Origin: a virus
Virus record (IMG/VR): IMGVR_UViG_3300030329_002391
Location: 1-47,839 of that record
Direction: 5' to 3' (one strand)
Length of the DNA: 47,839 nt
Part shown: positions 1-47,839 of the stretch, one piece after another
How the letters are laid out: every line of letters starts with the position of its first letter
How positions within the stretch are numbered: position 1 is the first letter of the stretch
The notes under the pieces: model-generated
Database searches by the model: none
Seen by the model: the letters and a program-made list of their open reading frames with translations, nothing else
Told to the model about the DNA's origin: nothing
Made by a program: the position numbers and the translations under genes

Positions 1-915
1 CAGCTTGTCAACCTCAGCCCTCGCTTCCTTGTATCGCTCCCTGCCAAGTTTGCGGCCGAGACCAGATAAGTCACTCATCACAATATCTCGGCGCTCCTTA
101 ATGGACATGGGTGTTGTGACTTCAACCTCCTTATCGGTGAGCTCCATCAGCGGTTTGCCCTTCCGGTCCTTGCCGGCCATAAAGTCATCCAGGTTCTTCT
201 CATGGTCAGCCATCATGGCCTTGGCCCCAGCGGTATAATCCTTCAGCCACTTCTCGGACTCCTTGTGTGCGTCCTCCAAGATCTGGCTTACCCGCTGGCT
301 CTCCTCTGGGTCCATCACTATCTGCGACAACGGATCAGCAATCCTGTGACCTCCTTGGCGCTGCACAGGGTCTGACCTTTGTGTGCGTGACCGTATTGAC
401 TGCAAGACCATGTCATTAAACTCAGCGCCCATCTCCTCGGCACTAGCTTGCGCGGCCTCCTCCATCATCAAGTCGCCTGTTGCAATTAACGCATGGAGAG
501 GGTGGTTCTCCGGTAGCTCATCGGCGGCATATGCCCTGAGCCTTTTGCCAGCTCCACTGTCTCCCTCAAGAGAGCTCAACCAATCAAGCTGTCGCTGGTA
601 TGAGTCGCGAGCAGCGAGTTGGTCGTTGAAATAATCGCCAGCGGCCTCGTCAGTCCTGGGCCTACCTCGCTCGGTTAACTCAGGGACCGTGACGGTGCTC
701 GTCTTGGTCTTGGGCGTCTTGCCCATGCGCTCAATGAAGTCAAAATATTCATCGTCCTTTTTGCGCTCCCTGGCTCTCTCCAAGCGCCGGCCAATTCCTT
801 TGCTAAGCTGACTGAGTCCGGCTGCAAAATTGCGCCCAGGAGCAGTCGCTGCCTCCATGAAACCTTGCGGCAAAAAGCTGCTAGGCGTTGATCCACTAAA
901 ATACGGTGATGCCAT
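1..915 (-). CDS. hypothetical phage protein, 3' end cut by the window edge
   Basis: An open frame of 305 codons starts with ATG at 915 and runs off the left edge without a stop. The start sits two bases after the TAA of the preceding gene, with GGAG about 8 bases upstream. The protein opens MASPYFSGSTPSSFLPQGF, followed by a very basic stretch (KGIGRRLERARERKKDD) and then long charged helices rich in Glu, Arg and Gln with no membrane segment. I do not recognise a family. Its place after the fibre block, in the same transcript, and its helical charged nature would fit a virion-associated or injected protein, but that is inference. A 73-codon ORF at 675-896 in another frame is a shadow of this gene. 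Confidence 0.8.
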   Translation of the reverse strand, partial: MASPYFSGSTPSSFLPQGFMEAATAPGRNFAAGLSQLSKGIGRRLERARERKKDDEYFDFIERMGKTPKTKTSTVTVPELTERGRPRTDEAAGDYFNDQLAARDSYQRQLDWLSSLEGDSGAGKRLRAYAADELPENHPLHALIATGDLMMEEAAQASAEEMGAEFNDMVLQSIRSRTQRSDPVQRQGGHRIADPLSQIVMDPEESQRVSQILEDAHKESEKWLKDYTAGAKAMMADHEKNLDDFMAGKDRKGKPLMELTDKEVEVTTPMSIKERRDIVMSDLSGLGRKLGRERYKEARAEVDKL

Positions 916-917
916 TT

Positions 918-1733
918 TTATTCTCCAAAGTTAAACATATTGCCTATCGCGCCTAACCCTGCTCCGATCATCGCTGACTTGTTCGCTGCCGTTGCAGTCG
1001 CTGCTGCCAGCTTGGCCTGTGCATTGGCCGAGTACAGATTGCCGGCGTACTGACTCTCTGGGTTGAACAAATTCGTAGGTGACATTCCCTGGGTCTGTCC
1101 ATAGATCCCAGCACCAGATCCATGCCCTACCCGTGAGGGACGGCCGGTGATCTGCATGAATGGGTCTCCCAGCATATTCTGCCTCATAGCGGCCACACTG
1201 CCGGCGAACTTCTGCCGGTCCCTCAGACGTTGCTGCCTACCCTGCATCTGTGCGAGCGATAAATAGGCGGCATCGCTGGGACCATAACCCATACCCATCG
1301 CTGAGCGGCTACTCATCACATCCTGTTGAATGGCCCTCTGCTCGGCGGCACTAAGCCTACCACCTAGAGCGAGCTCCTCCTCGGCCTGTGAGGTTAACCC
1401 TCGCAGAAGGCGAGCCTTGTCAGGGTCCGCATCCATGAGTGCCTGAGTGTAGCCAGGACCAAGCTCTTGCACTGCTCGCAAGTCAGCCTCGCGCTGGGCT
1501 CTCGTCGCTCTCGCGTCGATGCGGCTCAGGACCGGCGTTATCTGGTTCTCATACAACGACAGCAAACGAGGACTCATCCGCTCGGCAAGCGACATCTTTA
1601 AATCCGCTTGCATCGGCTGGAACTTGCGCTCTGCCGCCATAATTTGAGGCATTAGGTCTAGTTGGGCCTGGAGCGTCTCTCGCGTCTCGCGGCCATAATT
1701 TCTCTCAGGAGCCTTTACTTTTGTACTACCCAT
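918..1733 (-). CDS. putative virion-associated protein, 271 aa
   Basis: The first two thirds are alpha-helical and rich in Gln, Arg, Ala and Met (residues about 15-190). The C-terminus is Gly/Ala/Asn-rich and ends in a short hydrophobic glycine segment, MIGAGLGAIGNMFNFGE. This composition resembles the small internal or structural proteins that many marine podovirus-like phages carry near their fibre genes, but I see no motif that fixes a function. The start overlaps the stop of the upstream gene by 8 bases (ATGGGTAG), which implies translational coupling. The next gene begins two bases after its stop. Confidence 0.8.
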   Translation of the reverse strand: MGSTKVKAPERNYGRETRETLQAQLDLMPQIMAAERKFQPMQADLKMSLAERMSPRLLSLYENQITPVLSRIDARATRAQREADLRAVQELGPGYTQALMDADPDKARLLRGLTSQAEEELALGGRLSAAEQRAIQQDVMSSRSAMGMGYGPSDAAYLSLAQMQGRQQRLRDRQKFAGSVAAMRQNMLGDPFMQITGRPSRVGHGSGAGIYGQTQGMSPTNLFNPESQYAGNLYSANAQAKLAAATATAANKSAMIGAGLGAIGNMFNFGE

Positions 1734-2085
1734 TGTCTTTTACTTTCTCTTCAAATTTATCCCAGCCCCAAACCTTCAACACCGGCTGGCTGGATTTATG
1801 CCTATGCCATGCAACATACTCTAACCTGTGAGGCGCTAACTCTAAATACCGACTCATGGGAACACTTCCCGCCGCCAAATAAACAAACCAGGTGTCAGGG
1901 TTTTTGAACGTGAACCTATATTCTGTCGCAAATGCCAGGTCGCGCTTTGTCACCGCTCTGGCCATGACAAAACAATCGTCGCCTGACCAGAGGAACGCCT
2001 TGTTCGCATAGAAGTCCATGTCCTCGGAAAACGTGCGGACAGAATCCTCGTCATACTCAGCCCTGGCTATATCTATCGGCCTCAC
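1726..2085 (-). CDS. conserved phage protein, 119 aa, function unknown
   Basis: A compact alpha/beta protein with the stretches FKNPDTWFVYLAAGSV (about 60-75) and RLEYVAWHRHKSSQPVLKVWGWDKF near the end, paraphrasable as 'Asn-Pro-Asp-Thr-Trp-Phe ... aromatic C-terminus'. From memory this pattern recurs in small proteins of marine phages, sometimes placed next to T7 gp13-like or acetyltransferase-like proteins. I cannot confirm that without a profile search. It overlaps the previous gene by 4 bases (ATGA) and the next by 8, so it belongs to a tightly coupled row of small genes after the fibres. Confidence 0.8.
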   Translation of the reverse strand: MRPIDIARAEYDEDSVRTFSEDMDFYANKAFLWSGDDCFVMARAVTKRDLAFATEYRFTFKNPDTWFVYLAAGSVPMSRYLELAPHRLEYVAWHRHKSSQPVLKVWGWDKFEEKVKDNG

Positions 2086-2471
2086 TCTTCGCTGCTCTCT
2101 TCGCTGCTCTCTTCCTCCGCTGGGGCAGCAGGGCTACCCGCTTCTGGTTCCACCGAAGTGTCCACTGTTATTTCAGGTGCTTCAAAACCTTGGGTCGCAA
2201 CATCCCGTTTTTTGGCACTCTCTATCTGGGCATCCAGATTGGCGAACCAACCTTGATTAGCCGCGAACTGAGAAACGAGCGCATTAGCTCCCGCCTGAAA
2301 CTCAGCAACCGTAGGCATGGAGCCCATAGGATAATGATATACCCCGTCTATGTATGCCGATTCGCCCTCGCCACTTTCTGCCGTCATGCCGATGACAACG
2401 GAGCAAACGCAGTCCTTGTTGTCATATTTACTGAGAGGCTCAAGCCTCACGCATTTATATGTATTAGCCAT
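2082..2471 (-). CDS. hypothetical protein with acidic Glu/Ser tail, 129 aa
   Basis: The N-terminal 95 residues look globular (VCSVVIGMTAESG, then PTVAEFQAGANALVSQFAANQ). The C-terminus turns low-complexity: Pro/Ala-rich, then EEESSEESSEE. The tail is encoded by a 12-base near-perfect tandem repeat at about 2088-2114. No known domain is visible. A role in fibre assembly or a virion accessory role is possible from its position only. The start follows the preceding stop by six bases, and its own stop overlaps the next start. Confidence 0.78.
   Translation of the reverse strand: MANTYKCVRLEPLSKYDNKDCVCSVVIGMTAESGEGESAYIDGVYHYPMGSMPTVAEFQAGANALVSQFAANQGWFANLDAQIESAKKRDVATQGFEAPEITVDTSVEPEAGSPAAPAEEESSEESSEE
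2085..2115 (-). repeat. 12-base tandem repeat encoding Glu-Glu-Ser-Ser
   Basis: The plus strand shows TCTTCGCTGCTC repeated in tandem, followed by a degenerate third copy. It encodes the acidic EESSEESSEE tail of the 129-residue protein and is probably a replication-slippage product. Confidence 0.6.
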
Positions 2472-2477
2472 AATATT

Positions 2478-2729
2478 TTATCTCCTTTGCATTAGCACAG
2501 GACCATTCCAGCCTGCTGGAACTGTGTTCACTCGGTTTGTCACTGCGCTAAAATCAAAAATGCTTTTGTCCTCCTGAGAGGGATGGCTGGGCCAGTATTC
2601 TACCTCCAACCCACCAAAGCCTGCGTCTATGGAGCGCACGTTTTTGCAACCAGACCCCACGATGATTGCAAGCAAACACACAATCACTACAAACAAATCA
2701 GAAATTAAGTTTCGTTTATCTTGAATCAT
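2478..2729 (-). CDS. putative small lipoprotein or single-pass membrane protein, 83 aa
   Basis: Residues 1-10 are polar with positive charges, 11-25 are strongly hydrophobic (LFVVIVCLLAIIVG), and a Cys follows at residue 28 in the context GSGC. This resembles a lipoprotein signal, although the -3 position is Gly rather than the usual Leu/Val/Ile, so a plain signal anchor is also possible. The remaining 55 residues are soluble. Phage lipoproteins of this size are often outer-membrane spanins, but no proline-rich stretch or clear partner is visible. It overlaps the MscS-like gene by 4 bases (ATGA). Confidence 0.72.
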   Translation of the reverse strand: MIQDKRNLISDLFVVIVCLLAIIVGSGCKNVRSIDAGFGGLEVEYWPSHPSQEDKSIFDFSAVTNRVNTVPAGWNGPVLMQRR

Positions 2730-3172
2730 TTTCTTGCTGCTGACTTTGTTGGCTTGTTTACTATTTCGACCTTCAGTGGACCCATTTTCTCATTTCCTTT
2801 TGGTAAATATTCAGGCGCGTGGTTGCACATAATTTTCTCGCAGGTTATCGTAGACAAAGCTGTGTTCCTGACTTTCATAACCGTTCCAGCACCACCTGTC
2901 TCCCTGCCTCGGTCAGCCATGTAGAAAGTTGTTTCCCTCATTCCTATCCGAGCTATCCTAGCTTGCCGTCCATTGAGGAAAACAATTTCATCCACCGCCC
3001 ATTGGCGACTAAAGTAAACGCCCAGCCCAGCGGCGAACTCTTGAATCAGCTCTCGGAACAACAGCAATAAAACACCGCCAGCAAAAACCCAGATCCACTC
3101 TGCCATGAAACCCTTCGCCGCGCCTTCAAGCACGGCTGGGTCTGACAATTGCTGGACGAGGTTAGTGTTCAC
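2726..3172 (-). CDS. MscS-like small membrane protein, 148 aa
   Basis: One hydrophobic segment lies at residues 24-40 (EWIWVFAGGVLLLLFRE). Residues 59-113 then read like the beta-domain of MscS-family mechanosensitive channels: a short VDEIVFLNGRQARIARIG block, a MRETTFYMADRG block and a closing VMKVRNTALSTITCEKI block, matching the family pattern of 'D-x-V, G-x-V-x-x-I, R-x-T, then an N-x-x-L'. Full MscS has three membrane helices and about 280 residues, so this is a minimal version with one helix and no C-terminal cage. Possible roles are a membrane pore, a holin substitute or a superinfection factor; all are inference. It overlaps both neighbours by 4 bases. Confidence 0.7.
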   Translation of the reverse strand: MNTNLVQQLSDPAVLEGAAKGFMAEWIWVFAGGVLLLLFRELIQEFAAGLGVYFSRQWAVDEIVFLNGRQARIARIGMRETTFYMADRGRETGGAGTVMKVRNTALSTITCEKIMCNHAPEYLPKGNEKMGPLKVEIVNKPTKSAARK

Positions 3173-3393
3173 TTTCTAATCCAATCTCTGAATGTGACTT
3201 TCCTCACTATATCTTCGGGATTCTTCGCGGCACGTTTCTCTGCCTCGGAAATTTGCCTATCAGTAAATAACAGTTTCATTTCCACGCCCCAGTTGTCGCG
3301 AACTCGGACGAACTTATAGCTACGGTTAGCCCCAAACTTGGGCTTGTCGTTTTGAACATGGTACAATTTTCCTAGTTTTGGCTTCATGGTCAT
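3169..3393 (-). CDS. small basic hypothetical protein, 74 aa
   Basis: A Lys/Arg-rich soluble protein with a beta-like N-terminal half (KLYHVQNDKPKFGANRSYKF, VRVRDNWGVEMKLLF) and a helical end (TDRQISEAEKRAAKNPEDI). No family is recognised. ATGA overlaps on both sides place it inside the block of membrane-protein genes. The start could be either of the first two Met codons (residues 1 and 3). Confidence 0.72.
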   Translation of the reverse strand: MTMKPKLGKLYHVQNDKPKFGANRSYKFVRVRDNWGVEMKLLFTDRQISEAEKRAAKNPEDIVRKVTFRDWIRK

Positions 3394-3560
3394 CGTATTC
3401 CGCTACCCCACCTCTCCATAGGCAAACCTGTTGCCGCTGTCGGCCAAACAGGCAGAACTATCTCATCATAAATTTTCTCCTCCACATTATATGCCCCATA
3501 AACCATCGCTATTAAAAATGCGAACAGGCAGACTAGAATTGGTGCGTCTAAATCTCTCAT
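3390..3560 (-). CDS. small single-pass membrane protein, 56 aa
   Basis: The frame is open from 3614, but the ATG at 3558-3560 is chosen because GGAGG lies 7 bases upstream and the start overlaps the fibre stop as ATGA. The protein begins MRDLDAPILVCLFAFLIAMV, giving one transmembrane segment at about residues 7-25, followed by a short polar tail (VEEKIYDEIVLPVWP). Size and topology would suit a holin-like or membrane accessory protein directly after the fibres. No motif proves this. Confidence 0.72.
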   Translation of the reverse strand: MRDLDAPILVCLFAFLIAMVYGAYNVEEKIYDEIVLPVWPTAATGLPMERWGSGIR

Positions 3561-6500
3561 GCCTTCGCCTCCAATTCCTCTATACGTTTGAGTGCGTCTT
3601 GAAGTGCTGCCCACAAGATTGGAACCATTTCAGAATGAGCCAACCTCTGGTATCTTTCTCCGTCCTTCTCCCCGTCTACTAAATTGTTTATCTGAATCTT
3701 TTCGGCAGCTTCATGCGCCAGAAAGCCAACTCGGTCTTGTGTTTGGGATTCCCTTGACTCTGATTTATCGTTCCACCTGTAGGAATAGACAGGCAAAGAT
3801 TGGACAAGGCTTGAGGCGGTGGAGACATTCCAAGGTGATACTGACTCCTTGAGCCTATAGTCGGACGATTCGTACAAAGTCCAACAGTATAGATTACCGA
3901 CCACATTAACATGGCCTCCCGCTTTTATTTTGTAGTCCGTGTCAACTGTAGTTCCCGCCCCTATGCTTCCAGAAACAAAGACATTACCCGTAAAAGTTGC
4001 AGAGGTTCCCGAAAGAGTGGAACCTACCGTTAGTGTATCATCACATTGAACTGTGTTTTTAAGCAGAGTAGTACCATAGACGTACAACCCATGTGTGCCG
4101 GGGTCTGTTGAACCTATGGCAAGCCCTCCTCCGTTGAAATATGAACTGCCTGAGGAGTTGAACCTCACCTTTATTGGCGTACTAGCCCCGTCAAAAAGTT
4201 CAACGTAACCGTGGTCGTTAGAATCTTTTCCAACACGGAATAAATTGCCGTTATCATCTGCCTTAATCGCAAAGATGTCTTCAGCACCATCTTCAGTTGC
4301 CTTGAGGGTCAGAAGAGAAGAAGGTGCGGAATCCCCGATGCCGACATAAGGCGTTGAGGCATCTCCCCCATACCCCACTTGCATAACCGTGCCGCCCCGA
4401 TGAACAAAACGAATGCCGTTGTTGCCATTTTTATTGCTTAAATACCCAGTTTCGCTGTCACTATAAAGTCCAAATCTATAATTAGCTCGGCTACTAGTTG
4501 AATATCCAACCTGTATTGTAGGATTAGTTTCATTTCCTGTAGCTGCAACATCTAAAGTTCCATTTGGCGCAGCAGTCCCGATGGCGACTTTGCCGTTGTC
4601 TAATATCGTCATCGCCGTCGTTAAAGCGGCGTTTGCTGTTGTTGATCCCTTAACCCTAAAATGAAGATGACCCTTACTGTTGCTTCCCGATCTTTCATGT
4701 ACTATTGCCGCACCGGGAGTGTACCCTGTGGTTAGCGAACCCCCGCTGGCCCATGCAGTAAGAGCCAAGCCAATTTCTTCACCGTCGCTTACTCCGTTGC
4801 CGTGAATATTTAACGAATACTGCGAAACATTTGCCGAGGCGGTTGCGTCAACATCGTCAGTCCTAACGACCAAGCCACCAACTGGAGACGTTTCGCCGAT
4901 GCCGACATTGCCATCAGAATCAAGCACCATTACCGTTGCGCTGCCGCTCGTATAGAACTGGGCTATGTTGTTGCCCGTTGCCCCAACTGTCATTAACCCC
5001 GTGGTTCCCGGTAACGCAACGGTGTGTAAGGTTCCACCGGGGCTGGATGTTCCGATGCCGACTTTTCGGTCTGGGCCTATACGCATGGCCTCAATGCCGT
5101 TAGTATAAAAAGCCGTAATCCCATGTGTATAATTAGCATGGTTTTTACTTTGCTGGCCTATCTTCATTATCCCCGCCCCTGCCCCTGTTGTGCCGGGAGC
5201 GTACCGAAAGTGAAATGCATCGTCGTGAGAGTAGGCTCTGGACATTACCCACTCCTGAGTAGCCGCATTGTCACCTATCATCCAGAAGGCGTCGTTTATA
5301 GCCCTTAAGGTGAAGGGGTTAGTCCCAGAGGTGTATGACAGCTTAATGTCACCGCCGTCTACATGAAGTTTGGAGCTTGGCGCAGTAGTACCCAGACCCC
5401 AGTTGCCCCCAGCCGTAATCACGCCCCTAACGCTGTTGTTTGTCCCAAACTCTAAACCGTCGTTGCTCGTTGTGCCGATAAACGCATTGTCGCTAGAACT
5501 GCCAGAAAACCTGTTACCGTTTTCTTCTTTTTCTACGCCAACAAAAAGCGTCGTATTGGAGTTGCGAACCATCAACGAACGCTCTCCTTCATCGGCGGTT
5601 CTTGTGAAGTTTAGAACGCCAGCTTCCAGAGTTAATTCGGTTACACCTCCCGGCTGAAAGTATATAGGGCTTGCGGTTGCTGTTCCTAAATATCCGTTAC
5701 CTCCAGCGTTAGCCACATAGGTAACATGGTCAGCGTTATCCGTGTCCCATAGGGCAAGCGTAGGTGTAGCTCCTCCTATGGTAATGCCCGTGGAGTTGCC
5801 ACTGAACTTTGTGACTTTCTGTGTGGTAGTTAACGAGCCAACCAGAACATTGCCCCCAACTAGTTTAAATAAACTTGCCCCAAATTCCATTGGGACGTTT
5901 GCCGTGACCGCATCGTTAAGTGCGTTGAATTTTACCGAACCACTAGCGTTACCTATAGCGAGGTTAACGTCCGTGGTGCAGCGTATGTGCAACTTCTGTT
6001 CAGCCGAGGGAGTCAAGCCAATTCCGAGTTGCCCCGTGACAATTGCTCCGCTGGTGTATGTTTCTAGCCTGACTACGTTGTCATGGTATAACTTAACAGC
6101 ACCATCGGCGTAGGCGTCTATCATCTCCTCGCCAGTATATTTGCCTATCCGTACATGGTTGCTGCGAATGAGGAGCCTCCCTGTCCCTACATCATCTATG
6201 TAACTATCCGTGCCGTTGTGTCGGATTCGTAAATCGCTGCCATCACCGAAGCGCAATTCTTTTGAATCTGGAATGGAGATGAATGTTTCAAACAGCGTCA
6301 GTATATCCGCATTGTTTTGTTTGAACTTTATGAAATTCCCTGAGCCGTAAGAATTTATATATGTGTCCAGCCCACTATCCACCTCAAATCTCCCGGCCAA
6401 GTTTGAGCCATTGTATAACGAAACGCTTCCGCTAAACGTAGCACTAGTTCCTGATATGGCCGCAAGAGTGCATGAACCACCTACAGTTAAGTTTCCTCCG

Positions 6501-7912
6501 ACTGTTACCGTTCCCCCAGTAGCAACGGAGAGCCGATCACCCCCTGCCGCCTCATGTATAGAAAACGAACCGTCTGATGGGATTTTAAACCACCACTCTG
6601 ACGTTCCTCCTCTGTAAAAACCCACTGGCCAATCCGTGGCAGTATTTACCACCAGTGGGTAGGAGGCATTAGGGGTCATACCGATTCCAACGTTGCCAGC
6701 GAGCTTGGTAGTTCCGTCAGAATTTATGGTCAGAATATCAGAAAAATCAACCGTGTCGTTTGCCGAGCCGCTTCCCGCTGTTTGAAACACATGTTTTGTG
6801 TCAGTCATGTAGTACCGACAAGCTCCACCGTTAGATGTATATTTATAGTCAGTGTCACCGGAGACAGTACCGTAGTATGCGTTATTGTAGAGGGAAAGAT
6901 CGCCGTCGTTAGAATTACCCCACCTTGCAACCGAACCTCCATACCCAATTTGTAAAACATTGTACGTTGAGTGCCATGCGGATGGTGTTACTTTTATACC
7001 TAACCGACCCTCGCTATCCAGCCGCATGGTTTCACCACCATCGCCAGTATAAAATGTTGTATATCCAGCAGCAGAAGCAGCTTTAATTCGTAGCTCATTG
7101 GTGTCCTCCCTGACGACTTGATGCGAACTACCTCCAAGGCGTAAACCTTTGCCTATGTCGGTGAATATATAATCGCCAGCGACATGAAGTTTATAGTCGG
7201 GAGAAACCGTGTTTATACCAAGCCGACCGTTAGCATCAATCCGCATTGACTCCCCATCGGTTCCTTGCGAATGGAAAGCTAAATGGCCACCAGAACCAGC
7301 CTTACCGTAGATCAAAGGGATGTTTGCCCCGGCTGTGCCTCCCCATGTTAGGTTGTATTCGCTCTTTAAATTTAAACTACCGTCAACATCCAGTTTAACC
7401 GCTGGGTCATCTACGCCTATGCCCAATGAACTCCCCTTCAAGGTCATGGCCTGACCGTTGTTGGTGAAGAATTTTATTATTCCAGAGTTTAGGGCTTCTA
7501 TGCGTTCGTGACTGTTATCCCACTGAAGGGACATGCCAGAATCCATGCGAATGTGACCTCCAACAACATCCAATTTTTGAGTAGGCGCAGCAGTCCCTAT
7601 ACCTAGCCCCGTTGCCGTGAGACGCATACCCTCCGACCCATCTGGATCAAACCGCAAATAATCGCTACCAGACGAACCCAATATTCTCGTGTTACTGTCA
7701 CCAAATGCTAGTTCGTTGGCTGTAGCAATTGTTAATCCACCTGACAGTTCGCCGCCAGCGAGGGGGAGGTGTTCGTTTAGCTGAAGAACTCCATCAGCAG
7801 CAGCGTTGCCGACATAGAGTTTTTTGTCCGTTAGATTTACTGCCAGTTCACCAGCCTCTAAACCGCTAGGTACACCGCTAGTGTTACGCTTAATCTGAAG
7901 AGTGTTGGCCAT
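3557..7912 (-). CDS. long tail fibre/spike with C-terminal S74 self-cleaving chaperone, 1451 aa
   Basis: The N-terminus (NTLQIKRNTSGVPSGLEAGE, then LAVN and LYVGNA) is a virion-attachment module also found in the neighbouring fibre. The shaft contains about a dozen spaced repeats of the type 'G-I-G-T-x-x-P-x-x-K-L-x-V' (for example LGIGTAAPTQKLDVVGG and WGLGTTAPSSKLHVDGG), typical of trimeric beta-structured phage fibres. The last 100 residues match the peptidase S74 intramolecular chaperone: SDYRLKE with the expected Ser1350/Lys1355 spacing, VGFLAHEAAE and SEMVPILWAALQDALKRIEELEAK. The chaperone should cleave itself off after trimerisation. Role: host receptor recognition. Only one copy of the ACCTAAC word found elsewhere lies inside this gene. 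Confidence 0.93.
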   Translation of the reverse strand: MANTLQIKRNTSGVPSGLEAGELAVNLTDKKLYVGNAAADGVLQLNEHLPLAGGELSGGLTIATANELAFGDSNTRILGSSGSDYLRFDPDGSEGMRLTATGLGIGTAAPTQKLDVVGGHIRMDSGMSLQWDNSHERIEALNSGIIKFFTNNGQAMTLKGSSLGIGVDDPAVKLDVDGSLNLKSEYNLTWGGTAGANIPLIYGKAGSGGHLAFHSQGTDGESMRIDANGRLGINTVSPDYKLHVAGDYIFTDIGKGLRLGGSSHQVVREDTNELRIKAASAAGYTTFYTGDGGETMRLDSEGRLGIKVTPSAWHSTYNVLQIGYGGSVARWGNSNDGDLSLYNNAYYGTVSGDTDYKYTSNGGACRYYMTDTKHVFQTAGSGSANDTVDFSDILTINSDGTTKLAGNVGIGMTPNASYPLVVNTATDWPVGFYRGGTSEWWFKIPSDGSFSIHEAAGGDRLSVATGGTVTVGGNLTVGGSCTLAAISGTSATFSGSVSLYNGSNLAGRFEVDSGLDTYINSYGSGNFIKFKQNNADILTLFETFISIPDSKELRFGDGSDLRIRHNGTDSYIDDVGTGRLLIRSNHVRIGKYTGEEMIDAYADGAVKLYHDNVVRLETYTSGAIVTGQLGIGLTPSAEQKLHIRCTTDVNLAIGNASGSVKFNALNDAVTANVPMEFGASLFKLVGGNVLVGSLTTTQKVTKFSGNSTGITIGGATPTLALWDTDNADHVTYVANAGGNGYLGTATASPIYFQPGGVTELTLEAGVLNFTRTADEGERSLMVRNSNTTLFVGVEKEENGNRFSGSSSDNAFIGTTSNDGLEFGTNNSVRGVITAGGNWGLGTTAPSSKLHVDGGDIKLSYTSGTNPFTLRAINDAFWMIGDNAATQEWVMSRAYSHDDAFHFRYAPGTTGAGAGIMKIGQQSKNHANYTHGITAFYTNGIEAMRIGPDRKVGIGTSSPGGTLHTVALPGTTGLMTVGATGNNIAQFYTSGSATVMVLDSDGNVGIGETSPVGGLVVRTDDVDATASANVSQYSLNIHGNGVSDGEEIGLALTAWASGGSLTTGYTPGAAIVHERSGSNSKGHLHFRVKGSTTANAALTTAMTILDNGKVAIGTAAPNGTLDVAATGNETNPTIQVGYSTSSRANYRFGLYSDSETGYLSNKNGNNGIRFVHRGGTVMQVGYGGDASTPYVGIGDSAPSSLLTLKATEDGAEDIFAIKADDNGNLFRVGKDSNDHGYVELFDGASTPIKVRFNSSGSSYFNGGGLAIGSTDPGTHGLYVYGTTLLKNTVQCDDTLTVGSTLSGTSATFTGNVFVSGSIGAGTTVDTDYKIKAGGHVNVVGNLYCWTLYESSDYRLKESVSPWNVSTASSLVQSLPVYSYRWNDKSESRESQTQDRVGFLAHEAAEKIQINNLVDGEKDGERYQRLAHSEMVPILWAALQDALKRIEELEAKA

Positions 7913-9142
7913 TTAGTATGTTCCACAATCTATCGTTAGTCCTGCGGGTGTAGTCGTCCATGCTGGAGTTCCGTTGTTCGAGTAGAGTATTTGATTATTG
8001 TTGCCTTCTGCCGTGGCCTGTATTGCCGATGTTCCATTTCCGTATAGGATACCATCAGCCGTAAGCGAGGTTGCACCTGTCCCCCCTTTGGCTACCGAAA
8101 GAGTCCCAAGCGCATTTGCGTCACTATAGTTAACAGTAATTTTTTCTCTACCGCCATGTGTAGCAAAGTCCAATCCTCCAGTTGGGACGAGCAGTACAGA
8201 CAAGGTGTTGCCGCTTTTATATATTCCATCACCAGCCGTGATCTGCCCTGCACCACTGAACTGTGCAAAAGCTAATCCCGTTGTGCCTACGGTTATGTCG
8301 TCGTTGGTCGTAAGTACCCAACCTGAGTCGGCGTTTACAGTCCCCTCTTCTACGAAGGTGAATGCTCCAGCCGTTACCTCTGTATTGGTGTCAAAGTCTG
8401 TAGCCCTGACAAAGATTGTGCCTGAATCACTCCAAGTCCATATACCGTTTTCACTGGCCGTAGACTGATCCTTAACGAGAACCCTGTCCCCGTCCTGTAC
8501 CGTTACCCCATCTATGGTCGGGGCAGAGGAAAGGTCAGGGAAGCCAGACCCAACAGCCGTTGTAGTTGCCAGCCTTACAGATTCCTTTACATCCAAGCCA
8601 GACGAGTTGGCATCTACATAGGATTTATTGGCCGCATCAGTTGAAAGCGTAGGTGTTGCCAGACTTGTTATCTTCTGGCTGCCCATGCTTACCGAACCAT
8701 CTGGTGCAGTAAACTCATTGAGCTTCTTCCCGGTAACAGCAGTAGATCCAGCCAGACCAGCAGGGGTTAACGCCCTGTCCGTAGCTGTACCGGCAGTTGT
8801 TTCAGCAGAGGTCGCAGTCTCAATGATGCCGGATGTAGAGGTGTCAGCTTCGGGCAAGTTACCAGAAGGGACTACGCCGTTTAGGTTGCCAGCAGTAATG
8901 CTAGTTAGCCCTGCGCCGTTACCGCTAATAGTTTTATTGGTAAGTGTTTGCGTGGAAGCAAGGTCAACAAATGCCCCCTTACCTCCGATGGCGTTCTTGG
9001 TACGGTCTGCATCTGTGCCGCTACCGTGACCTATGTAAAGCGTGTTGTCCTGCTCGTTGTATGCAAGCTCGGCTCTGGCAAGCGACCCCGGCGCACCTGC
9101 CGCACCCGTCTGCCTTGATTTAATTTTTAGTACATTACTCAT
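7913..9142 (-). CDS. tail fibre protein, 409 aa
   Basis: The start MSNVLKIKSRQTGAAGAPGS followed by LARAELAYN and LYIGHG parallels the N-terminus of the long fibre encoded next, so both probably attach to the same virion site. The middle carries fibre phrases such as DLASTQTLTNKTISGNGAG, RALTPAGLAGS, TDAANKSYVD and VSVAKGGTGATSLTADGILYG, all common in phage fibre shafts. There is no S74 domain. It ends at a short tip (PAGLTIDCGTY) only a base before the next gene, so it may be a connector or short fibre that works with the longer one. Its ATG overlaps the preceding stop as TAATG. Confidence 0.9.
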   Translation of the reverse strand: MSNVLKIKSRQTGAAGAPGSLARAELAYNEQDNTLYIGHGSGTDADRTKNAIGGKGAFVDLASTQTLTNKTISGNGAGLTSITAGNLNGVVPSGNLPEADTSTSGIIETATSAETTAGTATDRALTPAGLAGSTAVTGKKLNEFTAPDGSVSMGSQKITSLATPTLSTDAANKSYVDANSSGLDVKESVRLATTTAVGSGFPDLSSAPTIDGVTVQDGDRVLVKDQSTASENGIWTWSDSGTIFVRATDFDTNTEVTAGAFTFVEEGTVNADSGWVLTTNDDITVGTTGLAFAQFSGAGQITAGDGIYKSGNTLSVLLVPTGGLDFATHGGREKITVNYSDANALGTLSVAKGGTGATSLTADGILYGNGTSAIQATAEGNNNQILYSNNGTPAWTTTPAGLTIDCGTY

Positions 9143-9555
9143 TAGAATGATCCTCCACCGATAATTTTATTATCCATTTCCTGTTCGTTGCCTGTACCCA
9201 TAGCAGATCCGTCTATACCTAACGCATCTTCTAGGTTTTCAAGCCTGTCCTTGTAAAAGTCAGAGAACGAATTGGTGTCTTTGTTTTCCTCGTATAGCTT
9301 TTTTATGTTACTCGCATTTATCTGCGACTCTACTTTTTCTAAAGAATCGTTTGTTTCTTTTCTCACCCTGTCCAGTACCGTTGTTGCTTCGTTCCACCAC
9401 TCAGGAACATCCTTTTCGCTGGCTGGGGCAGGCGGGAGTTCTCCCTCTATGCGCTTTGGACTGGTAGCAGTTTTCTGCCTTAAGGGAGATTCTGTCTCCG
9501 ACTTGATTGCTTCCGTGGCCGGAGATGAGAACAGAAACGCATTCATACCTAACAC
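9142..9555 (-). CDS. small coiled-coil protein between the giant ejection protein and the fibres, 137 aa
   Basis: The protein has a polar, Pro/Lys-rich N-terminus (ESPLRQKTATSPKRIEGELP), a helical coiled-coil stretch at about residues 55-120 (VLDRVRKETNDSLEKVESQI, SDFYKDRLENLEDALG), and a Gly-rich end. No family is recognised. The frame opens with GTG at 9555, and an ATG four codons later (9546) is an equally plausible start. A GTTAGGT heptamer lies exactly between the two candidates. Position suggests a virion assembly or linker protein. Confidence 0.75.
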   Translation of the reverse strand: MLGMNAFLFSSPATEAIKSETESPLRQKTATSPKRIEGELPPAPASEKDVPEWWNEATTVLDRVRKETNDSLEKVESQINASNIKKLYEENKDTNSFSDFYKDRLENLEDALGIDGSAMGTGNEQEMDNKIIGGGSF

Positions 9556-9557
9556 AA

Positions 9558-12500
9558 TTAAAAAGGTAACGCGCTTCCCTTGTCAACGGAGAACGACTTG
9601 TAGTCCATTCTTGGACGAGCAAAACCGGCAGGTGCTTCTTGTCTTTTGAACGGGTCGAATCCTAACTTCTTATCCTTCTTGCCCATATAGGGTTCTATCC
9701 CAAGTTCGGTTGCGTACCTATTGAATAGGCGTATGGCTTCGCTTATGTCCCTTCTGCCGCCCCCGGCTGTTCTCAGTATTCTGCTGAAGTCATTCTCAAG
9801 TGGAGCAGTCCTGAACACGTAGCGTAGCGGGTGGTACATAGTCAGGGATGCCTTGACGCTCTTCTCTGGGTCTTCCTTGCCCATAGCTTTTGCAGCCCTC
9901 AAAGCCCCCCTGTATGCCCTTCTGAATGCTGCCCCGTCGTTGGCATAGGCCGAAAGAACCATCTCCGTCATCCAAGGTTTCATTGGTGTAGGGAGCGCCC
10001 CTCCGCCGGCAAACCTTCTTACATCCAATTCCAACTCCTTGCCCGCTGACCTCAGGATGTTGTTGACGTTAACCCTTGCGGCGTATCTGGACTCAAAGTT
10101 GTCCGCACCTAACAGATTGTTTGCCAACTGGAAGTTCTGAAGCGCACCTCCAAATCCTAAGGCCATCATTGCGGGTCTTCCCACGGTAGCGTATGTGGCA
10201 TCCCCCTGTCTGATCCAAGTGCCTGTGGCCTTGACCAGCGATAGGGCTGAGTTAACCGCGAACACTCGGTTGTCAATCCCGAACTGCCTCGCGTTATCCA
10301 TATTCAGCAGGGTGTTGGCGACCTCGCCGCCCATACCAAATGTACCAACCCTGTCCAGCCTATCTAACATCACGAAGAATGGGTTAGCTTCCCCGAATCT
10401 CATCAGGTTGGCTCGTTTACCAACCAGCTCTTCGTCGTATTTGTCCCGAAGCATAGCCCAAGCCAACGACAGTGGAACAATGGCCATCCCCATTCCTATC
10501 GTGAAATCCCTGTAAGCCTTGAGCGCCTTGCGCGTGTTCGGGTCTTTAATGTTAAGATTCTGAGAGTCAACCAGTTGAGGAAGCACCTTGGCTAGATCAG
10601 CTGTTTTAGCCACACCCCATCTAAGTAGCGGCCTAGCTGCTAACATAATCTTATTCGACATCATCACGGACGGTTGAGTGACGGCGGTATTTTCCAGCAT
10701 CATCTCGGTGGCAGATAGGGCAGCTATGCGACGATAATGCTCATCGGTTAGCGGATTCGTTTTGCCGTTCAGAACCCATTCCCTCCCAAGCCGAGTTGGG
10801 CTAAGGCCGTGCTGCTGCATTGTGTTGACTATGTAATCGAAAGCCTTCTCGTTCTGTATTAACCCGAACAGTCTATCCTTCAGTCCCAAATCTTTAGCTG
10901 TTAGCTGATAGTTTTCGTCTGCCATTGCTTCAGGGTTTTGGGAAAAGAACTCTCCTGCCCTAGCGACGAAGTCAGTAAAGAGATCAAATGTTGAATCCGT
11001 GACGCCTGCGCTCTGCCAGTTAACAAACATGGTGAACGGGGCGGCTTTGAGCGTGGTGTAAAGCTGATCCTTGTTTTTGGCCTTGCCGATTCCAGCTTGC
11101 AAAAGTACACCGATCCCACGGGATAACGCTTCCATCGCCTTGCCGGTCATCCCCTCTGAGCGAAACTCATCTCCCATAGCCCCGACGTATCGCTGTCTAA
11201 ACGTGACCAAGGCGTCGTCGTCCACCATCCCGAGTCTTGTCCTCCGCTTCACCCTGTCTGCGTTGACGTTCCAGCTAACAGGGAGAGCCTGTATTAGCGT
11301 GCCTATGGCGTCTAGTGCTGTGTACTTTACGTTCTTGAACAGACTGGAAAGCGCAAATGTGCTTAGTCCATACTTTCGGAACGGCCCCTCTACTGCCGTA
11401 CTTAAGTCGGTGATGGCGGTCGATAGTCCCTGAACGGTGGCCCCAGTAAGCGAACTGATAAGCTCCATCGCTGCGCCGTACTCAACTTGTGTTGTCTTGT
11501 TTCTGTTGGCTTGCTCGAACCTTGCCATCTCAGCCTTAACCATAGCTAGGTTCTTCTCGGCAGCCTTGAGAACCCTAACTGTGTAGTGTCGTGGGTTGCC
11601 CCCATCCTTTCCGGTGGCTGACTTTTTAATTATCTCGCTTATCTTACGGCTCTTCATCCTCTTGCTGACTTCGCCGTTATCCATTACCTCAGAGTAAATC
11701 TTTTTGTAGGCTATTACTTGTCCCTCCAGCTCGCTTACAAGTGCATCGAAGTCCCTCCTTATCCCTACTAAATCCCTGCCAAACGCTGACTCATACGAGA
11801 GAGCCTCTGCGTAGTAGCGCATTTCACGTTCCGAGTAAGTCGAATAAGATAGCCACTCTGCCGGGAAATCCTGAGCCATTCTGGCGTCCATAACGGTGTG
11901 AACAGGAACCGGGTTCGCGGCCTGCTTGGCTTCTAGCCCTTGGTAAAAGGTGCTTAGTCGATTGTAGTACTTCGGAAAGACGCGCATGATGCCGGTTACC
12001 GTGTCAACGATTTGCTCTTCAGAGGTTGCGGTTGATTGGGCTAGATTATAGGCGAACTGAATAACACGCTCCGCCCCCTCTACTCCCTCGGTTGCTTCCC
12101 AAGCAGCTGCGATCTCGGCAGGGTCATACGCTATCCCACCCTGCTCTCTTGACGAATCAAATGCTCCAGTTGGCCTGTTGATTATCGGTTCAACAAACTC
12201 CTTCATTGTTCGGTCATCGAACCTTCCTTCAAACAGCGCAAGCAACGCTTCAGGGCCAGCCTCCGCCGCAGCTCTAACATTTCCATCGGTCAACGCCTCC
12301 TCAGGTGTGCTGCTCTGATAATCAAATTGTTGATTCAGGTGGTTGAATAGGTCTTTTGTATTGTCGTTCAGCTTTCGCATGAGCGAGAACATTGGTGAGC
12401 CAATCGCCTTTCGGAATACGTGACGAACCCCTCCGCCGGGAAGCTTTATTTCATCGAGAACCTTAACCCCCATCTGCTCTCCCATGTTTACGATGTATCC

Positions 12501-15500
12501 GTTTGTCTGTGCGCTTGACCTAAACAGTCTCTCCAGCTCCGACCACGCCTTATCGCTTTCCCCGTTGGTTCTTTCACTTAGATACAGCTTGCCCCTCTTG
12601 AGTACTTCGTTTTCTGCTGCTGCAATATTGCCGGGGAACATCTCTATTATGTGTGAGTTCTCCGCTGCGAATGTGAAGAATGGATCGTAAAATCTTGCCA
12701 TGAAGCTTTCTCTGCTTGAGGCATTCGTAGCCTTCATAGCGTTGTCCATTGCTTCGGCCCACTTCGCTCCCTTTCCTGTAGTCACACGTCCTCCATATGT
12801 ATGAACGTAGCTAACCCACTTGCGCAGCCGTCTACCTATTTGCCTTGACTGCGCACTACCGATCCCTTCCAGCTTGGAAGCCATATCCCCTATGGCCCTA
12901 GAAATAAAGTTTTGTTGCAGTTCTTTCTGGGCGAAGTCGGCTTGTACCTCCATTAGGCGATCCCTCTGTCGCTTAATCTTACTGTGCCTCTCCCCCTCTT
13001 CCCCGTTAACAGCGAGCCATTCACCTTGCAGCTGTATGATTTTAGTTATCTTCCCGAAGTCCTCTGTTGCCGAAAGCCTGATCTTTGTTTGGTAAGACCT
13101 TGTGCCGTCCGGCTTTTTGCTGTTCCACATCTCATCGACACTAAGGTCGGGTCTGGTTGGAACAAACACCCAGCTTTCGTGAAGCGGTTCCCATTGACCA
13201 ACTCCAACGACCCTTGGCTTGCCTGTTGCCGGGTCTGGTTCTTTCTTGATGACAGCCTCCTCTGCCTCAAACAAAGATGAAATCTCTTCCTGCCTCTGGC
13301 GCATTGCCGGTTCCAGCACAACGCCGGCATCAACTTTATTCTGTAGCTTTTCTTGGTAGTTGAAGATCAACCTTATCTTGTTCTTGAGGGTCAGTATGCG
13401 CTGGTGAAGTCGTTCGCCTTCCTTTGTCTTGGTGATTGCGGTTCGCAGCAGACGACGCGCCTCGGTTATCCCAGCCGAGTTGTCGCTCAGCATTAAGTTG
13501 ATTGCCCTGTCTACGTTGCCCCGGTTCTTGTCGCTCCTTAATTGCAACAGGATCATGGCCTCCGGGTAACGCTTGGCAAAACCAAGGACGGACGCGATAA
13601 CCACATTGTCCTCCACCTTGCTACCTAACGTCGTTCCTGCCAGCTCAGTTCGTATCTGTAAGGCAAGCTGCTCAGGGGCGGTGTTTTCAAAATCCAAGTC
13701 CATGTTGCCCATTGCCGCAAACACGTCCTCCATGTTTAGAGCTTTTCGCCTCGCCTTCTCTAGGGCTGCTTTGTAATTCTTGTACTTATATTTCGGGTCA
13801 AGGCTTTTCAGTATTTTAGCTACTAGGTGCGGCTTGCTTGTCTTGGTTTGGTTGGCGTATTCCTTTAACGCTTGGTCAATGATTCCGACAATGTTTTCCG
13901 TGTAGGTTGTTAGGTCGGTGTACTTGGCCTGAAACTCCTTCATCTTGCTGGCGTGTCTCTTAGCTCGGTTCATTGAGCTTTCAGCCTTCCTCGAATACGC
14001 TGCACCCTTGGCGCTCTCGAAAGCGGCCCGCACCTGTTCTATTCTTCTGTAAATTTCTTTGGCTGCCTTTGGTCTGGCGGTTGTTTCCTCCAGATTCTCA
14101 AGCATAGCATCGGCTCTCGCACCGTTCTCCACCAGCTTTGTGATTTCATCGGCCGGGACATACGACTTAAGGAAATCCTTAACAAACTTCTCGAACCCTA
14201 TGCCTTCTGCGTTCTCGCCGCTGTTGTTGAACATTAGGTACAGCTCCTCATAGAATGTCTGCATATACTCCTCGACGGCCTTCTGTCTAGATAGTAACGG
14301 CTGTGGGTCAATCGGGATTTCCTCTATGCTACCATCTTCCGAGAACTTAACTCGGCGCTTGCTGTTCCAAAGTATGTTCTTTACCGAGGTGGACGGTATC
14401 TCCTTAAGCTCAACGATGCCGGTGTTGAAGTCATATACTTTTGTTACCTCAGAGTTGTCGCCTCGATTGGCCTGCCCGAACTCCTCGGCGGTCATCGGTG
14501 CGCCCCCCATCATGGTTATAGCGTTAGGGGTGTAGTTTCCTGTTAGGTGGCTTTGCATCCTCAGTAGGAAATACCTGCGAACGATCTCGCCGTTGACGTT
14601 CTCGCTGCCCAGCAAGGCTCGCTGCACCTCAATGTATGCTCGGTAGTAAAGCTCCCTCAGGTAGTTCAGCACTTTCTTTACCCAAGACTTTGCTTCGGAA
14701 GGGTCGAACCCAGAAGCTGCCAGCTCCCTTGCCACGGAATCAACCAGCCGTTCTTCCTGCATGGTCTCGAACACCGGGTTATCCGGGGCCATGTTCTGCG
14801 TCAGCTTCTCTGTGTCAACTTGCAGTTCTTCATCCGTTAGGTGTTGAACCGAGTCATGGAAGACACCTCTCAGGTCTGGGGTGAACTGGCCAAAGAGATC
14901 ATGTCCCGCCTCGTGCAGCAGCAGCCTGAAATTATCAACGGTTGGATTGGCTAGGTCTCCGATAACAAGTTGGATGGCCCTGTCTGAGTACATACCTAAC
15001 TGCTTGTTCAGTCCGTCCGTAAGAACCTGAACGTCCACACCTGACGTAGCCAATGATTGCAGAGTGGCTATGAACTTCTGCTTAACCTGCTCATCGCTTG
15101 GCCTGATCGGGTCTACTTGCTCTTCCGGGCTGAACTTGATTGTCTGACCCAAAGTAGCCCTGTTGTACCCAAGCACCTCGGTTACTACCGACTCAAGAAG
15201 TGAGCCTTCGCTCGCGTTGAAGAAGTTAACGAATAGCTGGACGATCTGATCCCATAGGCTTCTCCTCTCAGGTGACACCCGTGTCCTTTCTGACGCCTGC
15301 ATTGCGTTCAGTAGTTTCTGAAAATCTGGGTTCGTTAAGCTTGAAGCGAACTCGTCAACATCAGCCAGTCCGTACTCCAACAAGCCAACCCCTTCCTTCT
15401 GAGACGAGGCGTACAGTATTTCAGAAATCTTGGTGGCTTCTTCTCTTGTTAGGTCAGTGAAAGTCTCGCTTGGCAAAGATTCCAAATGTCTTTCGATGGC

Positions 15501-18500
15501 CCCAAGGCCAAGATTCTTGCTAACGACCGTTTCCCACATAGACGTAGGGACAAGTTCGAGAAAGCTATTGTATTTTTTGACGGCCTCCAGATGAATAGTC
15601 CTCATCTGCCTTGCGAACCTTTTCTGCTCAGGAGTCTCAGGGGCAGTTAGCGCGTCAAGCGTTAGGTGGTGAAGGGATTCGTGCAGCATTGTTTCGTCCA
15701 TGCTGGTATCCACTGCCCAGTCGTTAAGGACAATGCTCGCGACCCCTCCTTGCGTTTGGTAATGCCCCTTGGCTTGGCTTTTTCCTTTGAGAGAGAACCG
15801 TTCTTCTTGCGATCCGTCAGCATATACCACGAGCGGAGGGTTTTTTGCGTCGGCAAGCTCTCGGGCTAACGCTCTGTGGCTTTCGTCCTTGAACTTGTTG
15901 TTGGCTATCGACATTAGGATTTCCCTATATGCCTTGGGTTTGATTTTCTCGGGGTTGCTTACCCTGACAGAGACTACCTTTTCGTCTGGGATCTTAGGGT
16001 TAATTGAAACCTGATCTGCGGTGGTTCCGGCAACATCCACCTTGTTTGCTTTTTTGTCCCTGTCGATAGACTCCTTCCATTGCTTCGGTATTTTTGACGC
16101 GGGCGTATTGCTCTGCCATTTCCTAGCTATTCGCTCCTGCTCCGAGATTACCAGCTCCAGCGCCTTGGTCGGGCTTAGTTTTTCGCCGTTGCGGTTGATG
16201 ATACTAATGCGGGCTTCGTCAAACATAACATAGTTGTTTGTCCCTTTTCCTTTATCCCTGCTGAGACCATCAAAATATTTTATACCTGCAAACCCAGCTG
16301 CCCTGAGGGTCTCTGCCGCTTCCTTCATTACATCTGACTTGAAGCCGGCGCTCTCCTTGTCGCCCTTAGTTCTTTTTATCCAATTCCTGTAAGCGACCGC
16401 TCCGCGCTTCCACCGAGGAAAGTCCCCGCTCCCGCTCCTGTCCTGCCCCGGAATCACTACGGGCTTAAGTAAAAAGGCATCCGGCCCGTAATTTTCTCGC
16501 GCCTGAGTAAACCCAATATCGGTTAGGAATTGGTTCTTTTTCAGAGGCGTGTCGCCGGGATCGACTACGATATAACCAGCCTCCTCCGCATCCAATGCCT
16601 TGTCAATGCTCGCTTTAGGGTCTAACTCGTAAGCGAGAAACTCGGATATCCTTTCGTGCGTTAGTACAGGTCGGTCAGCGTCCTTGCGCCCATTTTTAGC
16701 CCAGTAGCTGCTATTGTCTTCAAGTTCACCCCCGTCTTTCAGTTTGCCGAACTTCACGGCCTGCCCCGGCGTAAGCCTAAGAAAACGTACTTCAGGCAGA
16801 GCATCTTCTCCGTATTTCTCTTCGAATGCCGGCCCCCATGCCTCGTCTTCAGCGGCGTAGTAAGACACTTCAGGTAGCCAGTCCAGATCGCCGCCCGGAA
16901 GCTTACGCCCGGTTCGGAACCACCCCTCAAGCCGATCTAACTTTATCCTGTGGTTTCGGTTCCATTCGTCCAACGCAGCCCCTTGCGTAGTCTCGTAAAA
17001 CTGTGCCATCACCTCTCCGTTGATGTATGACAACCACTCCTCGTCTTCAATCATTCGCCTAAGATAAATGTCCTGCTCAAGATTCGACCTTAAGTCCATT
17101 CCCTTGGATCTGATTAGTGATGGGGAAACCGTCACCCTGTCGCGGAAGATACTACGTGCGGGATTAAACTTGAGGATTTTTTCTATTGCGCTGTATGACA
17201 TTTTACCATCCTCATCGACTTCATCAGCCATATTCTTGGCAGTTTTATCTCTGGACGGCCTACCGGATTCGGGGCTCGACAAGACCACGCGCATCAATAT
17301 TTCAGCAAGCTTCTTCCTCTGCTTAACCGTGGTGTTGCCTTCGTTAAAATATTCGCTTGATTCGAGTTGCGACAACAGGGTGTAGTCATGTAGTAGGAAC
17401 TCCCAGCTTTCTGCGTTCAAGTCCACGCTATACAGTGCGCCCTCATTCTTTATCCCAACCCTTTTGAATAATCTGTTCAGGTAGTTAAGCTTATCCTGTT
17501 CAGCGAGCATCAATCTATTTATGTATCCCCTCACGGTTTCGCCGGCAGGGAAATGCGTACCCTCAAATCCGGGGCCAGTAAGACTAACTGCGTCCGTATC
17601 TAACCATTGTTCAATCTTCTCCTCTCTTTGACTTTCGGATTTGTCCCACTCTCGCCACCTATCTTCTCCTCCCTTATAGTCGTTCGCATCCTTTGGGATT
17701 TTGCCCCCCGATAAAATTTCTTCAGAGAAAAACTCAATTGCAGTCGTACCTAACGCTCTGCTAATCATAATCGGGATAGTGTCTGTAAAATCCTCTTTGT
17801 TTTGTTGATCTGTCCTAGGCTGGCCGTAGTTTGGATCAAGAGTCTCCTCCGGCTCGGAATGGTAGTGCAATAGTTCTACATTCCTTTTCATTGCTTCGCG
17901 GAGTGGCCACACATCCATTGCTAACGTCTCTATAAACCGATCTTCAGTTTCAGCGTCCCATGCCTCACCTCGGGGAAACAATTCGATAAGCGACCGCAGC
18001 AGTTTGTCGTAGACATGGTATTCTTCGCTAAACTTAGACCCGAACCTGCTTATCATCTTCTGCTTGACCGACCCGAAGGCTGCCCCCTTGCTTTCTCCAC
18101 CTTCAATCCCGGCCTTGACCTGCATAAATGTTCTGAATTCTTCTGAGGAGAAGCCAAGGTCTTCTGATTTTTGAATGAGTTCAGATGGGATGAGTCCCCC
18201 AGCACCAGCGTCGTGGTCATATGCCTCGAATCCTTCCCACTCCCCCATTCCAAGCGAGAACATACCCCAGTCCACGTTCTCTATATCCAGCGCCTTAGAG
18301 TATCCTTTCGCCAACGCCTCTTTTGGCAGGACTGGAACCTCGGCCCCGTTCTCGTCCACTTGTCGCTCACCATTTTTTTCGTCAATTGAGGTAGACCATT
18401 CGGTTATGTAGTTGTCAAAGTCTTCGACCCACAGGCTCTTCCCTTCGCCATCCTTTATGGCACGCATCGCGTTTATTATGTCTTCTCTCCTTGTGACACG

Positions 18501-21500
18501 GTAAACCTCGCCGGGGGTTGAATCCAGTTGCACCGGAGTGCTGACCCAAGTCTCAACGCCTCTTCGCCACGACAAAACTGATTCACCCATGTTAACCTTT
18601 ACTTGCTCCGCGCCGCCATTGATCGCTTCAAACAAATCTTCCCGAATCCAAAAAGGTAAAAGGTCTGGCTGTATAGATATGTTGCTTGGTACTTTCTCTG
18701 TCTCGTTCCTTATGGCGTCCAGAACCGCGCCTTCACCCCTAGTAAGGTACTCATCTTTATTTCTTTCTATCCACGCTTCACGTCCCCCCTCGAACCACCA
18801 GTTCCTAATGTCAGAAAAAGCGTTTTTCAACATTATCTTTGTTTTCAGCGCACGCTCTCTTGCTTTTCGCTCAATCCCCGCCCAAAGGTGAGTCAACTCC
18901 TTGTCGGTCATCGTATCAATCGGGACTTTTAATTCTTGAAGGTCGCTTAAGATGCTCGCGAAATCATCTCCCTCCTTTCGTAGTAAATCCCGATTCACTT
19001 CATCATTCAAAGCTTCCATGCCGCCATCTAGGTCTTTGGCTACCTGCTGGGCGGCGAACAGAAAATCTTTTGTATCTGAATCGTTTTCCAGTATCCCGAT
19101 TGATCTAGTTAAACTCTCCCACCGCCAATCTGTTAGCTCGTCTTCGATGTTCTCCAGATTAAAGTTGGTTAGTTTGAACGGCTCCGGGTGACCAGTTTCG
19201 CTTAAGTCCAAGTCGTCTAAAATGACGCCTCTCCCTCCTCGTGAAAGCTTCCTTCTGTAGTCTTCCGCAACCCCGCGTCGTTCTGCAAAGTAAAGCCCCC
19301 AACCGAAAGCTTGATACCCTTCTCCTCTGCCTATGGCTTCAAGCAAGAACTGTTCAAACAAATGGGGTGAGCCATGCCAGACAGAGAACTCCTTGACTAC
19401 CTGATGAATTGTTTTCGTTGATTCAGGCGGACGACGTAGACCTTCCAACTGGCCTTCGCTGGTGTAGTCCAAGTCCCTCGCCCGGTAGGGAACGGAGTCA
19501 AATACAACCACACTACCGCTTTCGTCTATGGATGCGTTCTCGCCGTGGATATCCCGAACAACTACGCCTGTATCAGGGTTGTAGAAATCATATGCCCCTG
19601 CGTCGATCAGTAAGTACCCCAGCTCTTCCATGTGCTTGGACACCTCTTCCTCGGTTGCCGGCCTAACATGGTTGATGAACGGTTGAGAAACTAGGGCTTG
19701 AGGCTGATCCAAGTCCAAGGCAATTGGCGAAGGCATATCACCTTCATCGAGGCGACTCAGCAGCCCCGTATGTGGCATCTCCTGCTTCCACTCCTCTGTC
19801 GGAATGGCGAACCCGTTGAACTCGTAACGGGCCGACGGGAACAGCCAGTTGTTGAGGGCTATTCTCTCGAAATATTCAGACCAAGTGGCTCCCGTGGATA
19901 TGGCCTTATGCACACTACCGTCCCTGCCGTAGTAGACACGGTGTTCCATGCCAGATTGACGCCCCTGACCAATCCAGTTCTGAGCAAACTCTTCCCCGTC
20001 AAACAGCAGCCCATTCTCCTCGGCCCAAGCGGTCAACTCACGCGCCTCGGCTGCCTTTATTTTGGCGTCTAGCTTTTGGCGCTCTCTATGCGTTGTCGGG
20101 ACTGATTTTTCAGCATCAAGGATTTTCTGGCGAACTCTTCCGGCGACGATGGCTGCTGCTCCGAGATGGCCTTCATTGAGCGTTCGGAGTGCTTCTTGTG
20201 GTAGTCGTTGATATAGGAAGGAGAGGACTTGCTCGTTCTCGTCGACTGGGTTGATCGGCCTGAGCCTTCTTTCCAAGCGTTTGACTGTGATAGCAGGTCT
20301 TGCCGTATCTCCTCCAGTCTGTCCCAGTAGGCTTGGCTGTAGTGATGCGGCCCTTCCGATAAACTCTTGTTTTGCGTTGTCTTGCTCATAAGATAGGGCG
20401 AACGTAGCATCCAATGCCTCCGCAAGCAAGCCGAGCAAACTGGCGTCCATACTTGACTTACTACTCAAGTCCAGCCGACCCAGCTCCTGAAGCTCGCCAG
20501 CTATTCCTTGTTGGCTGATGTGCCGAGCAACGGCTTCGTTTATCAAGTTGCGCGTGGATTCCGATACCCCTTTGGCGTCGTCCTCTATGTAATCAAACAG
20601 TTCCCCCATCACCTCCTCGTTCTGAACCAGTTCTTGAAGAAGCGGGGCGTCCTCAACGGCGGCAACAAAATCGGGAGACGGGGTGGCGGTGTCAACGTCG
20701 CCGGTCTGTATGCTGGCCTGTGTTCTGGCTACAGCCTCTGATGTTTCCCTCACCCTGTTAGGTGCGTTCCCCATCCTTTCCTGATACTTACCAAGGCTGT
20801 CGAAATGAAATACTGGATTCGTCCTTGGTGAAGTCAGCCGCATTGAGGCGAACGGGATCAGGTCACCCTGTTCTCTTACCTGCTCAAGTGTTAGGTAGCC
20901 CTTCTTTCTTCCCGCGTGACTCCTGAAAAAGAAAACGGTCTTCTGGAAATCTGGACTCTTACGCCTGACTATCTTGCCGGTTCCAACAACGAACACTTCC
21001 CCTGTTGCTTTGCTATACAGGGCTGTCATCCTGCGAGTATTGGCCGAAGCCCCCTTACCGAAAGCCTTGGACTGCGCGGTAATATCAGGCGGCTGAATCA
21101 GGTCTCCCACTTCCTGTCCCTCTTGAGCGAGCAACTCAAGCGCCTCGTCCAATGTGGCTACGCCTTGGGGGTCAATCGCATAATAGGCCGGAGCAGGTTG
21201 TCCACCCTTGAGTAACTTATTAACCTGCCTGAATGTGGCGCTTTCTTCTCCCTCTTTCTCCTGAACCAAAAATGTGATGCCGCTTTCATAGTCCAAGCTG
21301 TCTTCGTTGAGGCTGCCAACTGTAGAAACTTCTCCTGTCTCGGCGTCAATGATGGTGTCTTCACTTACAAGTTTCCCCTTCAGGTTCTCGATGCGCTTGG
21401 CCTGTAATGAGATGGAGTTGGTTAGCTTGTTTATTAAATCCTGAATAGCGGAGACTTCGGTTCGTATATCGTCAAGCTTGGCCTGTTCATCTTCTGTCAG

Positions 21501-24428
21501 TTTCCCATCGTCCTCCTTCTCAGTCAGCTTGGCCTGCTCTTTGGCGAGGTCACCTAACAGTTTGGCCAGAGCGTTGACCTTGTCCGACTGCTCCTTGATT
21601 ACTTCCTGCTTGGCTGCGATGTCAGAGCTGGTTACCTTATTGACCTCATCTGCTGGGGGTGGGGGCGTCTTCTTGATTGTCTCAACAAACGGGGTGACAG
21701 TTTCACCGTAGTCATACCCCACCTCGACCGGGGCTGGCATCGTTGTGATTTCATCCACGTCAACGACAGCAGGTGGTGTAGGTGGGACATCGGTTGTCTC
21801 AGCGGGTGGCAATGTTGGAGTAGGTACATCTACGCCTTCGGTTTTCGCAGGAGCTGCCGCCTCCTTTGGGCCGAATATAACTACTTGGTACTGGGGCAAG
21901 AGACTGCCGCCAACCAACTTGCCATCCTTAAAAACAGCAGGGCTTAAAACCCTCTTGATGACGCTGTGTTCGCCGTCCTCCAGTCTTAACGCCTCATCCG
22001 CTGCTTCTGCTGGAGCAAAGGTAGCTTCGGCTGTTGTCCCTTCGTACCACTTCTTACCTGTCTCATCTCTAAATTCATAACCGGCAGCTTCCGCCTCTTG
22101 CATTATGCCGTTGACGTAATCCTTAAATTCTTGGCTGGCTCCTTCAAACTTTTTGCTTTTCCTAACCCCATGTGCAACCGCAGCCCTCTTGCCTAGATCG
22201 TCACCGGCATTCTCAATGTTGCCCCTTGACCCACGTTCAAACGCAGGCTCTGGTTGAGTCCCCTCCAGCCGCTCCATGCGTTCGAGATGCTCAAGCCATG
22301 CTTCTTTAAGGACGACCCCCTCGCCCTGATGCCACAGCATTGCATCTTGCACAGGAGTTTCTGCCCCCACTATAAACCCTGTTTCTGTGCCGGGAATTGT
22401 GACTTCTTGCCTTGCTTCGAGTGGGTTCCGTTTGCTTGTTGTGTCAACATTCTTAACAAGCCCCATCGTGTGACCGACAACCTTTCCGTTCTTCAGTTCA
22501 TAGCGATGCCTGAAGATTTCTCCATCATCGTCCCGCAAGTGGACTACCCTCACCTGTGTGCCGTCAGGCTGTGTCGGTTGATCCAACGTAGCTGCTAAAT
22601 CTTTTGCCTGTTGCTTTTGCTCCTCGGTGTAGGTCGGCTTCTCTTCGAGCGACTCGACAACCTCATCCGTTGTCTCTTGGTCGCTAACCGTGTCAGGGGT
22701 CGTCCCGAACTTTTCGCCATCTGACTCTACTACCGCTCCACCTCTCTCTTCTACCTGCTTAACCTCCGCTTCATCGAGCGGTTCATTGCCCAGCACCTTG
22801 ATAAGTGTGTCAACGTAGCTCTTCTTCCTGACGCCTTCCGCCCGCTGCTGTACCGCGAACGCCTCGTCTTCTGTTAGGTCTACCCCTTCGGCTATCTTCT
22901 TGTCTGCAACGGTGAGCAGTTCCTTTTCCTTACTGGCCTTCAGCGCCTCAAGTTGAACCTGTCTCCTGTAATCTGCTACCAGTTCATTGAACCTCACCCG
23001 TTGGGCGACATCCTTCTTGGCCTCAAAAATCTCCGCCGCAATCTCTGGGTTAGCGAGTGCCTCACCTTGCACATACAATAACGCGAGACGCTTCAGGTTT
23101 GTCTCTATATCTGGTGCGAGTTCGGTGGTGGTGGGTGGTGGAGTAACCAGCTTCTTCTTGGGAACATCTGATATTTCCTTTATCTCTGCGTCTTCCTTGG
23201 CCTCGTCTGTCTCGAAATCTTTCGCCTCCTCCTTGACGTTGATCGCTGCCAACGGACTCACCAAGAAACCGCCCGCTGCACCCAACGCCGCTGCTCGTTG
23301 CAGTCTACCCACCTCTTCAGGTGTTAGCTCGAACGGGGAATCAATCCCTTCCCCCTTGGCGTACTTGTCAGCCGATATATTAACGTACTCCTGAAAGCCC
23401 TCAGTCACCGCCTCAACGCTAGTCGCGCCCGCTGCTGTAGGCACAAACCTTGTTAGGTAGGCCATGAACGCGCTGCGATCTTTTGGTGTTGCCTTGGTTT
23501 TCCTTATTCCGGCTATCCTGTCAAAAACCCCCATGCGCTTCAGAACCACGCTTGGTAAAATGGTGTCAGGTGCGGCAGCCACCGCTCCAAACGTAAGCGA
23601 TACATTGAACGCGGTGTCGGGGTCTACGTCTGGGTCGTTGGCCAGTTCGTTGTAAATTTCACCAGAGCTAAGGCCGTAGGAGTTAAGGGCGTTTGCTGTT
23701 AGTGCGCCGTACTGTGAAGTCATGGACTTAGCCCGCCGCTTAACTAGGTCATCAACCTGTTCTATGATCCTCTTGCTGCCTTTCTTGGCTAAAGCGTTTT
23801 TGACCTGAGCTTCCGTCAGCGTGTGTCCCAGATCGGTTTTAATTTTTTTATTTACAGCATCCTTGAGAACCTTCTTGGCCGCCGTCTTGCCTATAATGCC
23901 TGTTATGCCACCAGCTACTGTTCCGGGGCCGGGGACGGCAGACCCAGCTAACGCGCCAGCTGCACCAACAACAATACTCTCTGCTATGGATGGGGCAGCC
24001 TCACCAAACAACGCACCTGAGTAATCTGCAAGCTGACCAAGGGTTTCTACATTCTTGAACTCCGGCTCACGGGGGGCCAGCCTTGGGGCCGCTGCCTTCT
24101 CTCCGTATTCTGTTGCTGCCTTTAGTGCGCTCTGCTTCCAGTCCTCTACGAATCCAACTTCGCCGGGGACAGCATCAAGGGCAAGGCCGACGCCACCCAT
24201 TGCGGTGGACTGTAGGCCACGTAACCCGCGTTCGGCTCCCTTTAGAAACTCACTCTCGTCGCCGTAGTATGTGTCTCGGTATTCCCGGTAGAAGTTGGGC
24301 AGGTTGCGGCCTTTGGTTTCTACCCAATCATGGCCCATCCGGGTTGTGTATAGGACGGTTAACTCTAGATCACTTCGCTTGTCACCCGGAAAGTTTTTCC
24401 TGTGATAATCAACTATCTCGTTTGGCAT
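9558..24428 (-). CDS. giant polyvalent ejection protein, 4956 aa: kinase, split ART and two zincin motifs
   Basis: The largest gene here covers 31% of the window. Approximate features in order: Ala/Gly hydrophobic segments at 145-185 and 375-395; a Pro/Thr linker at 866-902; a long coiled coil at 936-1020; and a Kinase-PolyVal-like domain at 1470-1640 (GMEHRVYYGRDGSVHKAIS with candidate ATP-binding Lys, VSQPFIN, DIHGEN catalytic loop, VVFDS). ART-PolyVal-like pieces follow at 1683-1725 (VWHGSPHLFEQF, GWGLYFAERRG), 2329 (ALYSVDLNAESWEF) and 2714-2736 (GIKYFDGLSRDKGKGTNNYV). Two HExxH zincin motifs lie near 2913 (LHESLHHL) and 3170 (LLLHEAGHDLFG). The rest is mostly helical, with a C-terminal region (4330-4956) like that of phage large polyvalent proteins. 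Family knowledge: polyvalent proteins are packaged and injected to disarm host defence. Injection here is inferred from position. The ribosome site is weak, fitting low copy number. No RNA polymerase motif was found. Confidence 0.9.
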   Translation of the reverse strand: MPNEIVDYHRKNFPGDKRSDLELTVLYTTRMGHDWVETKGRNLPNFYREYRDTYYGDESEFLKGAERGLRGLQSTAMGGVGLALDAVPGEVGFVEDWKQSALKAATEYGEKAAAPRLAPREPEFKNVETLGQLADYSGALFGEAAPSIAESIVVGAAGALAGSAVPGPGTVAGGITGIIGKTAAKKVLKDAVNKKIKTDLGHTLTEAQVKNALAKKGSKRIIEQVDDLVKRRAKSMTSQYGALTANALNSYGLSSGEIYNELANDPDVDPDTAFNVSLTFGAVAAAPDTILPSVVLKRMGVFDRIAGIRKTKATPKDRSAFMAYLTRFVPTAAGATSVEAVTEGFQEYVNISADKYAKGEGIDSPFELTPEEVGRLQRAAALGAAGGFLVSPLAAINVKEEAKDFETDEAKEDAEIKEISDVPKKKLVTPPPTTTELAPDIETNLKRLALLYVQGEALANPEIAAEIFEAKKDVAQRVRFNELVADYRRQVQLEALKASKEKELLTVADKKIAEGVDLTEDEAFAVQQRAEGVRKKSYVDTLIKVLGNEPLDEAEVKQVEERGGAVVESDGEKFGTTPDTVSDQETTDEVVESLEEKPTYTEEQKQQAKDLAATLDQPTQPDGTQVRVVHLRDDDGEIFRHRYELKNGKVVGHTMGLVKNVDTTSKRNPLEARQEVTIPGTETGFIVGAETPVQDAMLWHQGEGVVLKEAWLEHLERMERLEGTQPEPAFERGSRGNIENAGDDLGKRAAVAHGVRKSKKFEGASQEFKDYVNGIMQEAEAAGYEFRDETGKKWYEGTTAEATFAPAEAADEALRLEDGEHSVIKRVLSPAVFKDGKLVGGSLLPQYQVVIFGPKEAAAPAKTEGVDVPTPTLPPAETTDVPPTPPAVVDVDEITTMPAPVEVGYDYGETVTPFVETIKKTPPPPADEVNKVTSSDIAAKQEVIKEQSDKVNALAKLLGDLAKEQAKLTEKEDDGKLTEDEQAKLDDIRTEVSAIQDLINKLTNSISLQAKRIENLKGKLVSEDTIIDAETGEVSTVGSLNEDSLDYESGITFLVQEKEGEESATFRQVNKLLKGGQPAPAYYAIDPQGVATLDEALELLAQEGQEVGDLIQPPDITAQSKAFGKGASANTRRMTALYSKATGEVFVVGTGKIVRRKSPDFQKTVFFFRSHAGRKKGYLTLEQVREQGDLIPFASMRLTSPRTNPVFHFDSLGKYQERMGNAPNRVRETSEAVARTQASIQTGDVDTATPSPDFVAAVEDAPLLQELVQNEEVMGELFDYIEDDAKGVSESTRNLINEAVARHISQQGIAGELQELGRLDLSSKSSMDASLLGLLAEALDATFALSYEQDNAKQEFIGRAASLQPSLLGQTGGDTARPAITVKRLERRLRPINPVDENEQVLSFLYQRLPQEALRTLNEGHLGAAAIVAGRVRQKILDAEKSVPTTHRERQKLDAKIKAAEARELTAWAEENGLLFDGEEFAQNWIGQGRQSGMEHRVYYGRDGSVHKAISTGATWSEYFERIALNNWLFPSARYEFNGFAIPTEEWKQEMPHTGLLSRLDEGDMPSPIALDLDQPQALVSQPFINHVRPATEEEVSKHMEELGYLLIDAGAYDFYNPDTGVVVRDIHGENASIDESGSVVVFDSVPYRARDLDYTSEGQLEGLRRPPESTKTIHQVVKEFSVWHGSPHLFEQFLLEAIGRGEGYQAFGWGLYFAERRGVAEDYRRKLSRGGRGVILDDLDLSETGHPEPFKLTNFNLENIEDELTDWRWESLTRSIGILENDSDTKDFLFAAQQVAKDLDGGMEALNDEVNRDLLRKEGDDFASILSDLQELKVPIDTMTDKELTHLWAGIERKARERALKTKIMLKNAFSDIRNWWFEGGREAWIERNKDEYLTRGEGAVLDAIRNETEKVPSNISIQPDLLPFWIREDLFEAINGGAEQVKVNMGESVLSWRRGVETWVSTPVQLDSTPGEVYRVTRREDIINAMRAIKDGEGKSLWVEDFDNYITEWSTSIDEKNGERQVDENGAEVPVLPKEALAKGYSKALDIENVDWGMFSLGMGEWEGFEAYDHDAGAGGLIPSELIQKSEDLGFSSEEFRTFMQVKAGIEGGESKGAAFGSVKQKMISRFGSKFSEEYHVYDKLLRSLIELFPRGEAWDAETEDRFIETLAMDVWPLREAMKRNVELLHYHSEPEETLDPNYGQPRTDQQNKEDFTDTIPIMISRALGTTAIEFFSEEILSGGKIPKDANDYKGGEDRWREWDKSESQREEKIEQWLDTDAVSLTGPGFEGTHFPAGETVRGYINRLMLAEQDKLNYLNRLFKRVGIKNEGALYSVDLNAESWEFLLHDYTLLSQLESSEYFNEGNTTVKQRKKLAEILMRVVLSSPESGRPSRDKTAKNMADEVDEDGKMSYSAIEKILKFNPARSIFRDRVTVSPSLIRSKGMDLRSNLEQDIYLRRMIEDEEWLSYINGEVMAQFYETTQGAALDEWNRNHRIKLDRLEGWFRTGRKLPGGDLDWLPEVSYYAAEDEAWGPAFEEKYGEDALPEVRFLRLTPGQAVKFGKLKDGGELEDNSSYWAKNGRKDADRPVLTHERISEFLAYELDPKASIDKALDAEEAGYIVVDPGDTPLKKNQFLTDIGFTQARENYGPDAFLLKPVVIPGQDRSGSGDFPRWKRGAVAYRNWIKRTKGDKESAGFKSDVMKEAAETLRAAGFAGIKYFDGLSRDKGKGTNNYVMFDEARISIINRNGEKLSPTKALELVISEQERIARKWQSNTPASKIPKQWKESIDRDKKANKVDVAGTTADQVSINPKIPDEKVVSVRVSNPEKIKPKAYREILMSIANNKFKDESHRALARELADAKNPPLVVYADGSQEERFSLKGKSQAKGHYQTQGGVASIVLNDWAVDTSMDETMLHESLHHLTLDALTAPETPEQKRFARQMRTIHLEAVKKYNSFLELVPTSMWETVVSKNLGLGAIERHLESLPSETFTDLTREEATKISEILYASSQKEGVGLLEYGLADVDEFASSLTNPDFQKLLNAMQASERTRVSPERRSLWDQIVQLFVNFFNASEGSLLESVVTEVLGYNRATLGQTIKFSPEEQVDPIRPSDEQVKQKFIATLQSLATSGVDVQVLTDGLNKQLGMYSDRAIQLVIGDLANPTVDNFRLLLHEAGHDLFGQFTPDLRGVFHDSVQHLTDEELQVDTEKLTQNMAPDNPVFETMQEERLVDSVARELAASGFDPSEAKSWVKKVLNYLRELYYRAYIEVQRALLGSENVNGEIVRRYFLLRMQSHLTGNYTPNAITMMGGAPMTAEEFGQANRGDNSEVTKVYDFNTGIVELKEIPSTSVKNILWNSKRRVKFSEDGSIEEIPIDPQPLLSRQKAVEEYMQTFYEELYLMFNNSGENAEGIGFEKFVKDFLKSYVPADEITKLVENGARADAMLENLEETTARPKAAKEIYRRIEQVRAAFESAKGAAYSRKAESSMNRAKRHASKMKEFQAKYTDLTTYTENIVGIIDQALKEYANQTKTSKPHLVAKILKSLDPKYKYKNYKAALEKARRKALNMEDVFAAMGNMDLDFENTAPEQLALQIRTELAGTTLGSKVEDNVVIASVLGFAKRYPEAMILLQLRSDKNRGNVDRAINLMLSDNSAGITEARRLLRTAITKTKEGERLHQRILTLKNKIRLIFNYQEKLQNKVDAGVVLEPAMRQRQEEISSLFEAEEAVIKKEPDPATGKPRVVGVGQWEPLHESWVFVPTRPDLSVDEMWNSKKPDGTRSYQTKIRLSATEDFGKITKIIQLQGEWLAVNGEEGERHSKIKRQRDRLMEVQADFAQKELQQNFISRAIGDMASKLEGIGSAQSRQIGRRLRKWVSYVHTYGGRVTTGKGAKWAEAMDNAMKATNASSRESFMARFYDPFFTFAAENSHIIEMFPGNIAAAENEVLKRGKLYLSERTNGESDKAWSELERLFRSSAQTNGYIVNMGEQMGVKVLDEIKLPGGGVRHVFRKAIGSPMFSLMRKLNDNTKDLFNHLNQQFDYQSSTPEEALTDGNVRAAAEAGPEALLALFEGRFDDRTMKEFVEPIINRPTGAFDSSREQGGIAYDPAEIAAAWEATEGVEGAERVIQFAYNLAQSTATSEEQIVDTVTGIMRVFPKYYNRLSTFYQGLEAKQAANPVPVHTVMDARMAQDFPAEWLSYSTYSEREMRYYAEALSYESAFGRDLVGIRRDFDALVSELEGQVIAYKKIYSEVMDNGEVSKRMKSRKISEIIKKSATGKDGGNPRHYTVRVLKAAEKNLAMVKAEMARFEQANRNKTTQVEYGAAMELISSLTGATVQGLSTAITDLSTAVEGPFRKYGLSTFALSSLFKNVKYTALDAIGTLIQALPVSWNVNADRVKRRTRLGMVDDDALVTFRQRYVGAMGDEFRSEGMTGKAMEALSRGIGVLLQAGIGKAKNKDQLYTTLKAAPFTMFVNWQSAGVTDSTFDLFTDFVARAGEFFSQNPEAMADENYQLTAKDLGLKDRLFGLIQNEKAFDYIVNTMQQHGLSPTRLGREWVLNGKTNPLTDEHYRRIAALSATEMMLENTAVTQPSVMMSNKIMLAARPLLRWGVAKTADLAKVLPQLVDSQNLNIKDPNTRKALKAYRDFTIGMGMAIVPLSLAWAMLRDKYDEELVGKRANLMRFGEANPFFVMLDRLDRVGTFGMGGEVANTLLNMDNARQFGIDNRVFAVNSALSLVKATGTWIRQGDATYATVGRPAMMALGFGGALQNFQLANNLLGADNFESRYAARVNVNNILRSAGKELELDVRRFAGGGALPTPMKPWMTEMVLSAYANDGAAFRRAYRGALRAAKAMGKEDPEKSVKASLTMYHPLRYVFRTAPLENDFSRILRTAGGGRRDISEAIRLFNRYATELGIEPYMGKKDKKLGFDPFKRQEAPAGFARPRMDYKSFSVDKGSALPF

Positions 24429-24442
24429 TAGATTTTACTGCT

Positions 24443-26104
24443 CTAGTCCTGTCCGCCTAGCATACGCCGCAATTGTCCTTGTCGGGGAATCGGCATCCGA
24501 GTTCTACCTTGTAAATTATCTAACTCTTTCTGCTTTAACTGAAGACTTTCTTCAAGCGTTTCTAAGCTTGGGGTACGTATACCGCGACCCCCCGGCGATT
24601 TTGTTCTAGCCGTACCAGCTTTTTTAGCTTCGATTGCAGCCGTTAAATCATCTATCTCTTTTTGCAGCCTGTTAACAGCATTGTCTCTACGCATATTTTC
24701 CCAAGCACCTGTACCCGGTGTTACTCGAGTCGGTACTGGATCCCCGGGCAACGCCTGTAACCGCCGCCGAGGGGTTGACTCAACATCAGATGTTAGGGTT
24801 TCGTCTTCGGGCGATCCAGCTGGCCCTCCTTGTGACGCTAGGTTATCTATAGATTCGTTAGGTGCTAGAGCGTCTATTGCCGCCGGTTGCGCCGCATCCA
24901 TCTCACTCATTATCTCCTCGTTATAGAAGTGAGTAGAAGGAACCCCTTTAAGCCAAGGGTAAATATCAAGGTTGGATTTTATAGTATCGTTTATTCTTTG
25001 AATCTCTTCCATTTGCAGTTTGTAATCCTGCATTCTAACCATTATTCCACGAGCTAAACCTGAAGCATTCTTCTCAGCCCACTTCATCATCTCATCATTA
25101 AACACCATTCCGGCCTCATCTCTTGACGCCACATAGTTCATCGCGTCATTCAGCCCTTGAACCGGGTTCTCAGATTGACCAAGCATGGTCATTATTCTTT
25201 CTACATCGTCCTTGCCTAATTCACCCTCTTCATCAGACAGAAGGCGCATCCTGAGACTTTGAGAAGAGGCCAACCCAGCAGCGAGGGCAGAGACGGACGC
25301 ATTGTTCTGGTCTTTTAACAGTTCTTCCAATGGGGTTTGGTTAAAGAGCCTCGCCCTTCTCCTTACCAGCTTCCCGTGTTCTGATAAAATTTGCGGGTTC
25401 TCAACAATGTGATTCATCGTTGCGATATCGCCATGCAGCTCTGCCAGTTCTTGCTTAGACCATTCCGGGTTGCGTAAGTCGGACAGCTTAACCCCATCAA
25501 GAATCTCCTCCACCATTATCTGCTGTTCTGGCGTCCTCGCTAGGGCGTGTATCTTCTCGATGATGGCGTTCCTCTCAAGATTCATCACCTTGACTGTGTT
25601 CTTTTGCTCTAACAAAGAAGCCGCCCATCGAGTCAGGGTTGACTTCGGCGCTCCGACCCAACTGCCCTCGATCACTCCATCATCCAAGAAACCCTGCTTA
25701 ACCTCATACCTAACGTGTTCTCGGCCATCAACGACCTCCTTGGTGCTGTTGCGAATTTCATGCCACATTCTCGCATAGTCGTCCTCCAGTTCCTGTCGCA
25801 TCCTTTCTCGCTCAGCCGCCTTGGATTCGTCCTGTATCCTTTGCCGTTCTTCAAGCTCAAGTTTGATGTTAGATCGACGGTCTGCTTGCAATTGCCTTGC
25901 TACTTCTGCGTCTTGCGCCCACTTAGCCATTGTTCCGGCCTTCTCGTGCGCCCACTTGGCTTCCGTGTCTGCAACCTGCGTGCGCCTCTGGAGTTCTAGT
26001 CCTGCTGCGCTGCGCTGTAGCTGTCGCCCTTGATCTGCTGCCTCCTTGTAGGGAGCATACAGCTCATCCATCATATCCAATGCTGTTCTATTAAACTCGG
26101 CCAT
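24443..26104 (-). CDS. internal virion (ejection) protein, coiled coil, 553 aa
   Basis: The protein is almost entirely alpha-helical and highly charged. Long Gln/Arg/Glu heptad-like runs occupy residues about 20-130 (for example LELEERQRIQDESKAAERER). A globular helical middle covers about 150-400, and a Pro/Gly/Thr-rich disordered stretch at 410-480 precedes a final coiled coil (QKEIDDLTAAIEAKKAG). Length, composition and position between another internal protein and the giant protein match podovirus internal core or ejection proteins. No enzymatic motif is visible. The giant gene begins 14 bases after its stop. Confidence 0.75.
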   Translation of the reverse strand: MAEFNRTALDMMDELYAPYKEAADQGRQLQRSAAGLELQRRTQVADTEAKWAHEKAGTMAKWAQDAEVARQLQADRRSNIKLELEERQRIQDESKAAERERMRQELEDDYARMWHEIRNSTKEVVDGREHVRYEVKQGFLDDGVIEGSWVGAPKSTLTRWAASLLEQKNTVKVMNLERNAIIEKIHALARTPEQQIMVEEILDGVKLSDLRNPEWSKQELAELHGDIATMNHIVENPQILSEHGKLVRRRARLFNQTPLEELLKDQNNASVSALAAGLASSQSLRMRLLSDEEGELGKDDVERIMTMLGQSENPVQGLNDAMNYVASRDEAGMVFNDEMMKWAEKNASGLARGIMVRMQDYKLQMEEIQRINDTIKSNLDIYPWLKGVPSTHFYNEEIMSEMDAAQPAAIDALAPNESIDNLASQGGPAGSPEDETLTSDVESTPRRRLQALPGDPVPTRVTPGTGAWENMRRDNAVNRLQKEIDDLTAAIEAKKAGTARTKSPGGRGIRTPSLETLEESLQLKQKELDNLQGRTRMPIPRQGQLRRMLGGQD

Positions 26105-26119
26105 GATTGTTCTCCTTGG

Positions 26120-27445
26120 TTACCAACCCGGCGGTAAGGTCGGCGGTTTCTCAGAGAAGTAAGTCCCGCCGCTTCCTTGTCTTTGATACATAGGCGCTTG
26201 CCCACCCTGTTGATTGCCCCACGGACTGCCTGTCGCGTTTATCTGTGCTATCTCCTTGAGTGCGCTTAGGTAGTCCTGTTGTTGGTTCTGTGCCTGAAAT
26301 GCGCTCGCGATCTGTCCGCCAGCCTTGGCGAATAGTTCTGTGTTAGTTGGCAGTTGTTGGTACTGAGGTAATGACGAGAGCTGCGGTGCGCCCTGCTTCA
26401 TCCTGTAAAACTGCATACCCTTCTGGGCTTGCAACGCGGCATCCGTTGACGCTGCGACAGGTAGCATCCTCATCTGAGCATCCCTTGCAGCTTGCTGTCC
26501 CGCCAGACCTAGATTGTTCATCTTGAGTTCCTGACCCTTCATGCGTTGATTTAGAACGTCAGTCTGGTTTTGCAATTCCATTAGCTTCTGCATCTTGCTT
26601 GTGTTTCTGGCTGACGCCTGCCTTGCCCTGCCTTCGAGTTGCAACCCGGCCAAGCTGTCTCCTGTGTAACCCTTCTGCCTTTGTCTCGCTTCCAAGTTAC
26701 CTAACGTATCCTGTAAGGCTTCCTCTTCGGCTTGCTTTCGTGCGTCCACCATTCCCTGCCTAGCATCAAACACAGGTTGGTAAAAAGAAATTCTCCTATC
26801 AGTTAACGTATCATCGAACACCCCTTGCGCAACCTGCCGAGACTTATCCATCATCGGTCTATACATGGCAGGTATGTCTTCGTACCCCTCCACCTCGGCA
26901 TAAGGTTGGCCTGCTTTAAATTGCGCAAGCTGGTGTTGAAACATCTCCTTGTCTGGTCTTCCGCTCTTTGCCGTTAAGGCTTCAATGGCTGCCTCACGAT
27001 CTAGACCCATGCGCGTCTTTCGCTTCGTGCCACCAAGCAAACCACCAAGTCCACCTCGCTTTTTGTAGTAAACTTGCTCTGCTTGTTGCGGGGTTATTCC
27101 GTGTTCACTAAGCTTGCGCCTAAGCTGGTCGTCGGACAGTTGACTAAGCTTAAAGTAATTCAAGTTGGGGTCACTCATCGAAGCTGGGCCGAACAGAGCG
27201 TTCCCCTCTTGCCACATCTGGTACTGAAGGCGACGATCTGCCTCTGCCTGCTTGCGGTTCCGCCTGTTAGCTTTCTTGGCTGCCTTTCGATTGGCTGCTC
27301 CGCCTATAAGGGATGCCCCCGCAGCAATAACAGCTGGCCAAATTGCCATTGCCGGCCCCACACTCTCAGGCGCGATAAGTTGCAACAGATAGAAGTTTGC
27401 CATTAAGGCTACTACCTTGGCTCCGTTAATTAAATGTTCTCTCAT
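26120..27445 (-). CDS. internal virion/ejection protein with N-terminal membrane segments, 441 aa
   Basis: I start at the ATG at 27443-27445, which overlaps the upstream TAA as TAATG and has GGAAGGAAG about 5 bases before it; the frame itself opens at 27460. Residues about 8-25 (AKVVALMANFYLLQLIAPES) and 32-50 (MAIWPAVIAAGASLIGGAAN) are hydrophobic and Ala/Gly-rich. A strongly basic KKANRRNRKQAEADRR stretch follows, and the remainder is a Gln-rich helical protein with a low-complexity C-terminus. The 'AxxAAGASLIGG' opening followed by coiled coil is typical of podovirus ejection proteins that insert into the host envelope. The role is inferred. Confidence 0.78.
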   Translation of the reverse strand: MREHLINGAKVVALMANFYLLQLIAPESVGPAMAIWPAVIAAGASLIGGAANRKAAKKANRRNRKQAEADRRLQYQMWQEGNALFGPASMSDPNLNYFKLSQLSDDQLRRKLSEHGITPQQAEQVYYKKRGGLGGLLGGTKRKTRMGLDREAAIEALTAKSGRPDKEMFQHQLAQFKAGQPYAEVEGYEDIPAMYRPMMDKSRQVAQGVFDDTLTDRRISFYQPVFDARQGMVDARKQAEEEALQDTLGNLEARQRQKGYTGDSLAGLQLEGRARQASARNTSKMQKLMELQNQTDVLNQRMKGQELKMNNLGLAGQQAARDAQMRMLPVAASTDAALQAQKGMQFYRMKQGAPQLSSLPQYQQLPTNTELFAKAGGQIASAFQAQNQQQDYLSALKEIAQINATGSPWGNQQGGQAPMYQRQGSGGTYFSEKPPTLPPGW

Positions 27446-29613
27446 TAGTCTTCCTTCCAAGCCGCTCTGGTTACCGTTCCGGCCAAAGCATATCTTGTAA
27501 TTGAAATTGATTTCTCTTCCCCGGTGTCACCGTCCCAATCTACATGGATTGAATTAAGTCTGTCAGTATCGCCCCCTTCAGAAACACCGCCCCCTCCGGG
27601 TATCCCTATTGTCTTCTTGTAGGTGGGGTTCGGGTTTCCATCAAAGTAGTTTTGAAGCGATCCGTCGCCGGCCAGCTCAAATATGTGCAGCAGGTTGGTG
27701 TAACGCGCAGCCACATACAATCGGCGCTTGATTGGGTTCCATTGGATGCATTCGCAATCTTTATCTAACCCTCCCTCAAAGGAATTCACGTCACCTGTGA
27801 GTACATTAACCCCGCTGTTGTTCACTGCGGTTCCCCCATTGTTTTGCAAAGTATATAAATAGATTCCACTAAGATTGTTTGTACTGTCTGCCGTAGGTTG
27901 GAACCCGTAAAGCACCGATCCGTCGGATGACACCTCTGCAACTTGAAATGCCCACGAGGAGGTTTTGGACACCGTGCCGTCCTTGTCAACAACCTCTGCG
28001 TTGTCGGTTCCGTTTGGTTCGATATAGTGAATTACGTTGTCTTTGCCTATCCAATATACCCTAGATACGTTTATGTCAGAGAAGTTAACGATTAGTTTCA
28101 GGTTAGCCCCTGACGAATCACCTCCACTTGAGTTTTTAACAGTAAGCCCACCTGATGCCTGATCCACGGGGTTGCTTGGTGGCGAGGTGTAAGCCCCAGC
28201 CGCACTTGATGTTGCCGCTGCGTCGTTAAGTTCAAAGATTTCAGTTACCGCGCCAGAGTCTACAGCCTTAACCACAAACTTTGAGTGACCGCCAGTAGTG
28301 GCTGTCCCTGTGGCTAACGTAATTACGTCACCAACCGCAAATCCATCGCCTGAGCTTCCGCCCTCAGGTGCTGCATTGACTGCTCTGAACACGTTGTCAG
28401 AAGTGTACCTAATTTGACCTGCTTGGCAGAAGCCGCTCGTGTTCGCTACGAAGATAGCCCTGTTGGTTACTAGGTTTATCTTGGTCAAAGTGTTAGACGT
28501 GGACGAACTATTCTGTGCGGGCATACTGAAGACATACATATAGTTCCCAACGGTAACTGCGCCAGTTGGGTAAACTGCTGGATACGTTAAGTCCCTGTCC
28601 ACATACGCCGGGGAGTACGTACTGTCGTTTTGGTAGGTTCCCCGTACTACAACCTTCCAACTGGCAGAGGTCAGACTCACTAATGCACCAGCGTTTTCAG
28701 GGTCGATTACTTTAACAACCGGGTCACCGCCAGCGGAGGCGTCGGACGCAGCAACGGTTACGTTGTCATCGTCTACAGAAATCCTGAATGCCGGCTTTCC
28801 GTTTGTATCCATTACGGACGCCAACGGAATCATGTCTCCTTTTGATCCATTAGACCCGTCGTCGGCAGTGCATTCAACATGAACAGAGATGCTGGTTGGC
28901 TTTACTTCAAGGTTATGGCTTTTCGGTGTGCCTACGCCGGTTGAGAGCAGGTCGCCGATAGGGAAATCAACAGGCCCAAATGTTTGAACCCTAGAAACAG
29001 ACTCCTTCACCTCAACGGCAGGGTCTTGAAGGGTGTTGGTTAACTGAACCGTTGATCCGTCATAGAACACGCTGTAAACCCCACCGCTCTTTATGTCTCC
29101 ACCCTTGAGACTGCCGTCCTTTTGCTTAAGTATCTCCAGAGATAGGATTGTTGTGCTTTTATCCGTGGTCGTGTTCCTGTCCTTAATCGTAAGAGTAACG
29201 CTTGCTGTGTTATCTAGTGCAGACTTGAAGTATATGACCGTGTTAGCCGGGATAGCTGTCAATCCTGTGTTGTCAAGGTAGTTATCAATTGTGGCTTCCA
29301 CCTTGTTGGCTATTGTTGATACATCAGAAACATAAAGAACATTTCGTTGCCCAGACCAGTCCACAGACCTGTCCTTCAACTTTGATGATGTTACACTGCT
29401 GTCGGATATGCTTATCGTCGTTACTGCTCCGTCCTTTAGTGATCCATCCGCGTTAAACGTGGTGGTGTAGTCCGTTGCAAGCTCGTCGCATTTCTGCTTA
29501 AGCGTGATGAAATTCTTGTCTACCTCAGTTGCTGTTAGAGGCGTTGCCTTACTTGCGTAATCGTATGTCAGGGACGTGGTTGTGTCCGCTGTATTTCTTA
29601 GAGTAATGCTCAT
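27445..29613 (-). CDS. tail fibre or tail appendage protein, 722 aa
   Basis: The N-terminus contains LTATEVDKNFITLKQKCDEL at about residues 29-48, a short 'T-A-x-E-V-D-x-N-F' helix common at the start of podovirus fibre proteins and probably the tail-binding anchor. A beta-rich body follows. The C-terminal half (about 330-700) has repeating blades such as VYPTGAVTVGNYMYVF, SRVYWIGKDNVIHYIEPNG and RLYVAARYTNLLHIFELAGD, suggesting a beta-propeller. Such heads can bind receptors or polysaccharide. It overlaps its upstream neighbour by ATGA and its downstream neighbour by one base. No ACCTAAC heptamer is present in this gene. Confidence 0.8.
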   Translation of the reverse strand: MSITLRNTADTTTSLTYDYASKATPLTATEVDKNFITLKQKCDELATDYTTTFNADGSLKDGAVTTISISDSSVTSSKLKDRSVDWSGQRNVLYVSDVSTIANKVEATIDNYLDNTGLTAIPANTVIYFKSALDNTASVTLTIKDRNTTTDKSTTILSLEILKQKDGSLKGGDIKSGGVYSVFYDGSTVQLTNTLQDPAVEVKESVSRVQTFGPVDFPIGDLLSTGVGTPKSHNLEVKPTSISVHVECTADDGSNGSKGDMIPLASVMDTNGKPAFRISVDDDNVTVAASDASAGGDPVVKVIDPENAGALVSLTSASWKVVVRGTYQNDSTYSPAYVDRDLTYPAVYPTGAVTVGNYMYVFSMPAQNSSSTSNTLTKINLVTNRAIFVANTSGFCQAGQIRYTSDNVFRAVNAAPEGGSSGDGFAVGDVITLATGTATTGGHSKFVVKAVDSGAVTEIFELNDAAATSSAAGAYTSPPSNPVDQASGGLTVKNSSGGDSSGANLKLIVNFSDINVSRVYWIGKDNVIHYIEPNGTDNAEVVDKDGTVSKTSSWAFQVAEVSSDGSVLYGFQPTADSTNNLSGIYLYTLQNNGGTAVNNSGVNVLTGDVNSFEGGLDKDCECIQWNPIKRRLYVAARYTNLLHIFELAGDGSLQNYFDGNPNPTYKKTIGIPGGGGVSEGGDTDRLNSIHVDWDGDTGEEKSISITRYALAGTVTRAAWKED

Positions 29614-32132
29614 GCGTCGTCTGTCCTTACAAAGCTACGTGAATCCACTCCGGCCACCTCATAGGTCTTGCCCGCTACCTGCGCGTTGCCGGTGGAAATT
29701 GTTATCTTGTCCTGAAAGTAATGTTGTTTGTAGAAAAGGGGTAACAGGTTCTTTGTGTCTGGATCTTCAAACACTCTTGTCTCAAGTACGTTGTCGGTGT
29801 CACCGGACACAATGTCCCCTACGTTATGGTAGCCGGATATGTCCAGAGTGGTGGCAGGACTGTCTGATGCGTGGGCTAGGTGCAACACATAGCTCCTTAA
29901 GTCCTTCTCATTAAACCCATCACCAAAATTCTCGGCTCCGCTTTCAATTACTGATGCGTAGTTATCTTCGGTGGTGCTATAATTCTTATTCCCTCGACGA
30001 TAGAAGTACGTCTTGCCTGCCCATCTCCCAAAGCTTTCGTGGGTCAGTCCGTAAACCAGCACAACCCCACCGCTGGTTCCCATAACGAACCAATCTTCCT
30101 CAGTTCCGGGTTTCTGTATCGTTGAAGCAGACGTGATGTTTGCAGAAGTAGTACTTAAAGTGTTAAAAAGGTAATCAAAGCACAACGCCTTGTCGCTGGA
30201 TGAGCCATTGGTAACAAACCAAATCTCCTTTGTTATCTGATTGTCAGCTGCATATATGTTCTCGGTGTTCGCACTCGTTGCGTTGTCAAAGAACAGCGCG
30301 TCGGCATTCTTAAAGTCGGGCAACTCCTTCGGCTTTCTGGAAGCCAGATCGAACGTGTAAAATGCAGAGTCACCTGCATAGATGTGAGCCATGCCCTCCA
30401 CGTTGGCGACCGTGTGCCTATACTTAAGCGCCTTGGATGCGGGCGTCTTAACATAGTTAAACCTGAATGGAGATGCCGTGTCCCCTGTGTATTCAGCAAT
30501 AAAGATGCTCGTCTCCTTGTATATGACCAACACGTTCTGGAGCTTGGCCATTTTTAGCACGGCGCTGCCGTCATCTTGTAGATCATCGAATCCTGCTGTG
30601 CCGGAGAAAGCACCAGACTTGGCCACTTCTGTATCTACGGTTGAGTAGGCCGCGAACTCATCCAGCTTAACATAGTTAGTGGCCGCGTCCCCCTGTTCGT
30701 CGTTCGGCGCATCACCTAACAACAGGCCGTAGATTGTCATGTCGGCAGCAGCCGCGTTCGATGTAAACTGAAACGCTGACCCATTCTTAAAGTGGATTAT
30801 CTCCCCGACCTCAAACGCCCTCGTTAATCCCTCGTAAATCTTAATGCCCTCGAACTCATTGTCGCCAGCATCTTTGTGCTTTACACCCTTGGAGTAATCC
30901 CCTTGTGTGTATTGTCCTTTAAAAGAGGGAGCCAAGACCCTAAAAGAACTCGCAGCCTTTGTGTATGTGCCGACAATGTTAGCCGTTAAGTTACCAGCCC
31001 CAGCTCCAGCCCCGGTTATCGTTATCTCGTCATGCCCTATGGACAAAGGAACCCACCTCCACGCCATCACCCTTGACCCTTCAAAAATAGTTGCCTTGGC
31101 TGTGGCTCCGAAGCTGGTCGGGTCGTCGATGTCGGAGAACAGAACTCTATAACCAATTCTATCCACCGACTTATCGTAGTAGCCGTAGGGATCAGATGAT
31201 TCCATCTGCGTTTTAATGTCGTCCTTCTTCATTTGACTGACATCGCCACATATAAGTACGCCACTAAGCTCAGATATGGTTCCAACCCTAGCGACTCCGG
31301 CTTCTCTTAGGGCGTATATTGGTCTAGCAACGTCCCATTCCGTTCTATAAACCAATGGAATATCAGCCCCGTTATTAAACACAGCGTACCCATTGACGTT
31401 AATCGCTTCCCATCTAAGCCTGTTCTTTGATTCATTGTCGGGGGTGTGTATTGTTCTCCACTCTGAGGGAACCGATTGCGCGTAGTACTTTGACGCATCG
31501 CGTTTCTTCACGCTTGCCGTTACCGTCGAAGACCCTATCCCGTTAATCGTGACCACATTAGACTGTGCCTTAAAGTAGCCAGAGTCAGTCAAGGTTTCAG
31601 TCCCGTTAACCAAGCTGGTTTCATTCGCGTCCTCGGTGTAGTAATAATCCTCGCCTTCCTCTACGGTTAAAAGCTTAGTTCCTACAGAGGTGTAAGTCCC
31701 AGACACAAGTTCACTCCCCCATAAGTTTGACTCCTCGGTGTAGATTGCATCGTGGTCGTTGTCTCGTGTGTCCGTGAAATATCTTAGCGCATCTGTTCCC
31801 TCGTACCTGTAAAGGTAGCCGCCTGTAGTTCCAACTATAACTGCCTTGTCTCCGTTCGGCCTGATGGCCATGTGTATTAGGTTTATCTCGGCAGTCTTGC
31901 TTTCACCGCCTTCGCCCCACGGGTACTGAGAATACTGCTTGGTAAATAAAATGTCCTTGGGAGCAAAGTAATCATACCCTTCACGACGCTGCTCCCTGTC
32001 CAACACCCGGCGGAAGTCCCGCTTTGTTAGGTAGTTCTTGACACCAACCGTGTCCTTGGAGACAGACGCCATCAACCTGCCACCCTGAGATGGGGTGAAA
32101 GTGTAGGCTTTATATCTGCGCCGAGCTGCCAT
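29610..32132 (-). CDS. tail nozzle / tail tubular protein B-like, 840 aa
   Basis: A large beta-rich protein without coiled coils. It opens with a basic N-terminus (MAARRRYKAYTFTPSQGGRL). Propeller-like blades follow: MAIRPNGDKAVIVGTTGGYL, LQNVLVIYKETSIFIAEYTG, MAHIYAGDSAFYTFDLASRK, TKEIWFVTNGSSSDKALCFD and VYGLTHESFGRWAGKTYFYR. The 'conductor' phrase VLFSDIDDPTSFGATA at about 330 is characteristic of podovirus nozzle proteins (T7 gp12 and P22 gp10 types), where solution values are compared in a propeller. Position after the adaptor candidate supports this. Its ATG overlaps the upstream TAA as TAATG. Confidence 0.72.
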   Translation of the reverse strand: MAARRRYKAYTFTPSQGGRLMASVSKDTVGVKNYLTKRDFRRVLDREQRREGYDYFAPKDILFTKQYSQYPWGEGGESKTAEINLIHMAIRPNGDKAVIVGTTGGYLYRYEGTDALRYFTDTRDNDHDAIYTEESNLWGSELVSGTYTSVGTKLLTVEEGEDYYYTEDANETSLVNGTETLTDSGYFKAQSNVVTINGIGSSTVTASVKKRDASKYYAQSVPSEWRTIHTPDNESKNRLRWEAINVNGYAVFNNGADIPLVYRTEWDVARPIYALREAGVARVGTISELSGVLICGDVSQMKKDDIKTQMESSDPYGYYDKSVDRIGYRVLFSDIDDPTSFGATAKATIFEGSRVMAWRWVPLSIGHDEITITGAGAGAGNLTANIVGTYTKAASSFRVLAPSFKGQYTQGDYSKGVKHKDAGDNEFEGIKIYEGLTRAFEVGEIIHFKNGSAFQFTSNAAAADMTIYGLLLGDAPNDEQGDAATNYVKLDEFAAYSTVDTEVAKSGAFSGTAGFDDLQDDGSAVLKMAKLQNVLVIYKETSIFIAEYTGDTASPFRFNYVKTPASKALKYRHTVANVEGMAHIYAGDSAFYTFDLASRKPKELPDFKNADALFFDNATSANTENIYAADNQITKEIWFVTNGSSSDKALCFDYLFNTLSTTSANITSASTIQKPGTEEDWFVMGTSGGVVLVYGLTHESFGRWAGKTYFYRRGNKNYSTTEDNYASVIESGAENFGDGFNEKDLRSYVLHLAHASDSPATTLDISGYHNVGDIVSGDTDNVLETRVFEDPDTKNLLPLFYKQHYFQDKITISTGNAQVAGKTYEVAGVDSRSFVRTDDA

Positions 32133-33817
32133 TATGCTTTCTTATAACCACCAGTCCACGGATCATACCACGAATCACCGGGGTTGAGCGCATTGCCATC
32201 TGTTCCATTAGGTTGTATTCCTTCCAAGAAAAAAGCTACAGTTGCGTGGGTCGAAGGAGTGGTGGTTGTCACACTATTTGCGGCTGCAAGTTTTGTAAGA
32301 ACCCGCACCAGCTTTTGGCCGCCCTCTTTCGTGTACTTATAGTCATCACCTGAGTACACGCCCGTCTTCAATTCTGAATCAGCATACCTCAAATTGAGCG
32401 TGTTAATCGTTTTCGTTCTGGAGCCAGAAGAAGTTGAAATAGGCCCATCCTCAACCCAATCGACCGACATCTCGGCCTCGGTACTCCAGTCGGAAGCATT
32501 ATCAGCTACCGTTATAATCTGCCCTATGGTGTAGTTTGCGCCATGATCTATCAATTGAGGTGACCCAAAGATTCTAGCGGTAGTTGCTGGCGGGATTTTG
32601 CCGTCGTCTGTGCCGACCTCTTTCGTTTCCCCTGATCCTTCCGAAGGAGCCTTGCCTATTCCAATCTTGTCAAGTTGTGCGCCTCTTTCTGGTGGTGCAT
32701 TCGTACCGCCACCTGTTCTAAAGCCAGCTACCGAGACCTTGCCCTTGCCTGTTACGGCTGCGCCTCCCGTTATAATCCACTGGCCGTCGCCATTGTCCGT
32801 ACCGGAAGCCTTACTGTCACAAAGTAAATCAATCACAACTTTTCTAGCTGCTGCCGTGGCCAACTGGGGCATTACTATTACCTGATCTGTTATTATGCCG
32901 TTGTTGTTGTCTACAATCTTGTTGGTTGCAAATGAACTTGAGTTTGTTCCGCTGTTGCAAACCTTGATGGTAACCTTGCCCGTGCTGCTGCCCCTATAAA
33001 TACTAAGCTTAGCTGCTTTCTGTACATAGGCACTTAAGGCCGGGTTCGGCAAGGCTATTATTACTTCGTCAGAATTGGCGACAGCCACCATCCTTATAAT
33101 TCCCTCGAAAGCATTCGACCCTAAGGCGGTATGTAAATTGTAAGTCCCCGTTGCGTTAGCCAGCGTGATGATTGGCAGGTTCCGCTCAAACATATACTCC
33201 AACCTAGCAGGAGGTAGCGTGCCTGTTGTTATCTTGGTTGCGTTAACAGAGTTTATCTGTGCGTGTTCCAAGCTATCCTTGATCTTTGCCCCCGGAATTT
33301 CTCCGTCATCAACATTGACCTTTACCCAGTCTACTGATCCCGTCGCAAGGATACTGTCTATGTTGGTGTTGGTGAGGGTTGGGATCGTGTTAACGGGTAT
33401 CTTGCTTCCGCTTACGCTCGTCACCGTGCTGGCGTTAACCGATGTAATCTTATCGTGAAGAATGCTGCCAGCCAGTTTCGCATTCGTGATTCCCCCTGCC
33501 AAGTGGGTGTTTGTTATGGCTCCGTCTATGCTCAGATTGGACACCGTGATGCCCGTCGGAAGCTGAGCTATGGTAGCTGTCCCCGTTAGGTCGCTGAACG
33601 CACCCGATGATGCAACCTCTTGCCACTTCAGGTAAGTAGAGTCAGATGAAGCATTCGGGTTCCAGACATAAATCTTAGCCTTGTTTGCGTTTCCTGCTTC
33701 AAGGTGGCGTATCCAGATGTATTCCTGCCACTTGGTTGTGACTGATGCATCTGGTACTGTCGGGGTTCCTGATCCCGTGTCCGTAGTATTGATTACTGCA
33801 CTTGCTGTAGTTGCCAT
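32132..33817 (-). CDS. fibre-like structural protein, 561 aa
   Basis: After a short N-terminal module (VTTKWQEYIWIRHLE, AKIYVWNPNAS) the protein has a chain of degenerate beta repeats of the form 'hydrophobic-x-G-x-I-T-N-x-x-L' (SIDGAITNTHLAGGITNAKL, SVNASTVTSVSGSKIPVNTI, INSVNATKITTGTLPPARLE), characteristic of fibre shafts. A globular region follows (about 215-330, with NLPIITLANATGTYNLHTAL), then a Gly/Thr-rich end. It lies between the adaptor and nozzle candidates, which suggests a collar or tail appendage. The exact role cannot be read from sequence. Confidence 0.75.
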   Translation of the reverse strand: MATTASAVINTTDTGSGTPTVPDASVTTKWQEYIWIRHLEAGNANKAKIYVWNPNASSDSTYLKWQEVASSGAFSDLTGTATIAQLPTGITVSNLSIDGAITNTHLAGGITNAKLAGSILHDKITSVNASTVTSVSGSKIPVNTIPTLTNTNIDSILATGSVDWVKVNVDDGEIPGAKIKDSLEHAQINSVNATKITTGTLPPARLEYMFERNLPIITLANATGTYNLHTALGSNAFEGIIRMVAVANSDEVIIALPNPALSAYVQKAAKLSIYRGSSTGKVTIKVCNSGTNSSSFATNKIVDNNNGIITDQVIVMPQLATAAARKVVIDLLCDSKASGTDNGDGQWIITGGAAVTGKGKVSVAGFRTGGGTNAPPERGAQLDKIGIGKAPSEGSGETKEVGTDDGKIPPATTARIFGSPQLIDHGANYTIGQIITVADNASDWSTEAEMSVDWVEDGPISTSSGSRTKTINTLNLRYADSELKTGVYSGDDYKYTKEGGQKLVRVLTKLAAANSVTTTTPSTHATVAFFLEGIQPNGTDGNALNPGDSWYDPWTGGYKKA

Positions 33818-33818
33818 G

Positions 33819-34568
33819 TTAACACCCGCAATTTGAAATTATGTTTTCGGTGCTTGTTGAACAGACCTTCGTGAAATGTCCACTCACACCCTTGTAATAC
33901 TTAACCTGTTGCTTCTCCCTTGAACTTAAGTACAGCTTCCTTCGCTGAGTTAGGTACTGGTTGAAATAGATTCCGTGCATCTGCGCATCCTTGTCCACTT
34001 CTAGGCTCACCTGCGCTTTCACGAATGCAGAGACAGCCTGCGCCACCTCATCATCATACGGCACATTGTCGCTGTCAGCATGGGACGCATCCACCGTGTC
34101 GTAGTGTAGCTCAATCACGGCATCATCATCGACGGATGGGTACACTAGAAAATCCCCAGCCTTCCCAATGGTTATGTGGCTGCGCCCTCCGTAAATCTCC
34201 GGCATGGCACACACCAAATCGTGCCTGTTTCGGTAAGGGTAGGGACTGAGAGGGTAGCGATTGCACTCCTTGTCCGAGCTATCGTCCACCTTTGGGTCAT
34301 CTAACTGGACAACCCATGCCTCTACTGGCCTAGCCTTGGATGGAAGGTTCCCTGCGCTGGCGTTCCCCTCTGTAGTCAGAGGCAGCTTGCCGGCTGGGGG
34401 TGCGATATTGTACTGGGCCGTCTTACCTGCCCTGTAAAAAGGGATGTAGGTCTGTATGTCCAGTACACCGTTCTTTATGGAGCGAGTCAGGAACGTGGCT
34501 ATATTCCCCCGGTCTTTATCAACCGGGAGCAGTTCCTTAACCACCCCCTGAAACTCAGCCCAAGTCAT
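33819..34568 (-). CDS. head-tail adaptor-like protein (tail tubular protein A type), 249 aa
   Basis: The N-terminus (MTWAEFQGVVKELLPVDKDR, then FLTRSIKNGVLDIQTYIPFY) forms helices like the four-helix core of podovirus adaptors. A middle beta region has DFLVYPSVDDDAVIELHYDT, and a C-terminal helical end carries EVAQAVSAFVKAQVSLEVDK, FNQYLTQRRKLYLSSREKQQ. The 'whole-protein Y-x-x-x-R-R-x-L' helix and its place between head proteins and the nozzle-like gene favour a gp4/gp11-type adaptor that connects portal and tail. Similarity is by layout and pattern, not by an alignment. Confidence 0.65.
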   Translation of the reverse strand: MTWAEFQGVVKELLPVDKDRGNIATFLTRSIKNGVLDIQTYIPFYRAGKTAQYNIAPPAGKLPLTTEGNASAGNLPSKARPVEAWVVQLDDPKVDDSSDKECNRYPLSPYPYRNRHDLVCAMPEIYGGRSHITIGKAGDFLVYPSVDDDAVIELHYDTVDASHADSDNVPYDDEVAQAVSAFVKAQVSLEVDKDAQMHGIYFNQYLTQRRKLYLSSREKQQVKYYKGVSGHFTKVCSTSTENIISNCGC

Positions 34569-34572
34569 GTCA

Positions 34573-34899
34573 TCAGTAAGATGTAGATGTAAAAGTTAAA
34601 CCAGCGGGGCCGGTAATTGCAGGGCCACCAGCCACGGTGTAGCTAATTGAAACATCAGCCCTGTCAACATACACCTTGTTGCCCTTCGTTAACTTCAGAG
34701 GGGATTCCAAGGTGGTGGTTGAGCTTGCAGGAACCTTAAGAAGCTGGTTTCCGCTGTCACTTCCGTCCCTTATCGTCGCACCTGCCGCCGTGGTATCCAC
34801 ATTGATAATGTCCGTTATGTATAGCGTCTGGTTTGCGTCCACTGTGCCGGGATACACCCCTGCGCCAGTAGAAATTAAACTCTTGGGTACTCCTACCAT
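34573..34899 (-). CDS. small head-associated protein, 108 aa
   Basis: A beta-rich, Gly/Thr-rich small protein (LISTGAGVYPGTVDANQTLY, TVAGGPAITGPAGLTFTSTS) without charged helices. It resembles capsid decoration or head-completion proteins in size and composition. Its ATG overlaps the preceding TAA as TAATG, so the two small genes are coupled. No family is recognised with confidence. Confidence 0.72.
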   Translation of the reverse strand: MVGVPKSLISTGAGVYPGTVDANQTLYITDIINVDTTAAGATIRDGSDSGNQLLKVPASSTTTLESPLKLTKGNKVYVDRADVSISYTVAGGPAITGPAGLTFTSTSY

Positions 34900-35234
34900 T
34901 ATGATTTACCTTTCTTGTTAGATTTTTTCTCTGGTTCCTTAACCTTACTCACCTTGAGTGCCTCTGCCTCGGTTACCTCAACGTCTTCTTCCGCAGGTGG
35001 GGCAGGAGGGGGCTGAGTTAGTTGAGACCCGGTTGCCGAGCCGGACGAAAACATCATTTTTTTTTCCGCATCGTATTCCTCTTTGGTAAGGATAGTGAGC
35101 GATCCGGGGTGATTCTTAACAAGCTCATCCACCTTCTCTCCTTCCATTTCGTAGAGCCAACTTCCCCTGCTCGCCGAGATGCCCGGTTCAGATATCAAGT
35201 GAGAGGCCATTGTTACAAAGTATTTCTTAGCCAT
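34899..35234 (-). CDS. small structural-block protein with disordered charged tail, 111 aa
   Basis: The first 60 residues look globular (KKYFVTMASHLISEPGISAS, KVDELVKNHPGSLTILTKEE). The rest is disordered: Pro-rich QPPPAPPAEEDVEVTEAEAL, then a Lys-rich end. The pattern is common in small proteins that sit just after the capsid gene in podovirus genomes (head-closure or completion candidates), but nothing fixes it. It is the first gene after the terminator at 35284-35317. Its start has no strong ribosome site (GAAGC before ATG). A run of nine A in its coding strand is discussed among rejected items. Confidence 0.72.
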   Translation of the reverse strand: MAKKYFVTMASHLISEPGISASRGSWLYEMEGEKVDELVKNHPGSLTILTKEEYDAEKKMMFSSGSATGSQLTQPPPAPPAEEDVEVTEAEALKVSKVKEPEKKSNKKGKS

Positions 35235-35283
35235 AATGCTTCAAACAGGTCGAACTTAAAACTGTTAGGTGTAGGTTGTAAAC

Positions 35284-35317
35284 AAAAAAAAGCCCAGAGG
35301 TTTTACCCCCTGAGCCT
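35284..35317 (-). terminator. intrinsic terminator after the decoration gene
   Basis: On the minus strand an 11-pair stem (AGGCTCAGGGG with CCTCTGGGCTT, including three G-U pairs) closes a 6-base loop (GTAAAA) and is followed directly by a run of eight T. It lies 18 bases after the stop of the decoration-like gene, in the transcript direction, and before the next coding start. It should reduce read-through from the heavily expressed capsid genes into the tail genes. Confidence 0.8.
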
Positions 35318-35334
35318 GTAAATCAATTCAACTG

Positions 35335-35712
35335 TTAGCTGTTGCTATGAGTGCTGAGTGCGATCCACTTGGTTCCTGTCCACATTAGTGTGATGGAATC
35401 GTCTTCAGTATCTAAGCTGAAGTGTGCCCCTATTTCTAGCGTCGAGCCGGGGTCTGAGTTGTTTTTAACGACAACTGTATCTCCGTCATCGGCAGCCATT
35501 AAGACAAGGATTTGCCCTGCTTGAGTGCCACCGTTAATGGTGGTGAGGTCATCAGTGTCGGCAGCACCTTCTGTCGCAACCAGATGAAACGAATCGGTAA
35601 CTGTAATCGCACCGCTTGCTATCGTCAGGGTTGCACCTTTTGATAGAATCCTGCCCTTCTGTATATGATCCTTTACGTTCTGAAAGGTATCGTATGATTT
35701 AATCTGTGCCAT
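35335..35712 (-). CDS. head decoration / head fibre-like protein, 125 aa
   Basis: A small beta-structured protein. The C-terminal half (LTTINGGTQAGQILVLMAAD, TVVVKNNSDPGSTLEIGAHF, DDSITLMWTGTKWIALS) fits the pattern 'I-x-G-G-x-x-G-Q-x-L ... G-T-K-W' often seen in phage head decoration and fibre-tip domains. The N-terminus (QIKSYDTFQNVKDHIQKGRI) is helical. It is encoded directly after the major capsid protein and flanked by two RNA hairpins, one before it and a terminator after it, consistent with abundant expression as a capsid surface protein. Confidence 0.75.
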   Translation of the reverse strand: MAQIKSYDTFQNVKDHIQKGRILSKGATLTIASGAITVTDSFHLVATEGAADTDDLTTINGGTQAGQILVLMAADDGDTVVVKNNSDPGSTLEIGAHFSLDTEDDSITLMWTGTKWIALSTHSNS

Positions 35713-35728
35713 AATATTTTAAGTGTTA

Positions 35729-35758
35729 GTGGGAGGCCGGGATTAACCGACCCCCCAC
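35729..35758 (-). promoter_or_regulatory. strong RNA hairpin between capsid and decoration genes
   Basis: A 12-pair stem (GTGGGGGGTCGG with CCGGCCTCCCAC, two G-U pairs) has a 6-base loop (TTAATC). There is no T-run after it, so it is unlikely to terminate fully. It could stabilise the capsid mRNA 3' end, act as a processing site or attenuate transcription. It begins 13 bases after the capsid stop. Confidence 0.7.
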
Positions 35759-35770
35759 GGGTGATAATTA

Positions 35771-37819
35771 TTAGGACAGATCGCAACCGCTGACCGTAAT
35801 AGTCGGGCAACCCTCGGTGATATTCTCGATGATTGCGTGGCGGTTAGGATCGCCAATGCGTACCTCGAACTTCTTAGAGTTCAGGACATAATGCTTGACG
35901 TTCGGCTGAATCACACAGTTGTACTGGTCATCGGCCAAGTTAGTCTGGCGTTTAACGCTCTTGGTTCCCAACAGGTTAACAGCTACATCAGACCAGTCGA
36001 TCAACCACATGGTGCGACCACGGGCGCGAGCTAAGGCTGGCGTCTGGTTCACAGCTGGGTCAGAGTTTGTTACACCTCCCGCGTTAAAAGCGGATACGCG
36101 ATCATCGAAGTAAGTGTCCGTAAATATAGCCATGTTCACGCCTTGATCCGGCAGGTAATAGCTATTGTACTCAAGGGCAACCGCATTATCCATGTCCAGA
36201 ACCTTCTGGCCAATGTTCACAAACATATTAACGTCCGTGCTGTACTTGCTCTTGTAGTACTTAATCATTACATCACGAATCTGAGCCGCCGTGAAACGGT
36301 CAGTCATAATGTCAATGGTATCTACGCTGCCGGCAGTTGCTTCACGGTAACGCTTCAACTGGTAGATGGTCTCAAAGAGAACGTCCAAGTTAAGGGCTGC
36401 CTGTTTGCCGGAAGTGGCCATGCCGCCGCCGTAAACCTTGCCGCACTCCGACAACTGGGTACGGATACCTAACGCATTGGCCTTGTATTCAATAACACAA
36501 TTGTCGCCGTTTACGTCCGGGTCAGTAACAGTTGGGAGCGAGGTGTACTTCTCAACAGTCTGGTTCTCGTTGATCTGGTCGCCGTAGAACACGGTGTTGT
36601 AGAATGCACGCTCTGACATCAGCTCCTGCTGCTTACGCTGCTGGGCCAATGGTAGTTCGCGAAACTTCTTGAACCAGTTGGATGTCATCGGAGCCTGAAG
36701 CGCCTTCAAGTACTCGTCTGAGTATTTATGTGTCCACCGACTCGTTTGTTGCCAGTAGGAAATCAGGTTAGTCGGGTTAAGAGCTGGCCCCTGAACACAA
36801 TATTTTTCATAGTCTGATACGCTGTTGGCCATGATAGATATAGTACCAGCGCGAGGTAGATACTTCTTAAGACCTGCGTGTTTAGCTGAAGAAACCGAGT
36901 CTGCTCTCCATCCTGCGGCACTAATGTTAGGTTCCAAAACCAACACCGCATAGTGACCACCAACTGCAACACCTGAAAGAGATGCCTCGGTGGCGTCCGC
37001 AGTTGTACGACTGGCTGCCTCTATCACCCTGAACACAGCGTTCTGGGAAAGCGAATCGGCTGACTCGTCTATATTTTCCAAAAGAACATAGCTGCCGGGA
37101 GTAAAGAATCTGCCTAAGTTCTTAAGCTGAGACTTGTATCCTGTAAGCGTTGCGTTGCTGCTGATCGACCCCATTGTCTCGGAAGCCAGTTGAACAACAA
37201 CCGCAATTCTTCCCAAGTGAGGCGAGTGATCTGCTGCTGCTGAGATTTTATCAGCGTGAGTCGTAACATCGGATGCAGTTCCAGATACGTTAACCGATAA
37301 GTCGTTCGTTCCTCCAAAGTCTGCCGATTGATTGCCCGTGCGAGCAGCCCACGCACCACCGTAGTGACCGCCTTGAGGAGCAGCCTTGGCCCCAGCATCG
37401 GTGTCTGTTGTGCCTAAATCGTTAGGATCACACGATGTTTTAACGATGTTAAAGTAATTAGCATTAACGACGTTCGTTTGAGGAACCAACGTAAACGGTG
37501 CAATAACGCTGCCTTGGCTTCCGCCCGAGCCGCCGCCGAGACTGACGTGACGTGACAGCAGAAGATCAGTTAAGGTTCTTTCTGGAACGCCTACCATGCG
37601 AGCCTCTTTGGTCTGCGCAATGATGCGATCCATTCCGACTTCTTTCGTTTGCTGATCCTCCATGTCCTGTTTTGTGAACGCACGGATCGACGCACGAGTG
37701 AGTGAACATCCCGTCGAATCACTAACGCTAATGAAACGCGGGGTACAATTACTAGCGGCTAAGGTATAGCTTGATGCCGTCCCTGTGCCGTCATTTGGTG
37801 ATGCTCCTAAAGCTGCCAT
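35771..37819 (-). CDS. major capsid protein, 682 aa
   Basis: Position after portal and scaffold, a good ribosome site (GGAG about 8 bases before ATG), and flanking RNA signals mark this as the abundant capsid gene. The protein has a long N-terminal region (about 1-100) with a Gly/Ser linker, LGGGSGGSQG, before the fold begins. Characteristic elements of large phage capsid proteins are ANALGIRTQLSECGKVYGGG, VLFETIYQLKRYREATAG, a helix ENQTVEKYTSLPTVTD and YYLPDQGVNMAIFTDTYFDD. At 682 residues it is roughly twice the length of an HK97 or T7 capsid protein, so extra domains are likely. No cleavage site is recognised. Confidence 0.85.
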   Translation of the reverse strand: MAALGASPNDGTGTASSYTLAASNCTPRFISVSDSTGCSLTRASIRAFTKQDMEDQQTKEVGMDRIIAQTKEARMVGVPERTLTDLLLSRHVSLGGGSGGSQGSVIAPFTLVPQTNVVNANYFNIVKTSCDPNDLGTTDTDAGAKAAPQGGHYGGAWAARTGNQSADFGGTNDLSVNVSGTASDVTTHADKISAAADHSPHLGRIAVVVQLASETMGSISSNATLTGYKSQLKNLGRFFTPGSYVLLENIDESADSLSQNAVFRVIEAASRTTADATEASLSGVAVGGHYAVLVLEPNISAAGWRADSVSSAKHAGLKKYLPRAGTISIMANSVSDYEKYCVQGPALNPTNLISYWQQTSRWTHKYSDEYLKALQAPMTSNWFKKFRELPLAQQRKQQELMSERAFYNTVFYGDQINENQTVEKYTSLPTVTDPDVNGDNCVIEYKANALGIRTQLSECGKVYGGGMATSGKQAALNLDVLFETIYQLKRYREATAGSVDTIDIMTDRFTAAQIRDVMIKYYKSKYSTDVNMFVNIGQKVLDMDNAVALEYNSYYLPDQGVNMAIFTDTYFDDRVSAFNAGGVTNSDPAVNQTPALARARGRTMWLIDWSDVAVNLLGTKSVKRQTNLADDQYNCVIQPNVKHYVLNSKKFEVRIGDPNRHAIIENITEGCPTITVSGCDLS

Positions 37820-37917
37820 AATAATTTCTCCTACCTCGTTAAAGGTTTCAGGCAGAATGTTAGGTCAGCTTACCGGAATCGCAAATCTTCAGGCAAAAAA
37901 CCAGTAAAAAAAACAAG
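37820..37917 (-). promoter_or_regulatory. leader of the capsid gene, 98 bases
   Basis: A short non-coding stretch upstream of the capsid start. It contains the ribosome site (GGTAGGAG) and a copy of the dispersed heptamer at 37859-37865, plus two T-rich runs near its distal end that follow no visible hairpin. I found no convincing -35/-10 pair. It is one of the few non-coding gaps in the window. Confidence 0.5.
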
Positions 37918-38028
37918 TTATGTCAGCTTAGATTTTACTCGCATGACTGCGCGATAGATGAGGCAAGGGACAATAAGCACCGCGCACAATAGAAACGCGA
38001 TCAATAGTCCTATTGTGTTAAGAGGCAC
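37918..38028 (-). CDS. tiny membrane protein between scaffold and capsid genes, 36 aa
   Basis: GTG at 38028 opens a 36-codon frame: MPLNTIGLLIAFLLCAVLIV followed by PCLIYRAVMRVKSKLT, a single hydrophobic segment (about residues 4-25) and a basic C-terminal tail. GGA lies about 7 bases upstream, overlapping the scaffold stop. It is shorter than usual gene-finder limits, but the hydrophobic core plus basic tail is a clear one-pass membrane topology with positive-inside orientation. Position inside the head-assembly block suggests a membrane anchor or assembly factor. Function unknown. Confidence 0.6.
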   Translation of the reverse strand: MPLNTIGLLIAFLLCAVLIVPCLIYRAVMRVKSKLT

Positions 38029-38032
38029 GTCG

Positions 38033-39394
38033 TTATCCGAAGTTGATCCCAAGGTCGTCTATTAACTGTTTTCCGGGGTGGTTTTCGTCCACCACCTCAC
38101 CGTCTGCTGCGCCGGGACTTGACGCTCTCGCCGCCTTCGGAGGGTTGACTGGCTGCGGCTCTCCTTTCGTACTATTCTGCGACTGTCCTTTCGCTACCCC
38201 CCTTTGGAAGCCGAAAGACTCCAGTTCTTTTACCCTGTTTTCTAAGATTTCTTCCGCTTGAGTTATCGCCTTACTGCCGAAATGCTCAAGGATATCGTTC
38301 TGATCCCATGTCCAGAAGCCTTCTTTGTTGGGGGCTTGTGCGTATTTGGATGGCGTCAGAAATCGCAGGCCGTTCTTTTCGGTGTTACCAGCACGAGCAA
38401 ATGATTCCGCTGCCGATTCTATGTTGTCTATTAGCTTATAGTATCCGTCGTTGACTTCATTGTTTACGCCATGCCATCGCTTAACAAAATCGTCAGCCCA
38501 CTCCATGTACTTGTCCTTCTCTTCGGAGAATACTTTATACCTAAGCGGGTCGCTTTCCTTTATCTCCTCCATCTTGGAGAACTCATCATACGCTCGACCT
38601 GCCTCCTTCAAGGTAGACCTAACCTGCGGCGTAGCCCTTATCTCATTCAGTTCCCCCTTTAGTCCGTTGATTGTTTCCTCGTATTCCTTCTTAACATCGT
38701 TAACTATTTCGTCCCTGAACTTGTCCCTCCGCAAAGTCTCCCTCTCTGCCGGTTGGATGGTTGGCTTGTTGACCCGCACGTATTCCATGAACTCTTCGTC
38801 TTGGTCATCGAATGATCTGTTGGGGTCTTCGCGTTTGGATTTCTCTACGTATTCATCTAGGCTTTTGTAGAAGTCGAGTAACTTTGCTGCCTTGCCGGTG
38901 TGTTTACCTTTTGATTCTGCATATTTGTACAGGTCAAGCTCATCTCTTTGTTCACCTATTAACTGATCTTCATAGGTGTCAACCTTTTCTTCCTGCTGCG
39001 GGGGCGGCTCTGGCTCGTCAGGGTTTTTCCCTCTCGCCTCAAGCTCTTCCCTAACCACCTTGCGAAACGTGTCTTCGTCTAGCTTCGGCTTAACAGTGAA
39101 CTCTTTCTTTGGTTCTGGTTCTGGTTCTGGTTCAGGTTCAGGCTCCTCGACCTTGGCTTCCTCTATCGTTTCAGGCTCTGGCTCCGCCTTTGGTTGCTCC
39201 TCCGCTTCCGCTTCCTTCTCTGTCTTGATGCCAAGATCGTCCCATAGCTGAGACAACATGGGGTCATCGAGAGAACTAGTCGGCTCATTGGACTGCTCCT
39301 CTGTGGGTTGTGCCTGCTCTTTCTCCGTCGCTTGAGGCTCTGTTGCTGTTGCCTCTGTTTGCGGAGCCTCTTCTGCTGCTGCTGTTTCCGCCAT
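38033..39394 (-). CDS. scaffolding protein, 453 aa, acidic
   Basis: Immediately upstream of the capsid gene. The protein is extremely acidic at its N-terminus (ETAAAEEAPQTEATATEPQA, then Glu/Pro-rich EPEPEPEPEPEPK at about 90-100), with a predicted coiled coil at about 200-290 (DVKKEYEETINGLKGELNEI) and a polar C-terminus. This matches podovirus scaffold proteins (T7 gp9, P22 gp8 types), which fill the procapsid and are released. The Glu-Pro run is encoded by tandem GGTTCT/GGTTCA hexamers (about 39111-39145, plus strand). No protease motif is visible. Confidence 0.85.
   Translation of the reverse strand: MAETAAAEEAPQTEATATEPQATEKEQAQPTEEQSNEPTSSLDDPMLSQLWDDLGIKTEKEAEAEEQPKAEPEPETIEEAKVEEPEPEPEPEPEPKKEFTVKPKLDEDTFRKVVREELEARGKNPDEPEPPPQQEEKVDTYEDQLIGEQRDELDLYKYAESKGKHTGKAAKLLDFYKSLDEYVEKSKREDPNRSFDDQDEEFMEYVRVNKPTIQPAERETLRRDKFRDEIVNDVKKEYEETINGLKGELNEIRATPQVRSTLKEAGRAYDEFSKMEEIKESDPLRYKVFSEEKDKYMEWADDFVKRWHGVNNEVNDGYYKLIDNIESAAESFARAGNTEKNGLRFLTPSKYAQAPNKEGFWTWDQNDILEHFGSKAITQAEEILENRVKELESFGFQRGVAKGQSQNSTKGEPQPVNPPKAARASSPGAADGEVVDENHPGKQLIDDLGINFG
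39111..39145. repeat. hexanucleotide tandem repeat encoding Glu-Pro
   Basis: Plus-strand GGTTCT and GGTTCA units repeat five to six times and encode the E-P dipeptide run of the scaffold protein. This is a simple-sequence repeat likely to vary in length between relatives. Confidence 0.75.
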
Positions 39395-39410
39395 AAAATG
39401 TCAAGCCTTT

Positions 39411-39428
39411 GGATATCCTAAGATATCC
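39411..39428. promoter_or_regulatory. perfect inverted repeat GGATATC-CTAA-GATATCC between portal and scaffold
   Basis: Seven paired bases on each side of a 4-base spacer lie in the 37-base gap between the portal stop and the scaffold start. It could be an operator for a dimeric repressor, or a small RNA hairpin upstream of the scaffold start. No T-run follows, so it is not a terminator. Confidence 0.5.
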
Positions 39429-39431
39429 GGG

Positions 39432-41744
39432 TTAAGGTGCGACAGGTGGGGCTAACTCTTCAGGCTGCCCTCCCTTCAACGCCTCTATCTCTTCAGCATT
39501 CTGCTGCACCACTTGGATTAACTCCTGCATCATGGCTCCCATCTGCTGGTTGTTCTCCTGCCCACTCTTAACGGCATCTTGTTGCTCAGCGGGCATTAGA
39601 CTGTTGTCCTCGCCGGGTTGTAATTGCAGGTTCAAGTCAACGCCCGCCCCGCTATTGCGGAATATGGCGTTCAAAATTTCGTAGTACTTCTCCTTGGTCA
39701 GGGCTTGGAGTAGCTGCGGGTTCTGCAATATCGGTAGCATTTGAGTAAGGATGTTAGCTGCTGCCATGTTGGACGACCTCTCGCTTCCGTCCCTGCTATT
39801 GAATACATAATCGTGAATGAGCTTATGCTTCTCTCCAATCACGGTGTACCTACGCTCCATCTGCGGATCAAACATATCCCCAGCATCAGCCACGCTAAAC
39901 CCAGCTGCCTCGACAACTGCTGCCGGATACCTGTTTAAGACGGGCAGGTAAATCTGGTTACTGCCGCAAGCAATTAAGGACTCGTAACAAATTCTCTTGG
40001 CCGCTGCCCTGCCCTCATCAATCGCATCTGATATAAACCCGTATACGGACTCGGTTGTGTTCGCTATAACCTGAACCTCTGTTGCCGATGTCTCCCTTGG
40101 AGACGGCTGCCCCTGTTCTTGTGGCGACAGAGCTAACAGTCTCTCAGCCATAGACATTACCTGCACGATAGCGTTGAATATGGTTTGGATGTTTCCGTTA
40201 GGGCTGCTGCGAACCACCTTGAATACGTTGTCTGCATTAGTCTCTATGCCTAGCTCACGCAATCGACTGAAGCTAGTCTCTAGCACATGGGTGGTGGCAT
40301 AAAAATTTTCCCCCTTCATTGTTGCGCGGAACTCCTCGGCCAGTTTCTGACCTTCCGCATCATCAGGAAATATATCTGAATTAAGAACAGCTACTGCAAA
40401 AAGATCGGCCTTTGCTGTTTCCAAAAGCTGAGAGAACAGGTTGGTCAGTTGATCCTGAAAGCCCATTAGCTCATGCGCTATTGATATATTAACCAGACGG
40501 TTATCGTTCTCGTTGAACGAGTACACCGCAGCAGGACTGGATGGCATGATCTCTGCAAAGATAATCGTGCTTTCACTAGCCACCTTGAAATGCACCCAGA
40601 CAGGATACGGATAGTCACCGATCCCGTATTCCTTGGGGATAATCTTCCAGTAGAACTCTGTCACGAAGATAGATGAATCGTCGTACTCAGAATTATACAA
40701 CCCTATCTGGTTGCGCCTGTCATTGAAGCTTGTTAAATCATTAAGAGCAGGTGGGGCCACTATCGTTGAGTAGTATTGTGACCAGTACGCTTGGTTATTG
40801 CCGAACAACCCAGTTGTAAAGTCCGTGTATGAAACAGTAGAGCGATTGAAGAACGCTGGGTTATGCGCCACGTCCTTGTACTTCAGCACCTCCCAGTACC
40901 CTACGTATTCAGCACCTGAATCAGAGTTGAGCGAATTCAGCGGGTGGTTTATATCCCAGAACAAACGGGACGGATGAGGGTTTATCCATGACAGTCCTTC
41001 CTTAATTACCCTTGCCTCCTTCTCTAGTTCTTCTCCTTGGAATTCTTCAGACAGGTTTTTCTTCTGCCATTGCACCTCCCTTTCCCAGCTTGCACGAGGG
41101 AACGCAACGCTGTGTCCGTACAGCATCATGTCCCTGATGCATTGGGTTTGAAAATGTCGGTAGTCGTACTGATCGGCCATGATGTCCATGCGCTGAGACA
41201 ACACATCCCCTTTTAGTCTTGCGGTTGGGGTAGTTGACCGAGGGTCGTACTTAAAGAAGGGGTACAGGTTGTTGTACTTATTTGATTGAGCTGAAAGGCG
41301 ACGTGTAATAAGTGAACGAACTAGGTTCACGTTCGTCTCGAAGAACTTCGGCAGGTCTATATGTTCCGGCTTTCCAGACTCCGACTTGCGAACAAACCTA
41401 TCAGACACCTTTAGCTTGCTTAGTTCAGACACACACGTATCGAGGCTGAGCCTCTTCTGTGCGTACATGATAAGAGGTATGGTCTGCTTGGTCACAGGGG
41501 CCGAGTCCCATGCTAAGTCAACAGCTGAATAAATGTGGTGGTTTCTAAGCGTAAAGATTATATGCTCGTGCAACCTTGAGTTGATTAGCTTCTCGATCTT
41601 TTCCCGGTACTTGATGTCCTGCTCTATCCTGTCCTTGTCTTCCTTGGAAATCTTCCCCGGCTTGTCAGGTTTGACTGCCGTTAGTACCTCCCTCAACCTC
41701 TCATTGGTTGTCCCTGCCTGCTTAAGAATATCTAAATCAACCAT
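39432..41744 (-). CDS. portal protein, 770 aa
   Basis: A long portal-like protein between terminase and scaffold. I choose the ATG at 41742-41744 (MVDLDILKQAGTTNERLREV) rather than the upstream end of the open frame, because AAGG lies 6 bases before it and it overlaps the stop of the frameshift ORF by 8 bases. Elements: RHFQTQCIRDMMLYGHSVAF near residue 180, helical LVNISIAHELMGFQDQLTNL (about 415), SSERSSNMAAANILTQMLPI (about 650) and a Gln/Glu-rich C-terminus with a coiled coil (MGAMMQELIQVVQQNAEEIE) followed by a Pro-rich tail. Size and position fit podovirus portals. It forms the dodecameric DNA channel of the head vertex. Confidence 0.85.
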   Translation of the reverse strand: MVDLDILKQAGTTNERLREVLTAVKPDKPGKISKEDKDRIEQDIKYREKIEKLINSRLHEHIIFTLRNHHIYSAVDLAWDSAPVTKQTIPLIMYAQKRLSLDTCVSELSKLKVSDRFVRKSESGKPEHIDLPKFFETNVNLVRSLITRRLSAQSNKYNNLYPFFKYDPRSTTPTARLKGDVLSQRMDIMADQYDYRHFQTQCIRDMMLYGHSVAFPRASWEREVQWQKKNLSEEFQGEELEKEARVIKEGLSWINPHPSRLFWDINHPLNSLNSDSGAEYVGYWEVLKYKDVAHNPAFFNRSTVSYTDFTTGLFGNNQAYWSQYYSTIVAPPALNDLTSFNDRRNQIGLYNSEYDDSSIFVTEFYWKIIPKEYGIGDYPYPVWVHFKVASESTIIFAEIMPSSPAAVYSFNENDNRLVNISIAHELMGFQDQLTNLFSQLLETAKADLFAVAVLNSDIFPDDAEGQKLAEEFRATMKGENFYATTHVLETSFSRLRELGIETNADNVFKVVRSSPNGNIQTIFNAIVQVMSMAERLLALSPQEQGQPSPRETSATEVQVIANTTESVYGFISDAIDEGRAAAKRICYESLIACGSNQIYLPVLNRYPAAVVEAAGFSVADAGDMFDPQMERRYTVIGEKHKLIHDYVFNSRDGSERSSNMAAANILTQMLPILQNPQLLQALTKEKYYEILNAIFRNSGAGVDLNLQLQPGEDNSLMPAEQQDAVKSGQENNQQMGAMMQELIQVVQQNAEEIEALKGGQPEELAPPVAP

Positions 41745-42251
41745 ATTCAGCCTTAACGAAATCTTCTTCCAAGTGGTGTAATAGCAGAGCCACATAGGAC
41801 GGAACCTTGTCCGCCTTCAGCCAGCGTTTGAATTGCCACCACTCCACACAGCAGATGGCAGCCGCTTCCGGCAGGGTGACTTGCATTAACCCACAGCATT
41901 TCTTTACCCGATCCATTGTCCATCCGTCCCACAGACCGAGGTCTAGGTAGTGCCTAGCAATCCTCGCCGTGGCTGGACTTCCTAGTATTCGTCGCTTTCT
42001 CCTCCTGCTTCGCCTTCGCGCATCTTGAATTTTACGGCCTTTTTTTTAGCCGGTTCCGGCTCTTCAGTAGAGTAAGAGTCAACAGACACTCCCGTAATTG
42101 AGAGAACTGCCTGCTCGCTAGACGCCTCATCAAGGGTAGCTTCTATCTCCATCGAACACTTCTCGCCTGCCCCTTTTCTGGAAAAGTAATCCCTTAGATC
42201 CGAGTCGTCGGTTAGGTCGAGAACCACCTTGTCGTTTACTTGTATCGCCAT
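41737..42251 (-). CDS. predicted -1 frameshift fusion, 171 aa, upstream of the portal
   Basis: The 89-codon ORF at 41982-42251 contains A AAA AAG at 42039-42045 in the correct phase for tandem -1 slippage. After the slip the frame is open for 100 codons and ends at 41737, overlapping the portal start by 8 bases. The unique extension (LGSPATARIARHYLDLGLWD, MDRVKKCCGLMQVTLPEAAA, CCVEWWQFKRWLKADKVPSY) reads like real protein and has no ATG, GTG or TTG in frame until 41916. The residues directly after the slip are unusually Arg-rich because this stretch is dual-coded. Alternatives are an independent 59-residue gene starting at ATG 41916, or an indel in the run of eight A during sequencing. Confidence 0.6.
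41982..42251 (-). CDS. small acidic protein, zero-frame product, 89 aa
   Basis: Zero-frame ORF between large terminase and portal: MAIQVNDKVVLDLTDDSDLR, a central TLDEASSEQAVLSITGVSVD, then the Lys-rich EPAKKKAVKFKMREGEAGGE and a stop (GESDEY). It is a compact, mostly beta/acidic protein with no recognised family. In the frameshift model, most ribosomes make this short form and a minority make the 171-residue fusion that shares residues 1-71. Position suggests a head-vertex or packaging accessory role. Confidence 0.8.
   Translation of the reverse strand: MAIQVNDKVVLDLTDDSDLRDYFSRKGAGEKCSMEIEATLDEASSEQAVLSITGVSVDSYSTEEPEPAKKKAVKFKMREGEAGGESDEY
42039..42045 (-). other. slippery heptamer A AAA AAG for -1 frameshifting
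   Basis: The coding strand has a run of eight A followed by G. In the zero frame the codons are AAA AAA AAG, so the classical A AAA AAG heptamer (as in E. coli dnaX) is in phase. An AGCCG-GAAC-CGGCT hairpin overlaps its upstream side. No strong downstream pseudoknot is evident by eye. Confidence 0.65.
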
Positions 42252-42257
42252 AATTCC

Positions 42258-43763
42258 TTATTGCCTCCCGCAATGGATAAGGCTGGGACGGGCTTCGTCA
42301 ATTTGCAAGGTATTTCTCATGCCGTTCAGCTCAAGCTTCAGCATGGGGTAGGACAGCGCATCGAACTTGTGAATGTACTTGGATCGCTTAGGTTTAGTGG
42401 GGTCTTTCTTATCGGATATCAGATGTTGAAGCATATCAATTGTGACCTTGCATAGTGCGCTAACATAAACCTCGTCATTGAATAGCTTCTGTTGAAGTAA
42501 CCTAACCCTAGCCTCGACACTCCCCTTCCCCTTCGGACACCCTTGTAATTTAATTCTCCCCCCACTAAATCGCTCAATATCCCAGCTGTCATAGCTACCC
42601 TCGCCACCCGGATGCCACTGGTTTATGGCTGAGCTATCAGATATATGTTCGTACTTAAACTCGAAGCCCATCTTACGGTTCCAGTAATCCATCTTCCTGC
42701 AAACCTCCTGCGCTAACCGTTTATACAAGTGCCTCACCCCCATGTAGTCCATCTCATCGAACACAATCCATAACATTTTGTCCTGAGTTGGGATCATTTG
42801 CATGAAGGTTATGCTGCTATAAACCTGCCCTAGATCATACCCAACGGTAACGGGGAAGCCGCTCATTGGCTTGAGTCCAGTCCCCTTATACATATCTCCC
42901 TTTATGTGATTGGACGGTACAAAGTACTCCTTAAACAGGGACTCCCCAGTTGGTCTGTCCACCCACTCTCCGTCAATAAGCCTACGTTTTTCAACGGGAT
43001 CTGTGCGAAGAATGCGGTGAAGGTTTTCAACGTAGCCATCAGGAAGTCGCTTGATGTTCTCTGTTACAGGCACATGGTAGACCCTGAAGTCATCATCTTT
43101 CGTGCCGTCCTCCTCATAGCAGTCCTCGAAGAATGTCTTATACACCCAATGACTCGGCCCCTCTGGGTTGCATGAAGCACAGTATTGTTGCGGCCCGGTG
43201 ATGCCTCTGCGTCTACCTAACTGAGCTGCCGGGTAAGTGAAGTACTCTTTTCCATCGCATTGTGTTAGCTCATCCACGTAGATGTGAGATGGGGCCGGCC
43301 CCTTGATGCGCGTCTCAACCGCAGCTGCATAAGGGATGGATATAAGAAGAAGTTTAGACCAGCCGCCATGACGGTTACCGATCCAGCGATGCCTGTCTTT
43401 TGTGTTGGGGTCTAGCTTTGCGCTCGATGTCTCAAGCCCTATGCCATCAACCCAGAACGGAATAATAAGGGTCTCAAGGTCATGCCAGATACCCTCTGAA
43501 CCTGTCCTTATTGATGGAGATAGGATCATCACCAACGCATTATCGTTTTCGTATGCGTGGCGAATAAGTTTATGCCCGAAGGCTATTGTTTTACCGCTCC
43601 CCTTCTCGCCGTAACCTAACACAAACCTAGAACTGTCATCGAATATTTTTTTCTGGGTTTCATTGAGGTCGGGATGCCACTCGGCTGTTGGCGGGGCAGG
43701 CGCAGGGGCCATGCTTGCAAGGGCATCTGTTTCGAGTTCGGCTATAGAAGGCTGACCCACCAT
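42258..43763 (-). CDS. terL: terminase large subunit, 501 aa
   Basis: ATPase plus nuclease that packages DNA into the procapsid. Visible motifs: Walker A GYGEKGSGKT at residues 50-59 (Lys58), Walker B IYVDE at 161-165 (Asp164, Glu165), coupling motif SCNPEGPSHWVYKTFFED at 197-214, then RNase H-like nuclease residues D310 (VGYDLG), D336/E337 (VFDE), D376 (HISDSS) and D468 (HKFDAL). Length is typical. The start overlaps the metallopeptidase-like gene by 22 bases. Packaging type (pac or cos) cannot be read from this window. Confidence 0.95.
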   Translation of the reverse strand: MVGQPSIAELETDALASMAPAPAPPTAEWHPDLNETQKKIFDDSSRFVLGYGEKGSGKTIAFGHKLIRHAYENDNALVMILSPSIRTGSEGIWHDLETLIIPFWVDGIGLETSSAKLDPNTKDRHRWIGNRHGGWSKLLLISIPYAAAVETRIKGPAPSHIYVDELTQCDGKEYFTYPAAQLGRRRGITGPQQYCASCNPEGPSHWVYKTFFEDCYEEDGTKDDDFRVYHVPVTENIKRLPDGYVENLHRILRTDPVEKRRLIDGEWVDRPTGESLFKEYFVPSNHIKGDMYKGTGLKPMSGFPVTVGYDLGQVYSSITFMQMIPTQDKMLWIVFDEMDYMGVRHLYKRLAQEVCRKMDYWNRKMGFEFKYEHISDSSAINQWHPGGEGSYDSWDIERFSGGRIKLQGCPKGKGSVEARVRLLQQKLFNDEVYVSALCKVTIDMLQHLISDKKDPTKPKRSKYIHKFDALSYPMLKLELNGMRNTLQIDEARPSLIHCGRQ

Positions 43764-44071
43764 TTTAATACGCCGGGATTATTTTTCCACATCAGGCACA
43801 GGCCAGTTGCCACTCGATGAGCCACCCTCTCTTCCTTCCTCCACTCCACCCCCATTGCGTACCCTATCGCATGGATGCACTCGTGAAGAAAGGTGTCTGC
43901 CATCGCTTCGTCTGTAAGGGTTGAACATATGGCTATTGTTTGGGTTGTGTAGTCACACCATCCATCAGCTTCAGCCGCGATCCTTTCGGTCTCCTCAACA
44001 TACTTAATCTTGTACGTTAGGTTTAGAATCCGAACGCTCTTTGGCCGTGACGTTGACCTCTTTCGGCTCAT
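43742..44071 (-). CDS. zinc metallopeptidase-like protein between the terminase genes, 109 aa
   Basis: The motif DTFLHECIHAIGYAMG contains HExxH (His63, Glu64, His67), followed by a Glu pair at 80-81 in WRKEERVAHRVATGL that could supply the third ligand. Size and order fit the small SprT-like or ImmA/IrrE-like zincins often found near phage terminases; these may act on host repressors or in head assembly. The gene is wedged in: it overlaps the small terminase by 68 bases and the large terminase by 22. The ribosome site is poor, so translation is probably coupled. The substrate is unknown. Confidence 0.75.
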   Translation of the reverse strand: MSRKRSTSRPKSVRILNLTYKIKYVEETERIAAEADGWCDYTTQTIAICSTLTDEAMADTFLHECIHAIGYAMGVEWRKEERVAHRVATGLCLMWKNNPGVLKWWVSLL

Positions 44072-44687
44072 TGATCTGTATGGCTGTTACGGGAGAAAAC
44101 CCCGGCTTCCCCCTTGCTCCGCCCCCTTTCCGTTCCTCCATTTTCTGCTTCACTACAGCATCAGTCAATGCAGCTTTGTTGGCCCTGTCGTAAGCCTCTA
44201 GTACGTGACGCACTAGACTAGACTTGTCTTCTCTTAATGTTTTTTCTCTTTCACCATCAACACCGCCGGATAACTCTTCTCTTATCTGGGTAATGTCACC
44301 CATCAAATCACTAAATAATTTAACAACTCCGCCTCCAATGAGTTGCCTTGCAGACCCAAGACTGCTCCTTCCGAAATCAAGAAAGGCCATAGCCTCTGCC
44401 TTTGAATGCCCTGTTATGCCCATTGACTCCAAGCCTTTAGCCATGACTTGATTCTCTTTCTGTATAGCCTCGGCATCCGACAAAGGCTGCGGCTTTCGAT
44501 GCAGCGTACTGCTAACCCCCTTGTCCAGCCACCTGCCCTTGAGTGCTGCATCCCTTGACATCACTTGCCGAACAGTGTTCTGGCTTACCCCCATTACCCG
44601 CGCAGCTTCGGTCTGGTTGCCATCGGCCTCTTCCAAGGCTTTGTGCAGCCGCTTCCTCCAAGCATCATCGTACTTTATTTTTCCCAT
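44004..44687 (-). CDS. terS: terminase small subunit, 227 aa
   Basis: The N-terminal 50 residues carry a Fis/resolvase-type helix-turn-helix (ALEEADGNQTEAARVMGVSQ, NTVRQVMSRDAALKG; the 'NQTEAARxMGVSxxTV' phrase is clear), followed by a helical oligomerisation region (about 70-160) and a basic disordered tail (KEVNVTAKERSDSKPNVQD). Order immediately upstream of the large terminase gives strong context support. It binds the packaging site and delivers DNA to TerL. Its ATG overlaps the nuclease gene stop (TAATG). Confidence 0.8.
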   Translation of the reverse strand: MGKIKYDDAWRKRLHKALEEADGNQTEAARVMGVSQNTVRQVMSRDAALKGRWLDKGVSSTLHRKPQPLSDAEAIQKENQVMAKGLESMGITGHSKAEAMAFLDFGRSSLGSARQLIGGGVVKLFSDLMGDITQIREELSGGVDGEREKTLREDKSSLVRHVLEAYDRANKAALTDAVVKQKMEERKGGGARGKPGFSPVTAIQINEPKEVNVTAKERSDSKPNVQD

Positions 44688-45112
44688 TACAATGGAGCGT
44701 CTTGAAACTCTTTAATCGGGAGGTGTACCACGGGTTCGATGTCAGCGGAATCCCCACGGTCGGTGCGCCCACCCATCTTCACCTCCACGTCGCACCCGTC
44801 GGCGCGAAAGAAACCTAAACCGTCTACCCACTTTGCACCAACCCAGAAATGGGAGCGGGTAACGCGAGCGAGGTCGCACCCTGATGCAAACTTAGCCAAC
44901 GAGAGGATGAGGGTGGGGTATCTGTTGCGCGAAACCTTTCTTCCTTTTAGCTCAATGAATCCGTGCAAAGAACCATGATTATCATAGACTATCCAATCAA
45001 CCCTGTACGAGATGGGTAGCTTATAGCAGCGCAATCTGTGTCGGCTTAACAGTAAGGACTCTACTTCTCCCTCCACTAGCCGGTCAGCTGCCGTTTCGTA
45101 CTGCGGTCTCAT
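44687..45112 (-). CDS. PD-(D/E)XK nuclease-like protein, 141 aa
   Basis: A small nuclease core: Asp39 in YRVDWIVYD and the E-x-K motif IELKGRKV (Glu54, Lys56), preceded by a helical VEGEVESLLLSRHRLRCYKL. This matches the compact fold of VRR-NUC, Holliday-junction-resolvase-like and other phage PD-(D/E)XK enzymes. The glutamate near residue 15 could complete the site. Located between integrase and terminase, it may process branched or packaged DNA, or cut at integration. It overlaps the integrase by 29 bases. Substrate unknown. Confidence 0.7.
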   Translation of the reverse strand: MRPQYETAADRLVEGEVESLLLSRHRLRCYKLPISYRVDWIVYDNHGSLHGFIELKGRKVSRNRYPTLILSLAKFASGCDLARVTRSHFWVGAKWVDGLGFFRADGCDVEVKMGGRTDRGDSADIEPVVHLPIKEFQDAPL

Positions 45113-46169
45113 CGCTTGTCCCGATGTATATGTCAGTTGTTTCCGTACTCGAATGACCCAAGTCCTTGGCCACGTCCTCTTTTGTTGCGCCTGTTTTGAT
45201 TTTGTTTTTAGCGTAATGCCCCCGTAGACCGTGGAAACTTTTCCCCCGTAGCTCCGTTGCCTTAGCGGTAAGCTCTATGTTCATGGCTGTCTTTTCAATT
45301 ATCTTTTTAAACTCGCTGCTCAACCAAGACCTTCTGCTCGTATTCAAGTACACCTCTCTCTCAGCAGGGAACACGTAAGTTGTGTCGTTGACTGGGATAT
45401 TGCTTAATGTTTCAGCCAATCCCTTCGACATATTTAAGCTGACTCGCTTGTTACTTTTGTCAGTCCATACGGTTATCCTGCCCTTGCCAGCGTCGATACT
45501 GTCCCACTCAAGGGAGCAGATATCACCAAGCCGTAACCCAGTCTCAGACGCCAAGTGAACCGCCGTCTTCCAGAAATCGTTGCAATACTTCAGCACCATA
45601 CCGATCTCCTGCGAGGTTAGACTTTGGTGGGACTTGGTTTCTTTCTGCTTGTGGGTCAGCAAGTCCATCTTAACCTTACACAAATGCGCCGGTCTGTGGG
45701 TCATCCACCCCTTGTTGTAGCAGTATTCTAGAAAACTTTTGATTGCTGCCTTCCTTACCCTACGGGTTGACGCCTTAATGCTGCTATTCTTTGGGTTAAT
45801 GAAGTTGCTCGCGACCTCATCCGTCACCTCTTCAGGTGATTTCAGGCGTAGATTTTCGTCATCAATGAACTTGGCCGCATAGGAAACATGGCTCTGCGCT
45901 GTCCTTCTTGTTAGGTTGTTGTTAGCCCAGACCTCGTACCGACTCAGCGCATCACGCAGACGGATATCCTTTCCGCTTACTATCTTTGTTACTATCTCGT
46001 TGGTTAGTCGGGTTATGTTAGCCACCCTCTCCAGCTCACCAACCTTTGCGCTCTCTGCTATCTTGGTTGCCTCTTGATAGTCCGTTGTCTTTGTGTCGGC
46101 CTGCATCATCGAGCCGTCTTCGGCCTTAAAGCAGACGTGATATGTATTATTTACCTTCTTCAGTTTCAT
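45084..46169 (-). CDS. int: tyrosine integrase, 361 aa
   Basis: Site-specific recombinase of the lambda-integrase type. An N-terminal arm/SAM-like domain (about 60-150, with RTAQSHVSYAAKFIDDENLR) precedes the catalytic domain (about 180-355). The full catalytic set is visible: R213 (ETGLRLGD), K238 (TDKSN), H313-x-x-R316 (SFHGLRGHYA), H339 (LGHSS) and nucleophile Y348 (DIYIG). All residues are intact, so the enzyme is probably active and the phage temperate. ATGA overlap with the preceding coiled-coil gene. No attP core or tRNA was recognised nearby. Confidence 0.95.
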   Translation of the reverse strand: MKLKKVNNTYHVCFKAEDGSMMQADTKTTDYQEATKIAESAKVGELERVANITRLTNEIVTKIVSGKDIRLRDALSRYEVWANNNLTRRTAQSHVSYAAKFIDDENLRLKSPEEVTDEVASNFINPKNSSIKASTRRVRKAAIKSFLEYCYNKGWMTHRPAHLCKVKMDLLTHKQKETKSHQSLTSQEIGMVLKYCNDFWKTAVHLASETGLRLGDICSLEWDSIDAGKGRITVWTDKSNKRVSLNMSKGLAETLSNIPVNDTTYVFPAEREVYLNTSRRSWLSSEFKKIIEKTAMNIELTAKATELRGKSFHGLRGHYAKNKIKTGATKEDVAKDLGHSSTETTDIYIGTSDETAVRNGS

Positions 46170-46426
46170 TTCAGTTCCATTTCATTCAGTTCTTCCTGTA
46201 AAATCTGACTGTTTGCCTTGGTTATCTTTGACTTTAGTTCCTCAACCTTAGCTTTGTAGTCCGTGTACTTGGCTCTTATCTTCTCGGTTTTCTTTTCGGC
46301 TGCTAACGCTGCTCTCATCTGTCGCAGCCGCCGATCCTCGCGAACTATGGTTGCAGCTAGGTTTTTCCTAGCCAAGCGGAGCATCCTTATCTCCCCTTCG
46401 AGTTCATTTATTCTCTCCTGCGTCAT
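46166..46426 (-). CDS. coiled-coil protein upstream of the integrase, 86 aa
   Basis: Entirely helical with heptad-like runs: RINELEGEIRMLRLARKNLA, VREDRRLRQMRAALAAEKKT and KAKVEELKSKITKANSQIL. Very basic in the centre. No domain is recognised. It overlaps its upstream neighbour by 23 bases and the integrase by 4 (ATGA). Such small coiled-coil proteins next to integrases can be recombination accessory factors; inference only. Confidence 0.7.
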   Translation of the reverse strand: MTQERINELEGEIRMLRLARKNLAATIVREDRRLRQMRAALAAEKKTEKIRAKYTDYKAKVEELKSKITKANSQILQEELNEMELK

Positions 46427-46790
46427 AGGTTTTGCGCCACAAATTAACCAAGTGACTATAGTACTCGCCCCACCTGCTGTCCTTTCGCAGGTAATGAAAC
46501 GCTCCTCTCCTGTGCAGATACTGAGACAATCTCTTCATGTGCAAAGGGTTAGTGAAGTCCACACCGCAAGCAACCGTGAAGTCGCGAACGGTGTAGACAT
46601 CCACCCCCTTCCATGTTGTTGCATGAGATAACCCTTCCACCATTGAGGGAGGCAAACCAGATAGGCTCGCAATCTCGCAGGTGGATAGGGGTCTTGTGCC
46701 GTTACCGCTGCCATTGGCCCGTGGCTTTCTAGCCATCAGTCTAACTAGAACCGGCGGGTACTTATCTATGCGCTGATAGAACACAGACAT
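46404..46790 (-). CDS. possible HTH DNA-binding protein, 128 aa (excisionase candidate)
   Basis: Residues about 35-58 (STCEIASLSGLPPSMVEGLS) resemble a MerR/excisionase-type helix-turn-helix, followed by ATTWKGVDVYTVRDFTVACG, which resembles the wing or short beta-strand expected after it. The N-terminal 30 residues are basic and flexible. Small winged-HTH proteins two genes from an integrase are often excisionases, but key residues cannot be verified by eye, so this stays a candidate. The ribosome site is weak; an internal Met at residue 19 is an alternative start. Confidence 0.55.
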   Translation of the reverse strand: MSVFYQRIDKYPPVLVRLMARKPRANGSGNGTRPLSTCEIASLSGLPPSMVEGLSHATTWKGVDVYTVRDFTVACGVDFTNPLHMKRLSQYLHRRGAFHYLRKDSRWGEYYSHLVNLWRKTYDAGENK

Positions 46791-46829
46791 CCGAGGACTT
46801 TAGTTAGGTAACGGTGGCTGTCAATCGCA
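46791..46829 (-). promoter_or_regulatory. short intergenic gap with heptamer copy
   Basis: A 39-base gap between the 122- and 128-residue genes. It carries one copy of the dispersed heptamer (46803-46809), about 13 bases before the next start codon, and TTGACA (46819-46824) with only a weak -10 partner. I do not call a promoter. Confidence 0.3.
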
Positions 46830-47198
46830 TTATTTTGCGACTGCCTTGGAGCCTTTGCGGCGAAGTATTGCCATCTTCACCTTATGCTCTGACGTTCCAC
46901 ACTTGGTCGAGGTAGAACGAAGGTAGTCTTCAGTCAGACCCAGACCAGTCAGGGACTCGCCAATAACGATGCGGCCATCCTCATTCCTGACAAGACGAGG
47001 ATCATCGTCTAGGTACGAGGCAGCCGGTTTGGCCTTGGCCTTACCATTCTCGCCGTTCCTTACTTCGCCGTTAAAGTAAGGTTTTTCAGCGAGCGACGTG
47101 GACACCAAGACTGTACCCTTCAGTGCAGCCACCCAGCTGAACAGCTCGCACAATTCTGACTTCGGAACCACCAGTTTAACTACGTGTTGCTGTTGCAT
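46830..47198 (-). CDS. small protein with perfect ribosome site, 122 aa
   Basis: The strongest start in the window: AAAGGAGGTGA is a near-perfect anti-16S match 8 bases before ATG. The N-terminal half is beta-like (VVKLVVPKSELCELFSWVAA, TVLVSTSLAEKPYFNGEVRN), and the C-terminus contains RIVIGESLTGLGLTEDYLRS and a basic tail. The polypeptide looks soluble and small. Strong translation suggests an abundant product; function unrecognised. Confidence 0.72.
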   Translation of the reverse strand: MQQQHVVKLVVPKSELCELFSWVAALKGTVLVSTSLAEKPYFNGEVRNGENGKAKAKPAASYLDDDPRLVRNEDGRIVIGESLTGLGLTEDYLRSTSTKCGTSEHKVKMAILRRKGSKAVAK

Positions 47199-47229
47199 TC
47201 AATTCACCTCCTTTCCTGTTAGCTTAAGT

Positions 47230-47355
47230 TCACTTTTTCTTCGCACTCTTTTTCGCGAGAACCTCCCGACAATGGCTCGCGATCTTCTTCTTTATGGATG
47301 ACTTGATTTCCTTGTCTCCACCCACGAACACGATCTTGTCCGACAACTTGCTCAC
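47230..47355 (-). CDS. small basic protein with GTG start, 41 aa
   Basis: GTG at 47355 overlaps the upstream TGA as GTGA, and GGGAGG lies about 6 bases upstream. The 41-residue product (MSKLSDKIVFVGGDKEIKSS, then KKKIASHCREVLAKKSAKKK) is strongly basic at its end, resembling small nucleic-acid-binding phage proteins. It is shorter than usual gene-finder cut-offs, but coupling and ribosome site support it. Function unknown. Confidence 0.55.
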   Translation of the reverse strand: MSKLSDKIVFVGGDKEIKSSIKKKIASHCREVLAKKSAKKK

Positions 47356-47714
47356 GATCCCACCTCCCTGATCTCCTGACCCTCAACGACCGGATCACCC
47401 AGCCTGTGATTGCGAGCGTTAGCTGCCGCTGCAATCTGCGCATCACTCGGCGGGGTCTTGGTCTTCTTTTCGCCGATGGTGGCCTTGTCGAAGGCGAACT
47501 TGTTCATCTCCTTCGTACCCTCCATGTTGTTGAGGCTAAGCTGTCGTTGCTTTGCCGTGTAAGCGGAGAGCATTCCCCGGTACGCACTAACCGCAACCTT
47601 CTTGTTGTTAATGCCCTTGTTGTCTCCGCGTGCATTGAGGACATCAGTTGCTATGTCGTTGAAGCGATTCATTAGGTCGCTCAGGTTCTCTACTCTTTCT
47701 GCTTTACCGAACAC
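47352..47714 (-). CDS. hypothetical helical protein, 120 aa
   Basis: Starts at GTG (47712-47714) with AAAGGA about 8 bases upstream. The protein is helical and polar: VENLSDLMNRFNDIATDVLN, then GINNKKVAVSAYRGMLSAYT and a C-terminal DAQIAAAANARNHRLGDPVV. No family recognised. Gene order (small gene, GTGA coupling, next small gene) suggests an early or regulatory operon segment leading into the integrase block. Confidence 0.7.
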   Translation of the reverse strand: MFGKAERVENLSDLMNRFNDIATDVLNARGDNKGINNKKVAVSAYRGMLSAYTAKQRQLSLNNMEGTKEMNKFAFDKATIGEKKTKTPPSDAQIAAAANARNHRLGDPVVEGQEIREVGS

Positions 47715-47719
47715 GTTAC

Positions 47720-47839
47720 TTATCCTTTCTGTTGTTGTTGTTGTTGTAACAAGGCTCTTCCTAGGCGAACCTCTGCCTTCTTGGCCTGAACCAAATCGTC
47801 AGACCAAAATTCTAATGGAACATCTATAATATGTTTTCC
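47720..47839 (-). CDS. partial CDS, C-terminus only, with poly-Gln tail
   Basis: The right edge cuts this gene. The visible 39 C-terminal residues read GKHIIDVPLEFWSDDLVQAK, KAEVRLGRALL, then six Gln and KG, stopping at TAA (47720-47722). The Gln run is encoded by a CAA triplet repeat. The N-terminus lies outside the window. Confidence 0.55.
   Translation of the reverse strand, partial: GKHIIDVPLEFWSDDLVQAKKAEVRLGRALLQQQQQQKG
47730..47747. repeat. GTT/CAA triplet repeat encoding poly-Gln
   Basis: Five to six tandem CAA codons (plus strand GTT) encode the Gln run at the end of the partial gene. It is a simple-sequence repeat prone to length change. Confidence 0.7.

Follow-up and report, generated by a model that had tools for sequence, protein, structure and literature searches.

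In Cluster A mycobacteriophages of the L5 type, 20-30 asymmetric sites for the immunity repressor, the stoperators, are spread over a temperate phage genome. Some of these sites lie in promoters, most are not promoter-associated, and related phages have different motifs (PMC6550527). Here we analyze a stretch of viral DNA of 47,839 nt (the window), in which a single heptamer, ACCTAAC/GTTAGGT, is strongly over-represented. As in Cluster A, the window has many asymmetric sites (37) in a temperate phage with an integrase.

The heptamer and its copies in the window

The word occurs as 37 exact copies, 16 on the plus and 21 on the minus strand (P 0.51 for the split), where 6.1 are expected. The preliminary description of this DNA had reported at least 36 copies against about 6, and we find that the excess is real: the word ranks first among all 7-mers (z 12.5) and is the sole extreme one. 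The words ranked next, its own overlaps together with TCATCGA and CTGCTGC, reach only z ~6-7, and no crowd of equally raised heptamers accompanies it. The excess also stands against the Markov backgrounds proposed earlier, which give 4.9-6.1 copies for orders 1-3 and 13.7 for order 4, the latter being higher because order 4 already contains parts of ACCTAAC. In 40 genomes simulated under an order-3 Markov model, the highest z of any word was 5.8 on average and at most 7.45; the same test gives a top 7-mer z of 6.6 for lambda, 4.6 for HK97, and 6.4 for P1. The 6-mers CCTAAC and ACCTAA owe their raised counts entirely to the 7-mer that contains them. One-mismatch variants are near background, with AGCTAAC mildly raised (15 versus 6.7 expected). 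Variants of the form NCCTAAC, previously described as rare, are indeed at background level, although 14 are counted rather than about four.

The density is 0.77 copies per kb, or about one per 1.3 kb, and spacing along the window is random. Positions 1-6997 hold no copy (P ~0.003, post hoc). The copies, including the three correctly placed in noncoding gaps by the preliminary description (35264, 37859, and 46803), are:

6998..7004, plus, coding, leftmost copy
7347..7353, minus, coding
9217..9223, plus, coding
9547..9553, plus, at the start of gene 9142-9555, antisense; coding or 5' noncoding by the start codon chosen
10107..10113, plus, giant gene
13623..13629, plus, giant gene
13909..13915, minus, giant gene
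14542..14548, minus, giant gene
14836..14842, minus, giant gene
14994..15000, plus, giant gene
15448..15454, minus, giant gene
15661..15667, minus, giant gene
17748..17754, plus, giant gene
20757..20763, minus, giant gene
20890..20896, minus, giant gene
21552..21558, plus, giant gene
22873..22879, minus, giant gene
23452..23458, minus, giant gene
24857..24863, minus, coding
25708..25714, plus, coding
26699..26705, plus, coding
30714..30720, plus, coding
32026..32032, minus, coding
33585..33591, minus, coding
33949..33955, minus, coding
35264..35270, minus, noncoding, 30 nt before gene 34899-35234; orthologous copy in relative L017 at 11744: GTGTTACCTAACACGGTTAG
36467..36473, plus, probable capsid gene, common to L014
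36926..36932, minus, probable capsid gene
37859..37865, minus, noncoding, before gene 35771-37819 (probable capsid), overlapping the -10 of TTGCGA-N16-TAACAT
38617..38623, plus, coding, common to L020
42211..42217, minus, 34 nt inside small gene 41982-42251, common to L020
42500..42506, plus, terL, in no relative
43215..43221, plus, terL; word in L009, L010, L013, and L016; amino acids QLG identical in 11 of 11 sequences
43614..43620, plus, terL; word in L010 only; amino acids identical in 10 of 11
44016..44022, minus, overlap of genes 43742-44071 and 44004-44687, common to several relatives
45910..45916, minus, integrase gene
46803..46809, minus, noncoding, rightmost copy, in a conserved sigma70-like promoter 13 nt before gene 46404-46790: TCGCAAAATAATGCGATTGACA-N9-ACCTAAC-TAAAGT

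The giant gene encodes a polyvalent protein; an N4-type virion RNA polymerase reading hairpin promoters was rejected, as the protein matches no polymerase family and lacks motif C.

Genes contain 35 copies, against 4.7 (sd 1.8; maximum 9 in 60 shuffles) after codon shuffling and 5.9 (sd 2.2; maximum 10 in 60 shuffles) when neighbors are held fixed. Four reading frames are used (CTA Leu, 15; TTA-GGT Leu-Gly, 13; CCT-AAC Pro-Asn, 4; GTT-AGG Val-Arg, 3), and the two unused frames both contain stop codons. The earlier view that no single codon preference or protein motif lies behind the word is thus borne out, and the codon-aware shuffle that might have overturned the excess yields counts of 5-6, far below 35. 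Composition, codon bias, and a protein motif are ruled out by the shuffles and simulated genomes. It is very improbable that the word reflects a compositional or codon artefact, a repeat, or a mobile element: the codon-context shuffle reaches 5.9 against 35, simulated genomes stay far below z 12.5, flanks differ among copies, and the excess is also present in relatives. Because the two orientations are equal in genes (19 sense, 16 antisense), the signal is one of DNA rather than RNA, and an RNA-level signal is ruled out for the scattered copies. Of the "DNA- or RNA-level signal" first suggested, only the DNA half survives; action on double-stranded DNA, and not on codons or RNA, is well supported.

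The base before the word is T in 15 of the 37 window copies (P ~0.003) and the base after it is a purine in 29 of 37 (P ~0.003). Conservation in the window is confined to the 7 bp plus these weak T-1 and R+8 preferences, and the wider surroundings differ between copies. When coding copies from close relatives are pooled, T precedes the word in 30 of 69 (P 2e-5, the relatives not being independent) and A follows it in 30 of 69. These flanks, T before and A after, are common to the in-gene copies and the noncoding spacer element described below. No partner half-site was found for the scattered copies at any offset up to 30 bp, which rules out hidden dyads or paired sites. The dyad-like form CTAAC-N3-(G/A)TTAG is limited to noncoding spacer copies in relatives, and the integrase-promoter copy has no partner half-site. 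A search for other word-rich phages by means of two copies lying within 30 bp of each other returned mostly chance matches or local arrays. The same search turned up L103, an unrelated phage for which 9 versus 2.0 is suggestive only.

Conservation and turnover in relatives

Relatives also carry the word at noncoding sites that are conserved, almost always at gene starts and in the sense orientation, a finding that goes beyond the preliminary description. Among close relatives the noncoding density is 5 times the coding density (17 in 6.7 kb versus 69 in ~142 kb). For instance, the promoter of the integrase operon, whose first gene in the window is 46404-46790, is kept as TTGACA-N9-ACCTAAC-TAnnnT in five lineages, with ACCTAAC retained in L010, L014, L016, and L017, ACCTAAT in L050, and the preceding 8-9 bp variable. 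The protein encoded under this promoter has a low-confidence predicted fold (pLDDT 59). At the promoter of the probable capsid gene, L009 and L020 retain the frame, with ACCTAAT as the word. In another example, the spacer between terL and the next gene carries the word as ACCTAACANARTTAGATA and reads ACCTAACANARTTAG(A/T)TA in L011, L013, L014, L015, L017, L018, L021, and L050; more distant relatives have family versions of this element, TTACCTTAA, TTACCCTAA, and TTACCTAAA. The spacer upstream of small gene 41982-42251 likewise bears the word in relatives. The spacer element could be an RNA hairpin at the ribosome site instead of a DNA operator; an Rfam search gave no match. The noncoding word persists even in relatives with little or no coding excess, such as L017 with 3 noncoding and 0 coding copies. 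The preliminary description held that the window gives no hint as to the kind of signal, which was too pessimistic: the noncoding copies have promoter-like surroundings that relatives conserve, and this favors a protein-binding regulatory site.

Coding copies behave differently. Close relatives keep the coding excess (13 versus 3.4 expected and 10 versus 2.7 expected), but beyond the nearest relatives the positions of coding copies are conserved no better than those of any 7-mer. Coding copies thus turn over about as any 7-mer does, while density is still high in the closest relatives, and the position-by-position check proposed earlier is answered differently for the noncoding and coding classes. 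In other lineages, the local spacer word reaches at best 9 versus 3.5 in coding DNA (G021), with the rest at background. Because dispersal of the local spacer word into genes was not clearly found in those lineages, the link between the noncoding and coding classes comes from one clade.

What may read the word

The word probably serves to dock a DNA-binding protein, with a Chi-like recombination signal as a serious alternative. We propose, with a probability of roughly 0.48, that a sequence-specific DNA-binding regulator recognizes (T)ACCTAAC(A/G) in double-stranded DNA, and that this word stood ancestrally at gene starts and spread into coding DNA in the window's lineage. This regulator would belong to a group of temperate marine phages and could be encoded by either phage or host. 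Ancestrally, the word may have formed half of a short element of approximate dyad symmetry, located at gene starts or inside sigma70-type promoters, from which the bound protein would govern the integrase operon and the structural genes. In the window's lineage, single copies would have multiplied through coding DNA, giving ~33 more, and would be kept by selection for their number, not their position. The regulator might cover the block of structural genes, perhaps acting as road-blocks that contribute to prophage silencing, or it might bridge distant sites. We infer both that one protein reads the two classes of copy and what role it plays. More tentatively, the ~30 non-directional sites in structural genes of one lineage, multiplied by selection from a promoter or gene-start word, may represent a novel type of distributed control or silencing, with selection acting on how many sites there are and not on where they lie. 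For a repressor, 7 bp is a short target, since chance alone puts hundreds of copies in a host genome, and no repressor gene was found in the window, which does not reach the immunity region.

It is possible, if somewhat doubtful, that the word is instead the Chi-like sequence of the host's RecBCD/AddAB-type enzyme, many copies of which would allow the linear DNA of a recombination-less temperate phage to be protected and recombined, not degraded. In a positive control, the first 50 kb of P1 give the same pattern by the same test: the highest-ranked 7-mer is CCACCAG, the core of Chi, and 27 Chi octamers (15 plus, 12 minus) are present versus 2.5 expected; lambda has none. Such over-representation is established for phages without recombinases (PMC3784561), and few bacteria have a known Chi word (PMC8022716). 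A Chi word fits copies kept by density, on both strands, mostly in genes, and turning over in position, and an in-gene excess beyond codon usage (35 versus 5.9) is expected of one. No phage recombinase or RecBCD inhibitor was recognised among the proteins scanned from the window, which excludes the early region. However, Chi does not predict the conserved sense copies in promoters and spacers, nor those in relatives without a coding excess. Known Chi words are mostly GC-rich (PMC5959072), whereas ACCTAAC is 43% GC. A Chi word would be over-represented in the host, often on the leading strand; none of 299 sampled Pseudomonadota genomes exceeds ~0.15 copies per kb, versus 0.77 here. No close prophage emerged from two scans of bacterial genomes, which gave only one portal relative (55%), located on a short MAG contig, and a plasmid search found no relatives. 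The phage's RlpA-like lysis protein is too widespread to point to a host.

Another density-based DNA function, be it lagging-strand priming, a modification-enzyme site, or a host nucleoid or silencer protein, is unlikely. An asymmetric 7-mer recurring about every 1.3 kb with random spacing on both strands would suit such a function, but the conserved promoter-linked copies would be left unexplained and no methyltransferase turned up in the window proteins that were scanned. Restriction sites are normally avoided, not collected, by phages, which counts against a modification site. From the candidates first listed, a protein-binding site and a Chi-like word are both still live, while packaging, modification, and nucleoid marks are unsupported. 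Literature on ACCTAAC/GTTAGGT returned nothing of relevance, just plant MYB elements plus further unrelated or incidental matches. GTTAGGT also fits the integron core GTTRRRY, which we judged coincidental since this one word alone is raised.

Words that phages collect rather than avoid show which sequence-specific machine must be satisfied. If a regulator reads the word, immunity or silencing would be distributed in a way that the oriented stoperators do not show; a Chi-like signal would provide a candidate recombination word for the phage's marine host, to set beside the few bacterial Chi words known (PMC8022716). On either reading, a short oligonucleotide bearing the word is a direct probe with which to fish out the protein.

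Comparison with known dispersed words

Stoperators are 13-14 bp long, as opposed to 7 bp plus weak T-1 and R+8 in the window. They are mostly oriented with transcription, whereas the window copies are balanced and mostly in genes, with the noncoding copies, taken alone, in the sense orientation; and they are bound by an immunity repressor, which blocks elongation, whereas the reader of the window word is putative. The word resembles Chi in phages without recombinases (P1 and Rec- lambdoids) as a short asymmetric word far above expectation and dispersed in genes, and P1 Chi has no strand bias either. It differs from Chi in those phages in its conserved promoter and spacer copies and its 43% GC. 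The P1 C1 operators, as annotated in the P1 record, are likewise asymmetric "monovalent" sites of one repressor at many places in a temperate phage genome, but they are 17-18 bp, lie near promoters, and number a handful in the 50 kb examined, while the window copies are mostly coding. Finally, HIP1 of cyanobacteria is also a very abundant short word in coding DNA; it is palindromic and methyltransferase-linked (PMC4390886), whereas ACCTAAC is not palindromic.

Excess of ACCTAAC in the window

The 47,839-base IMG/VR virus record is a fragment of a temperate phage in which the minus strand carries all of the main genes:

45084-46169, minus strand: integrase (Pfam and PHROGs)
42258-43763, minus strand: large terminase, terL (Pfam and PHROGs)
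Minus strand: 787-residue conserved protein, called portal on its position in the gene order only
9558-24428: single gene whose 4,956-residue product carries Kinase-PolyVal and ART-PolyVal domains

The giant gene product is probably a polyvalent protein delivered together with the DNA, and its C-terminal third has no match in the phage collection. We find no near relative of the window among 50,697 annotated phages; close relatives are present in IMG/VR as short contigs. Judging from their IMG identifiers, we take the samples of this group to be largely marine.

The heptamer ACCTAAC/GTTAGGT occurs 37 times in the window (16 on the plus strand, 21 on the minus) against 4.9-6.1 expected from Markov models of orders 1-3, bearing out the excess claimed in the preliminary description. 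A search for equally raised heptamers left ACCTAAC as the sole extreme 7-mer (z 12.5); the highest z of any word in 40 simulated genomes was 7.45. One-mismatch words are close to background, with AGCTAAC mildly up (15 versus 6.7 expected). The 35 genic copies compare with 4.7 in synonymous-codon shuffles and 5.9 when the shuffle also fixes neighbouring bases, use every stop-free frame (4/4) and are balanced in orientation (19 sense, 16 antisense). The excess is thus real and acts at the DNA level, as had been proposed. Given that the top 7-mers of the control phages lambda, HK97 and P1 reach z values of only 6.6, 4.6 and 6.4, it is unusual even among phages.

Spacing of the copies fits random scatter (gap CV 0.91; KS P 0.40), and no partner half-site was found beside them in the window. 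No copy lies in positions 1-6997 (P 0.003, post hoc), where the greater part of a tail-fibre gene is located together with the small genes past it; this word-free stretch may be a module acquired recently. The same stretch forms the final 7 kb of the late operon, and its tail-fibre gene has homologues in unrelated phages.

The word in relatives, hosts and other contigs

In close relatives (TerL 80-94% identical) the word is also raised in coding DNA, with 13 copies against 3.4 expected in contigs L009, L010 and L020 together, 10 against 2.7 in L013 and L014, and 13 against 5.4 in six further close relatives, among which L017 has no genic copy. It is at background in relatives whose portal is about 60% identical or less. 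On the terL tree the word-rich relatives do not form one clade. Nearest relatives keep 8 of 18 aligned window sites (any 7-mer, about 28%) and other relatives 10 of 64 (any 7-mer, 10-19%), four of these 10 being noncoding; the tally omits the duplicates L012 and L029. Because relatives also bear copies of their own at different positions, and because the word in terL is often altered with the amino acids the same, it appears that in coding DNA the number of copies is kept rather than their position.

Two genome scans returned no close prophage, and none of 299 sampled genomes, all Pseudomonadota, exceeded about 0.15 ACCTAAC per kb, versus 0.77 in the window. Two unrelated viral contigs carry clusters in both orientations that resemble an operator or origin array: seven copies within 280 bp in L102 (4694-4971) and six within 185 bp in L088 (2787-2971). 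In the family member L037 a different word, CAATCTC/GAGATTG, is raised (13 versus 2.0 expected in 11.6 kb). The early region of the close relative L050 (3458-6191, 6331-6846, 8477-9298) encodes an AAA_5 ATPase adjoining a VWA (CobT-like) protein, as well as a pyrimidine-dimer glycosylase and an L5 gp82-like protein.

Noncoding copies and a gene-start element

The preliminary description held that the window gives no hint of the class of signal, a view overturned by conserved noncoding copies at gene starts in relatives. The copy at 46803 sits in TCGCAnnnTAATGCGATTGACA-N9-ACCTAAC-TAnnnT, that is, TTGACA-N16-TAnnnT; the word is invariant in five lineages, with the adjoining stretch variable, and a sixth reads ACCTAAT. 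The -10 of TTGCGA-N16-TAACAT shares bases with the copy at 37859, and L017 has an equivalent, GTTACCTAACACGGTTAG, of the copy at 35264. Immediately 5' of the ATG of the gene next to terL, the spacer reads ACCTAACANARTTAG(A/T)TA in L011, L013, L014, L015, L017, L018, L021 and L050; the window, L009, L010 and L020 lack this spacer. In flanking bases, T precedes and A follows 12 of 17 noncoding copies each, and 30 of 69 coding copies each; the likeness of coding copies to the gene-start element reaches past the seven bases.

Similar elements in the terL spacers of distant relatives (TTACCTTAA..TAAGGA in L030, L022 and L023; TTACCCTAA in G021; TTACCTAAA in G032), almost all sense-oriented where counted, point to a gene-start element that is family-wide and lineage-specific in spelling. 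In G021 the element GTTACCCTAAnnnnn.. is repeated and TACCCTA is the top 7-mer (15 versus 2.9 expected), an excess that is mostly the element itself (coding, 9 versus 3.5 at best). Wide genic spread of the own spelling is confined to the window's group. Within record G021 the sense-strand element GTTACCCTAAnnnnnnAGTAnnTAACAT recurs, at L053 2622, 6362, 9685 and 16437 and at L054 203, 4568 and 7035, and is probably a phage-specific promoter or operator. Separately, throughout the family the probable capsid gene is preceded by a conserved promoter, TTGCG-N16/17-TAnnnT, seen in the capsid spacers of the window, L022, L030, L031 and L034; a short inverted repeat, such as ACCTTCTTGTAAGGG or CTTCTTTCGAGAAG, often comes after it, close to the ribosome site.

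Possible regulator site or Chi-like word

The mechanism may involve either a regulator or a Chi-like word. We tentatively prefer, at a probability of about 0.48, that one putative DNA-binding protein reads both coding and noncoding copies, because the same seven bases lie within the conserved gene-start element, including in relatives without the coding excess. That ACCTAAC is a Chi-like word is less likely but a substantial possibility; this reading fits the coding copies very well but leaves unexplained why these identical seven bases belong to that conserved element. By chance, an unrelated word would overlap an element of this kind in about a dozen of eight thousand cases, although the same selection could have pulled an element one base off towards the word. 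Counting against the preferred regulator are the shortness of the site and the fact that no binding protein was found.

Scattered recognition words in temperate phages are a known class, of which the window's word is a new form. Orientation bias marks stoperators (PMC6550527), whereas the window copies have none, which also counts against a regulator. Phages without recombinases are known to accumulate Chi (PMC3784561), and in P1, under the identical test, Chi emerges like the window's word as the top word, with 27 copies on both strands versus 2.5 expected.
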